A DNA stretch of 64,000 nt. Origin: Dromiciops gliroides. Its lineage: Eukaryota; Chordata; Mammalia; Microbiotheria; Microbiotheriidae. The position numbers and the translations under genes were made by a program. Below are positions 1 to 64,000 of the stretch, piece by piece. The notes under the pieces are model-generated. The model saw nothing but the letters and a program-made list of their open reading frames with translations, made no database searches and was not told the origin of the DNA. Each line of letters begins with the position of its first letter. Position 1 is the stretch's first letter. The stretch spans positions 3,498,223-3,562,222 of the forward strand of contig NC_057866.1 in the NCBI RefSeq assembly GCF_019393635.1, written 5' to 3'.

Positions 1-603
1 ACCCAGGAGCATGTGGGTAAGGACAGAGCTCCAGCATCCTCAGCCCAGCCAACAGGACTGTGATGTCCAGGGCCTCGTCCCTCCAATCCAATTGCTCTCG
101 CCGTGCTCATGGATACCCACCCCCAACAGCGGGCAGAGAGAGGAGGGGCAGATTGACCCACAGAATAAAGGGTGGGGAGTCCCCAGGGACAGTGGGGAGG
201 GGGATTCCAGCGGCCTCTTAGAGGGAGGATTAAGCCTTCAGAGAGTTTAGGAAGCTAAAGGGAGATAGAGCCCCATTTCCTACATGAAGCCACCCCACCC
301 CATGCTCACCCAGGCCAAGGGTCACTGGAGCCAAACACTAGTTACAGGAATCACCACAGGTTCCACTTTGCCCAAGGAACTGTTCCCTTGGACCCAGCTG
401 ACCCTGCAGGCTTCCCATTCCCCCATGCCTACTTACAGCCAGATTGCTCTATAAGACCCTTCCTCCATGTCCCTCCATCCCTCATGTGCCTCTGTGTCAG
501 CCCTGTCTGTGTCCCTTATCAGTCTGTCAGTCCGTCTGGCCATCCATCCAGTATGTCTGATGGCAGTCAAAGAAACTCACAAGACTGCCCCCCCAGTAAG
601 CGT

Positions 604-649
<46 letters not shown>

Positions 650-1025
650 CTACACTGGTTCCCTTCAACAGAATTAAGCACTTTCTTTTTTTGGTTTTCG
701 TGCCCCCAAAGCCCAGTTTTAGGGTGCCCTCCCTCTCCTGGGGCTATCTCGCCCACAGCCTGCCCTTGGCCTTTGGTCCCTGGGCCTCCCCCACATTCTG
801 CAATCAGGAACCTTGATCCACACCAGTAGATCTTTGTTCCAGGCCAGGGTGTGTCCCTCTGGGCTCTCTTGGGCCCCATCTGATCCTTTGCATCCACTAG
901 ACCTGACCGATGGTTTGGCCCACATAATTGGGCTTTTCAAATTCCCTCAGAAAGCCTGGTTGCCAGGCCACCTCGGTAGACAGACAGATTCAAAGAAGGA
1001 CAGAGGACTGAGAAACAAATATATG
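1..1025. other. intergenic, no gene assigned
   Basis: No recognised gene. The first 17 bases followed by GTAAGG could be the end of a plus-strand exon, but no partner exon could be identified. A (CA)n microsatellite lies at about 604-648. The rest is unique-looking sequence without a long open frame that resembles a known protein. Confidence 0.4.
604..648. repeat. (CA)n microsatellite
   Basis: About 22 uninterrupted CA dinucleotides. Short open frames across it on both strands are artefacts of the repeat. Confidence 0.95.
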
Positions 1026-1029
1026 TTGA

Positions 1030-1242
1030 ATGTTCAGTCATGTTTGACTCTTCCTGACCCCATCTGGGGTTTTCCTGGCAGAGATAATGGAGAGGTTTGC
1101 CATTTCCTTCTCCAGCTCATTTGACAGAGGAGGAAACTGAGGCAAACAGTTTTAAGTGACTTCCCCAGGGTTGAACAGCTACTGTCTGAAGCTGGATTTG
1201 AACTCAGGTCCTGGGCCTCTCTCCACTATGCCAAGGTGCCTC
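1030..1242 (-). mobile_element. CORE-SINE (MAR1-like), antisense
   Basis: Diverged antisense copy. It contains the CORE-SINE hallmarks TCATGTTTGACTCTTCCTGA and AGGAGGAAACTGAGGCAAAC, then the tRNA-related part ending near GCCTCACATG. Divergence suggests an old insertion. Confidence 0.8.
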
Positions 1243-1779
1243 ACATGAAATGAGAAGACACATTCCAATCCTGCCTCAAACATTACCTGGGTAGCCTCAG
1301 GCGGGGCAGCCCACCTTAACCATACCTTGCCCCCGCCTGCCCCCCAGAACACCTGGTGGTGTCTGAAGCCTCTCACTGTTCAGCAGGGGTCACACATGTG
1401 GACGGACCCTGCAGTGGAGACCAAGCTCCACATGAATTACCCCCTTCCCACCCCCACAAAGACAAAGTCCTGCTTGGACAGGCCTATGACAGAAGTCTCG
1501 GCCTGTACAACTTCCAAAACAGGTTGGTTAACCAATGGATCCGCTTCTATTTATTGAGATTTATGGAGCAGTTGGGTGGCCGGGGGATGGCGCAGCACTC
1601 AGAGTCTTAACCCCACATTCATTTACTCGCTGAGCTGGTCACCCTGAGCAAGGGACTTAGTCACAGTTTTATAATAATAGCACCCACCTCACAGAGCTGT
1701 GTAGATAAAAAAGCTATAATATATCATTTCAAATCTTGAGCACCTCCCCACCTTACCCCAGTCAGGGTACTTTCCCTAT

Positions 1780-2013
1780 TCCTTGTTCAACCATTTCAGT
1801 CATATCTGACTCTTTGTGGCCCCATCTGGGATTTTCTTGGCAAAGATACTGGAGTATTTTGCCATTTCCTTCTTCAGCTCATTTTACAGATGAGGCAAGC
1901 TAGGCAAGTCAGGTAAGGTGACTTACCCAGGGTCACACAACTAGGAAGAGTCTGAAGCCAGGCTTAAACTCATGATGACGACTCTTAGTGACTTATCCAC
2001 TTAGCTGCCCTGT
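1780..2013 (-). mobile_element. CORE-SINE (MAR1-like), antisense
   Basis: Second antisense copy of the same CORE-SINE family: TCATATCTGACTCTTTGTGG, the segment GATACTGGAGTATTTTGCCA, and a tRNA-like end at TTAGCTGCCCTG. Confidence 0.85.
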
Positions 2014-2561
2014 GTAGATACTTAGACTGACAACCTCAACAATTGACTTTCCTAAGTTTCCCTCCTTCCCTCCCTATTCCGACTTGTTTCCCTGTTGAGT
2101 TTGATGTGTTTCTATACAAACTCTGAATGGGGTGTGTGCGCCTGTGTTCAACCCTCATTGGTCCAATTACCCCTTGCCGCCCGCTCCATGCTTAGACATT
2201 CTATTGTAATCCCTACAAACCCTCAGAATGGAGTCAGCCATGCATATGTGTATGAACACACACATACATATACAGGACCTTTATAAAACATGCGTATATA
2301 TGTCACACATACGCACATGCAGATGTGTATCTATGTATAGGTGTGTATATCTACCTATCTCCCGGCTTCTCTGAAGCAAAAAATTCAGCTTATTAGGACC
2401 AACAACTAGGATGACCAACTTATTGATCACATTCTGTTTCTGTGGCTAGACAGGCCTTGGGAGGGGAAGTTGGGAAGGAAGTGGCCTTCTTCTTCAGTCT
2501 GGCTGATCTGCGGAGCTGCTTCTAGAGCCAGTGACTCTGTTCTCAATACTTCCCTTCCCTC

Positions 2562-2703
2562 GGGCAGCTAGCTGGATAAAGCACCCGTCCCTGGATTCAG
2601 GAATACCTGAGTTCCAATCCAGCCTCAGTCACTTGACACTTACTAGCTGTGTGACCCTGGACAAGTCACTTAACCCCCATTGCCCCGCGCAAAAAAAAAA
2701 AAA
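2562..2703 (+). mobile_element. tRNA-type marsupial SINE
   Basis: Body from GGGCAGCTAGCTGGATAAAG to a poly(A) of about 13. Target-site duplication ATACTTCCCTTCCCT is present on both sides. Confidence 0.9.
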
Positions 2704-3053
2704 TACTTCCCTTCCCTCCCACAGCTCAATCCTCCCTCTGCTGCCCAGAGGTGATTAGAAATGCCCCGGGCTCCAACCTGGCAAATCCAACCCCTCTGTC
2801 TCCCCTTCTGGTTCTGAGAGAGCATCTTCCTTCTATTCCAATGCCCTAGAGGGTGACGAGCTCTCACTCAGGGTCTTTGATTGACTCAAGGGGGCTTCTA
2901 GGCCTCTTCCACACTCAGCTCTGAGATGAAATCAAACCTGAATAACTTAGTTACTCAGATCTGAAATGGTGGGCACCTTACTCTTGTGTTTATGTTTCAA
3001 AGTTCCTATTCAAGGCCTGATCTTTTCATCTGGACTCTCTGAAGGTCTTTTTG

Positions 3054-3160
3054 TTGTTGTTGTTTTGGTTTTTTGGGTGAGGCAATTGGGGTTAAGTGAC
3101 TTGCCCAGGGTCACACAGCTTGTAAGTGTCAAGTGTCTGAGATGGGATTTGAACTCAGGT
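3054..3160 (-). mobile_element. truncated tRNA-type SINE, antisense
   Basis: Antisense SINE body lacking its 5' third. It is flanked by the direct repeat CTCTGAAGGTCTTTT, so it inserted in this truncated form. Confidence 0.88.
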
Positions 3161-3849
3161 CCTCTGAAGGTCTTTTATTCCACTAAAGGTTTGTTTTTCC
3201 CTTATGGGGTTGCTTAGTTTTTCAGGCCGTGGTAATCCTGTACCTTTGGGCATTCTATAGTCTAACTTCTCCTCTCATGGAGGTAGAAGCTTCCATGTCT
3301 TGTGTGACCCTCACTGTCCTGAGCCCTTGAGCTTGGCCTTTAGGGCTTGAAGGCTTTTGTCTCTGCCCTGGAGGCTCTGGACATTGGCTATGCCTTTCCT
3401 AGCTCCTGCTGTCACTTTTCTCCCCTGCCTCAAGTTATCCCCCCCAAAAGGCAGGAGAATTTTCCTTTTATTTTTGCATCCCTATCACCGGGCATGGAGC
3501 CCTGCACAGACTAGACACTTCAAACATTCTTGTTCACTGGAATGGGACGGCTCACACATTAACCAGCCTGCAGGCCTTGGCCACAGGTGCACAGACCTGT
3601 CTCAACTGGCCAGCTGGCAAGGACACAGGGTCTTATCCTGGACTCCCTAAGAGATGTGGCCTTGGGAAACCGCATCCCCGAGTCCAGCATTGGGACTAGG
3701 AAGATCCTTAGAGCTGAAGTTGGTTTTAACACTTATTATTGCAGGGCTGGTTTCTTCATCTGTAAAACCAAGCTATAATCGCTGAAAAGCCTTCCTCCTC
3801 TGGGGCCTATTTTAAGGCTCAAATGTGAGTGTGTAAAAACAAGTTACCA

Positions 3850-5472
3850 TCAAAACTATCTGGTACTGACTAAAAAATAGAGTGGTAGATCAATGGAATA
3901 GGCTAGGCTCAGGAAATGCAGTAGTAAATGACACTAGTAATGTAGTGTTTGATAAACCCAAAGACTCCAGCTTCTGGGTAGGAAACTCAGTATTTGACAA
4001 AAACTGCTGGGAAAACTGGAAGATAGTATGGCAGAAATTAGGCATAGACCAACATCTTATACCTTATACTAAAATAAGGTCAAAATGGATACATGATTTA
4101 GACATAAGAGGTGATACCATAGGTAAATTAGGAGAGAAAGGAATAGTCTACCTATCAGATCTTTGGAAAGGAAAACAGTTTATGACCAAACAAGAGATAG
4201 AGTATATTATAAAATGCAAAATGGATGATTTCAATTAAATTAAATTTAAAAGTTTTTGTACAAACAGAAGCAATGCATCCAAAATTAGAAGGGAGGCAGA
4301 AAGCTGGGAAACAATTTTTGAGGCCAGTACTTCTGATAAAGGCCTCATCTCTAAAATATATAGGAAACTAAATCAAATTGATAAGAATCCAAGTCATTCC
4401 CCAATTGAGAAATGGTCAAAGGATATGAACAGGCAGTTTTCTGATGAAGAATCCAAAGCTATCTATTCCCATATGAAAAAATGCTCTAAATCTCTAATGA
4501 TTAGAGAGATGCAAATAAAAACAACTCCGAGGTACCACCTGACACTTATCAGATTGACTAAAATGACAAAAAAGGAAAATAATAAATGTTGGAGCTGTGG
4601 GAAAATTGGAACACTAATTCATTGTTGGTGGAGCTGTGAACTGATCCAACCATTCTGGAGAGCAATTTGGAATTATGCCCAAAGGGTGATAAAGCTGTGC
4701 ATACCCTTTGACCCAGCAATTCCACTTTTAGGTCTTTTTCCCAAAGAAATCATGGAAAGGGGAAAGGGACCCACATGTACAAAAATATTTATAGCTGCTC
4801 TTTACGTGGTAGCAAGGAATTGGAAGTTGAGGGGATGCCCATCAACTGGGGAATGGCTGGACAAGTTGTGGTATATGAATACAATGGAATACTATTGTGC
4901 TGTAAGAAACGATGAGCAGGAGGAGTTCAGAGAAACCTGGAGGGTCTTGCATGGGCTGATGATGAGTGAGATGAGCAGAACCAGAAGAACATTGTACACA
5001 GTATCATCAACATTGAGTGTTGATCTACTGTGATGGACTAGATTCTTCTCACCAATGCAATGGTACAGAAGAGTTCCAGGGAACTCGTGATGGAAGAGGA
5101 TCTCCAAATCCAGGAAAGAAAAAAAGAACTGTGGAGTATAGATGCTGAATGAACCATGCTATTTCTTTTGTTTTTGGAGCTGTTGTTTTTTTTTCTATTT
5201 TGAGGTTTTTCATCATTGCTCTGATTTTTTTCTCTTATAACAGGACTAATGCAGAAATAGGATTAATGTTATTATGTGTATATATATGTATATAGATATA
5301 GATATATAGATATAACCTATATCAGATTACCTGCTGTCTAGGGGAGGGGGGAGGGAGGGGAGGGAGGGAGAAAAATCTGAAATTGGAAAGCTTGTATAAA
5401 CAAAAGTTGAGAACTATCTTTACATGTAATGGAAAAAATAAAATACCTTATATGTAAAATAACAAAAAAAAA
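3850..5472 (+). mobile_element. LINE-1, 5'-truncated (ORF2 3' part and 3' UTR)
   Basis: An open frame at 3882-4238 carries the C-terminal L1 ORF2 signature (CWENWK..., PYTKIRSKWIHDLDI), and 4425-5033 gives the following L1 3' segment (CWSCGKIGTLIHCWWSC, then FDPAIPLLGLFPKE). The 3' UTR with a G-rich tract (about 5341-5371) ends in AATAAAATACC and a short poly(A). It is 5'-truncated, interrupted between the two frames, and not autonomous. The 22430 copy matches it closely over the 3' portion. Confidence 0.9.
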
Positions 5473-6443
5473 AAAACTCCACCCACATCCATTCTTACTT
5501 AGCAGCTATGCTTCCGGTTCAATTCCCCTAAGGCAGGGTGGAGTGCTGGGGAGTGCTGGCATCCCCATTCATCCCCCTGGCCATGCTCTCATGGGGTATG
5601 GAGCAGTCCAGGAGCGGGTGGTGGCGGTTCTATATTTAGATCTGGGTAACTAAGCTGCCGGTGCCCTGCCCCGAGTCAGGGTCAGCTCTTCTTGTGGAGG
5701 GAGGAGCTAAGGGTCAGGGCCCTTTGCCAGCTGTGGCCAGAACCCCATGAGCCAACAGGAGAAGCCCATGCTGATAGACAAGGATGGTGGTGGAAAGGAG
5801 ATGGGTAAGTGAGCAGAGAAAGGTGTAAGTCGCCCTCCCAACCAGGGGACACTGGGACTGGCCAGGCCAGGTCAGTGACACCTAGCAGCATCAGGAGCTT
5901 CATTAGGAGCGGCCAGCTGGTGGGAGAGTGGGTTTCCTGTTTCCCTCCTTCCCTGCCCTAGCCAATCAGGTTTGAAAATTGCTAATTATGGCTGGTCACC
6001 TCCATGGGTCTTCCCTAAGCATCGGATGGAGCAAGGCCCCACCCCCTTTCTAAGAAAGACTGCGGGTGGGACATCAATGCACTCGGAGCCAGCTTCACTT
6101 ACTAGTTATGACAATCAACAAGCATTTAGTAAGCACATTGTGTTGTTTCAAATGAAATACTATAGACCCCAGTTTGGGGTGAACATGTTATTCATTTATC
6201 AATATTATGCCAGTAAAGGATTGACTGTGTGTCTCTCCCTAACTTCTAAAGGTCTCAGGCCACATAGTAGAGAGCTGCAGCAGGCCAGTTAGGACAAGCA
6301 GGAGAAAAGCCTCCGAGAGTCCCATGTGGTCTTCCAGAGAGAGAGACAGACAGAAACCACGGTGGTCCCAGAGAACCAAGAGAGCCAGAGTAGATGCCAC
6401 AGAAACTCCAGGAGTCCTAGAAGACCTCCTTCCTTTATCCTCT
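5473..6443. other. intergenic, one weak exon-like stretch
   Basis: No recognised gene. At 5747-5804 an ATG-led stretch is followed by a good donor, ATGG|GTAAGT, and lies about 110 bases after a TATA-like TATATTTA. No matching downstream exon was found, so it is not called as a gene. Confidence 0.3.
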
Positions 6444-6593
6444 TTTTTTTTTTCTTGTGGGGCAATTGGGGTTAAGTGACTTGCCCAAGGTCACACAGCT
6501 AGTAAGTGTCAAGTGTCTGAGGTCACATTTGAACTCAGGTCCTCCTGAATCCAGGGTCAGTGCTCTATCCACTGTGCCACCTAGCTGCCTCCC
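6444..6593 (-). mobile_element. tRNA-type SINE, antisense
   Basis: Full antisense SINE between direct repeats CTTTATCCTCTTTT. Confidence 0.93.
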
Positions 6594-6724
6594 CTTTATC
6601 CTCTTTTGATAGAGGTGGGTCATTAAACATTGGTCGAAGCTAACGGATCATTATACATCAAACAAATCTAATTGGTTAGCAACATTTAACTCGATTGACT
6701 GACATGACTTGAGGGTGGGAAAGG

Positions 6725-6848
6725 GGGCAGCTAGGTGTCACAGCAAACAGAGCCCTGGCCCTGGAGTCAGGAGGACCTGAATTCAAATCCTTCCTCAGAC
6801 ACTGACTGAGCAGCAAGTTACTTAACCCCAGTTGACTCCGGAAAAAAA
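6725..6848 (+). mobile_element. tRNA-type SINE, diverged
   Basis: Starts GGGGCAGCTAGGTGTCACAG and ends in a short A-run. It has an internal deletion and more divergence than neighbouring SINEs, so it is probably an older copy. Confidence 0.85.
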
Positions 6849-6849
6849 G

Positions 6850-8058
6850 AACGAAAAGAGAGTGAGGGAAGGGGTTTGCAAGAAGGTAGAGATTCCAAGG
6901 GTCCGGGAGAGGAAGAGGGAGAGAATTTCAGGTCTGTCAAAGGCGAGGAAAGGGGAAGGCATTCCATCAATCAGGAAACTCGTATTAGGTGCTAGCTCAG
7001 CTGTGCCCATAGGTAGGCGTCCCCAAACAAGCATGGAGCAGCCTAGTCTGATCAGCTTCCTAAGGGGGGGGGCACTCACTAAAGACCCCAGGATTCCTCC
7101 CAGAGACTGGAGACCGCGTCCTTCCTCCAGCTCCAATTCCCTTCCACGTTGCCCTCACCCCCTGTAGTTCTGTTGTGGCTGAGGAGCCCCAAAGGTGGGA
7201 ATGAGGCAAAGAAACCCAAGACCAAAGCCCAGGACACTTCCGATCCTTCCCGGCCAGGCCTGGCCGTCTGCTCAGAAGGCGAGCAAGCCTAATCCTGGCT
7301 ACCTCTCCAAGCCAGGGGTGGTTTGCTGCGTGGGCACCTCGGAGGGGGGTGGGGGGAGAGAAGGAATGGGGGAGGGCGGGGCTGTTAGACTCCTCGAGCA
7401 GGGGGCAGGCGAGCCCAGGCTGCGCACTCACCTCTGGGTTACTGGGAGGAAGTTGGCCCCTCTGGGACTGGAGCATGAAGGAGCTGGAGGTGTGCTTCAA
7501 AGTCTCAGCGGCTGACATGATTATTAGTCTGTGAGGAGGAGAGGGGACAAGACCAAGGTCTCTCCTCCCGGGTCTCCACTCTCGCGCGGCCCTCTTTCTT
7601 ACACTCCTTCACTGACCTCCCCCTTCACCTGACCCTCTACCACACCCCGCCCCCCCCCCCCAACATACACACAGTCCCTTCCCCTCGGTCTTTTACCGAG
7701 GCGCACCCAGAGTTCCCTTCTTAGCGTACTTCATCCATCCCTCCCTCCTAGACTCGGACCTCCCACGGGACTCCATACCCTTCTCCAATTGGCTTACTAA
7801 CTATTCCAACCTTCCGACCCAGGTGTCCAAACTATAGGTCCGGCTCAGGGGCGGAGCCTATCAAGGGTGAGGACCTGATGGGAAAGAAAGTGGGGGGAGG
7901 GAAGTCAAGGAGAGGATCCGCTAGCGGTCCTTCCACTGGTGAGGTTAGGGCGCCTGTGATCCAGGCGGTCTGGTGGTGGTTACTGGCTCCCACCAAAGCC
8001 TTTTGTGACTCTCCTGAGGTCACTGAGTGAACCCCCATCTCTGCTTTCTTAGGAGAGG

Positions 8059-8101
<43 letters not shown>

Positions 8102-8545
8102 TGTGTCTGTGTCTGTGTCTGTGTCTGTGTGTGGAGGGCGCGATGGAATGAATGCCCGACTCTTCCCTATGCCACTTCCAGCTGTGGGACCTCGAATTCT
8201 GGATTTCCATATTTAATTCCAGCCAGCCAGTCAGTGAACATTTATCAAGCACTCACTGTGCCAGGCACTGTGCCAAATAAACCCTTTAAAAATACGGTCT
8301 CATTTCATCCCCAGCAGTCCTAGCAGCAGGTAGAGGATATCATTGCCCCTCGTTTTACAGCCAAGGAAAATGAGGCGCCAGGTCATTGGCCTCAGGGTCA
8401 GCAAATGAACATTTATTAGGCACCTTCTAAGACACTGTACTAAGCACTAGGAATACAAAAAGAGGCAGGAAAAAAAAGGCCTTTCCCTCAAAGAACTGAC
8501 AGTCTAGGGGGGAAGGGGAGACAACATGGAAGCATCAGATATGCT
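6850..8545. other. GC-rich intergenic block with microsatellite
   Basis: Moderately CpG-containing sequence around 6900-7950. On the minus strand an ATG at 7518 leads a 30-codon open stretch to the donor CCAGAG|GTGAGT near 7428. It could be a first exon, but no further exons were identified. Ancient repeat fragments (GTGCCAGGCACTGTG type) lie at about 8235-8510. Confidence 0.35.
8063..8132. repeat. (GT)n / (GTGTCT)n microsatellite
   Basis: About 19 GT units followed by four GTGTCT-type hexamer units, a compound array. Open frames across it are artefacts. Confidence 0.95.
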
Positions 8546-8752
8546 GCTGTTCAGTCATTTCAGTCACTCCCGACTCTTCTTGACCCCGTTTGGAGTTTTC
8601 TTGGCAGAGATACTGGAGGGCTTGCCATGTCCTTTTCCAGCCCATTTGACAGATGAGGAAACTGAGGCAAACAGGGTGAAGTGACTAGCCCAGAGTGTCT
8701 GAGGCAGCATTTGAACTCAGGCCTTCCTAACTCCCAGCCTGGAGCCCTATAG
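8546..8752 (-). mobile_element. CORE-SINE (MAR1-like), antisense
   Basis: Antisense CORE-SINE: TGTTCAGTCATTTCAGTCAC, ATGAGGAAACTGAGGCAAAC, then a degraded tRNA-like end. Confidence 0.85.
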
Positions 8753-8759
8753 TCTTGAA

Positions 8760-10200
8760 GGAAACCAGGCAATGGAAATGAAGATCCCAGCTATGGCCCC
8801 GCACACCCTCTGCCCTGGGCACACTCTCAACTTCCTGGACATCTGCCCTTTCCTTCAAAGCTCGGCTCAGCAGAAGCCTTTTCCTAGAAACCCTGCCCGA
8901 TCCAGCACTTGACTCCAAGCCTCTCTCCCCTCGTCCAGCCCCCTCCCGCACTGCCAAGCCTTGGACATCCCCAGAATGATGCTGAAGGAAGTGTCCGGGT
9001 GCTTGGCTCCTTCAGCCCCGGCTGTTCTTTGAGACCCCCAGGCTCCCCTCTTCCACCTCCCAAATGAAATCCCTTATTCAATCCTCCCAGACCCCCCCCC
9101 CCCACAAGAGAGTGGCCCTTCCCAGGGAGCTCCGCCCTCCCGTGTTCCCTCCCCTCCCAAACTCTGAGATTCAGCCCAGCTGACCCCTCTGGCTTTCCTC
9201 AGAGGGAAAGTCCTTCCTCCTCCTCACTTCAACCTTGCAGCTTCTTCCAAGTTCAAACTCTTCCCTTTTACCTCGTCCCGTCCGTCTCGGGTTTGTCCGG
9301 AGTTGTTTGCATATTGTCTGCACCGAGAGACTGGAACCCCTTGAGGGCAGAGACTGCGTTTAGAAAATGCCTGCAAATGGATGGATTGAGAACTTGTTCA
9401 GACACTTACTAGCTGTGACACTGGGGAAAATGCCTTAACCTCACCCTGGTGTCTCAGTTTCCATCTCCAAAAAGAGACCCTCAGAGGGCTGGGGAGGAGG
9501 GAGGAGCTCCTCAGGGTCGGTACAAGCCCGAAGGGGCATTTCCCAAGGGGTAAACTGAGGTTCCGTACTGACTGAAGCTAAGTCAAGTAACTAGTAGACA
9601 CCAAATTCAGAGCCCTGCCCCCAGCCCTGGGGGAACAGACCACAAAGCATCCCTGCCCTCAGGGTATGTGTTGGGGGAAAACCTAGAGCCTCCTTTTGAA
9701 AAGGAAGGGGTTGGGCCGGGTAATCTCTTCAGTGTTTCCCCCTCCCGCCCAGGCCAGCCTTTTTTGGGGGGGAGGGGGAATCTTATCGTCGTCTTAGTTC
9801 TTTCCTAGTTCCGACCTTCTGTCCTGCAGGTCTCAGGGCTAGAGTTTGTCCCAATCTCAGGCCCAGGGAGCTTTCCCAGACCCCTCTGCGGATTGCTCTT
9901 ATCTGTAGCAAACACCTTAATATTTGCCTCCGGAATACTCTAAAGGCCTGCGGCCTCCAGCTTTCGCGTCCCCAGTCCTGGACTACAGCCCGGCTCTTAT
10001 CGCTTCCTGGCTGATTGGATTTTAGCTTGCGGTGTGGATGGGTACACCTCCCCTTTTACTCCTGGCTCTTCCCTCCTCTCTGTGAGTAGAGACCTTGGTG
10101 GGATTCCTGGAGAGAGAGAAACCCAGACAGCGGCTGGGCTGAAGGGGTGAAGAGAGGGGAGGGGGCACTGAGCTGGGGGGCTTCTTCTTAGCCTTTTAAT
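8760..10200. other. intergenic region upstream of copy A
   Basis: No coding exon recognised. An L2-like antisense fragment is plausible at about 8850-8970. The last few hundred bases should contain the promoter of copy A, but I see no clear TATA box or CpG island that fixes the start site. Confidence 0.35.
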
Positions 10201-10244
10201 TCCCCCTTCTAGTGAGCAAACAGACCTCGCCAGACTGGCAGGCT

Positions 10245-13200
10245 ATGGCCTCTTCTACCACAAAGGTAAGGAAGCTGGGCTGGCTGGTGGGGGGGGCGCC
10301 CGGCAGGAAATCCGCACCTTTGCACAGGCTTCCGTCTGCGTCTGCTCAAGCCAAAATGACCTGGGCATTTTCTTGGGCAGAGCAATATCATGGAGCTGTT
10401 AAAGATGACGTCTTCCCCAACACAGTCAGTCAAAAGAAAGCTTAGTCTGCACTCCAGTTTTGTATTGGAAGGTCAGTATCTCCTTCTTGCCTTGGACCCG
10501 GGGGCCAAGTATTCAGCCGACACAAGGGGATGCCCAATACGGGCCCAGCCTGGCTCTCACACCTGGTCTGACCGACCCCTGAGGCATCCTCTGGCCTCCC
10601 TCAGACTGTGCCCTGGCTAGGGAGCTGCAGCCTAGATTGGTCGGTGGGAAGGGTCCCCAGAAGAAAACCCGAGGTGCCTGGAACAGACACATAATTGCTT
10701 TACTAATCCTCGTATGGCTTTGGACAAGTCACTTGACCTCTGTGCCCTTTGCAACTCTTGACTGGTGGCCAGTGGTTGTGGAGCTCCGTTAGAGGGAACT
10801 GCTGGGAAAGAGCTTCAGATCCCAACCCTATCCCCAAATCTCAGTGAGCTTGAGCATGGGCGTCCATACAGAGCCTGGCTGGGGCTGGAGGAGAACCCGG
10901 ATGTTCTCCTTTCCTGCCCCTTCCATAGCCTTCTAGGGCTGAGGGAGGGAAGCTGAAGAAATACCTAAATAAAGGCAAGGACGCGTATATGGGGCGGAGG
11001 GGAGTACTTGTGGGGAAAAGCCTTAGAGGTAGAATATTTGGAGAATGAGGGATGAGAGAGCTGATCCCTTGAGAGGGAGGGAGGGGGCTATGCCCACCTG
11101 CATGGGAGGCAAAAGCTCCAAGCCTTTTTTGGTATGGGTGGCAGACAGAGGTGGCACGGGATAGAGCACTTGGCCTGGAGTCAAGAAGACTCATCTTCCT
11201 GAGTTCAAGTCCAGCCTGACACTTTCTAGCTGTGTGATCTTGGGCAAGTCCCTTAACCCCATTTGCCTCAGTTTCCTCATCTGTAAAATAAGCTGGAGAA
11301 GGACATGGCAAACCACTTGGGCATCTTTGCCAAGAAAACCTCCTAGGGGGTCCCAAAGGTTTGGATATGATTGAAAATGACTCAAGGAGGGAGGAAAAGA
11401 GAGTTCCACCAGTTGGGAAGTAGAGTGAGGGTATCTGCACAGAAGTGGTGACTGAGCCTCTGGTTAAGAGGGGAGGGGAGGGGCAGCTAGGTGGGGCAGT
11501 GGATAGAGCACCGGTCCTGGAGTCAAGAGGACCTGAGCTCAAATTCGGCCGCAGACACTTAACACTTATTAGCTGTGTGACCCTGGGCAAGTCACTTAAC
11601 TCCAATTGCCTCACTAAAACAAAACAAGAGGGGAGGGGAGCGAGGACAGAGGCAGAAAGAGGAGTCTTGGGGAAGCTGGGAGGAGATGTCCCAGCAACTC
11701 CCAAACAGGGCTAGGGAACCACCCCAGTCCTTTGGGGGAGCTAAACATGCCTCTGTTTCCCCCAAGATGATGTACTTTACTACCGGGGTAAAGGTAAGTA
11801 TCAAAGAGTTCTCTTCACCCTGGAGAAGAAGCGGAAAGCATTTGAGGAGGCTCATATTGTGTCTAAGGACAGGCACCATGGCGTCCGGGCCACGGGTGTC
11901 AACATCACCAGATCTTACTTCTGGCCAAGAATCACCATCCAAGCCCGGCAGTGGGTATGTGGGGGGCGGGGCCGGCAAAGGGAACCCTTGTCCACTAAGA
12001 GCTGGCATGTCTAGGGTATTCCCGGGAGGTAGTGGCTGTGTGTTCCCCAGATACTGATTCAGAATAAAAGGGAATTGACAGGAAAGAGACCAAGTCCTTG
12101 GGGAGCTAGGGGAGCTCCCAAGAAGCTCTCCCACTTTATGAATGGATGTGTGACCAGCCTTGCATGGCTTGGCCCCAGCCTCCATGCTCCTCACATGTAA
12201 CACTCACCTCCTTTCTTCCTGCCCTTCCAGGCTGTCCTCCATGCCTCTCACTCGTTCATGTTTTTCAGGGCTCACTCGCATGAGCCCTGTTCTGTTTTGG
12301 GGGGTGGGGCTCCAGAGCCCCAGGCTGGTCCACAGCACACCTCTGCTGAGTCTAGCTCTCCTTTGGCTCTGGGTACTGCATTTGTAGGTCAGGGCTTGAG
12401 CCAGTGGGTCAGGGGCTCTGGGGCATCTCTTCTCCCTAGAGGGAGTTCACCTGGTTCTGACTCCCTCATTAAAGACACTGGTTGGGGAAGTGAGAGGGCC
12501 CCAGAGGCTTCCCGAGATGGCCGAAAGGGCCCATGGAATAAGAGCCGCGCTGAATGGGAGCAACAGGGGGTGGATGATGCGCCATGTGCAGCAAGCCTCC
12601 CTCCCTCTCCCCATCTGACTCAACTAGGGCTTTTCCATCCACAGGTGAAGGAATGTGAGAAATGCCAGAAAGACCGGTTAGCGGAGCTGGAAGCCCAGAA
12701 TGCCAAGGTAAGGGCTGGTACACCGATGTGGGAGGCAGAGCTTGAGAGGGAAGAGCCAGGGCCCTTCTGCACTGGCCCAAAATGCCATGGCCAGGAGGGT
12801 GGGTGGAGATGGGACCATCTGGCCTTGGTCTTTCTTGGCTGGGTTCGAGTCATCTCATTCCTTCCTTCACAGGTTGAGGCTAAGAAGTGTAAGAGTGAAG
12901 AGCCCTTGGTCCCCGAGCCAAAATCGCCCCCAGAACCTAAGAGGAGACGGCTCCCGGGACCTCCGGAGGAAGAGCCCCTGGCACTTCAGGTCCAGAGGAC
13001 GCCCCCCAGGTCCCCCAAGATGGCGCCCCTCCCCCCAGCAGTGGCAGCACCCAAGAGAGTGGCCCCAGTGGTCCAGGTATCAGGGGGCCCCAGTTTTCTC
13101 CAGTGAGACTTGTGGGGGCTGTTCAGTCTCCCACCGGATTCCAGTGGGGAGGGAATCATGGGAGGGCTGAGGGTCAATAACCTCCAAAGGCTGGCCGGAG

Positions 13201-14791
13201 AGGAGGGAGGGAAGACTCTAGTGCACAAGGCAGCTTCTGAGAAATGGGCCTATGGAGGCCTCAGATATCTCTTCATCAACACAAGTTTGTGCTTTTCCCG
13301 CCTCTGTCCCAGAAGTGAGTCAGTCTGAAGGAGACACCCCTCTGGTGGTGCCCGGCCGGCCACACAGTCGGCCAGGGTTTCTCTGCTCCACTGACCCGTG
13401 CCCTTTGTGCCCCCCAGGCCAGAGGTCTGTTCCATCTTGTCAGCCTTCAGCTGGTGGGGCCCATGAAGCAGACGGCGCAGGGGGCTCGCTTCATCTTCGT
13501 GGTCGTAGACCACTTCACTCGATGGGTCGAGGCTGCCCCCATGAAGACCTGCTCCCCTGAGGAGACGGCTGAACAGGTGCTCAAGTTGGTGTATCGATTT
13601 GGCTTCCCAGAAAGGATCATCAGTACCCAGTGCAGTAGATTTGTCCAAAAGGTAGGGTCATTTGTTGGCACTGACTGGCTGAGTGCCTCCTGAGTGTTTA
13701 GCACAGTGTGTAGGCACTTTGGGTGCCCAAATATAAAAAAAAAAAAAAAAGACCAAAAAGCGGTGTGTCCGTGTGGGGTGTCACCAGTCAAGAGCTGATG
13801 TGGGGGGGGAGGGGGACGCTGCTTCAGGGAAAGACAGGAATTCAGATGAGTCTTGGAAGATAGGTTGGGTTCAGATAGGCAGAGAAGGAGGACGGCATTA
13901 CAGGTGGCAGAGAAGGACGTGAGCAAAAGCTTGGAAACATATCATTAGGGGACAATGCAACTTAGGGGAGTAGTGCTAGAATTTTCTAGGTTCTAGATCT
14001 GGAAGGGACCTTAGAGATGCTTCATTCCGGCAAAGGATCTCCACTTGGCAGAGGAGCAAAGAGAAGATGCTTGCCCAGGGATCTGCCTGCTTGTAGTTAG
14101 GAGCCGAGTTCCGATCTGCACTGGCCCTGAGACTGCTCCCAGACTAGCCCCTGACTCGGCGGATGGCATCTGTATCTATTGCCCAACAGTCTGTACCATC
14201 CCAACCTCCCGTGTCAACCTAGCTCTCCTCCCCCATTTCTTGCAGCTAAATCAGACTTTGAGAATGCAGACCAAGCTCCTCTGTGACCTTGTCGTTCAGT
14301 ATCACCCCCAGACACACGGGCTTCTGGAAGAGACCAACGCCTTTGTGAAGAGGTGAGCCAGGGTCGGTGGCCTGGGCCCAGCATCTCTGGGAGTGAGTGA
14401 GCCCTCTCTTCTCCTGAATCTTCCCCTCCTTGTGTTTTTGGCCTCCGTCTGGCTGGCCCTGTATGATCTCGGGCGAAAGCTTGGCAGATGGCCGCAGCTA
14501 GCTCTTCCGCCTCCAGGCTCTCTTTGGTTTAGATGGTGCAGTGGATAGAGCACTGGCCCTGGAGTTGGGAGGACCTGAGTTCCAATCTGGCCTCAGACAC
14601 TTTACTAGCTGTGTGACCCTGGGCAAGTCACTTAACGCCCAAGAGATTGAACCTAGGCTTTGTGGGGGTGAATCTTCCACCAGAGGGGGCCAGTATGGCC
14701 ATGCAGGGAAGATCAGGGGGCAGGAGGGAAAAGAAATCCTCACATGACCTGATCCCTGCCCTCTGAGATTCCACAGGCTAATTGAGGAAAA

Positions 14792-14885
<94 letters not shown>

Positions 14886-17800
14886 TGTGAGAGTATGTGA
14901 GAGTGTGTGTGTGGCCTTGGCTAGTTCCTTTCTCACACATATACATGCACACACTTATGCACAAATACAACCCCCTCTCTGGGCCTCAGTTTAACTTATA
15001 AAATGAGAGGCTTGGACAAAAGGTTCTCTAAGGTCCCTTCAGATTCTAACAGGAGTTCAGTGATAAGGTGGCAGCTTCTACTTTGTGGTTCACAATGCCC
15101 CAGCCCTATTAGGGGTGGTGCTCTTCTCCCCCATTTTCCAGATGAACACTGAGGCTCGGTCACGCAGTGAGTGCATGCCCAAGCCAGGCTTCTCTCCAGG
15201 TCCTACCCACTCCTCTTGACTGCTCCCCATTCTATAGAAGTGACTCTGTGGGATCCTTTTTTTTTTTTTTCCAGGGCTGTCAGGTGAGGCTGTCATGGTT
15301 AAGTGACTTGACCAGGGTCACACAGCTAGTAAGTGTCAAGTGTCTGAGGCAGGATTTGAACTCAGGTTCTCCTGAATCCAGGGCCAGTGCTTTATCCACT
15401 GTGCCACCTGGCTGCCCCTAGGATCCTTCTTAACCTTGAAATCTTGGCTCTGTGTGGAGAGACTCACCTTTATTTTCTGAGAGAAGCGCTGTGTTCTGGG
15501 CCTGAGGGGATGTGGCCCAGGTCTGAAGGAGGGCAGCTGGGCTGTGAGGAGGGGTGCACCCCCTGCTGGCTTCCCCTCCCCACCCCTTTCGGTGGAAGCC
15601 CCACAAACTGCTTTGGTTTTCAGGTTGCTCAAGCTGGTGGTGAAAGAGAACACTGATGACTGGGACCTCCACCTGCCAAGTATTCTCTTCCTACAAAAGC
15701 AGGTAAGGGGCTCCTCCCTCCTATCCGTCTACCTTCCCATCATCCTCTAGCCATCAATCTCCCCGTCTGCCATCCATCTACCTTCCCATCCTCCTTTCTT
15801 CCTCCATCCGGCTATTTGTCTGTCCACCTTCTGCTTGGCCGTCTCCTGGGGGAAGGTCTTTGCTGTGCTGCTGTCTCTGCTTGGTGAGGGTCCTAGAGCT
15901 GAGAGAGGAGCCTACAGAAAGGTGGACTCAGCCAACTGGGGCTAAGCTCCCTGTCAATAGCAGTCCACATACAATTTGTTATCCCATTAGTTCTGATCCT
16001 AGGCACTTTTTCTAATAGTAACTCTGCAATAGCCCTTACAATGCAGTACACAAAATAAAATTGGTGACGAGCAAAACTTTTTTTCTGGCTTTTAATTCCC
16101 TAGCACTCTGGGACCTTTTGTGCCAACATCTCAGTAAAAATTGATTTTGGACAATATTCACTTTTTCTAATACACGAAATCTACAGTACATAATATCGTA
16201 GGGCAAATAAAATTCTTAAAAACATTTTTTGAAGCTCAACCTTCCCTTCCACTGTGTCAGATGGCAGTGTGAGGGTGTGGCGCTGGCTACTCCACACCTC
16301 TCCACCTTGGCCCCCCTCCGAAAACCAAGAGTGAGGTTGCCGGGACTTCAGCCTTGCTGTAGGAAGATGCAGAAGAAGTGGTGGTGAGGTCCCAGCGGCA
16401 CCTCTGATACTGTCCTTCGCGGTGTTGGAGGTTGGGAGGGATGAACCTTTCCTCATTTTTACTGATAGAACAAAACCAAATTCGTGGCCAACAGTGGCTG
16501 CAGATGTTCCAACATGAAGCTTATTTCACCCTGTTAGTTTCTCACTAAGCCGCATCCCTGACTTTGGATGCTCCGGCTTAGAGCCTAAAGGACTTGCACT
16601 GCGCTTTGGAACCATAATTGCAACACCAAACTGGAGCTTTCTTCAATGAATGCCCAGGGAGTTCTCTACAAGAGGGGAGAGAACGAGGCCAGGGAAGCAC
16701 CCAGTAGGACATTTCTCTGCTGCCCATTAAGGGAGCTTGTGCCATCACAAACATGAAAGTGAAAATGAGGTTACTAATAAAGTCAGGAGAATGGGTGAAG
16801 TCACGGTTAGGTAGTTAAATGCTGGAAGGTCGAGGATTGATAATATTTGTGAAGTGCTTTACAAACTGTCCCAGCGACGTGAGTGCCAGTTATTGCTATT
16901 GTCACCATCATAGAGTTAAAAGGTGGCTTAGAGAATATGCCCTCATGCAGACAAGGAAACGGAAGCAAAGACAGGTTCTGTAAATCGCCTCTGACCGCTT
17001 CTGAGTAACTAGAGGTGAGGCTGAAGGCACAGGCCAAGCCTGGATCTTGAAGGGCACAGAACTCCAAGCGGAGCGTTCTGAAATGGTCTAGCAGGTAATG
17101 GGGAGCCATGGAAGGTTTTTAAGGACAGGTGAACAAAGGTGTGATGTGGGAAGGTGCAGTGTGTGCTGGGGGATGGTCAGGGGGCTAGGGACCTCAACAG
17201 TCCAGGCATGATGCGGTAGGAGCTGGAAGAGGGATGGGAAGGGGCTTGGGTGGAAGAAAAAGCAGAGGAAGGGAAGCCTCTCTGGGCTTCAGGGGGAGCC
17301 GGTCACAGGAGATGCTGATTCCTAGGGCTTGGGGTCTTGCCCTTCTAGGTGGAGAATGAGTCTGAAGAAGAAGGGGACCTTAGCTCGGAGCATGAGTTAG
17401 AAGAAGAGTCTGACAGCGATGAAAGCTTGCCACCGGCCCCCTTCCCCACAGCCTCCTCAGAGCTGCCCCCAGTTGAGGAGTCGGAGATGGTGATGGCGAA
17501 CATCCTCGGCATGGAGGACATGTGTCTGTACTGTAACCAGCTCACTGACAAGGGCAACAGCGAGCTCTTCACAATGGTGAGTCGAGACCTTTACTCTGCT
17601 GCCTCCCATCCCAGGATGCTCCAGGCTCATCTGGGTGCTAGTGACAACTACCTGAAACTTGGCCAGCAAAGCTGGGAACCTTAACTAGGAGAGCTGTCCC
17701 AAGATTGAACGGACCTAGTATTGGGGCCCAGGCCTCACCCTGATGAGAAACGATAGCTTTTAGTGGTCACGATTTTCAGGCAGTGGCCAGGATGTCCTTG

Positions 17801-18525
17801 GGGGAGTCCTTTCACATGTTGTAGGTTTCAGTGCGTGCCTCTGAAGTTTACTTTACAACGAGGCTTACTTGGCTCTTCTTGTATCCCATTTTTCTTTTTT
17901 TTTCCTTTTTCTTTTTTTTTTTTTTGCTGGGCCATGAGGGTTAAGTGACTTGCCCAGGGTCACACAGCTAGTAAGTGTCGTGTCTGAGGTTGGATTTGAA
18001 CTCAGGTGCTCCTGAATCCAGGACTGGTGCTTTATCCACTATGCCACTTAGCTGCCCCCTATCCCATATTTCTTAGGGGAGACAAACAATATGGTGACAT
18101 CCTTCTGAGATAAATTAGATGAGGGCTTCTTTACCCCATGAGGGGTCTGTGTCGTCCCTGGTGTTAGATCAAAATGTGTTAGGGGTGGGTGAGGACTCAG
18201 CTGCCCTTGAAGGGGGTGGGGAGGTAAGAATTTCTGGGGAACAGAGTGTAATTGCTATTATTTCTGACTGGGAATAAGTGGTGCCCAATCCAATCAATAT
18301 TAAGTGCCTACTCCTTGCTAGGCACTGTATTAAGCACAGTCCCTGCCCTCAAAGAGCTTACAATTTAAGGGGGATGTTTGGGTTTTCCAGCTGCAGTGCA
18401 ACAAATGTCAGGCCTGGGCCCACCAGATGTGTGTCATGCAGTGGCACAGAAAAGAAGAATGGAAAACCGGATTCCAGTGCAAAACCTGCTTCCTGGGACA
18501 TGAGCGCAACTCGGCACCAGAGTGA
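10245..18525 (+). CDS. domesticated integrase-PHD finger gene, copy A
   Basis: Host gene of ten coding exons: 10245-10265, 10381-10471, 11767-11954, 12645-12707, 12873-13076, 13418-13651, 14246-14352, 15624-15702, 17349-17576, 18391-18525. All junctions are AG/GT and the phases join into one frame of about 449 codons. Residues 38-107 form an integrase HHCC zinc-binding domain (LYYRGKG motif, H67, H74 or H75, C104, C107). Residues 122-189 are a basic, proline-rich linker with a likely nuclear signal (EPKRRRLPG). Residues 190-329 resemble a Gypsy/GIN-type integrase core (FIFVVVDHFTRWVEAAPM, YHPQTHGLLEETN). Residues 332-375 are rich in acidic residues. Residues 388-438 are a PHD finger: C388, C391, C408, C411, H416, C419, C435, C438, with the family's W414. 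The acidic catalytic triad looks incomplete, so I infer a DNA- or chromatin-binding role rather than recombination. Start: the first ATG in exon 1, placed by analogy with copy B. Nearest known relatives are probably GIN1/GIN2 and Ginger-derived genes; exact orthology is unresolved. Confidence 0.75.
11150..11393 (+). mobile_element. CORE-SINE (MAR1-like) in copy A intron 2
   Basis: Sense CORE-SINE: GGTGGCACGGGATAGAGCAC, then CTCAGTTTCCTCATCTGTAA and a CORE-type 3' part ending near GATTGAAAATGACTC. Confidence 0.85.
11481..11627 (+). mobile_element. tRNA-type SINE in copy A intron 2
   Basis: Full-length SINE with an ACAAAACA-type tail. Target duplication GAGGGGAGGGGAG on both sides. Confidence 0.92.
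13342..13688 (+). repeat. near-identical tract shared with 35269-35615 (exon 6 of A and B)
   Basis: Covers exon 6 of copy A, about 75 bases of upstream intron and about 37 bases of downstream intron. Compared by eye with copy B it differs at roughly 11 positions; nearly all exon differences lie near the exon's two ends, and the central ~185 bases of the exon are identical. Other exons of the pair are clearly more diverged, and similarity drops abruptly outside the tract. The best reading is a gene-conversion tract. Confidence 0.85.
14532..14641 (+). mobile_element. partial tRNA-type SINE in copy A intron 7
   Basis: Starts in the SINE at GATGGTGCAGTGGATAGAGC and stops after TCACTTAACGCC with no A-tail, so both ends are truncated. 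Confidence 0.85.
14794..14912. repeat. (GT)n(GA)n compound microsatellite
   Basis: About 28 GT units, then about 16 GA units, then further GT-rich sequence, in copy A intron 7. Confidence 0.95.
15257..15417 (-). mobile_element. tRNA-type SINE, antisense, in copy A intron 7
   Basis: Antisense SINE with a T14 tail, flanked by the imperfect direct repeat GGATCCTT(T/C)TT, 200 bases before exon 8. Confidence 0.92.
15703..17348 (+). other. copy A intron 8, mostly unassigned
   Basis: Intron between the integrase core and the acidic/PHD exons. A CCATC-rich stretch lies at 15720-15820. The AT-richer part at 15960-16800 is not a repeat I recognise and shows no long coding frame. No additional exon is supported. 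Confidence 0.4.
17895..18059 (-). mobile_element. tRNA-type SINE, antisense, in copy A intron 9
   Basis: Antisense SINE with a long T-rich tail. Direct repeats TATCCCATTTTTC and TATCCCATATTTC flank it. It lies between the two exons that split the PHD finger. Confidence 0.92.
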
Positions 18526-19879
18526 TGGAGTGGCCCCAGCTGGGTGGTAAGCCTGGAGCTGGTGGCTGGCGTGGGCTGTGTGTGGCCTTCTCTCTAGGCC
18601 CAGGCGGTCCTGGCCCGAGGACCCTGAGCACCCACAGGCCACGACTCTCCTGATTATGCTCTTGGTCAGATCATCGAACGCCAAAGGAGCAGCCAGGCCT
18701 CCTCTTGCCCTCCTCGCACACACAGTTTCCTCCAAAAGTCCATTCTAGAATAGCACCATAGGCTTCTCTCTGGCTGGGGGCCTCTGGAAAGTGGGGCTGA
18801 TCCTGGCACTGGCCAAGGAAACCACAAGCTTTCAGGGTAACTGAGAAGTAGCAGCCTCCTCACCGTGTGCCCTGTCCCTCCTAACCTACTCCCAAGTCTC
18901 TGGCTTGTCTCTGGTGATCCACAGAGGACACAGAGGCCTTGGCTCCCTGTCCAAAGGACAGGCCACGACTTCTGCTGGCCACATGGAGTTCCAACCCACG
19001 TGTCTCCCTAGTTTCCAGCCCCTCCACGGTCATGCCTCCCAGGATGGCCTCCACTCCCCTATACTCTGCCTCGGGGGCCACAGCGGATCTGGCCACTGTC
19101 CCTCACCCCTTGAAACCTTTTAACTTAAATCATATTCAAACGCAAAAAGAGGATTGATTAGATATGAAACTGTGAACTTGTATATAGATGGTAGCAAAGT
19201 AGGGACGGAATGGCCCGGTTGGTTCCCTTGCCGACGTCATGTTGTCCTTTCTCACTAACTTATTTCATTCTCCACTGTTCCAAATAAGTCCAGTCACGCC
19301 AAACGGATCAGCACATCAGCCCTGAGTGAAAATGGGGGTGTTGTTTTCTGTACCTCTGCAGACAGTGGTGAGGTCAGTTCAATCAGGAAACCTGCAGGTC
19401 CTCCGGGTGGTGGCATCAGCTGGGGCCTTCCGAAGCCTGATTTGTGTTCTTTCACTCAGTTGTCTGTCCTGCTCTGTGCTACCTCAAAAAGCACTGCTAT
19501 CAATAAACAAGCACTTATCTAGCACCTACTGTGTACTGGGTTAAGGAAAAAACCAAGACAATCCTTGATCTCTACTGGGCTGGACTGGAAGGGGAGAAAC
19601 AACCTTTAAAAACAAGTAAATCAAAAATAAAATAAAAAGTAATTCTAAGATTTGAGGAGGTAGGAAGACTAACTAGAGGCTTCCCCTAGCTAGCGTCCCC
19701 TGAACTGAGGCCTCAAGGAAGCAAAAGATGTGACGCTGGAGGGTGAGGTGGGAGGGCACTCCAGGCACCACCGGGAAGCCTGGTGCAAAGGTACTATGGT
19801 GGAGATTGCCGACTTCTATGAAGAGTAAGGGGGACCGTTTGGCTGGTGGAGAACTGGGTGATAAGGAGTTATAGGACAG
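18526..19879 (+). other. presumed 3' UTR of copy A and intergenic sequence
   Basis: No open frame of note. An AATAAA occurs at about 19502 in CAATAAACAAGCACTTATCT, but this sits in an ancient repeat, so the true poly(A) site of copy A is uncertain. Confidence 0.35.
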
Positions 19880-20036
19880 AGGCAGCTAGGTGGTGCAGTG
19901 GATAAAGCACCGGCCCTGGATTCAGGAGGACCTGAGTTCAAATCCGGCTTCAGACACTTGATACTTAGTAGCTGTGTGACCCTGGGCAAGTCACTTAATC
20001 CTCATTGCCCTACCAAAAAAACAAAAAAGGGGTGGG
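19880..20036 (+). mobile_element. tRNA-type SINE
   Basis: Full SINE with an A-rich tail. Imperfect target duplication AGTTATAGGACAG / AGTCATAGGACAG. Confidence 0.92.
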
Positions 20037-20056
20037 GGGAGTCATAGGACAGGCCT

Positions 20057-20122
20057 CTGAACTCAGGTCCTCTCGAATCTAGGGCCTGTGCTTTTTCCAC
20101 TGCTCCACCTAGCTGCCCCCCA
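20057..20122 (-). mobile_element. fragment of tRNA-type SINE, antisense
   Basis: Only the 5' part of the SINE remains (antisense TGAACTCAGGTCCTCTCGAA to CACCTAGCTGCCCC), directly beside the previous SINE. Confidence 0.8.
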
Positions 20123-20827
20123 GTAGTGATTTCTTAAACCTGGGTACTGGAGCCCATCCAGGCTCGGGTTTTGGGAAATTGATTTGGCTATGATTGGAGA
20201 TGGGAGAACAATGAAGTAAGAGGAGGCTGGCCCAGGAAGTCTGGGGAGAGGGGAAGAACATTTTTACTGGGGGGCAGAGAATCGTCCAAATGGTGACCTT
20301 GGGGGATGAGGCATTAAGCTCTCCTAGAGCCCTAGCTCACTTAGCACTGTGCCCCCAAGCCCATCCCTTGCACATTGTCCTCGGCTAACAGCTGCCTCCA
20401 CCTCCTTCCCCAACCAAACCTGGAATGCATTCCTCCCTTCAAACACCTCCTCGCCCCCTAGCACTGCTTCGGTTTGGTTTATGTTTTCATTTCTTAAATT
20501 CTAACCTTAAAGACCAAATAAAATCCGTCTACAGATAGTGTGCAGTATTGTACGGGAAGCAGGGCAGCTCGGTTCTGTATGGGCAGCTTGCTTGTTCTTT
20601 ATTACACATCAGGTGAGAGAAGCCATCTGGAACCTAGCGCTTGCAGGCTTTGGTGGCTGCTGGATTGTTCTGCTGCGGACTTGGATGGTGGTGGGTTTGT
20701 GTATGCTGTGCAAGGACCCCTCAACTGTGCTACAGTAAAGAGCTGCTCCAGCCACTTTCCCTGACTAAGCCCCCATCACAATATGACTAATCCACAGCCA
20801 AATTAGAAAACACAGCAGGTTATCTCC

Positions 20828-21098
20828 CACAGCAGAATTCCTTTTGATTTTTTAGTATTTTCCCCAATTACATGTAAAAACAATTTTAACATCAAAACTT
20901 TGAGTTCCAAATTCTTGCCCTTCCTCCCTCCCCCAGTCCCTTTGAGAAGGCAAACAATTCTATATAGGTTTTACACATGTAGTCACACAAAACATTTCCA
21001 TTATTCGTCACGTTGTGAAAGAAAAGGGACCAAAAATCAACTCAAGAAAATAAAGTAAAAAGATTCTTCACTCTGTTTTCAGATGCCATCAGTTCTGT
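20828..21098 (-). mobile_element. LINE-1 3' UTR fragment, antisense
   Basis: Antisense L1 tail: TTTCCCCAATTACATGTAAA, GAGTTCCAAATTCTTGCCCT, GTAGTCACACAAAACATTTC. It matches the outer element at about 22195-22420. A SINE has inserted at its inner end. Confidence 0.75.
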
Positions 21099-21114
21099 AA
21101 GATATAATGGGCTT

Positions 21115-21265
21115 AGGGGTAGCTAGGTGGTGCAGTGGATAGAACACCAGCCCCTGGAGTCAGGAGAACCTGAGTTCAAATCCAACCTCAGATACTTAAC
21201 ACTTACTAGCTGTGTGACCCTGGGCAAGTCACTTAACCCCAATTGCCACACCAAAAAAGAAAAGA
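21115..21265 (+). mobile_element. tRNA-type SINE
   Basis: Full SINE with direct repeats AAGATATAATGGGCTT on both sides. Confidence 0.93.
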
Positions 21266-21430
21266 AAGATATAATGGGCTTTCTGTCAACCCCCAAAGGC
21301 CCCAACCAGAGGACATTAATCTAGACTGATTGAATTAAGTTAGACTGAGAGTGATTGACTTTGGTGATTAACCTACTTAAAATTAATTAAATCTAAAACA
21401 CCTGGCTGGCCCTCAAGAGGGTATTGTTCT

Positions 21431-21588
21431 TTTTGTTTGTTTTTGTTTTTGGTGAGGCAAGTGGGGTTAAGTGACTTGCCCAGGGTCACACAGCTAGTAA
21501 GTGTTAAGTGTCTGAGGTCAGATTTGAACTCAGGTCCTCCTGAACCCAAGGCCAGTGCTTTATCCACTGTACCACCTAGCTGCCCCCA
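21431..21588 (-). mobile_element. tRNA-type SINE, antisense
   Basis: Full antisense SINE with a TTTG-rich tail, ending CACCTAGCTGCCCC. Confidence 0.92.
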
Positions 21589-22190
21589 ACCTTGACCTCT
21601 TGAAGCTAAGCCACATGGGAAAATCCGCTAGAGAAGATGGGCTACAATGGGGTCACGCCATGTGAGGATGGACTGAGGGAACTGGCTGTCGATAGCCTGG
21701 AGACAGGGAAAGAAGACGGCCGCCAGGCGGTGGACCACATCTGTCTCCAGAGAGCAGAATTAGGGAAGTAGAGGCCAACTTGACTAAATGCTGGGAGAAA
21801 GTCCTGAGCCTCAGGGGAAGGGGCTAACTCCCCTTCCTAGAAGGTCTCCAAGCACTTGTCCCAGGAATATAGACCAGATGACCCCTTGGCTTGGGTGTGA
21901 GTCTCTGCTTTCCCCAGTACTTGCTAAAGCTCACCTAAAGCAGTGAGAGGGGAGGGGCCCAGCCTGAGGGAGGCTGGAAGAGCTGGCTTTCAGCACTGGA
22001 CAGCCAAGTCAGGATCCTTCAGGGAGGAGACAGCATGGGATGTATGCAAGACTCAGAGCCTGGACTTAGCACACGGGAGAAGGGAGGAAGGGTAATAAAA
22101 TGGGGAAAGGTGTGTGTGGAGACAGAGGGAGCCAAGGAGGAGGAGGAGTCTGCTCATGAGGCACCCCATTCCACAGACTGGGAAACTCGC
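21589..22190. other. unassigned intergenic sequence
   Basis: Unique-looking sequence without a recognised repeat or coding similarity. Confidence 0.4.
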
Positions 22191-22429
22191 TTTTTTAAAA
22201 AGGAATTTTATTTTTCCCCAAATCCATGTCAAAACAATTTTCACATTCCTTTTTAAAACTTTGTGTTCCAAATTCTCTTCCTTCCATTCTCCTCCCCTTA
22301 AGAAGAGAAGCAATTCAGTATTAGTTATACATGTGTAGTCATGCAAAACATTTCCATGTTAGGTTGTGAAAGAGAGAAAACAGACAAAAAATACCTCAAG
22401 AAAAATAAAGTTTAAAAAATTCTGCTTCA

Positions 22430-23041
22430 TTTGGAATTATGCCCAAAGGGCGATAAAGCTGTGCATACCCTTTGACCCAGCAATTCCACTTTTAGGTCTT
22501 TTTCCCAAAGAAATCATGGAAAGGGGAAAGGGACCCACATGTACAAAAATATTTATAGCTGCTCTTTACGTGGTAGCAAGGAATTGGAAGTTGAGGGGAT
22601 GCCCATCAATTGGGGAATGGCTGGACAAGTTGTGGTATATGAATACAATGGAATTTATTGTGCTGTAAGAAACAATGAGCAGGAGGAGTTCAGAGAAACC
22701 TGGAGGGTCTTGCATGGGCTGATGATGAGTGAGATGAGCAGAACCAGAAGAACATTGTACACAGTATCATCAACATTGAGTGTTGACCTACTGTGATGGA
22801 CTAGATTCTTCTCACCAATGCAATGGTACAGAAGAGTTCCAGGGAACTTGTGATGGAAGAGGATCTCCAAATCCAAGAAGAAAAAAAAAGAACTGTGGAG
22901 TATAGATGCTGAATGAACCATACTATTTCTTTTGTTTTTGGTGCTGTTGTTTTTTTCTATTTTGAGGTTTTTCATCATTGCTCTGATTTTTTCTCTTATA
23001 ACATGACTAATGCAGAAATAGGATTAATGTTATTATGTATA

Positions 23042-23085
<44 letters not shown>

Positions 23086-23226
23086 ATCAGATTACCTGCT
23101 GTCTAGGGGAGGGGGGAGGGAGGGGAGGGAGGGAGAAAAATCTGAAATTGTAAAGCTTGTATAAACAAAAGTTGAGAACTATCTTTACATGTAACGGAAA
23201 AAAAATAAAATACTTTATTAATTTAA
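22430..23226 (+). mobile_element. LINE-1, 5'-truncated, nested in another L1
   Basis: L1 3' region closely matching 4665-5472: GAATTATGCCCAAAGGGCGA, a (TA)n run at about 23040-23080, a G-rich tract, then AATAAAATAC and an A-rich end. Flanked by the direct repeat AAAAAATTCTGCTTCA (22414-22429 and 23227-23242), so the target was the older L1. Confidence 0.93.
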
Positions 23227-23605
23227 AAAAAATTCTGCTTCAATCTCTATTCAGACACCATCAGTTCTTTCTTCACAGAGCTTTTGCACCTACTTTTCCA
23301 TTTGGCCAATTTGGCTTTTCAAGCTGTTGACTTTTTTTCATGATCCTCCTGCATCACCTTCATTTCTCTCTCCATTTTTCCCCCTACTTCTCTTACTTTA
23401 TCTTCAAAGTCCTTTTTGAGTGCCTCAGTGGCCTGAGACCAATTCATCTTTTTCTTGGAAGCTTTGGATGTAGGAGCCCTGACATTGCTGTCCTTTTCTG
23501 AGGGTACACCTTGATCTTCCTTGTCACTGAAGAAACTTCCTATTTTCCGCATCTTTCTCTGCCTGCTCATCCTGCCCATCTTTTACTTGACTTTTTTAAT
23601 GTCTT

Positions 23606-23754
23606 TTTTTTTTTTTTTGGGTGAGGCAATTTGGGTTAAGTGACTTGCCCAGGGTCACACAGCTAGTAAGTGTCAAGTGTCTGAGGGCAGATTTGAATTC
23701 AGGTCCTCCTGAATCCAGGGCCAGTGCTCTACCACTGTGCCCCGTAGCTGCCCC
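23606..23754 (-). mobile_element. tRNA-type SINE nested in L1 5' UTR
   Basis: Antisense SINE. CTTTTACTTG occurs on both sides as its likely target duplication. Confidence 0.9.
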
Positions 23755-24926
23755 CTTTTACTTGTATTTTAACTCCTTAAAGTGGGGCACTGTTTTCAGG
23801 CTGCATTGTCTCAAACTTCAGGAGGCCCCAGGTTGTATGATTTAAGGAGGGGCAGGTTCTTCACTTGCCTGGCCTGTTCCCTGATCCATAGATAACCCCA
23901 ACCATCAGTTCTTTCACTGGAGATGTATATCTCATCATGTATTCGTCACCTACTATGTTCCAGGCTCTGAAGAGAGGGCAGACCGAAGCAAATGTTCTTG
24001 GACACGCCTAATGAGAGCACTTATATTGCATAACTGTCTGAACTTGTAATAGGGTTTGTTTTTCTTAATTTCTCAATTGAAAGGGGGAGGGAGAGAATTC
24101 AAAATGGAAAATAAAATAGAATTCAACCACACTAATTGGGGAGTTCGGAAGAGGGTTTTTTTGGGGGGGAAAGGTAAAGAGTTAAGTTTTGGACATACTG
24201 AGTTGAAGATGTCTGCTGGACAGACATCTGATTGGATGAGCCTCAATAGTCATTTGGAGATGTGAGTATGAAGGTCAGAAGAGAAGTTAGGGCTGAAGAA
24301 GTAAGTATGAGAATCATCTGCAGAGAGATGAGAATTGAATCTGTGGATGCTGAGGAGACCCCCCCAGTGTTAGTGGATGTGATCCAGCAAGGGGACCTGA
24401 GACAGTGCAGTCATTTGCACAGCTAGATCATTTTGAATTTGTTAGATGTCCAGGCTTATGGGCCTGAGCAGCAGCCCCAGTATGGGGTGATTGGAAAAGC
24501 CAAAAGTCCTTCCCAGCCCCCATCTCTGAGACAGCTCAAGCAGGAAGGAGGTGGGGAGGCTGCCCCGTTCAGCGTCTGCAGTCTCCTGCCCTTCCCCACG
24601 ATAGGCAACAGATCCTGGGCTTTCTCCAGCTTCAAAATGGGCAGAAGCCCGTGGGAGATGCCTCCTTCAGGGCTGTGGGGACGCAGGAGTTGGATGCAAA
24701 AGGAACTTGGACCACTGCCACTGTGTTTGTGGGTTTGGCTCCAGCGACAATGATTCCCCATTCTTGTCTTCCAGGCCTCTAGCTTCCTTTCTCTTTTGCT
24801 TTGAAGAGTTATTTCTTGAGGACGCTGTCAAACACCTAGCCCCAATATAACAAAAAAAGGAAAATGTTGGATGTTGGGAAGCTAATGCACTGTTGGTGGA
24901 GTTGTGAAAAGACCCAATCATTCTGG

Positions 24927-25100
24927 TTTTTTGCTTTTTTGTTTTGTGTTTTTTTTTGTGTGGTGGGGGGCAATGAGGGTTAAGTGACTTGCCTAAGGTC
25001 ACACAGCTAGTAAGTGTCAAGAGTCTGAAACCGGATTTGAACTCAGGTCCTCCTGAATCCAGGGCCAGTGCTTTATCCACTGTGCCACCTAGCTGCCCCA
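24927..25100 (-). mobile_element. tRNA-type SINE nested in L1
   Basis: Antisense SINE with exact 15-bp target duplications ACCCAATCATTCTGG (24912-24926 and 25101-25115). Confidence 0.95.
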
Positions 25101-25492
25101 ACCCAATCATTCTGGAGAGTAATTTGGAATTATGGCCAAAGGGCTATAGAACTATGCATACCTTTTGACCTAACAACACCACTGCTAGGTTTATATCCCA
25201 GACATCCCCGAAAAGAGAAAAGGACCTATTTGTACAAAAATATTGATAGCAGCTATTTTTGTAGTGGCTAAGAATTGGAAATCAAAAGAATGCCCATTAA
25301 TTGGGGAATGGCTAAACAAGCTGTGGTACATGATGGTGAGGGAATATTATTGTGCTCTAAGAAATGACAAGCAGGATGATTTGAGAAAAGCCTGGAAAGA
25401 CTTGTATGAACTGATGTCAAGTGAAGTGAGAAGAACCTAGAGAACCTTGTGCACAGAGACAGCAACATGGTTTGATGAAGAACTGTGAGTGG

Positions 25493-25657
25493 GGGCAGCT
25501 AGCACAGTGGATAAAGCACCAGCCTTGGATTCAGGAGTTCCTGAGTTCAAATCCGGCCTCAGACACTTGACACTTACTAGCTGTGTGACCTTGGGCAAGT
25601 CACTTAACTCCCACTGCCCCGGAAAAAAAAAAAAGAAAAAGAAAAAAAAAAGAAACT
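25493..25657 (+). mobile_element. tRNA-type SINE nested in L1
   Basis: Sense SINE with a long A-rich tail and 13-bp target duplications AGAACTGTGAGTG. Confidence 0.95.
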
Positions 25658-26508
25658 AGAACTGTGAGTGACTTAACTATTCTCAACAATACCATGATCC
25701 AAGACAATCTTTAAGAAAGCACTGATATTGATTGAACACAGACTGAAACATGCTATTTTTCACTCTCATTTTTTTCTTTTATTCGAGTTTTCTTACACAA
25801 AATGACTAAAATGTTAATGTTTTACATAACTGCACATGTAAAAGCCATATCTGATTATTAACACCTCAAGGAGCGGGGGAAGGGAGGCAGGGAAGAAGGG
25901 ATAAAATTTGGAACTCAAAACTTTTAAATAAAAACATTTGTTATTTTTAAAAAATGTCCTGCTTTCAATTTCACAGAAGTTCCTTTATATGTTATGCCCA
26001 TCTGAAGCAGGCTGGCTCAAACTAACCTGTGCTCTGCTCTCAGGTTTCTGCTCACCTGGAGTTTTGCATCCATCCTTGGGCTCAGCAATTTAACCAAGTG
26101 TCCAGCCCCCAGTTGGATGTGAGGCACAAAGTGTCAGCCTTGCTCTCTTCCAGAGGCAGGGCAAAAGTCAGGATGACTGGTGATGGTCCGGGAAGCTGCG
26201 GATGGGCTTGGCATCTTCCAAATCTGAACAAGCCCTCTGAGCCCTGAGACAGGCGCCTGCTTCAGCAGCCACTGGAATGAATTGTTCTCATCTGACCCTT
26301 CCAGCAGCTTTACAAGTTCATCAGTAACTTCTCTGGGTGACTCCTTTGGGGAATACACTTGTCTGCTAGGTTAAAACACAAAGACTCAGTTGCAAGGCAA
26401 AGATCGGGAACCCGGGCAGCAGAGCTATACCCCAAGAAGCCGGAAAGTGGGGAGGGGGAGGGGATGTATAGGACCATGGGGGAGGGGCTGGGGAGAGTTT
26501 CCCTCAGC

Positions 26509-26516
26509 TTAAATAG
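26509..26516 (+). promoter_or_regulatory. TATA-like box of copy B
   Basis: TTAAATAG lies 62 bases before the ATG of copy B, in a GC-rich setting. Spacing fits a start site around 26540 and a short 5' leader. Inferred from position only. Confidence 0.4.
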
Positions 26517-26577
26517 AGCCTGGGGCTGGCCGGGTCCTGCCCTCGCCTCATTTCCTGAGTTTGGAGGCTACTAAAGG

Positions 26578-28248
26578 ATGGAGTCCCTTAGGAAGGAGCG
26601 GCAGGTGAGCTGGCTGTCCGGACCACCTCTCACGCCACTGCAGGGCTTGGAGTTCCCCCACCTGCACCCCTCAACCACTCTATTCTCGTTTCCTTTGCCA
26701 GGCCACGGTTTTGCAGCTTTTGAAGACTGAGTCTTCCCCAGAGGCACTGAGAACACAGCTTCTTCAAAAGGCTAATTTCTTTCTGGAAGGTCAGTATTTC
26801 TTTCTTGACTGTTGGGGGGAAATTGGTGGTAGTTGGGGTTTCTTAGGAATTCCTCTTTAAAGAATTACATGCTCTTGCGCACAAATCCAATTAGAATAAA
26901 ATGAGATTTTATTTGGGCGCTAAGGAAAGGAAACCAAGAGAGAAGGCATGGCACAGAGACGTGGCTCTCTGGGATACCTATCTCCCAGAGCAGGAGAAAG
27001 GCAGATATTTTTATATAGGACTGATGGTGGTCCGATGGGGTGACCATCTGACTGTGGAAAGTTCCCTTCTTGGGGGAGGACCGTCTCCGGCTGGTGGTGG
27101 TTGGAAGTTTGGCGAGAGGCAGCTGGAATCTCTCTCGCCATCTCTGTCCCCCTCCCCCCACAAAGGCAGCAACCGCACCCAATGGACCTGCTTCTAGGTG
27201 TGTCTCCAGGAAAAGACCCATGTCAGCTGGCCAGGTCAAACTTCGACAGTCCTACCCCATTACATTAACCTTGATCTTTTTTGGACAAGGAGGAGACTTG
27301 GTGCTCAGAAGACTCTAATGCCAGCCTCCTTCCTCCCATCACTGAGGGCCCGAGACCTTGATCTTGGATGGGCTTACGGCAGCCACCCCTTGGCCCAGAA
27401 CTCTGAACCCACTCCCCTGAGAGTAACTAAGTCCTAGAATTCCTTGATGGCGGAACCCAAGGCAATTCCTTCCTGCCCTGTGCCCCCTGCTCTCTGAGCA
27501 GGATTTTCCAGATCTGACATCATGAACTTGCCCTTGGAAGCTGGTGTCAGTGACCGGCGGGAGGATCCCAGATACCCTCCCTCGCTTCCAGACTGCCTGG
27601 TTTGATTACACCTTCGGCTCTGCTACCTTTCTTTCTAGGATGTACAAAGCCTGGTGCCGATAGGCTCTGTCTCCCCAGAGCTTGCTTCGCTGTGAATTTT
27701 GAGGGGACTGTAGGGGAAATCATAAAGGAGAGTGTGATGGGCCAGCGCCTACTTCTTGCCAGGCACTGATGGGGGTGGGGGGCGGGTGCAAAGACAGAAG
27801 TGAAAAGGCCCCTGCTATTTCGTTTGGAGACTTTTTATAACGTGACATAGTCTTTTCACTAGAAGGCACTAACTAGTAACTTTGGGGGATGGGAACCGCA
27901 TAGGTCAGGAAGGGAGGGCACTTGAGCTGAACTTTGAGGGAAACTAGGGATGGCAGGAGTTGGCGATGAGGAAGGGAGGGCAGCATAGCCACCAGATGGC
28001 AGGTTGTGTGTCAGGACCACTGAGCTTGTCAGTCTGTTGGCACCACAGATAGAGGCCTGTAAGGTAGGTCGAAAGGGGCTTCCGTGCCAGAAAGAGGTGT
28101 TCCTATCTCATCCTAAAGGAAGCCACTGAAACAACTGGGAAATGATAGATATGGTTGGACTCATGTTGGTGTAAAGGGATGGACTGGAGATTGAGAGACA
28201 CGAAGAAGAGAGGCCAGATAGAGGCTAAAGTGACCATCTCTAGGTGCA

Positions 28249-28295
<47 letters not shown>

Positions 28296-31200
28296 CACGC
28301 GCGCACGTGGGGGGGAGAGGTGGGAGGGCAGTGGTCTGACTATAGTTGTGGTGTGGCGAGAAAGATGGGAAAGGCCTCATCTCCTGGGGGTGGCCGAGGA
28401 TTCTAAGAAGATGAGAATAATTTGTAGAAGAGGTGTGTGGGATGACACATCCCTCCCAAGGCTGAGAGGAGGGGAGAGCTGTTCACTGGAGGTGGAAAGG
28501 GACTGTGTGGTTGAGGATGATTTTAGAAGGGTCTGGAAAGACTTGTATGAACTGATGCATAATGAAGGGAGCAGAACCAGAACCTTGTGCAGAGACAGCC
28601 ATATTGTTTGTTGAAGAACTGTGAATGACTTAACTATTCTCAACAATACAAGGATCCAAGACAGTCCCAAAGACTCATGTTGAAGCATATGATCCACCTC
28701 CAGAGAAAGAACTGATAGTGACAGAACACAGACTGAAGCATGCTCTTTTTCACTTTCTTTCGTTTTTTCCCCTTTTATTTGAGTTTTCTTGTACAAAATG
28801 ACTAATACAGTAATGTTTTACATAATTGCACTTGTATAACCTATGGTTGCTTACTCTCTCAGGGACAGGGGAGGGAGGAAAGGAGGGATAGAATTTGTTA
28901 CTCGAAACCTTAAATACAAATGTTTATTTAATTAAAAAAAAAAGACCCTCTGGGGGCAGCTAGGTGGTGCAGTGGATAAAGCACCAGCCTTGGATTCAGG
29001 AGGACCTGAGTTCAAATCCAGCCTCAGACACTTGACACTTACTAGCTGTGTGACCCTGGGCAAGTCCCTTAACCCTCATTGCCCTGCAAAAAGACAAAAA
29101 AAAAAAAGACTCTATGCAATGTCTTCAGTTTGCCTCTGGACCTAGGTACAGTAGGGAGCCACTGGAGTTTATTGAGTGGGAGCAGCATGTGACAGATTGA
29201 GACTTGTCTTTCAAGGAAGTGACTTTGGCCACAGAGTGGGAGGGTGGATTAGGGAAGGGAGAAAATTGAGGAAGGAGGGGGACCAATGAGGAAACCACCA
29301 GTCTGGTGACCCTGGCAATGGAGAGACTGGGATCCTCTAGAAAGGGAGGTAAGGCACAGAGTGGTGGGTGGCTAGAACTACCCTGGAGAGGATATTATAG
29401 ATGGAGGCACCTGACAGGGTGTGGAGAGCGGGTTGAGCCAGGACTGTGAGCAGCGGTGCCCACTGCGTTCCAGAACAGTTGGTTCCTGCGGCTGATGAGG
29501 CTCCAGGTAGAGTGTTCTCTGCACTGATTTCTCCCTGGTTCTACCCCTTACTCAGGCTGAGGTGCAGTGGGGTGGGCTCTTCTATCCTGCCTCTTCTTGC
29601 CTCTGCACCCTCCTGGTTCTCTCTGATCTCAGCTCTACCTCCTGGAATCCCTCCCTCCCTCCCAGCTTCCCACCTGGGGCCTTTCCCTATCCAGGCGCCC
29701 CCCACCACCATTTTGCTCTCACTTATCTCTTGATTCAGTTTTCTCTCCCCTCCCCCCTTCATCCTAAGGCATTGAAGGCTGGAGTAGGCAGTCTTTTACT
29801 GTTCTGAGTCTAAGGAGAGGGGAAGGATGCTAGGGAATTCAGAATGCCAGGGTAGTCACCTCCAACCCTGGGCTGGGCATGTAGAGGGACTTAGAAATCC
29901 TTTGCTAGGAGCTGGCTCAGATCGTCTTCTGCTGTCAGTGAATGAGAAGCCCACGGGGCTAAGGTCACAACCTTGACCTCGCTGGGGGAGGGGGTGAAGA
30001 AAGACAGAGGAGTTTCAGGTTGCAGGTAAAACTTCTGGTTTTTGCTTTTGTTTTGTCTCCTTTGCAAGGAAATCACCTGTACTACAAGGGCAGAGGTAAG
30101 AAGCAGAAGATTCTGTTTACCCTGGAGGAGAAGAGACAAGCGTTCCTGGAAGCCCACATCTCAGAGCAAGGCCACCTGGGCATCCGGAAGACCGGGGGCA
30201 ATGTCACCAAGTCCTACTACTGGCCTGGGGTGGTTTTTGACTCCCGGAAATGGGTAAGGAGAGCTGGGTGGGGGGGATGGTGGAAGGGAGGAGGGTGTCC
30301 CCACCAGCCTTAGGGACGGCTCTGGGCCCCTGCTTTTTGAGGGGAGACCTGGCTTAGCCAACTCAAAGTGTCTACATTTGGAAGTGGAAACCTCCTCTTC
30401 CTATCTGGCCACCCCCCAGCTTGATTTTACCCACGTCCGAGGGAGGGGCGAGTGCTGGGAAGCGGGAGGGGCGAGTGCTGGGAAGCGGGGAGGCCCCTTT
30501 TTATGCACCCATCGCCATCCTGAATCTCCGGTGAACTCACTCCGCATGCACATAATTCCCCCTTTGCTTCGTGGGGCGGGGGGTGGGGGTGCGGCTGCCA
30601 GTCTGTCTGGAGCTCGCCTCCAGCTTCAGCCACAGCCTGCCCAGTTCTGGTGGTGCTGCTGCTCTTTGCACTTAGCTAGGGGAGTGAATTCTTAATGGGG
30701 GACTGAGAGCTTGTTTTAATTTGACCCTTGCTTTCCTCTGGAATCCTGGGTGGGCGGGGTGGCATTTGAAATGCTTCTTGAGATGGGGCCCAGGCTTGCC
30801 CAGCCTGATGCCCAAGGAGTTATGACTGCAGAAAAGCGAGGGACCTCCTCTCCTGGTGGCCATTCTGACCCCCCTTTTTACATCTCTGAAAATGGGCACC
30901 CCAGAGAGGGGGCTGCTGCCGGGCGCCTGCCATCAGGTGCCATGGCTGCCGCCTCCCCCCCCCTTTCCCTTGTGTCCCGTGCCCGGATGGTCAGTACTCT
31001 GTCGTTCCAAAGTGTCCCGATCTTGCTGCGGTTGTGGAGCTGGGGGCTGGGGGCAGGAGGGAATGCAAAGTTTTCTCCTTTGCGGTTTTGAAACAATGAG
31101 TGGTGCTGAGGGTTTGCTTTGAAAAGAACCTTGTGGCCCTTCCTTCCTTCCCCCGAGGTGGCGGGGACCTACTTAAAATTTAAATTCACCTGCAGTATTG

Positions 31201-34200
31201 GGAGGGGGAGAGCAGCTTGTGAATAACAAGGGCTCCTTAAGCAGCTGAAGCTGAGACAGCTGGTTTCTGGTGTATTGAAAAGCCGCCTTCCGGGGTTATT
31301 TTCTCCTTCTTCCCTCCCCCCACCCTAGCTTTTGAATAAGGGCGGCTCTTTATCCTGGGGAGAATGAACGTTTCAATTTTGGTATTAGTCATGTTACTCG
31401 CCTCACTTAATTGGAGACTCTGGTTTCCGGTGTGCTGGAAAGCATCTTCCTGGGTTTAGGTTATTCTTTGGCTATTCTTTAGCGTTACGGGGCATGCCTA
31501 GGCAGCCCTCGGGGGAGGTGACTGCAGACTCTCCAATTTCTGTGTCGCTGACCTAGTGTGGCTGAAGTTCGGCCTCCCAGACAGGAGGGTCTGAGTGGAT
31601 GATCCCTCAGGGTCCTGTAGCTGGACCCTCGAGGGTGGTCGTTCTCAAGGCTTTGGTCTCGGGACGACTTCACTCTTAAAAATTCTTGGTCCCTCTTTTG
31701 CCAAAAGGTTTTTATTTCCTCGGGTTCTCTCTCGCTACTTACCCTACTAGAACTAAAACATCGAGGTCATTATGAAAAGTCCGCACCCGGCAGGCCCCCT
31801 GAAAGGCTCTTGGGACCCAGGAGTCCTTGGACCAGACCTCAAGAATCACTTTGAGAACTCTGGGTCCAGGGGAGCCCCTGCATCTCTGGGATGTTTGAGG
31901 TCCCAACAATAAGGATGCCAGCCTCCATCTCCAAGCACACCAGCTCATCCACTTCTAAGAGCATCTCAGTTTTGAGGGTCTCTTCTCTCTCTGCACATTT
32001 CAGCCAGTTTAACTCCCCCAGGAAAGATGCTGGTTTGATGCTCAAACACCGTCATCAGTAGAGTCCTGAGACCTTTGGGTTGGGGTACGGACTGGGGCTG
32101 GGCCCTCACTGGGCCCTGATACTGGGCAGCCTGCCCTGGGAACTAGGGTTTGACTCTGACATTTGCTGATGGTGTGACCTTGGGCAAGTCACTTAATTTC
32201 TTTGACCCTTAGTTTTTCTAGCTATAGAATGGGAATACTTATGTTGTCCTGGGTCTGGCCAGCCTTTTGTTTATGACCTGGGAGGCCTTTCACCAGGTGA
32301 TTTCCTTATTTTACAAATGACTTCCATAAAACTGCAAGTGAAAACCTAAGATCTGGTCCTGGGGGAGGTCTGGCTTCTCTCCTGCCTGGCCTGAAAGCTC
32401 CTCCCTTCTCCCAGGTCAAGGAATGTAAGAAATGCCAGAAGGAGAAGTTAGCAGAGAAAGAGAAAGAGAAAGAGAGCCGCTCCTCCAAGGGGGTGAGTGG
32501 GGAGCTGTCCAGGGGGCTGACTGGGGGGCTGTCCTGCAGGGTAAGTGGGGAGACTGTCTGGCGGGGTGAGTGGAGGGCTGTCCTGCAGGGTGGGTGGGGG
32601 TCTGTCTGGCAGGGTGAGTGGGGGTCTGTCCTGCAGGGTGAGTGGGGAGACTGTCTGGCGGGGTGAGTGGGGGGCTGTCCAGTGGGGTGAGTGGGGGGAC
32701 TGTCCAGCGGGGTGAGTGGGTGTCCAGTGGGGTGGGCAGGGGTCCAGAGGGGCTCTGTCTCGCCCCCATCCATCCCTCCAGGGACCCAGTGGGCAAGGGA
32801 AGGAGTAAGATTAGATGGGTCCCTCCTCGAGGACGGCACAGCATTCTTGACCCCTTGGGAGGGCAGCAGAACAGGATTCTTTCCTGGCCAGGCGGGAGCC
32901 CAGCTTTGTGCTTTGTCTCACAGATGGGGAAAACTGAGTCCTTCAAGAAAGCCAAGCCCACCCGCGCTCCTAAGAAAGAAGGCACCACAACAACACCTAA
33001 GGCAGACCCAGCCTTGCCACTGAAGGCGAAGAAGGCGCCCCAAAGGGAGCTGCCTGCGGCCCAGGTAGGCATCGAGTCATTGGGGTGAGTTTGGGGGTAT
33101 TCATTGGGGCCAAGATGTGGGAAGAACCTGCTGGGCCTAGGAGGGAATGGGGGGAGTTACCTCCAAGGTCCCCTCTGTTATACTCCTACCCCCCTCGCCA
33201 CTTTGGTTCTCCTTTCTTCCACAAAGAAGGGCCCATTTTGGGCCCACCGACCATTTACTGTGGGCCTGCACTATGGGGATGGGTGTAGGAAACAAATGAA
33301 GCAGCCCCTGACTTCAGTCTGATGTGGGCTAAATTTGGGGTCAAATTGATCGTGAGTCGTCCCAAAAGAATTACAAAACTTAGTGACTCTCAAAATGTAC
33401 CCCGAGCTACCATAACTTCCTGACCCATCCGTCACCTCTCAGAGATTACCAACACCTCACCTGTGTCCATGTGGGTATCCATTAATTAACTACAAAGAAC
33501 CCAATCCAGGGCACCCCCCAGACTGCTGGGTCTTGCTAACAGGGCAATTCCCTTTTTCCCTTCTCAGAAAAAAAGGGGCGAAATCCCTCAGGGTAAATCA
33601 CTTGATCCAGGATCAATGAGAAATACCCCTCCATTTGGTGAGCCAGCCAGCCTCCCAAATGAGACAAAACCCAAGTGCAGGAATTAAAGGCAGATCCCAA
33701 ACTTACCATCGCAAGATCTCACCCCACTGCTTTCAAAAAGAAAAGAAAAGGAGTTTGAGCTGCTTTGGGTGCCAAATGATGTGGGCTGGAATTTGGGTCA
33801 AATTGCTAGTCATCCCAAAAGAATTACAAGACTCAGTGACTCAGTTTCCCGTTTTATTGCAATACTGTGAGTGACCACAGGGAGAGAACCAGAATAGTGG
33901 AAAGTTATCTCTCCAATAGTGAAAGGAAATAGTTATATTTATAGTATGGATAAACTGATTATCAGTCTCATTACAATAATCTCTACCTTTGGGAGGTACA
34001 GGGGAGGGCCTATCCTAATTTGGAGTTCCTGGGGTCCTAAGCCAACCCTCATGGTGGGTACCTTTTTCTGTGGAGGTGTGTTTTGGGGGTTTACACCTCA
34101 TAAAGGGAATCTGGGGACAAATTTGGCCTTTTCTGTGCATGTCTCTTTCTGATTCCCATGGCTAGTTTCAAAACATCTTCATTTTTCATTAGAATTTCTG

Positions 34201-37200
34201 TAGCCTGTCATTTTATTTAAGATCTTCATGGCCTAGCTCCCTCTGTTCCCATTATGAGTACTGATTTCTGTGGGTACGAGAACCTAGCATCCTGATTTAT
34301 AATTATTCATTAACTGGGGGGTCTGAATCCCTTTTAGAGCTAATATCTGGATTAGAGCTTGGGTCTTGGGTTTTTCTGTTAACCCCTTTTTGCCTCCTAC
34401 ATCAAGTCTGCTGGGGGGGGGTGTAGGAAACAAATGAAACAGTCCCTGACTTCAGGGAGCTTCCACTCTGCTGGGGGGGGGGGGTGGAGCAGCACCTGTG
34501 TACCCAGCGCAGTACAGGCTTTTTGTGGTAGGTGGCATTTGACTCTCACTCGTGAGGAAGATGTGAATCACTATGTGGGCACGTGAGACAGGAGCTCACT
34601 CCTGTCTGTGCAAAGGCTGGGATGGGGGTTACACAGAGCAAAGCTTTCTTTGGCCCTGGGTCTCCACCATAGGGGCTTGTAGCACTGAATGTGGGAATGG
34701 TGAGAAATCTGGCAGCCAATGTCTGGTTTGTGTCCTTATCTTATAGGCCCAGACACCCGGGGTCATGGGTGGAAAGTCCAAGAAGCCCTAATGTAGCTCA
34801 GTAGGCCAGGCCGGCTGGCATGTCACTAGAAAGGGCATGACGCTGTGCGGACTAAATGGGGGGATCCTGGAACTCTTTAAGACTGATGGAACAGGGCAGC
34901 TAGGTGGCACAGTGGATAAAGCACTGGTCTTGGATTCAGGAGGACCTGAGTTCAAATCCAGCCTTAGACACTTGACACTTACTAGCTATGTGACCCTGGG
35001 CAAGTCACTTAACCCCCATTGCCCCACAAAAAAATAAAAATAAAAAAAGACTGATGGAACATTGGGAATGGAAGGACTATGGGCTGCTAGGGAGGGTCCC
35101 CCTACCTCTGAGTCATGGGCTGTTCCTCAAGGTCCCTGCCAATCCTACCATTCTGTGGTGCCAGGTCGTTGGAAGTCACAGGGAGGGCAGCTTATGAGAC
35201 AGAAACCCAGGCTTCCTGGCTCCCAAGCACCTGCCCTCCGGTGTCCCTGGGCCTCTGAGCCCTCTCTGGGTATGGTGCCCGGCCGGCCACACAGTCGGCC
35301 AGGGTTTCTCTGCTCCACTGACCCATGCCCTTTGTGCCCCCCAGGCCAGAGGTCTGTTCCATCTCATTGGCCTTCAGCTGGTGGGGCCCATGAAGCAGAC
35401 GGCGCAGGGGGCTCGCTTCATCTTCGTGGTCGTAGACCACTTCACTCGATGGGTCGAGGCTGCCCCCATGAAGACCTGCTCCCCTGAGGAGACGGCTGAA
35501 CAGGTGCTCAAGTTGGTGTATCGATTTGGCTTCCCAGAAAGGATCATCAGTACCCAGTGCGGCGGCTTTGTCCAACAGGTAGGGTCATCTGTTGGCACTG
35601 ACTGGCTGAGTGCTTGGCATGGTGTCTCCACTCTTGGCATGTGGGGTGGGGGTGGATGCAGACAGAGCTGCCTGAGTAAGAAGACTGCCTCTGTGGAGGC
35701 CACACATTAGGTAGCAGCTCTGCGCTGTGCACTCACCGGATCAGCGGCCGGGGGAGAATTGAGAGACAAGACCTTGGCATACTATGGGGGGGGGGGTTGA
35801 GTGTCCTTGACATGTCAGGATAAGATGTCACAGAAAGGGTGGCAAAGGGCTTCCACTGGATCTCAAACGTAGCCATCAGAGAGGCAGGGCATTCTAGGTG
35901 GAAGGGAGGGACACGAGCAAAGGCTTGGAGACGGGGATCTGCCAGCTGTGCTAAGGAGAGTCATCTTATTTAGGAGAATTGGTTTTCTAGAACTTAGCTT
36001 GTGCCGTCTAATCTCCCCTCCTTTTGCTGTGGAGTAAATTAAGTCAGGCCTAAGAAGGGAAAGTGTGAGCCCAGGGTGACACAGATAATAGGCAGCAAGA
36101 GTTAGGGTTAGAAGCTGGTTCCTCGGACTCATCTGGAGCCCCTGCCTCACAGAAGGAGATCCTCAGGTGCCCAAGAATCCTGCCTCCATCTTTCACTTGC
36201 ATGGCCCCTGGCTGGCTTCCAATTCAGCTCTTCCCCCCCCCCCCAACTCTTGCAGCTGAATCAGATTCTGAGAGCAGAAACAAAGATCAAGTGCGACCTG
36301 ATTGTCGTCTATCACCCCCAAACACACGGGCTCCTGGAGAAAACCAACTCATTTGTGAGGAGGTGAGGCTGGGTGGGAGGGGAGCCCTGGGCTGAGGTGT
36401 CACTGCCTTCTCCCCCTTCTTCCCTCCTCAGGGGGCCACCTCATGCCTTGGCCCTGGTGCTGTCTGCCCACTCGTGTGTGGCCTTGGAGGAAATCTGGGA
36501 GGTGGAGGCATCCAGCTGCTTGGCAGCCAGGCATTTTCTGTCTCCCACCCTCAGGGGCCAGTGTGGCAATGGGGCCGCCTGCCATGCAGCACTCAGACCT
36601 GGGGGATGGGAAATCTGGCCAAGCTTTCTGAGTCTAGTTGGGGACACACTTACCTGGCTGCGTGACCTTGGGCGAGTGACCCGATTTTCCTGGGCCTTGG
36701 TTTTTCCTTGAACACCCAAAAGTTTATTTATCAAGCATTTTTCTCTCAATGATCCATTGAAGGTAGGGTAGTTCAGTGGTCTCCTTTTGCCCACAGTCAG
36801 TGTTGGGGCTACGGTTCAAAATTAGGTTTCTCCAGACCCCAGGCCCAGCTCATTTGCCTTCAGATTCTGTCTGGAAAAGGGTTAAGATCTTAGAGCCCAA
36901 AAACCTTCAGGAGCGCTCCCTTTGGAAAGGGGGGGAGAGGGAAAGGAAAGCGGGGAGGGGGAAGGAGAAGAGGAGGAAGAGGCTCCACTGAGGACTGGCA
37001 GGGATTGGCATTAGGCACTAGAATAGGAATCCTGAGGGATGATCCTGGGGCTGCTGCCCTACCTCAGGCCTTGGCTTGCTCTTTCTAGGGGACCATGCAT
37101 GTTCCCATGCTATGGCCTCTTCCCTTTCTAGCCTGCTTTCCTTGGTGGTGAATCTAAACCAGGTGGACTGGGATGAGCAGCTCCAGAAGATTCTCTTTCT

Positions 37201-38799
37201 GCAGAACCGAGACTCCTACAACGTAAGTGACCAGGCCTGGCTGCCTTCTTTGGGGGGTTTGGGGGGGCCTCTCCCTCTCCTACCCTTTGCCAAGTTCTGC
37301 TGTGATGTGAAGCCAACCAGGAGCAGGGGGAGGGAGCGGCTCCTTTCACACCATGTGTCCTATACTCTAGAACTCGGTCTCCTTTCTTGTGTTACTGAGC
37401 TGGCACCTGATTCCTGGCCCTCCTTAGATTCCATAGGTGGCAGTCCTTTCTCCCCCAGTCTCTTTCTTTGCTTTCCCCAACTTCTAATAAAGGGCTTGGC
37501 CCGCAGGAAGCACTTTATGAATGTCTTAAATTGAATGGGAAGCAATCCTGCCTTCCAGCATAGGGGGAGGCTGTCCCCGGGCTTGGCCCAGAGGGCATTG
37601 GGAGGATTTTGTGAGGCCAGATTTTGCCTTGGTAGGAGAAAACTTCCCAAGATGTTATGGGAACTGGGAGGGGCCTGTTATAACAATTTAATCTGGGGGT
37701 GTTTGGGAAGCACTTACTTAGCCCAGTGCCCAGAACATGTTGTTGTACCGGAGAGTCTGGAAAGCAATTTATGGCATTTCTGATCATTTGGTAAAAACCG
37801 AGGGGTGTAAAAGAGCCTTCTGTGGCTCTGTTTTCATTTATCCGTGCGTGTGGAAATGCTGTGTTGGTGTTTAAGTTCAGAACGCAACATTAGAAAGAGT
37901 TGGGGAAGCTCTTGGTGTCTCTTCCTCTTCACACCCAGGATGAAGAGGATGAAGATGATGAATACCTCGACAGCCTGGAGGATTCCTCCGCAGAGGACTC
38001 TGACGCTGACATCTGGCCGACGTTTGTCAGCCTTCCGGAAGCCCTGGACGTCGCCCAGGAGCGGGACAAGGGCCCAGCTGTAACCGTTAGCGTGGATGAC
38101 ACGTGCTCCTATTGCAACAGGCTCACCGACGAAGGCAACAGTGACGTGTTCACCATGGTGAGGACATTTTGCTGATTGTCATCTTGCTTCAGCTCTTTCC
38201 CCAATGCCATGGCCAGAGCCCTGCTCCTTTGGCCTCCCTTTCTGGCTGATTCCTGTGGCTCTAAGGGCTGGAGGGTGAGTGGGTGAGTGGGTGAGGCAGA
38301 GGTTGGAATTCCTATATGGGAGGCTTACCGCCACCACCAGGGACAGGAGAATTGCCTGCTCTCAGGATTAGGGCAGAGTCATGGGGGGTCAATTTCCCAA
38401 ATCACATGAGCTACCCCAAAGTAGAATGAATGGGCTGCCTAGGAAGGTGGTGAGCTCCCCATCACCGGAGGTCTTCCTGTAAAGGCTCGTCAGGCACTTG
38501 GGCTTTGGGTTACTTCTGGTTTAACCATTATTTTGTGACTTGAGGTGGCCGCTTCTGGAAGGTGAAAAGGCCTTTCCTCTCCCCTTGGAGGGACTGGGAA
38601 GAGGGCTTAGGAGAGGGGGCGGAACATGGGCTGGCTGTCATTTCTCCATCCCTCCCTTCCCCACCTTGTTTGTGCTTCCCAGCTACAATGCGAATCCTGT
38701 CGGGGCTGGGTTCACCACATGTGTGTGCGGAGGGAGCACGGAGATGAAGACTGGAAAGCCCGCTTCCGGTGCCGCCTCTGCTTACCGCTGTCAGCCTGA
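26578..38799 (+). CDS. domesticated integrase-PHD finger gene, copy B
   Basis: Tandem paralogue of copy A with the same ten-exon plan: 26578-26604, 26702-26789, 30069-30253, 32415-32492, 32924-33064, 35345-35578, 36256-36362, 37132-37222, 37939-38157, 38683-38799, about 428 codons. The ATG has a preceding TATA-like box and opens MESLRKERQ. Residues 39-107 are the HHCC domain (LYYKGRGKK, H68, H74, C104, C107). Residues 127-173 are a lysine-rich linker (KAKPTRAPKK, PLKAKKAP). Residues 174-317 are the integrase-like core, ending with YHPQTHGLLEKTN and a W-containing helix region. Residues 318-336 are a strongly acidic run. Residues 373-423 are a PHD finger: C373, C376, C393, C396, H401, C404, C420, C423, with the same spacing as copy A. 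The triad again looks incomplete. The nuclear chromatin role is inferred. Its introns are larger and filled with transposons. Confidence 0.77.
26866..27240 (-). mobile_element. LTR fossil, antisense, in copy B intron 2
   Basis: Antisense LTR of the same family as 61330-61660. On the minus strand it shows a TATA region (CTATATAAAAATATC), the shared segment GTGCCATGCCTTCTC, and a poly(A) region with AAATAAAATC. No internal viral genes beside it, so it is a solo or fragmentary LTR. Boundaries are approximate. Confidence 0.65.
27440..28240 (+). other. copy B intron 2, unassigned
   Basis: No recognised repeat except short ancient fragments. No exon supported. Confidence 0.4.
28249..28300. repeat. 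(GT)n(GC)n microsatellite
   Basis: About 19 GT units followed by alternating GC/CA (GCGCGCGCACGCGCGC), potential Z-DNA-forming sequence in copy B intron 2. Confidence 0.93.
28530..28940 (+). mobile_element. LINE-1 3' end, 5'-truncated
   Basis: Begins TCTGGAAAGACTTGTATGAA, matching 25395 onward, through the L1 3' UTR to CAAATGTTTATTTAATT and A10. Confidence 0.9.
28952..29107 (+). mobile_element. tRNA-type SINE in copy B intron 2
   Basis: Full SINE with a poly(A) tail, inserted at the tail of the preceding L1; flanks AAAAGACCCTCT and AAAAGACTCTAT. Confidence 0.92.
30254..32130 (+). other. copy B intron 3, GC-rich, few repeats
   Basis: Long repeat-poor stretch. A 23-base segment around GGGGCGAGTGCTGGGAAGCG is tandemly duplicated at about 30443-30490. 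Two diverged ~50-base copies lie at 31258-31306 and 31421-31470. No exon recognised. Confidence 0.45.
32145..32245 (+). mobile_element. MIR-like SINE fragment
   Basis: GGTGTGACCTTGGGCAAGTC followed by TTTTCTAGCTATAGAATGGG is the MIR pattern. Old and diverged. Confidence 0.7.
32486..32760 (+). repeat. minisatellite built on the exon 4 donor of copy B
   Basis: About ten imperfect units of roughly 20-30 bases. Many contain a donor-like GGGTGAGTGG or GGGTAAGTGG, and several a CTGTCCTGCAGGG acceptor-like core. The first unit includes the real exon 4 donor (GGG|GTGAGTGG at 32492/32493). Open frames of PTHPAxQ type on the minus strand are repeat artefacts. Confidence 0.9.
33320..34422 (-). mobile_element. 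LTR retroelement fossil in copy B intron 5
   Basis: Antisense. On the minus strand an LTR (about 34422-33780; poly(A) region revealed by TTTTATTGCAATACTG on the plus strand) is followed by a primer-binding-site-like TTTGGCACCCAAAG, a short non-coding interior and a fragment of LTR end at about 33395-33320. No recognisable gag, pol or env remains, so it is a degraded, broken element. A ~33-bp host-like segment occurs on both sides. Related to the LTR at 52333. Age: old but alignable. Confidence 0.7.
34894..35048 (+). mobile_element. tRNA-type SINE in copy B intron 5
   Basis: Full SINE with A-rich tail and exact target duplications GACTGATGGAACA. Confidence 0.95.
35269..35615 (+). repeat. near-identical tract shared with 13342-13688
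   Basis: Partner of the copy A tract: exon 6 of copy B with its immediate intron flanks. High CpG content inside the exon (ACGGCGCAGG, TCGTGGTCGTAG, CTCGATGGGTCGAGG) is preserved in both copies, compatible with GC-biased conversion or recent exchange. Confidence 0.85.
36363..37131 (+). other. copy B intron 7, unassigned
   Basis: No recognised transposon. The branch/acceptor region before exon 8 is CTTCCCTTTCTAG. A second AG at 37088 (CTTTCTAGGGG) lies upstream but would not keep the frame matching copy A. Confidence 0.4.
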
Positions 38800-38971
38800 G
38801 AATCATCACCATGATCAGTGGAACAACACTAAGGTCTTTAATTGGGGCAGAGCAGCCGCAGCTCCATAGCAAGTCCTCGGGGTGCTTGAAGATGGGAACT
38901 GGGGACGGGGTTGGCGTGGGGCACCAGAACAGAGAGAGGGAAGAATGTGGGTCCTTTGGCATAACTGGCTA

Positions 38972-38977
38972 AATAAA
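38972..38977 (+). terminator. poly(A) signal of copy B
   Basis: AATAAA in GGCTAAATAAAGACC, about 175 bases after the stop codon. A second AATAAA occurs at about 39162 (CCCCAATAAAGGGC), so two sites are possible. Confidence 0.6.
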
Positions 38978-39179
38978 GACCAGCAAGAAGCCGTGGCAAC
39001 CTCCGGAAGAGGAAAGTTCGGGGTTTTCCACAATCATCCGAAGCTGCACTATAATGTCGGGCGATTCGTTGGCCTGGGAACAGACGTGATGCAGTTCGGT
39101 CCATCCTCAGTCAGTGCTGCTTGTCATTTCCTCTCCTGATTCCTAAGAATTCTGAAACCCCAATAAAGGGCTGAGGCCA

Positions 39180-40050
39180 CTGTTTGGTTGGAACGAGACT
39201 CCTACAGAAGTTGACTGATTTATAAGGGGGGATGTGATTTGTATACACATTTTGGCTCTGAAAAGGCATATGGTAATAGGAATGGATAGGACAGATAGAG
39301 TAACAACCAGGGGACATTGGTAGAGGGACATGGGTTACAAAAAGTTTTAATTCATGTGAGCTGGGGCGAGGGGCACAGATGAGTGGGCTATCCCTGAAGT
39401 CAGCTGTTTCTTTTTCCGGGTTAGACCGTTTGGTATTGCTGGTAGTGGGTGTGGCTGTCCACTGGGGTGGGGGTGGGGGGGTGATAGGTGTACCCAGCTG
39501 GCAGTTCCCTTCAGTTTTGGAGCAGAAAGGCTGGTCAGCAGGACCCTTCCCCCTGGGCCCAGTCTCTGGGCTCCAATGGCAAGGTACACTGATTCAAGAT
39601 TGATACCCTAGAAAAAGACTGAGGAACAAGATACTTAAAGGGCTCAAAAAGTTTTGAGTGAGTTTCAGCAGTAGGACAGAAGGGAAACTGGTGAGGGAGT
39701 CCTTGGGGGGAGAAAGCTGGCAGGGGCATAGGATGCCTGATGGTTCTACTGGACTGGAGGATTAAGGGTACTTGGCTAGGTCCATTACAGTAGCTTGCCT
39801 GCAAGGAAAAGCCTCCACCCACTAGAGAAAACAGACAGATCGAGACTAATAATACAAACTTATAAATTGAGTAGGGTGGGAGCTGAATAAACTCAATCTG
39901 CCCAATTTGAAAGGGGGCCTCAGGGAGAGGCAATTTCCCTGGGGGGGCAGTGTCAGGGCTAACATTCTATTTGGGACAGATTTCACATTGTAGGTAATTG
40001 TCATGCTCAGCTAGTTTAATTTTTTTTCCCCTCACCCAAATTAAACTGCT
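39180..40050. other. intergenic, unassigned
   Basis: No coding similarity recognised. Some stretches may be degraded LTR interior, but no family can be named. Confidence 0.35.
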
Positions 40051-40059
40051 TGTCAGGGC

Positions 40060-41470
40060 TCCAGTGACTTAAAGAGTGCAGGCTGCTAGATCTTGTGCTA
40101 TCCTGACTGGGGCTCCATAGTACTTGAATTCTTTCTTTTTGGCAGCTTGCAGTATTTCCTCCTTGACCTGAGAGCTCTGGAGTTTGGCTATAATATTCCT
40201 AGGAGTTTTCCTTTTGGGGTCTCTTTCTGGAGGTGATGGGTGAATTCTTTCAATTTCTATTTTACCTTCTGCTTCTAGAATTTCAGGGCAATTTTCCCTG
40301 AGAATATCTTGGAAGATGGTGTCTAAGCTCTTTCCTTGATCATGGTTTTCAGGTAGACCCATAATTTTCAAATTATCTCTCCTGGACCTATTTTCCAGGT
40401 CAGCAGTTTTTCCAAGAAGATATTTTGCATTGCCCTCTATTTTTTTTTATTCATTTGGATTTGCTTTATTGTGTCTTGGTTTCTCATAAAGTCACTAGCT
40501 TCCATTTGTTCAACCCTAATTCTTAGGCAATTATTTTCATCAGAGACTTTTCAAGCTGTTGACTTTTTTCTCATGTCTTTCCTGCATCCCCCTCATTACT
40601 CTTTCCATTTTTTCCTCTACCTCTCTAACTTTATCATCAAAGTCTTTTTTGAGCACCTCTATGGCCTGAGACCAATTCATATTTTTCCTGGCAGCTTTAG
40701 ATATAGGGGCCCTGACGCTGACATCTTCCTCTGAGGGTGCACCTCAATCTTCCTTGTCACTGAAGAAACTTTCTATGGTCCTCATCTTTCTCTATCTGCT
40801 CATCTTGCCTTTCTTTTACTTGACTTTTAGCTCCTTAAAGTGGGGCGGTTTCCAGGTGGCACTGTCCCAAGCTTCAGGGGGTCCCAGGTGGTATGATTTA
40901 AGGAGAATCAGGTTCTTCACTCACCTGGCCTGTTCCCTGGTCCTTAGATGACCCCAGACCAACTTGCTAATCAACCAGCCTTGTGTGTTGTCATTGTTAG
41001 CTCTGAGGAGCCTGTGCCCCTCCCCCACCAGGGCCCCTGCTACTCAAGCCTGCCTCCTGGTTCTCAGAAGGGGTGTAAAATCCAAGTTCTGCCTTAGCAC
41101 CAGCATAGACCCCTGTAGTCTCTCCCCTGCCCAGGGCTCAGCCCACTCACCAGACTGTGAGCTTAGTTCTAGACGACGCTGGCGCTTCAGCTGATTCAGA
41201 GGCTCTGGGGGTCTCCTTCTCTGGTGAGGCCTTCCTGGGACTGGATCTGTGTCAGGTGACTGTGGGGTTGGGCCCAACTCCTGTATCAGCACAGCAGCTC
41301 CCTCCTTCTGACCTTTCAAGCCATTCTTGGTTAGAAGATGATTTCAGCACATTCTTCTGTGAGTTTTGCTGCTGCAGGCATTGTCCTATGGCATTTGGAT
41401 GTTTTTTGGAGCGATCCTGTCATGAGTTCAAGAGCTCACTGTCTTTCCTCTGCCATCTTGGCTCCACCAG
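40060..41470 (-). mobile_element. LINE-1 5' UTR and ORF1, no ORF2
   Basis: On the minus strand: a 5' end GGAGCCAAGATGGCAGAGG at 41470-41445, a 5' UTR, and ORF1 with the N-terminal coiled-coil region (about 40800-40470) and the RRM/C-terminal region (40371-40069: MKIMGLPENHDQGKSLDTIF, ERDPKRKTPRNIIAKLQ). The element stops inside ORF1 beside an A8 run. ORF2 and the 3' UTR are missing while the 5' end is retained, the reverse of ordinary L1 truncation. Confidence 0.85.
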
Positions 41471-41933
41471 TTTTCAACCTAAAATAGAACTATCCACATT
41501 ACAAATGAGTAAACTTAAATAACTTGTTTTAAGATCATGCAATTAATAAGTTGCCAGGTCCACAGATTTTTTAAACACTTTGTTTTAATGCAAATATCAC
41601 AACATATCCTGACTTTAAAAAAAAATCTTATTAGAAGACATTTTACTTGAAATAAAACTAGAATAAATTCAATTACAGTTGGATCTATATTCCCAAATGG
41701 TATAATTCTCAATTTATCTAAGGTCCATCTACTCTTAGCATTTCAATGAGGCCATTATTATCAATAATCTAATTTTTACATGGTGATAAAAACTCTGGTG
41801 ACTGAGAAGCCAAACAGTTCCCCAGATTTAAGTTGAACCTGATGGAATTCATAAAAAACCTGTATTTACAATTTCTAATGTTGGAGATCAATTCCCAATT
41901 AAAGTTTCATGTTTTTTGTTTTTTTAAAAAAAA

Positions 41934-42077
41934 CTTTTTTTAGGTGAGGCAATTGTGGTTAAGTGACTTGCCCAGGGTCACACAGCTAGTAAGTGTCAAG
42001 TGTCTGAGGTCGGATTTGAACTCAGGTCCTCCTGAATCCAGGGCCGGTGCTTTATCCACTGGGCCACCTAGAGTCCC
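41934..42077 (-). mobile_element. tRNA-type SINE, antisense
   Basis: Antisense SINE from TAGGTGAGGCAATTGTGGTT to CCACCTAGAGTCCCC. Confidence 0.92.
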
Positions 42078-43748
42078 CTCCTCTATGCATTTTAAACAAA
42101 GGCTTAAATTAAGGAATTTTGGAAGGAAAGGTGGACTTAGATAGTGCGTTTCATTTTCAAGGGGAGGAGGAGTCAGGAATTCCAAGGGTCAAGGACTCAG
42201 CCTTTGCTACACAAATCAGAAAGCTTCCTTGGTGATGAGTGGTTGGTTCATAATTCAAGGCTTGATAAGGAGACCTCTCAAAAATAGGATAATGCTGAGA
42301 GTCCCATAGCCAGAGCTGGGGGAGAGCAGGAGTTAATAAGATCATAAACAGGCTATGTTCCTGCATCACTTGCAGTCAGGTAGGACAGGAATGTCTCTGG
42401 AAGGGCCATAAGCCACCATCACCAAATAATGCAGGATCGGCTTCCATGCTAGCATGAGCTTTGTTGGCTTCAGACTGACTGTTTTCCAGCTGGGTTGACT
42501 CTGATCACTGCAAAGGATTGTTGGTGCGTGAGTCAATGCAGCCCAGCCTCATAAGTTGTTCTGATTGCCCGGATGATTGGGGGACACAAGCAAATCAAGG
42601 TTCCCATTTTCACTTCTTGCAGAAGATGAGACTTGAGAGCTCTGGAGGCCAGAAAGCAGAGCTGCGGGTGGCTCAGAGCCCTAAGAAGGCTAGGAAGGAA
42701 GGGGCGAGTTAGGAGTGAGATAAGCCACACAGGATTTTATACTTTAAACTGGAGGCAATGGGGAGCCACTGGAGTTTATGGAATCGGGGGAGGGTTGGGG
42801 TGACATGGTGGACCTGGATCCTTAAGTGGAGGTTGGGCCAGAGACAGGAGAGACTTGTGACAAGAAGACCAACCAACTGATTATCCCAGCAGGCCAGGAG
42901 GAAGGGGCTGAGGCCCTACACTAGTGAGCCTGTCAGTAAACATGAAGTGTCTGCTGTATGCCTGAGCTGAGGATACCAAGAGGCAAAAAGAAAAATCCCT
43001 GTGTGGAGGGGGTGGGGGAGGGAGAGGGGTGTGTGTGTTTGTCTGTGTGTCCGAAGGGAGAATAGGGATGTGAGAAGGGAAGAGGGGTCCATGTGAGGAG
43101 CTCCTGGAACGGAGGCTTTGAGCCTGGATGGTTGCAAGTTCAATCCTTCTGCAGTGTAACATCAGGCCTGATTGCATCAGATAGACTGACTGTGTTCTCG
43201 GGCCAGATTACTCCCCTAACTCTTGGCCTTTCTTTGCTTTGCTGGTTTCCTGCCTTGGGACTGGCTGGATTCTTATTTCAGGAGGTCTCTGGACAGTTAA
43301 GCCAACTTAACCACACAGGAAGTTTGGGCTGGGGACTTACTTAGGATGTAGTTCAGCTCAACTTAATGGAGAACAAATCTTTTGTTCTTTTTTTGTGAAA
43401 TCAAAGATGCAGTAGTTATGATTTTCTCCAATTTATAAAATGCATACATCAATTACATTTCCTTTTGTACCAAAACTTTGTTCCATTCTCAATCTTTTGG
43501 ATAGGTGGAATATATGTATGAGAAAATTAACCTTTTGATTAGAAAATGATGTCAAGAGATTCACTTGCAATGACCTAATGTATCCCCTCTAGCTCTGTTT
43601 CATCTGAAGAATAGGCCTGGAGGAGACTGTTCTATTTCTCCTTATAAGATGTTGTTTTGTCACTCTCCCTTGAAAACAAGGCCATTTGTGCTTGTATGTA
43701 CCTCTATGTTGGGGGGAGGTAAAGTCACTGCACACTCTATTACTATCT
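42078..43748. other. intergenic, unassigned
   Basis: Unique-looking sequence becoming AT-rich after about 43300. No gene recognised. Confidence 0.4.
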
Positions 43749-43890
43749 TTTTTTTTTGGTGAGGCAATTGGGGTTAAGTGACTTGCCCAGGGTCACACAG
43801 CTAGTGTCAAGTGTCTGAGGCCAGATTTGAACTCAGGTCCTCCTGAATCCAGGGCTGGTACTCTATCCACTGCATCACCTAGCTGCCCCA
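43749..43890 (-). mobile_element. tRNA-type SINE, antisense
   Basis: Antisense SINE with exact target duplications CTCTATTACTATCTT. Confidence 0.95.
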
Positions 43891-44025
43891 CTCTATTACT
43901 ATCTTGAAAGGTGTTGAGCTAGTTTTAATATTACATGATCTGATCCCTCATGGTGGGGTCTGTAATTGGTTTCTTTGAATTTTTATCACCTGAGGAGGCA
44001 ACACCTGAGGCAGCACCTACTTCTT

Positions 44026-44055
44026 TTTATACACACACACACATATATGTATATA

Positions 44056-44091
<36 letters not shown>

Positions 44092-44092
44092 A
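44026..44092. repeat. (CA)n(TA)n compound microsatellite
   Basis: Alternating ACACAC, ATATGT, GTGTGT and TATATA runs. Confidence 0.93.
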
Positions 44093-44262
44093 AAGAGTGA
44101 TAGGATAAATATGCTAGATTTTGAGTTTAACAATTCAATTGTCACTGGAAATTGTTCTGCTGTGCCTGCAATTTTACATAAAGGGGTTGCACCCACTTTG
44201 TGGAAAGTGTGTAGATGTTGCCACACTGACCAGTGACTCTGGTGATACTGACAGCTTAGATA

Positions 44263-44598
44263 TGTAACGATTGGAATGACGCCACCTGCTGGAGACTTAC
44301 TGTAGAAGAGTACCACCTATGAAGCGAAGGTCTTTGAGGGCAAGACCAGGAGTCTTTTCTTTGGAAAAGGAAGTGACGCGGGCGAGTGGGAGGAGGAAGG
44401 AAGAGACTGGCGCTGAGTCTCGCGCTCTTTCCTTTGGACTCTGGTGGAGAGCGGAGCTAGAAATGTGCTCTCCCTTTAATAGATAGGAATCTAGGCCTTT
44501 CTCTCTCTCTAAGTCTAACTCTTGCTAAAGCTTCTAATTTATTGGCGACCACTCACTAGATATTTTAGACAGTCTAGCTAGAATTTTAGCCCTTAACA
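44263..44598 (+). mobile_element. LTR fossil (TGTAACGA...TTAACA)
   Basis: A 336-bp LTR-like unit with TG...CA ends, a GC- and CpG-rich middle (GTGACGCGGGCGAGTGGG, GTCTCGCGCTC) in otherwise AT-rich DNA, and an AT-richer end. A second copy begins at 63676 and runs toward the window end. An inverted copy of its 3' part lies at 46926-47126. No flanking viral genes seen; probably a solo LTR. Confidence 0.65.
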
Positions 44599-46925
44599 GA
44601 TAGTAGTGCTGATGATGACCAAAAGCAATTCCTATTACTCCTGTATTTCAGAGAACTTTTGTAGTGTGAGTTTTAAATCAGGTGGTCTATAATCCCATTT
44701 CTATTTTGCTATTTATTTTACCACTGACTTTGGGATATTTGGGTGCACCTTGGGAAGGCCTGCCTTCTTTTGTACACTGTAATGATGTTTGTTTTCTTAG
44801 AATGCACTATGGGCTATATTATCATCCTAGGTGGATAGTCCAGACTAGAGAAAAGAGTAATATCACAGAGAAGACTTTGAAAATGACACGAGTGGATTAA
44901 GAATAATCATATTATCAGATTACATAGTACTACGGGGAATAAGTTATACCAGTCTAATTAGGCAGGCCCACAAGGATGTTGGGTTTGCCAAAAATTCCAT
45001 TGAGACAGTGTTCAGAGATGGTCAGTTGTCAATAGTAGGATTGAATTTGTCTTGTTTTGGCACATTTCCCCCATGTTTCTGATTTAGTTGATTTGAATAG
45101 AAGGTACTTTGTACAGTTTTCTAAATTTCTGAATGTCTTGGGTAGATTTGATTCTGTGATGAATCTTGGTGTTTCTTATATTTTAGTTTAACTTTATGGC
45201 ACAAATATTTAGATGAATAAGATTTGAACTTTTCTTTGTGTTATGGAATGACTTCTATGGTAGCTGCTATAGCTGCTTCACCTAACATTGGGTGTAATGT
45301 GACCTGCTTTCTTTGTGTTACCAGCAAAATGAGATTATGTATTTCATTCTCTGAAAGCTATTTTCCTTGTCATCCTCAGTGTCTCAAGACTACAGTTCTT
45401 AAGTTTAAGTATTTGATGCTGCAATGCTCCCACAGTAATAGCTGCGTTTGAAGTATAGAGAACTTCCTCTTTTCTTTTACCAGAAGAGTCAGTCAGAAAA
45501 GTAAATACTTTTGAGAGAGTTTATCAATGTAGACTCTTCCTCTGTCTCCCGGAAGATATTTTCAATTGTACTTTTTGCAAATTTTCCTAGTTGTGCTCTT
45601 AGCAATTTTCATGAATTTATTATTTGAGATTTACTTGTCCTTATGATACAGCGCCCTGTTTTGCTTGTCTTAGAGAGTATGGTGTTAGTTTGTTTTTTTT
45701 TAAGTGAGGCAATTGGGGTTAAGTGACTTGCCCAGGGTCACACAGCTAGTAAGTGTTAAGTGTCTGAGGCCGGATTTGAACTCAGGTCCTCCTGACTCCA
45801 GGGCCACTGCTCTATCCAGTGCGCCACCTAGCTGCCCCACTGTTAGTTTTTGTTGTTAGGGTTTAGTAAAAGGGTTTCCCTCCAGGAATCACTGCCCTTT
45901 AAGGAGGGATAATAGTATTGGTATAAATTTATAATTTGTATTGGTATAAATTGAACTTTTGAAAATGAACTTTAAAAATTAAAAAAAATATTTGAAATAA
46001 GAATAATTGGCATATTTTAAGAACTCAATTTGGTATGAAAATTGTATAAAATTTCGGAAATTTAGGTTTAAATTTAGGGGGAATATTCTGTAAAAATTGT
46101 TTGGTTCTTAATTTTTTTTGTAAGACATAATTTTGAGAATTTAACTTTGAATCCTGAGATTTTTAAATATAGAAGGTTATAATTTTAATCTATTTGTTAT
46201 TTATGGATTGGTCTTAGTTTATTGTATTTTGTGCTGTTTAGAAATTTTTCATTGTTATACTTCCTGGAGAAGAATTGTCTCAATTCCAAAAATTAATTAG
46301 AAAATTTCTCATATGGTATTCATTGATTTTGTTGAATTCATCCCTAATGTAAAAAGAGAACTTTGTTATATTTAACAGAAACAAGAAATTTGTTGTGATT
46401 CTAGAAGACTTTTAAATGTTAGAACTTAGTGATTTTAGAAATATATTGAAAAGTTTATATGGTTGTTCTGTTAAGAATAGATATTCAGCATATGACATTT
46501 GGTAAAGATAGTAGAAGTACATTTAAGTATTTCTCTACTCATGAGAGCTTTTGTAAAAGAGGATCAATGTTGTTTGTAAAATTATTTGTCTATGTAGTAT
46601 GTGATTTTTCTGTAAAAAATCATAAGCAAAAGTTTTTTATTAGTAATTGATTTTAGATCTTTGCACTTCAAGCTACTGTTTTAATTGATCAATTATTGAT
46701 GGATGAAAATTATATTTAATAAATATATTATGTAATTTGTTTGCAATTATAATCATATTGAATTATTCTATGTTATATCCTGAGTCAAAAAACCGAATTC
46801 ACATTCTTTGATCATCATTATTATCCTCAATATTTAAATCCATATGAGACTTGGATTATTGGAAGTTATTATTTAAGAACTTTTGGGATTGTTGTTTTTA
46901 TTACTCTGAGTCTGAATCTAGGTAT
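44599..46925. other. AT-rich block between inverted LTR copies
   Basis: About 2.3 kb of AT-rich sequence holding only short open frames that match no family I can name. One SINE is inserted at about 45692. It may be decayed retroviral interior, but this is not shown by the sequence. Confidence 0.4.
45692..45839 (-). mobile_element. tRNA-type SINE, antisense
   Basis: Antisense SINE. GTGTTAGTTT before and CTGTTAGTTTTT after it suggest the target duplication. Confidence 0.92.
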
Positions 46926-47126
46926 TGTTAAGGGTAAAATTCTAGCTAGTCTGTCTAAAATACCTAATGAGTGGTTGCCAATAAATTATAAGCTTTAGCA
47001 AGAAATTAGGGTTAGGGTTAACTCTTGTTAGACTCTTAAGCATTTATTAAGGAGAATAAGCATTTGGTAAAGATAGAGAGAAAGACCTACATTCATCTCT
47101 CTATTAAAGGGAGAGAACATTTCTAA
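46926..47126 (-). mobile_element. LTR fossil, inverted 3' part of the 44263 family
   Basis: TGTTAAGGGTAAAATTCTAG is the reverse complement of the end of the 44263 LTR. Similarity continues to about GAGAGAACATTTC. The two copies face each other tail to tail about 2.3 kb apart. Confidence 0.7.
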
Positions 47127-47360
47127 CATTTTTTATATGATTTTGTTTTGTTTATATTGGAGAGTATGCTGTAATCAATCCTGTCATTCTTATGTAAATT
47201 GTTTAGGTGATTTTATTAATTTTATAAAAAAAATTCTTGAACAGCACATAGCACAGAACACACTCATTTACAAGAGGGTACTATTTCTTGGTTGGACCCT
47301 TCTCTGTAGTTTTCATGAATAGCCTTATGATTCATCAGTGGAAGCTTATTGCAATTCATT

Positions 47361-47519
47361 ATTTTGTTTGGTTGGGTTTTTTTGTGAGGCAACTGGGGTT
47401 AAGTGACTTGCCCAAAGTCACACAGCTAGTACGTGTCAAGTGTCTGAGGTCGGATTTGAACTCAGGTCCTCCTGAATCCAGGGCTGGTGCTCTATCCACT
47501 GCACCACCTAGCTGCCCCT
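47361..47519 (-). mobile_element. tRNA-type SINE, antisense
   Basis: Antisense SINE with target duplication TGCAATTCATT. Confidence 0.93.
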
Positions 47520-47987
47520 GCAATTCATTTTAAAAATGGTTCTTAATTATTTTAGGAGTTTTTATTCTTGTTAAAGTACTGGTGAATTGTTCTATCTCTG
47601 ACTTTATAAATATTACCTTGATTTTTGAGTGTATTTCCATAGAAATGAATTATTCCAAAATGATACAACAGGAAGATTCTTTTGACATCTGCAAAAATTT
47701 TAATCCTGGTGAATTTCATCTCACCTATAATATTTGGACTTTGTTGACACCTGATACTGGTGGACTTCATCTCACCTGTACTGTGTGGACTTTATTCTTT
47801 CTTCCGGTAATGACAACACAGCCATCAACCTAGGACCAGTATCTGACACCTCTGCTTCTGAGTCATTGTTAGAGCTTACTACATCCTTCAATGAAAGACT
47901 GAACTGAACTGAACTGAATATTTGAACATCATTGCTACATCATTGCTACTGCTGTATTTAATACAGTTTTGTTAAGTTTGATTTGTG

Positions 47988-49205
47988 GTATCAGGACAGT
48001 TCTCCTTAATAATTTCCTGGAATATGGTGTCTAGATTCTTTTTCTGGTCATGGCTTTCAGGCAGTCCAATGATTCTCAAATTGTCTCTCCTCGATCTGTT
48101 TTCCAGATCAGTTGTCTTTCCAAGGAGGTATTTCACATTTTCTTCTATTTTTTCATTTTTTTGATTCTGCTTGACTGATTCCTGGTGTCTCATGGATTCC
48201 TTATCTTCCAACTGTCCCACTTTAATTTTTAAAGCATTGTTTTCTTCAGTGAGATTATGCACCTTTTTTTCCATTTGGCCAAGTGAATTTTTTAAGGCAG
48301 TGTTTTCTTCAATGAGATTATGCACCTTTTTTTCCATTTGGCCAAGTGAATTTTTTAAGGCATTGTTTTCTTCAGTGAAATTATGCACTTTTTTTTCCAT
48401 TTGGCCAGTCAATCTTTGTGCTTCCTTTTCCAAGCTGCTGAGTCTTTTTTCATAGTTTTCTTGTTTTGCTTTCATTTCTCTCCCCATTTTTTCTTCTACC
48501 TCTCGCAATTGATTTTTAAAATCCTTTTTGAGCTCTTCCAGGAAGGCTTTTTGATCTTGAGACCAATTCACCTTCCCTCGTGAGGCTTCAGATGTAGGCA
48601 ATTTGAGGCTATTGTCCTCATCTGAGTTTGTGTTGGCTTCTTCCCTATTGATACAGAAGCTCTCAATGGAGAGGGCTCTTTTTTGCTTCTTACTCATTAT
48701 TGCAGCTTATTTATTTATTTTTTAAGTTGAGGTCTGCTCTGGGGGCACCAGGGTCCCTGTTTTGGGCTTCTTGTGCAGGGGTATAGGTGCTGTGTGACCG
48801 GGTTTTTACTCTGAGGCCTTTATGGTGTGTGGAGATCCCCTGCCCTGCACTTCCAGCCAGGTGCCGGTGCAGGTAGGTTTTTCCACTGTCCTTCTTGGCC
48901 ACCAGATTTTTGAACCAGGTTCCAGGGGCCTCAGTTGTTCGGCTGTGGCCTGCAGCTCCTGCTGACTTTCCCCAACCCCCTTGGCGCTGGGTTGCTGCCC
49001 TGCACTGGGCCTCCCTTTTGCCCGAGTCAGACTGACCTTTTCCTGAAGTCTTGTAAATTATCTCTGGTTGGAGGACTGTGTCTCTCTGTCTCTTTGCAGG
49101 TTCTGTAGTTTCAGAATTCGTCCAGAGGCTTGATTTAATGTTTGTTTTGAGGGAACAGAAGGAGAGCTCAGGCAGCTTGCTGCTTCCTCTCCGCCATCTT
49201 GGCTC
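47988..49205 (-). mobile_element. LINE-1 5' UTR plus partial ORF1, flanked by 15-bp TSD, no poly(A)
   Basis: On the minus strand it begins GAGCCAAGATGGCGGAGAGG at 49205, runs through the 5' UTR, and ORF1 starts at 48697 (MSKKQKRALSIESFCINREE). The coiled coil carries three 21-residue repeats (EKKVHNxxEEN). ORF1 is cut after KENCPD. TAAGTTTGATTTGTG occurs exactly at 47973-47987 and 49206-49220, so this truncated form is what inserted. There is no A-tail at its 3' end. Confidence 0.9.
48238..48410 (-). repeat. three 63-bp tandem units inside L1 ORF1 coiled coil
   Basis: Each unit encodes 21 residues (three heptads) around MEKKVHNLTEENNALKNSLG. The first two units on the plus strand are nearly identical, the third is partial. 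The same expansion is not visible in the ORF1 at 40060-41470. Confidence 0.9.
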
Positions 49206-49570
49206 TAAGTTTGATTTGTGACAAGAGCTTATAAGTTACTGTCAATAATTGTACCACATTTGTTAAATATGATGGGAATCTCTAGGCTATTTAAATGTTG
49301 CTTTTGCAGGTTTTAAGGAAGGTGTTCAGGTTAACCTGTAGTTGAGACTTTCTACAGTAATTTATGATCAAGCTTATTTTTATTATGGTCCACTATGTAT
49401 GAAATGTTATTAACCATCATTTTTTGGAAATATTACTTATTTTTGCTGTGTTTCTAATTCTGTATCCATGTAATAATCTGGATTATTCTAATGAGTAATA
49501 GTTATTAAGTTTGAATTTTGTTGGATCTTATTAACTGTATTTCTATAAATTGTACCCGTTCACATTATTA

Positions 49571-49720
49571 TTATTTTTTTGTGGGGCAGTGAGGGTTAAG
49601 TGACTTGCCCAGGGTCACACAGCTAGTAAGTGTCAAGTGTCTTAGAAAATCGGATTTGAACTCAGGTCCTCCTGAATCCAGGGCTGGTGCCTTATCCACT
49701 GCACCACCTAGCTGCCCCTA
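49571..49720 (-). mobile_element. tRNA-type SINE, antisense
   Basis: Antisense SINE with TTCACATTATT on both sides as target duplication. Confidence 0.93.
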
Positions 49721-49890
49721 TTCACATTATTTTGTTTGTAAATTTTGTGTCTCAGTAGGGGGGGTGCCCCTCTGGAATTTTGCACTGCCCATAGAGGACT
49801 TCCCTCTATGCATTGAATTGTATCCATCTTTAGGTTGTTAATGATCCAAGAGACAAATTTTAGTATTTGTCTTTGGATCAAAGGAGGGAT

Positions 49891-50302
49891 AATGTGAGTG
49901 AGATTTTCCCCACCCCTTAGTTATAAGAGATTTAATATAGTTATAAGTGATTTAATTATGATAATAATCAGCATGTTAACTAAAGAATTGTGTTTTATTA
50001 TATTTAGATATCTTATTTTAATTGTATTAGTAGATTAAGTCTCTCTTCTTACTACTTAATAATGTCAGATGATGCTTTCCAATGTCAAGCATTAAGTAAT
50101 ACCACAAGATCCAACAGTAAGCATTGAAGCTCAGGAGGGGTATAAAAACTCGTTGAATTTGTAACATTGTCTTTTGGCAGGCTCACCCCTGCCAGAGGCC
50201 GGCTTTATTGTGAAATAGGCCTTCTCTCAATAAACCTCTTTTTTATGGCTTGGAGACTTTGTTGCTTCTGTTCTTCAGTCAGACTTAAAAATTTTCCCAA
50301 CA
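49891..50302 (+). mobile_element. LTR fossil with promoter and poly(A) signals
   Basis: About 412 bp, from TGTGAGTGAGATTTTCCC to ATTTTCCCAACA. It has a TATA region (GGGGTATAAAAACTC near 50138) and CAATAAACC near 50230. A purine-rich AAAGGAGGGATAA stands directly before it, as expected before a 3' LTR. No matching 5' LTR or intact viral genes were found, so this is a broken, old element. Confidence 0.75.
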
Positions 50303-50486
50303 GTATTCTACATACTGGGGCTGGGTTCCTCACTATTGTGCCCTGATTTCTCAGTGAGCCTTCAGAAAATGTTATTAACTGACTGACTAAGGAAATTCAC
50401 CAAGATTGCTAGTCCCAAACACTTAATTTACAATAACATAGATAATCAATTTCTTCATTTAGTCCTAGACACTTCAGTGTAAGACT

Positions 50487-50740
50487 CCAGTCCTTTTTTT
50501 TCTTATTCAAATGCTTTATTGATACATTATTTTTTATTTTGATTTTTAAAATCGTAATAGTATTTTTTCCAGTTACTCAACATTTGTTTTTATAAGATTT
50601 TGAGTTTCAAATTTTTCTTCCTCTCTCCCTTCCCTCTCCAAGACAGAAAGCAATATGATATAGGTTATGTATATAGAATCACATTAAACCTATTTCTGCA
50701 TTAGTCATGTGAAGACAGTAAATCTCTTACTGAAATTCTG
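50487..50740 (-). mobile_element. LINE-1 3' UTR fragment, antisense
   Basis: T-rich start, then GAGTTTCAAATTTTTCTTCC and CTATTTCTGCATTAGTCATG, the reverse complement of the 3' UTR motif seen at about 5245 and 23005. Confidence 0.75.
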
Positions 50741-51618
50741 CTAAGGATCATTAAGGGAGTCCTTATTACATTTGGTATTAACAATTTGTCATTATATTAA
50801 CACATTTTCTGTCAACAGACGGTGAACCAGGAAAGCAGGCTTGGAAGGAAAGGTCCAACTGGACAGTCAGGATGGAATATTATCATGGAAATTGAGAGAG
50901 GAGGAAGTGGGCACTAGGGTTAAATCCTGCAGAGGACGAGAATGGAGAAAACATTCTTAGGTTTGGTGATGGAAAGGCCTCTGATAACTTTGGAAAGAAT
51001 GCTTTAACTAAGGGATGAGGTCAGAAGGGTTCCAATGGAGAGGGGAGAAGGTTTAGAGGAAGCAAGTGTAGATGATCATTCTGGGAGCTTGACTGAGAAA
51101 GGGAAGAGATCTGGGAAAATAGCTAGAAGGGATGATAGGCCTAGGGAAGGGTTGTCAAGGATGGGGCAATGGGGTGTGGGCATGCTTGAAAGCCTTAGGG
51201 GAAGGCAGTCAGCACATTGCTGAGCCCTTCCAGAGAAGGGCTCACAGGATTACAGATTTAGAAGGGATTTTTACTTTTTCAGTCACAGTTAAGAACACTT
51301 GAGAACAGTGGAATAAATTAGCCAGTCACTAAGCCAGCAGCAGCATCAGAATTTGAATCCAGATTTTTGACTCAAAATCTCTGCTTTTTGGTGAAGAGCC
51401 TCAAGTCGATATTTGAGGATGCCCCAATCTGGGTCTGGGCTCTGCTTTGGAATGAGGCAGGGTGGTGGAGTCAGGACAAGTTGTGATACCTTCATAAGAT
51501 AGTAGGAATATCAAGACAGCACTACCAACTCCATTTTGTCTTAAGTCTCTGTTTTGCAGCTGAACTATCGAGAGGAAATTGTTTTTCCATAACATAAACA
51601 CTGCAGTCTAATGTGATA
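50741..51618. other. intergenic, unassigned
   Basis: Purine-rich sequence (50900-51230) with no recognised gene or repeat. Confidence 0.4.
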
Positions 51619-52330
51619 AACCACATGTGCCTAAGCAACAAGAAACCATGGAGACTGACAAGTGTGCTTGGGAGACCACCAACGAAAAAACACCCTCACC
51701 CTGCCAATCAAGCTGTGAGACCCGAAAATAGGCCCAGGTGCTGCTATGAGGGGGTTACCAGAGGCCTAGCCAGGAGCCTGGCATTCCTGGCTTGAGCAGC
51801 CATATGGCCGATGCTGACCAATGGAGACTAGCCGTGTTGGAGGGAGACACACGGCCCCTGGTCGTGTGTGAGAATCCTGGTATGGGATGTGGGAATGCCA
51901 GCCAGGTCTAAGGAGAGAAGGTCAGAACAAGGCCCGGCGGGGCAGCCAGACTGGAAGCAAGATCCAGGAGAGGACTGCCCCTGATGCTCCCTCAGTGCCC
52001 TGGAAGGGAAATCCCCCAGGAGGATCTGTCCATGCCGCTGAGCAGGCCGGCTCCCTCCTGTAAGATGGGATTTCGGCATCCTGGCCGTTCTAGTTCCAAA
52101 CCATAAGCACAGTGCCTGGTATGAAGGAATAGCAGAAGGAGGGAAACCCAGAAACTCAGTGTTCTCTGACACTGGGTCCAGGCAAGGAATTCCCCAAGTC
52201 TCCACCCCCTCCCATCCACTCAACAGACCTCATGGGTTTGTGTATTGTCCTGTCTCCTTTTGGGTTTGTGGTCCCCCCCCCAATAATAAACATTTTTATT
52301 TCAAGTTTTGAATTCCGAATTCTGTCCCTC
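51619..52330 (+). mobile_element. possible LTR fossil
   Basis: A block starting near TGATAAACCACATGTGCC and ending with AATAATAAACATTTTTATTT and GAATTCTGTCCCTCTG looks like an LTR with a poly(A) region, directly before another LTR. No second copy in the window confirms the edges. Confidence 0.35.
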
Positions 52331-52332
52331 TG

Positions 52333-52650
52333 ATGTGGGATAGAATTTAGGGTCAAATTGATCATGAGTCGTCCCAAAAGAAGTACAAGACTCTGTGACT
52401 CAGTTTCCCAAGTTTTATTGCAATACTGTGGGTGACCACAGGGAGAGAACCAGAATAATGGAAAGGTATTTCTCCAATAAGGAAATAGTTATATTTATAG
52501 TATGGATAAATTGATTATCAGTTTCATTATAATAATCTCTACCTTGGGGAGGTACAGGAGAGGGCCTGTCCTTCTCATTATAATATTCTCCACGTTGGGG
52601 TGTTTCAGGGGAGGGCTCATCCTAATTTGGAGTTCCAAGGTTATACATGC
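52333..52650 (-). mobile_element. LTR fossil, antisense, related to 33780-34422
   Basis: TGTGGGATAGAATTTAGGGT, TTTATTGCAATACTGTGGGT and GAGGTACAGGAGAGGGCCTG align with the copy B intron 5 LTR. Appears to be a solo or partial LTR. Confidence 0.75.
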
Positions 52651-53231
52651 ACAATCATGTAAAATGTTACCATATTAGTCATTTTGTATGAGGTGGCAGA
52701 TGTGCATAAATGTTTGTTGAATGACTCAACAACCTTCCCCACAGACTCTGGATTGCATCTTTTGGCAGGAAAACTCTCCTCTGTGAGGAGAGTGGCAATT
52801 GGTTCTTCTGGAAAGCTTGCTGGGGCCGGGACTTTGCTGTCTGGGATCTGTCTGAGCTCCCCTCAGGACAGCCTGGGACTGCTCTGGTACACAGGACTCC
52901 CAGGGAGGGAATTCCCTCCACCAGTCTTGTTAGAACATCCTCCTTCAGCTCCAGAGAACAGTGCCAGGGGCTGACACACAGTAGGTGTTCAACAACCGCT
53001 CTCACCAGCCAGGGCACTACAAGGGGAAAGGCTCCAGAAAGGAGCCTGCCCCCCAGGGCTCTCTGTTCCAGCCTGAGATCTCTTCCCTGATTTGGCCTGG
53101 CCTGGGGAGCACCAGGGCTTTCTCTGGCCTCAGAGGGGCTTCACTGAGACCTGGCCAGATGGTGAGCTCCAGGAGGGCGGGGCCGGCACCCAGTAGGTGC
53201 TTTGTTAGAAACACAGCTAACCATTCTTCAT

Positions 53232-53822
53232 GTTGCACAGCTCAAAGTGTTAGCAGCTCTAGTGTTGGCAGCTTGAGTGTCAGCAGCTCAAGTGTTGGCT
53301 GCCCCAGTGTTGCTAGCAGGTCGCTGTTCAAAAACTCCAAGCAGACAGCAGTTGGTGAGTGAAGGCTTTATTCATCTTCACGAAGATGGGCACTCTTCTG
53401 GAGAGTGCATTGAAGTGAGGTCCCTCACCTCTATTTATACCCCTTAAGAGGTCCCCTCTGACCAATCACATTAAGGCCTTTTGATACCCCTCATTTACAT
53501 TTCAGTTATTACAGTTGCTATTTATACAGAATAACAGTAACAGCCTAAGAACCCATCAGGTGGTACCAGTTAAGCAATCAGATTTTACAAACTACAATAC
53601 CAGGCCTTAACCTATTCTGGGCAACAGTGTCCGCCCTGGCCCCACCCCCCTTCAGAACAATACTGTGTTAACATACATAACTCTTCAAGAAAGAAAACCT
53701 GTCTTGGGGTTTGACCAATCAGATTGCTCCATTAGCCGACCAATCAGATTGTAGCTTTAGGCCCCAACCCAAAGCTGGAGTAAGAATGTCCCCATTCCCC
53801 ACTAAACAGTGCTTGTGTAAAC
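53232..53822 (-). mobile_element. LTR fossil, antisense, with CCAAT and TATA signals
   Basis: On the minus strand it begins near TGTTTAGTGGGGAATGGGG, has two CCAAT motifs (as GACCAATCAGATTG on the plus strand near 53720 and 53740), TATA box GGTATAAATAGAGG, poly(A) signal GAATAAAGCC, and a repetitive end region. No viral genes flank it; it looks like a solo LTR. Edges are approximate. Confidence 0.75.
53236..53325 (-). repeat. short imperfect tandem repeat in LTR end region
   Basis: About five units of 15-18 bases around AGTGTTGGCAGCTC inside the last part of the LTR. Confidence 0.8.
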
Positions 53823-53828
53823 ATAACT

Positions 53829-53912
53829 TTTCTTTTTTTTTAAATTAATAAAGTATTTTATTTTTTTTCCCATTACATGTAAAGAAAACAACTTTTCAAA
53901 ACAAAACTCAAA
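53829..53912 (-). mobile_element. LINE-1 3' end fragment, antisense
   Basis: T-rich run, AAAGTATTTTATTTTTTTTC, then CATTACATGTAAAGAAAACA, the reverse complement of the L1 3' end. Confidence 0.7.
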
Positions 53913-55470
53913 TCAGGGCTCGAGCTCTGAGTCACGTGGGGATCACCTCAGGTGCCTCAAGGTGAACTCCCAGCCCAGCCCGACTCCCACAAAACCGAGG
54001 CCCTTCTTCAGGCCCTACTCAGGCCTAAGGCCCAACAGCCTCAGCTGGAAGCCTCTTGTGCCCAGCGGCCCCCTGCTGGGAGGTGGGGGGGGGGGGGCGC
54101 CACAAAGCTGTTGGCCTGAAACCGGACTCACTCTCTGCCCTTAGGGCTCTGAGAAGAGTCCAAATATGGTCCTTTCTCTCAGCTTCCTAAGTGCAGACTG
54201 ACTGGTGACGAAGTTGCTCGCCCTGGATCCTACAGCCAGTGAAGGGAAACATTAGCGTCTGCTCCTTGCTCTCGGACCCTGGGCCGGGCGCGGTCTCCCC
54301 CACCCGCTCTTCCTGGCCCTTGGACACTCAGGCTCTTACTCAGCTCCCATAGCAGCTCTGCTGGGTCCCACGTGGGGGGAGGGTGTGTCACGGGAGGAGC
54401 CCAGCAGACCCACCTCCGCCCTGGGCCAGCCCAGGACAGAGCCGGGCAGGGAGGCTGTGCCTAGGACTGGGGCTTTGAGAAGCGGGGGTGGGGGCTGAGA
54501 ATCCCGGCTTTCAACAGGGGCGCTCACACTGTTGGACCCGTGATTGGGGTAAATAAAATGCTCAATACAAACACGCATGTGAGAAACCCCATTTAAAAAT
54601 TTTGGGGATTTAAAACTTAAAAAACCTCAGGACTGGAGAAGTATCAAAGGTCTTTATGCCCCTCCCTTCTTCCCTTACAATCTGCCCGCCAAGACACTGT
54701 TGATAACCGCCGGCCAATCGGAATGCAGTACAAAGGGGCAGCCCTCGAAACTCCTCCCCCACGTGACCAGCCTTAGATCGCCCCCCCCCTTCTTCCCTCT
54801 ACAGATTGCTGGGGAGGGGGCGGAAAAGAGCCATTAGTAAGCCTCCTTCTCCCAGCTAAAATTCACCTCCCAGACATTCATTGTTCCCCAGACAACTTCA
54901 ATCAGCTTTTGAGAGGGGGCCCATATTTTCCCACAATGCACATAAGAGAAAGGAGCCCCAAATAAAGTGAGGAGGGGGGACCGACCCCCTGGTAGGGGTC
55001 TGGCTGTTGGGGTCACCCCCCCCAGTACTCTGTACGTAGTAGGTGCTTACTAAGGGCCCCACGGAGGTCTGTGACCACAGGAGCCAGCCCGGAGCTGGGA
55101 GGGGGGCCGCAGGGAGGGGTGGGGGGCCCTTACCCTCATTTTACAGATGAGGAAACTGAGGCAGCCCTCAAACCCAGGTACGCCACTCTCCAGACATGAC
55201 CGGCGGGGCACAGAGGAGGAGAGGGGCCGAGTTGGGGGGGCGGGGCCTGTCTCTGTCCACGTGAGAAGGTATACGTGTTTGTGGGGGGCAGCGAGGTCCT
55301 GCCCCCCCCCCCCGCAGGGAAGGGCAAGAGGGTCTTTGGGGTAGCCCCCACCATCCCGGGCCCCCCACAGGCGGGGCTCTGTCCACGCCCCCGGTGAATT
55401 CTTCGGATACTTCAGGCTCCCCAAATCGCCTTCATAGACAAGGAGGGACGCCCTTGGGAATCACTGGACT
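53913..55470. other. intergenic, GC-rich
   Basis: No gene recognised. MIR-like antisense sequence at about 55035-55185 (CATTTTACAGATGAGGAAAC). CpG density rises toward the ZNF511 island. I looked for TUBGCP2, which I recall lying next to ZNF511 in placental mammals, and could not identify any exon of it. Confidence 0.4.
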
Positions 55471-55659
55471 TGGGTTCAAAGGCGGCTTGTTTTCCCGTCC
55501 AGGCCCGAGGCTCGAACCCCGGCCCGCAGATCCTGGAGTCCTTCAGGGAGGTGGGGTGGGGGTGGAGGCCCGGAGACGGCCGAAGGGTTGAAACCCCCCC
55601 CCCGCCCCCCATGGACGCCACGGGCTTCCGTAGGCCCTAATCAGGAAGCGGTTGGTGAA

Positions 55660-55674
55660 CAGGAAGTGACGTCA
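55660..55674 (+). promoter_or_regulatory. ETS and CRE sites in the ZNF511 promoter
   Basis: CAGGAAGTGACGTCA combines an ETS core (GGAAGT) with a perfect CRE palindrome (TGACGTCA, 55667-55674), 33 bases before the ATG. This is a common layout for TATA-less housekeeping promoters. Confidence 0.65.
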
Positions 55675-55706
55675 CGAGCCACGCCCGGCCCGGGCTCTCG
55701 GAAAGG

Positions 55707-56591
55707 ATGCAGCTGCCGTCGGGGCTGCAGGACCGCCTGGGCCTGGGCCCGGCTGGTGGCCCTTCCGAGTCGGCCCCGCTGCCCATACTCCGCCACCCGG
55801 CCGCCGGGGCCGCTCCCTTCCGCTTCGTTCCACGGGCCCAGAACCTGCCCCGGGGACACCCGTTGTTCGAGGTCACGTGGGTCCGGGGCCACGTGGGTTG
55901 GGGCGGGGCTTTCACTCCTAGAGCAGGGGGGCGGGGCCCGTCCCGGGCGGGGGTGGGGGTGGGGGTGGGGGTGGGTGGGCGAGAAGGGGAGGAAGCCTCC
56001 CTGGGGCCTCGGGGGCAGGCCCCCTCACCCCGCCCCCTCCGCCTTCCGTAGGAAGGGGACGTCCAGAGGCACGCCTACCTGCAGGACGTCATCACGCAGG
56101 TGTCCCTGGCGCCTGAGCGCCCCCGCGTGGCGGCCTTCGGCTGCCACGTGGCGGGCTGCCCGCAGGAGTTCGACACGCTGGAGGGCTACGAGCACCACTA
56201 CCGGGCGCTGCACACGCACGTGTGCTCGCGGTGCCGGCGCTCCTTCCCGTCGGGCCGCCTGCTGGACCTGCATCTCCTCGAGTGGCACGACGCGCTCTTC
56301 CAGCTGCTGGCCGAGAGGCAGAGCATGTACCAGTGCCTGGTGGAGGGCTGCCCCGACAGGTTCCGCGGCAGCCGGGAGCGCAGGGAGCACCTGCTGGCCG
56401 CCCACCGCTACCCGCCCGACTTCCGCTTCGACCGGCCGAGCGGGCGGGGGCCGGAGGAGCCGGAGGAGGCCATGGACGTGGGGCCGCCCCCCGCCCCGCA
56501 GAAGGCCCGCCGAGTCCCGCCCACCGTTTGCTTTGGCCAAGGGGCGGTTCGAGGGTTTAAAAACGCAAAGAAAAGAAGCGACTCCCGCTGA
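55707..56591 (+). CDS. ZNF511: ZNF511, C2H2 zinc finger protein
   Basis: Two exons: 55707-55871 and 56052-56591, giving about 234 residues. The opening MQLPSGLQDRL, PAAGAAPFRFV and EGDVQRHAYLQDV, and CLVEGC...RYPPDFRFD further on, match my memory of human ZNF511 (about 250 residues). Three C2H2-type fingers: residues about 80-103 (CHVAGC...H), 107-128 (CSRCRRSFPSG...H) and 144-167 (CLVEGCPDRF...H). The C-terminus has the conserved TVCFGQGAVRGFKNAKK. It is thought to be a nuclear protein, with function poorly known. The ATG follows a CRE/ETS promoter. The intron 1 donor GAG|GTCACG is weak beyond GT, but joining there gives the conserved residues. Only one intron is seen, whereas I recall the human gene having several. 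It faces the minus-strand gene downstream. Confidence 0.88.
55874..55895. promoter_or_regulatory. two CACGTG E-boxes at the start of ZNF511 intron 1
   Basis: CACGTG at 55874-55879 and 55890-55895, the first in the longer form GTCACGTGGG. These are potential USF/MYC/MiT-family sites overlapping the weak splice donor. Confidence 0.55.
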
Positions 56592-56726
56592 GCGCCCCGC
56601 CCGGGGGCCTTGGGGGGGAGGCTCGGACCCCCTCCTTTCCTGGGCAGCGGCCCCTCCCCCTCCAGGCTGCCCCCCCCCCCCGGGGTCCGCTATCCTCAGG
56701 CCCTGGCCCTGCGTGCGCTCCTTCCT

Positions 56727-56732
56727 AATAAA
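56727..56732 (+). terminator. poly(A) signal of ZNF511
   Basis: AATAAA in CTTCCTAATAAAGTCTGG, 136 bases after the stop codon. Confidence 0.8.
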
Positions 56733-56795
56733 GTCTGGAAAGCCGATCCCCGAGCTTGCTCTGTGTGAGTCCAGCCTGGCGGGGGGCCGAGATAC

Positions 56796-56816
56796 TGGCC
56801 CCCCCCCCCCCCCCCC
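56796..56816. repeat. poly(C) tract
   Basis: About 18-20 uninterrupted C residues after TACTGG, between the convergent 3' ends. Confidence 0.9.
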
Positions 56817-56870
56817 GTGTCAGTCCCCAGTAGCCGCCCCCAGAAAAGGACACCGAGGGCGGTAGGTCAT

Positions 56871-57866
56871 TTTATTTCACGGGTATCAAGCAGAAACAAG
56901 TTTCCCCAAAGGCAGGAGGCGAAGGACAGACAAGATGAAATGCCCACAGTCTGGATATGTGGCATCGGGGCTGGCCCAGGCACCGGCACCACTGCAGGCT
57001 GAGCAAGTGTGTGTGCGCGTGTGGACAGGGACCCAACCACTGGCACACTCACACTCATCTCCCTCTGCTCCTTGGACTGAGGGAGGCCACGCAGGAGAGG
57101 ACCCGTGGTGGTGCCCACTGTAGAACAGGAACGGCCACTTAAATGACCTATGACCCTCCAGCCTGGGCAGCATCTGCCCAACAGCCCATCACTGTGTTCA
57201 GGCTGGCCTCTAGTGGGACCGTGTGGATTGCAGTGCCCAGACGGGCAGGTGGCCGAGCTTGAGTCTGTCTTGAAGAGGCACAGCCAGCCCTGAGCTTGAA
57301 TGCCAGCTGGGAGCCTCCTGGCTTCCTGACCAGGGAGGCCCTGGGCATTTAGGGCACCATTACTGTGCTTACAAGGTCCCACTGCATTTCCTGAAATGGT
57401 TGTCCCCCATCAAGGGAGGAAGGATGGATGGCAGGACACCCTTATGCCACCTGCAGGCCAGGCCTTCTACTGTCCCTGTTCCTGCCCTCCTTCCTGCTGC
57501 CCCAAGTGTCTGGGTGGGACTGGGGCAAAGGCCACACACACTCAGGGTGGGGGACAGCAGTACTGGTTGGTACTCAGGAAGTAACCACATGCGATGGACG
57601 GACAGATGGGTGGATGGACTGATGAGGATGAGCCACCTTAGGAAACAAAGTGCACAAATAAGCTACATTTGGCTTCAGCGATTAAGGCCCACACGGATAA
57701 GAAGGTCCCGAGGCTGTGCCCGTCCAGGGCTGATGCCCAGGGCCTCAGTCTGGCCTCCTGGCCTTCCCTGGGTGGATTTGGTCCCAGCGCTGCAGGGAGG
57801 GCTCCTGGCGTGGGGGCAGTGTTCGTTTGGCAGGGAGGCGCATGGGCTGCTGCCCCTAGAGTGCTT
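56871..57866 (-). other. probable 3' UTR of the tail-anchored gene
   Basis: Minus-strand AATAAA occurs at about 56871-56876 (plus strand TTTTATTTCACGGG). Another AATAAA overlaps the stop codon region (TGAAATAAAAGC on the minus strand) but is too early to be the only site. The interval has no coding signal. Whether the long 3' UTR is real is inferred. Confidence 0.45.
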
Positions 57867-60800
57867 TTATTTCAGGACATAGTTAATGAATAGTTGACAT
57901 GTCAGAAACACGCAGAGTAGGAACCAGCAGCGTGAGCTCTGGAGAAAGCTTCCTGGTGCTCGTCTGTACAGAGACTTTTTGTTTAGAGCCGTGAGATTCC
58001 TGGAACACAGAGATGGGCAGGCAGAGGGTTAGTGGGGCTCTGTGCTTTCCCCGGGGGCCCCCGCCTTCCCACCCCTACCCGCTTCAGACATCGTGTGCTG
58101 CCAGCTCCTCGGGGCAGGGCCTGCCTTCGGCCTTTGTACCCTGGGAGCTTGGCACCTAGGAGCACTCTATACATGTTTGTAGACTCATCCTGCCAGTCAA
58201 TAAACATTTATTAAATGCCAAGCTCTGGGGATGCAAAGAAAGGCAAAAAACCCCCTTCCCCGTCCCTGTGCTCCTTGAACTGCCCATGTGCCTTAGTGGA
58301 GATGAGGTAGGCTTGGAATCAAAGGCTTCCTCTGACATAGGCCAGCTGTGTGGCCCTGGGCAGGACTCAACCTCTCTGGCTCAGGAACTCTCAAGGACCA
58401 CAAGATACAAGAGAGTTCCCTTTGCCGGGCTGGAGGGCATCCTTGCACCTGAAATCTCAGGTTCATCCCATGGAAGTTGCTCTCTCTTACACAGAAAGAC
58501 TAGCAGGGAGAGAGTTAAGGCAGGTGCCTGAGGGAGGTCACAGCTGGGAAGAATGAAGGCCCAGATTTGAACCTCCACCTTTAGGCTAGATATTCCATTT
58601 CCTTACAAAGCCTGGGGCCTTCTCCCTCCCTCCCAGACTGGGCTGGTCCTGGCTGGACCAGGCAGCATCTTTTTCTTTTTTTTAGTGAGGCAATTGGGAT
58701 TAAGTGACTTGCCCAGGGTCACACAGCTAGTAAGTGTCAAGTGTCTGAGGCCAGATTTGAACTCAGGTCCTCCTGACTCCAGGGCCGGTGCTTTATCCAC
58801 TGCACCACCTAGCTGCCCCCAGGCAACATCTTAAGGAGGCTTGGTCTATCTGCATTTGAGTCACCCTCTGTCACTAGGCTGGCACAGGGGGCTGGCCCAC
58901 CTGGCCCAGCCCACCTGGCCTAGCTGACTGGGGCTGTTGAGGCCATTCCAGATTGATCTATCATTAAATTTTCAGGTGAGCATTTCCACCTCTAGGCTAC
59001 CAAGCCCAGGCTAGGCATATGATCTAGATTGCAATAGGTAAGTGAGGAAGATGTTCATTAAAGTGGGTCCTGTATACATATATATTTGTTCTTGAGAGTC
59101 GGTTGTTAAATATTAACCAGCATCTTGCTGGGTGTGGCCACTCACCTGTGGATGTCTTGTTGGGCCTTCTGTAGGGAAAGGACAGCGGTATGGATTTCCT
59201 TCAGATGCTGGCTCTCCTTCCCACACCGGGCACAGGAACTTTCACAGTCTGTGACCACAGAGTAAGAAGCATTATTTTCTATTTCCTGTCTGATGCCTGA
59301 TCCTCAGGGTTCCCCCTTCCCCTCAACCAAGGCAAGAAGATGGGAAAGATAGGGGGTGGGGAAGGCAGTAAGAAAAAGGGAAGTGGAGGAAAGGGGAAGT
59401 GAAGATACCAGCATCTCAGAGCTGGAAGGACCTCTGGTCCCACGTGTCTCTAAGCCAGAATCCTAGAGCATTTCAGAAAGTGGCCTCCAGCTTTCCCTTT
59501 TAGACCCCTAGTGCCACCTCTCAAGGCAGCCTGTTCCATAGGCACCTGCCTTGGCACCTTTCACCCAGAGCCCTCAGGGGCCCGGCAGAGATTCAGAGAG
59601 CTGTGGGATCCTAGCATGCTTCGGGAGCAGGCCAGGTTAGGGCAGCCAGGCTGGGAAGGGCTGAAGGAATACAGGCTGCTCAGCTTGGAGAAGAGAAGGC
59701 TCGGGGACAGACTTTAGACTGCTTTTGTTTGGCTAAACAGGGTTGAACCGGGAGCCCAGGGTGGGACCACTTAGGCACCAGGGCTGTCCAGCAGTGAGTT
59801 GGCATGGGCTTCCTCCAGAAGGGAGGATCTCACTGACTGAGGATCCTCTTATTGCCCAAATTTGGTGGCTCTCTGATTCAAGAACCATCGGATCTGAGGA
59901 TTCTCTGTACAAGACTCCCCTCTATAACAGCAGGAAGATTCCGAGCAGCGGGAAAAGAGGGAACGGGCTGAGAAGGGAGCTCTCCAGGGCTTGACGGTGC
60001 TGATCTCCCTGCCCTCCCTCCCACTCTCCCCTGTGGCGGGACATGGACTTTCTCTTCCTCTCTGTCTCGTATGAGGCCTTTCCTGATCTCCCTTAGTGCT
60101 AGAGCCTTCCTTCTGAGGCGATTTCCAATTCATCCTGCCTGCTTTTGTTTGCGTGCAGTCTCCCCCAAGAGACTGTGAGCTCCTTGTGGGCAGGCACTGT
60201 TTGGGGTCCCCTCCCCCCTCCTTGTATCTCGCTCTGGGGCATGGAGCTGGTGCGTGATCAGTGTTTGTTCATTTGCTGAATGGCTTCTCCCTCCCTGGAA
60301 GTCTTTACCATCTTCACATGGGATGCTCCCTCTCCAGCTCCCATGCCTGGTCTACTCTCCTCAAGGTCATCACTTAGTCCTACTTGGCCTAACTCTAACT
60401 CCACCTTTGGCATTAGGCCTTCCCTGGGCCTCTCCCCAGGCGATCCTCTCTCTGCTCTGCAGGTATCTCATATGTGCTAAGTGACTTACTTGCTCTATGC
60501 CATCAGACTGCAAGTGCCTTGAAGGCAGGAACTGCTTTTGTCCAGACTTAGCACAGTGCATGGCCCATGGAAGGCACTTAAGAAATGCTTGTTGGGGGAC
60601 CTGGGGTGGGGCAGAGGAGGTGTCTGGTCAGCTGCCCTGCTATCCTCTGACAATCCACCCCCTTTGCCTTGGCTTTAGGGCACTGGCACCCAGATAGGAA
60701 CCGTTTCTGGGTGAGCTGCTACAGAAGGAGGATGACCCCCGGGGGGCTCCCTACCCCGTGCCCCACACTACAGGACAGTTTGCTGGTGCCTTAGAACAGT

Positions 60801-62069
60801 TATTCTTCGAATTTACTCAGAGATCTCTGGGTTCTGCATGCCGTGGAGAGGAGAATTTGTTTCAGTGATCAATGACTGAAGGTCCTTCTTTTCAGGTCCT
60901 TTGCGTTTTCCCCATCCCATCATGGAGGGACTTAAGGCTGAAGGAACCAATCATCCCCCCACCCCAACACACTCACTCACAAACCTTGAGGCTTGGTCAC
61001 ATTTCTGCCCACTGAGTCCTCATCCAGAGGATACCAGGCTTTTCAGGGTTCATCACCTCCTTATTCAGTCTTTGAACCAGAGAACCCAGACTGCTTGGTG
61101 GCAGGGAACTCTTCTTCCCTTTCTTTTCCTTCTCTCCCCTCCCTCCTTTCTCCCTCTTTCCATCATCCTTTTGTGGGTCTAGCACCCCAGAAGTTTCCTG
61201 GGGTACATCAAAGAACCTTCTTGAGAAACTAAATCAAAGGACAGACACATCTAAAGAGATAAGTGGCACTGTATTGGGACTGAGTTAGCTCCAGGACCAC
61301 CACACTTCATTCCAGTCTCCCCCACCCCTGGGGAGATAAGATTAAGTGTGGCTGCTGCCTTTGTGGCCTGAGGAGCAGAGAGATGGCTTGAGAGATCCGC
61401 AGCCACCCCTCACCCAACTCCTCCAGCCACCACCAGTGGGAGATAGTCCTCCCTCAATAGGGGAACTTTCCACAGTCAGACGGTCACCTCGTCGGACCCC
61501 CATCGGACCTCTATAAAAGTGGCTGCCTGTCTCCTGTATCTCAGCCACGCCCTGTGCCATGCCTTCTCCCCATGAGAAAAAGTCCAAGGATTTCTCTCTT
61601 GGTTTCCCTTCCCCAGCCCCTAAACAAACTATTGTTTTATTCTTAAAAAAAATGCTTGTTGATTAACTGATGCTGGGGAGGGGATTCCTTTCTGGGTGTG
61701 CATTGGCCTGGTCAGTTTGGATCCTCCAGTTTCCTCCCTCTCACATTTATTGTATGAGGCACTAGGCCAAGGCCTGGGGAGACAAGAAAGGCAAAAGCAG
61801 CCCCTGCCTTCAAGGAGTGCACAATCTAATAGGGAGACAGCATGGGAACAACCAAGTGCTGTTGAGGGGCTGAATCAATGGGAAATGACCAACAGAGGGA
61901 AAGTGGGAGGTGTTGGCTGGGATCTGGAGGAAGCATCCTTACCTGCATCCCCTTCCTCATCAGACAGGCCCTGCACAGACTCAGGGGTGGAGCAGCTGCT
62001 CTCCGTGTTCTGGCTGTGGTTGGAAGGCTGGTCACTGGCTTTGCGGTGCCGGCAATCCTTCCCTGACCT
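57867..62069 (-). CDS. tail-anchored membrane protein, last three exons (partial)
   Basis: Three minus-strand exons join in one frame: 62069-61943, 59248-59146 and 57999-57867, with AG acceptors (CCACACAG, GTCACAG, GTTCCAG) and GT donors (GTAAGG, GTGAGT). The 103-residue C-terminus starts RSGKDCRHRKASDQPSNHSQ, has an acidic serine-rich part (LSDEEGDADCESS), a CxxC pair (CARC), an amphipathic stretch (HLKEIHTAVLSLQKAQQDIH) that could form a coiled coil, and ends in a hydrophobic segment CWFLLCVFLTCQLFINYVLK followed by stop. This is the layout of a C-tail-anchored protein of the ER or mitochondrial outer membrane. I do not recognise the family. It is not calcyon, the gene I recall beside ZNF511 in human. 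The 5' exons are not found in the window. Confidence 0.6.
58198..58673. other. intron of the tail-anchored gene with ancient repeat
   Basis: CAATAAACATTTATTAAATG and GCTCTGGGGATGCAAAGAAA are typical of an old interspersed repeat also seen at about 8407, 18283 and 61745. No exon seen. Confidence 0.5.
58674..58819 (-). mobile_element. tRNA-type SINE in intron of the tail-anchored gene
   Basis: Full SINE with flanks AGGCAGCATCTT and AGGCAACATCTT as target duplication. Same strand as the host gene. Confidence 0.93.
59249..61329 (-). other. intron of the tail-anchored gene, L2-like remnants
   Basis: 60060-60260 and 60490-60590 read like L2 3' ends (GGCCTTTCCTGATCTCCC, GACTGTGAGCTCCTTGTGGG, GCAAGTGCCTTGAAGGCAGG). 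The rest is unassigned, with no further exon supported. Confidence 0.5.
61330..61660 (+). mobile_element. LTR fossil, same family as 26866-27240
   Basis: Contains TATA region CCTCTATAAAAGTGGC, the shared GTGCCATGCCTTCTC and GTCAGACGGTCACC segments, and an A/T-rich end with GTTTTATTC. Opposite in orientation to the host gene. Solo or partial LTR; edges approximate. Confidence 0.65.
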
Positions 62070-62597
62070 CTGTGTGGAAAGGCGGTCGTCATAAGAGCAA
62101 CATCACTGATGTTTCTAAGGAGCTTCAGGCCCCAAAGGTACCACGATACTTTTTGGGGGTTAAGGATATGGCTCCCAGCATTCCAGAGCTAGTAGCTTCA
62201 GGAGGTGGGAGATGAGGCCCGGTTTTCCTGGCTGAGTGGCCCAGCCACAAACCGAGGAATCAGATGTAGCCTGGCTTTCTAAGAGTTCCCAGGAAGGCCA
62301 GGGTAGAGGAAGGAATCATAGAGAGGATGGCTGCTTAGCAGGGGGCCTGGTGCAGAGTAAGGGCTGAATCAAAGCTTGTTCCCTTCTCCCTCATTACTTT
62401 TGCCTTTATTTCTTTGTATTAAACAAAACAAAGTTGTTTTGCACACAGCAGGACACAGGAGCATATTCAGTATAAAACTATAAATTTCCATTTCAAGAAA
62501 ACCTATAGAATAAATAGCTTTTCCTTTGTTCTCTGCTGTACATTTGGCTTTGTTATTTTTCCTCCTCTTGCCCCCCCCCCAGGCTACAATTAAGCAT

Positions 62598-62700
62598 GGA
62601 CATGTAGACACACACACACACATATCTATACACATACACATATATACTCACACACAGACATACACATACATGCACACACCCACACACACATATACATATA
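62598..62700. repeat. CA-rich microsatellite
   Basis: Interrupted ACACAC / ATACAC runs. The open frame across it is an artefact. Confidence 0.9.
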
Positions 62701-62898
62701 AGACTGTATTATGGTTATTTCCACTCATGAAGCATCACAAGTCCAAGTCTTTCCAAGTTGACCAGCTCATAACCTCCTACACCACAGCAATATTCCACCC
62801 CACCCCAGTCACATCCTATCTGATTGTCCATGAAAGTTGCCCCCCAATTTTCTGCTTTCCTTATATTCTCGGCTATATAGGTTTTATTTATTGTTTTT

Positions 62899-63053
62899 GT
62901 TTTTGTTTTTGTTTTTTTGGTGAGGCAATTGGGGTTAAGTGACTTGCCCAGGGTCACACAGCTAGTCAGTGCTAAGTGTCTGAGGCCAGACTTGAACTCA
63001 GGTACTCCTGAATCCCGAGCTGGTGCTCTATCCATTGCGCCACCTAGCTGCCC
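62899..63053 (-). mobile_element. tRNA-type SINE, antisense
   Basis: Full SINE with a TTTTTG-repeat tail, ending GCCACCTAGCTGCCCC. Confidence 0.93.
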
Positions 63054-63194
63054 CTGCTCTCACCTTTTAATATAGTTCAAAGTCTGATACTGCTAAAACT
63101 ATTTCCTTTACATCTTTTTTCCTGGTTTCTTTTAAGTTCCTGACCTTTAACCCATAGATTAGGTAGGTAAGATTGTCATTTTAAAAATTATATT

Positions 63195-63339
63195 GGGGGC
63201 AGCTAGGTGGCACAGTGGATGGAGCACTGGCCCTGGAATCAGGAGGACCTGAGTTCAAATCCAGCCTCAGACCCTTGACACTTACTAGCTGTGTGACACT
63301 GGGAAAGTCACTTAACCCCAATTGCCTCACCAAAAAAAA
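63195..63339 (+). mobile_element. tRNA-type SINE
   Basis: Full SINE with target duplication AAAAATTATATTGG. Confidence 0.94.
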
Positions 63340-63406
63340 AATTATATTGGCTTAACCTATTCATGAACAATAAACATTACTTAAATTATTTGGATCTGAG
63401 CTTATT

Positions 63407-63559
63407 TTTTATTTTATTTATTTATTCATTCATTTAGTGGGGCAATGAGGGTTAAGTGATTTGCCCACGGTCACACAGCCAGTAAATGTCGAGTGTTTGA
63501 ACTCAGGTTCTCCTGAATCCAGGGCCAGTGCTTTATCCACTGCGCCACCTGGCTGCCCC
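63407..63559 (-). mobile_element. tRNA-type SINE, antisense
   Basis: Full antisense SINE. TGGATCTGAGCTTATTT and TGGATCTGAGTTTATTT flank it. Confidence 0.94.
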
Positions 63560-63675
63560 CTGGATCTGAGTTTATTTGTATAAAAGGTGTTTTATGTTTA
63601 TGTTCAAATAGTTTCTGTGTCTGTTTCGGCAGGTATGGCTCAGGTCTTTTATGCTATCTAGTTATTTTAGATGGT

Positions 63676-64000
63676 TGTAACGATTGGAATGACACCACCT
63701 GCTGGAGAGCTACTGTAGGAAAGCTCCAACCATGAGGAGAAGGCTTCTGAAGGCAAGCCATGTGGTTAAGGTCCTTGGCGTCAAGAAGTGACGTTTGCTC
63801 GTGGGTACTGTCAATCAAGGCTGCCAGCCAATTAGCTTGGAGCTTTGTGTGTGTGTGTGTGTGTGTGTGTGTGGGGGGGGGGTGTGGATGTTCCCAGCTT
63901 CACAGGAGGCCTGTGTTCCTGACTTTGCCATGTCGGGTGGGATGATGGGGTCTCTTAGAAAATAGTTAGACTTTTACCTTTCTCTCTTATCCTAATGCTC
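63676..64000 (+). mobile_element. LTR fossil start, same family as 44263, runs to window end
   Basis: TGTAACGATTGGAATGACAC and CACCTGCTGGAGAGCTACTG match the first part of the 44263 LTR. A (GT)n microsatellite at 63846-63873 has expanded inside. The 3' edge is not reached for certain. Confidence 0.7.

Follow-up and report, generated by a model that had tools for sequence, protein, structure and literature searches.

A marsupial gene cluster predicted to join a degenerate integrase core to a PHD finger

What kind of host gene would carry an integrase-like core and a PHD finger in one protein, and from what might such a gene descend? The question is raised by a 64,000-nucleotide stretch of the Dromiciops gliroides genome (C6:3498223-3562222; hereafter the window, meaning the whole stretch of DNA that was analysed), in which a first-pass annotation had reported two same-strand genes sharing a ten-exon plan with identical phases. 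Models of the two genes, here called A and B, were built exon by exon against orthologous proteins found by search, and they bear this report out: the coordinates agree, the frames are open, GT-AG is found at every exon border, and the entry phases are 0,0,1,0,0,0,0,2,0,0 in A and in B. Position 10245 is the first base of A exon 1, and position 38799 is the last base of the B stop codon.

10245..18525, + strand: gene A, ten coding exons, 449 codons; GT-AG borders, phases and open frame; with orthologous proteins in wombat (P0004) and devil (P0005)
10245-10265, 10381-10471, 11767-11954, 12645-12707, 12873-13076, + strand: gene A exons 1-5
13418-13651, 14246-14352, 15624-15702, 17349-17576, 18391-18525, + strand: gene A exons 6-10
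26578..38799, + strand: gene B, ten coding exons, 428 codons; GT-AG borders, phases and open frame; orthologues in wombat, wallaby and devil
26578-26604, 26702-26789, 30069-30253, 32415-32492, 32924-33064, + strand: gene B exons 1-5
35345-35578, 36256-36362, 37132-37222, 37939-38157, 38683-38799, + strand: gene B exons 6-10

The shortest exon needs a comment: A exon 1 (10245-10265, MASSTTK) is in frame but lacks support from the devil or wombat protein, and the devil A-type protein begins at a Met that matches 10390, within A exon 2. A reading of A exon 1 in the frame LFYHK was rejected, as the ten-exon model fits better.

The locus had been described as a tandem pair. A and B are indeed same-strand neighbours, but the description undercounts the family, since a third paralogue, C, lies in inverted orientation (- strand, C6 ~3,496,600 to 3,486,631) to the left of the window and approx. 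12 kb left of A. It came to light when the genome that holds the window (3.30 Gb in 17 contigs) was searched and the left flank was read; the best 150 of 1736 candidates of this search were scored, which gives at least three family genes. C was modelled without its first exon. It carries the same zinc ligands as A and B as well as a PHD finger, and its exons 3, 6, 7, and 8 (185, 234, 107, and 91 nt) equal those of B in length; core exon 6 (234 nt) and exon 7 (107 nt) have the same lengths in all three genes. The cluster is thus larger than a pair and consists of at least C (-), A (+), and B (+). Its flanks include an ORP8-like exon and an open reading frame that may be ZNF511-like.

A and B are not chance gene models, because each of the three genes has a spliced retrocopy and orthologous proteins are present in databases. 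Intronless retrocopies or fragments lie at four other loci of the same genome:

C3:293.2 Mb (L016): retrocopy of B, ~70% identical
C6:247.6 Mb (L017): retrocopy of C, 88-94% identical
C1:302.2 Mb (L018): retrocopy of A, 76% identical, exons 3-7
C1:542.9 Mb: intronless fragment from B

Because these intronless copies join predicted exons, A, B, and C underwent germ-line transcription and splicing in the past; spliced transcripts joining the exons, on which the first-pass annotation had made its proposal depend, are supported to this extent. For B, seven of nine junctions are joined in the retrocopy, among them exon 1/2, where the ATG is present, and exon 9/10, which falls inside the PHD finger. 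The A retrocopy joins four of nine, as it covers exons 3-7 only and the PHD splice falls outside its coverage, and the C retrocopy joins all eight of the junctions modelled. Alignment gaps occur at three of the 19 retrocopy junctions (A 4/5, A 6/7, and C 8/9), and C junctions 2/3, 4/5, and 5/6 are not independent of the retrocopy, which guided the placement of C exon 5, of the tail of exon 2, and of the last part of exon 4.

Each gene was expected to encode an HHCC domain, a linker, an integrase-like core, and, after an acidic stretch, a PHD finger of the C4HC3 type, and this domain order is confirmed in both.

11767..12707, + strand: H2C2 zinc-binding domain encoded by A exons 3-4; 38.9 bits with Pfam PF17921 (cut-off 25.5)
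30069..32492, + strand: H2C2 zinc-binding domain encoded by B exons 3-4; 50.1 bits with Pfam PF17921 (cut-off 25.5)
12873..13076, + strand: A exon 5, variable basic/proline-rich linker (30% amino acid identity, A versus B)
32924..33064, + strand: B exon 5, variable lysine-rich linker (exon model; A-B comparison)
13418..15702, + strand: A exons 6-8, RNase H-like core of the integrase type; first and second catalytic D changed to Q and T, E kept; without GPY/F module
35345..37222, + strand: B exons 6-8, integrase core; first and second catalytic D changed to Q and T, E kept; without GPY/F module
17349..18525, + strand: A exons 9-10, coding for the acidic stretch and the PHD finger (C4HC3; stop 18523-18525; PF00628 18.7 bits, below cut-off 24; eight of eight ligands)
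37939..38799, + strand: B exons 9-10, coding for the acidic stretch and the PHD finger (C4HC3; stop 38797-38799; PF00628 19.9 bits, below cut-off 24)

PF17921 exceeds its cut-off in all seven family sequences that contain the H2C2 region, and the four H2C2 and eight PHD ligands are invariant in seven aligned family sequences. Spacing had been called exactly the same in both genes; this is true of the PHD finger, but A and B differ by one residue in the H-to-H distance of the H2C2 domain.

When the core is aligned with Ty3 and PFV integrase, the first catalytic Asp of A and B is Gln and the second is Thr, whereas the Glu is retained; C carries further changes. The DDE triad is therefore not intact in A or B, and the core is predicted to be inactive, as had been proposed. 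In A, B, and C, exon 8 stops before the GPY/F module. None of eight family sequences reaches the cut-off of PF00665 (rve), with seven below it and C unlisted, and an NCBIfam search gave IS481/IS30 transposase matches alone, all far below cut-offs. The family profile nevertheless matches the structures of Ty3 (E 1.1e-14) and PFV integrase (7.2e-13), and the predicted devil core has its best matches in PFV and HIV integrase (E from 2.4e-5, TM by query ~0.4). This model was made from devil B P0003, a fragment starting inside the core exon, with 23 alignment rows; its ten-residue pLDDT means are 88-96 over residues 1-80 and 63-89 over residues 81-120. The PHD part of the same model has a pLDDT of ~50-70, and its fold thus supports no claim. 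A structure prediction of full-length wombat B was discarded as uninformative (mean pLDDT 43).

The PHD finger aligns without gaps in eight of eight sequences, with eight equally spaced ligands and an invariant Trp between C4 and H; a C4HC3 ligand pattern with this spacing is that of a canonical PHD. PF00628 scores above its cut-off of 24 in one of the eight sequences (devil B, 24.7) and below it in six, with no report for wombat A. Named sequence matches in the PDB are mostly PHD proteins, the best having E 0.024 with a single sequence and 0.0031 with a profile (PHF20). A YPYY motif, sought by regular expression, was not recognised.

As to their origin, A, B, and C are paralogous host genes that probably derive from a GIN2-class gene and probably encode nuclear, chromatin-associated, catalytically dead integrase proteins. 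The nearest relative found is a GIN2-like gene on another contig of the same genome (L019, C1:9.11 Mb), in which a GPY/F module is retained and a PHD finger is lacking; the best 150 of 1748 candidates were scored in this search, giving at least one GIN2-like gene. The connection with GIN1/GIN2 made in the first-pass annotation holds as kinship with the GIN2 class, but the clustered genes are not simply GIN1 or GIN2. CASTOR1 adjoins the GIN2-like gene, whereas published GIN2 sits between OGFOD2 and ABCB9 (PMC3424704); identification of the C1:9.11 Mb gene as published GIN2 by position was rejected on account of this neighbour, hence the more cautious name GIN2-like. On the opposite flank of the gene, a reading as TBC1D10A-like was dropped, as it has no Pfam match.

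Entry phases of exons 3-9 are equal in the GIN2-like gene and the family (seven of seven), and the GIN2-like core exon is also 234 nt long. The intron positions at the entries of exons 3, 4, 6, 7, and 8 can be aligned, and all five agree when read by eye; for exons 5 and 9, whose entries fall where the sequences cannot be aligned, agreement is limited to order and phase. Among GIN-1, GIN-2, and related host genes, three introns and no more are described as universal in the available text of PMC2836005. Five shared positions against three universal ones thus favour descent from a GIN2-class host gene over a new domestication. The competing possibility is that a PHD-bearing Ginger1 transposon was domesticated separately. 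In a tree of 21 rows, 12 of them other integrases, the seven PHD proteins group together (100/99) and form a joint clade with the two GIN2-like proteins (97/94), which speaks for common descent, but this node unites two long branches (a program warning) among sampled elements that include no certified Ginger1. A PHD finger is reported in one Ginger1 transposase, Ginger1-9 of Hydra (Ginger1-9_HM), which also has an integrase core and Ulp1 (PMC2836005, as far as its available text goes). Ginger1 transposons, however, carry a Ulp1 or OTU protease, and neither is among the Pfam domains found in the family sequences, whose core is moreover predicted to be dead. A genome search with the PHD finger at E <= 0.001 returned family members and their retrocopies alone and no donor gene, which is counted in favour of separate domestication. 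Because two of the seven introns are comparable by phase and order only, separate domestication was weighted slightly upwards; it is still considered unlikely, though with appreciable weight.

Several known systems share features with the family. Vertebrate GIN2 genes are likewise multi-exon host genes with an H2C2 domain and a degenerate DDE core. They have a GPY/F module and eight coding exons, according to the available text of PMC3424704, whereas A, B, and C lack GPY/F, have a PHD finger, and form a cluster of three, apparently at another locus; the term 'PHD' is absent from the main text of this GIN review. GIN2 function is called unknown there, and the A/B/C family may help to show what GIN2-class genes do. 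GIN1 is, from the literature, a domesticated Ginger1-type integrase, too; two family proteins carry the database label 'Gypsy retrotransposon integrase-like protein 1'. Imagin of malacostracan crustaceans is a Ginger1-derived host gene with an H2C2 domain, a core without catalytic acids, and purifying selection; unlike the marsupial genes, it shows no 'PHD' in the main text of its description, and in the tree of that paper it was domesticated independently of GIN1 (PMC12863088). ZBTB11, a vertebrate repressor, reuses an integrase-like HHCC finger, which is needed for TP53 repression; it differs in its BTB/POZ domain and zinc finger arrays, and PHD fingers go unmentioned in the available part of its description (PMC12062965). 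Imagin and ZBTB11 indicate that integrase-derived parts can be kept for non-enzymatic roles.

No description of a PHD-bearing GIN gene and no prior named family for the pair were found in the open-access literature, among the matches listed; the first-pass annotation, too, knew of no description of a terminal PHD finger or of a retained tandem pair. The family proteins are already in databases under the automatic names 'uncharacterized', 'Integrase catalytic domain-containing', and, for the two proteins noted above, the GIN1-type label. One host protein would here join a domain of the chromatin-reader type to a domesticated integrase. RAG1/RAG2 reached such a combination with two proteins: a transposase-derived core is partnered by a PHD finger that reads H3K4me3. 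Besides being split over two proteins, that system differs in its active recombinase and in its unrelated transposon family. The marsupial genes offer a tractable family for following across species how catalysis is lost, how GPY/F gives way to a PHD finger, and how an inactive catalytic exon evolves in concert.

The orthologues are known as proteins, and the multi-exon plan was read in the genes of the window species. By homologue searches, one of which scored the 7991 candidates sharing most words, A orthologues were recognised in wombat (P0004) and devil (P0005), and B orthologues in wombat (P0001), wallaby (P0002), and devil (P0003 and P0006, both partial isoforms); antechinus has a partial A-type model without core and PHD finger. 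When the GIN2-like gene was used as the query, antechinus was the sole named vertebrate matched, despite the published GIN2 genes of chicken, frog, and fish. As the same type of search missed published vertebrate GIN2, marsupial-only matches do not establish absence of the family elsewhere.

Could the genes be decaying or rarely used relics, a cluster with residual open frames and no present function? Outside the core exon, protein A is just 63-70% identical between species, devil B is given as the two partial isoforms only, no C orthologue was recognised among the matches of the homologue search, and no CpG island was detected at A or B by the thresholds used. Protein B, on the other hand, shares 88-89% of its residues beyond the core exon with the wombat and wallaby proteins and with the partial devil protein (177 residues), and the zinc ligands are invariant. 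Outside the core exon, the Nei-Gojobori comparison of A and B (338 codons) gave dN 0.465, dS 1.70, and dN/dS 0.27; with the core included, dN/dS is 0.24 for A-C and 0.21 for B-C (333 codons, in the exons then modelled in C). These values are rough, since dS between the paralogues is saturated. Individual exons can exceed the overall A-B ratio: exon 2 gives 0.65, and exon 10, which belongs to the PHD finger, gives 0.56.

The retrocopies serve as a contrast, as the frames of A, B, and C are open, whereas their copies carry stop codons at 12 of 297 codons (B), 4 of 208 (A), and 1 of 361 (C). Between B and its retrocopy, 117 of the 297 codons differ in amino acid without a stop. Where wombat and wallaby agree, 104 of these could be counted: the change lies on the retrocopy side in 100 and on the gene side in one, and all three differ in three (13 uncounted). 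For A, 42 of 71 differing codons were counted, with 28 changes on the retrocopy side, 10 on the gene side, and four all different (29 uncounted). Both contrasts are upper bounds, as stem changes that precede the species split are scored as retrocopy changes. Likewise, gene-versus-retrocopy dN/dS (NG86) is 0.31, 0.39, and 0.38 for the three pairs, which is read as a direction and not as a value, because a neutral retrocopy with simple NG86 should not give less than 0.5. Conservation of B, paralogue dN/dS, open frames, and retained zinc ligands point to a protein under constraint, in line with the selection that had been argued from the two genes, and the relic explanation is regarded as quite improbable.

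The core exon of A and B has evolved differently from its surroundings. A tract that takes in the exon and the intron edges on both sides is nearly identical in the two genes:

13336..13685, + strand: A copy of the homogenised tract (core exon 6 and intron edges); blastn, 95.8% over 353 columns to the B copy
35260..35612, + strand: B copy of the homogenised tract; blastn to the A copy, and direct-repeat search

dS between A and B is 0.068 in exon 6 and ~1.7 elsewhere. In the window species, A and B are 94% identical over the core exon and 46% over the remainder of the protein; the corresponding values are 92% and 48% for wombat, and 84% and 44% for devil, where 63 core residues could be compared. 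Outside the core exon, the protein separates A and B at 100/100 in a tree, whereas a single clade of A proteins is rejected for the core exon (p 0.008). Because of this dS and identity pattern and the rejected A clade, it follows that the dead core exon has been homogenised in A and B, at least in the lineages of the window species and of wombat, while its surroundings diverged. Strong purifying selection alone can hardly be the explanation: the core exon is the best conserved exon of A or B against C as well (60% amino acid identity), and the devil A-B core identity is no higher than that of A orthologues between species (81-85%), but selection on the protein would account neither for the low dS and the inclusion of intron edges nor for the rejected clade and the residues that wombat A and B have in common and that are absent from A and B of the window species.

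In the proposed history, a Ginger1-type integrase would have been domesticated as a GIN2-class gene, from which the A/B/C branch arose, and in this branch the GPY/F module at the C-terminus would have been replaced by the acidic stretch and PHD finger. The protein may be nuclear; accumulation of Imagin in the oocyte cytoplasm (PMC12863088) speaks against assuming such a place for the family proteins. The H2C2 domain and dead core could provide dimerisation and/or DNA contact, and the basic linker might contribute non-specific DNA affinity. The outcome would be a chromatin-tethered scaffold or repressor and not a recombinase. Through gene conversion in the core exon, the cores of A and B would remain exchangeable, and a more speculative and rather doubtful extension is that A, B, and C are a marsupial innovation, a set of three chromatin readers, in which recurrent conversion allows A and B to form mixed dimers or multimers, intasome-like but without catalysis, steered to chromatin by paralogue-specific linkers and PHD fingers. 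In the main reading, the PHD finger may dock the complex on the histone H3 tail, and histone binding is suggested by the type of the domain. An aromatic residue usually stands before the first Cys of a PHD finger, and none directly precedes C1 in the eight sequences aligned; the invariant Trp, together with a Met three residues before C3 in A and B, presumably fits the cage positions of PHF2/ING2.

The integrase-derived genes A and B, which carry a PHD finger, have a third paralogue, gene C, to the left of the window. Features noted in and around the window are as follows (bare coordinates are window positions).

C6 ~3,486,631-3,496,600 (pieces L012 and L013), minus strand: gene C, in head-to-head orientation relative to A
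32490-32720: tandem array of 9.5 copies of a 24-nt unit, right at gene B's splice donor of exon 4
4665-5443 and 22429-23208: paired blocks with 92-99% identity and near-equal spacing (17763-17765)
56052-56588: open frame of 179 codons, inside a CpG-rich stretch (~55251-56750)
L015:8292-8642, in the right flank of the window: exon of an oxysterol-binding protein closely resembling ORP8 (solved-structure match, E 1.2e-15)

Among the intronless retrocopies, that of gene C, located at C6:247.6 Mb, is nearest to its parent, with an identity of 88-94%, compared with 76% for A and approx. 70% for B. In gene B, the consensus unit of the array contains the donor-like GGGGTGAGTGG; thus, the exon 4 splice donor is present in repeated copies.

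The paired blocks, judged from their translation, are presumably copies of an L1-type element. The 179-codon frame, which on reading we take to resemble ZNF511, yields Pfam C2H2 matches under the cut-off and is possibly a retrogene.

The GIN2-like gene L019 (C1:9.11 Mb) adjoins CASTOR1 and lies outside the published GIN2 neighbourhood, OGFOD2/ABCB9 (PMC3424704). Its terminal coding exon comprises 765 nt with Met/Gln/Pro repeats. Among the 150 candidates scored of 1748 in the genome search there is also a 43% match at C2:131.9 Mb, which has three stops.

Genome-wide, integrase-bearing open frames form a high-copy family, many members of which are 1392 codons long and score almost equally. Among the matches listed, these frames share ~28-30% identity with the query; the figures come from the 150 scored candidates, a full list, of each genome search (of 1736 and 1748).
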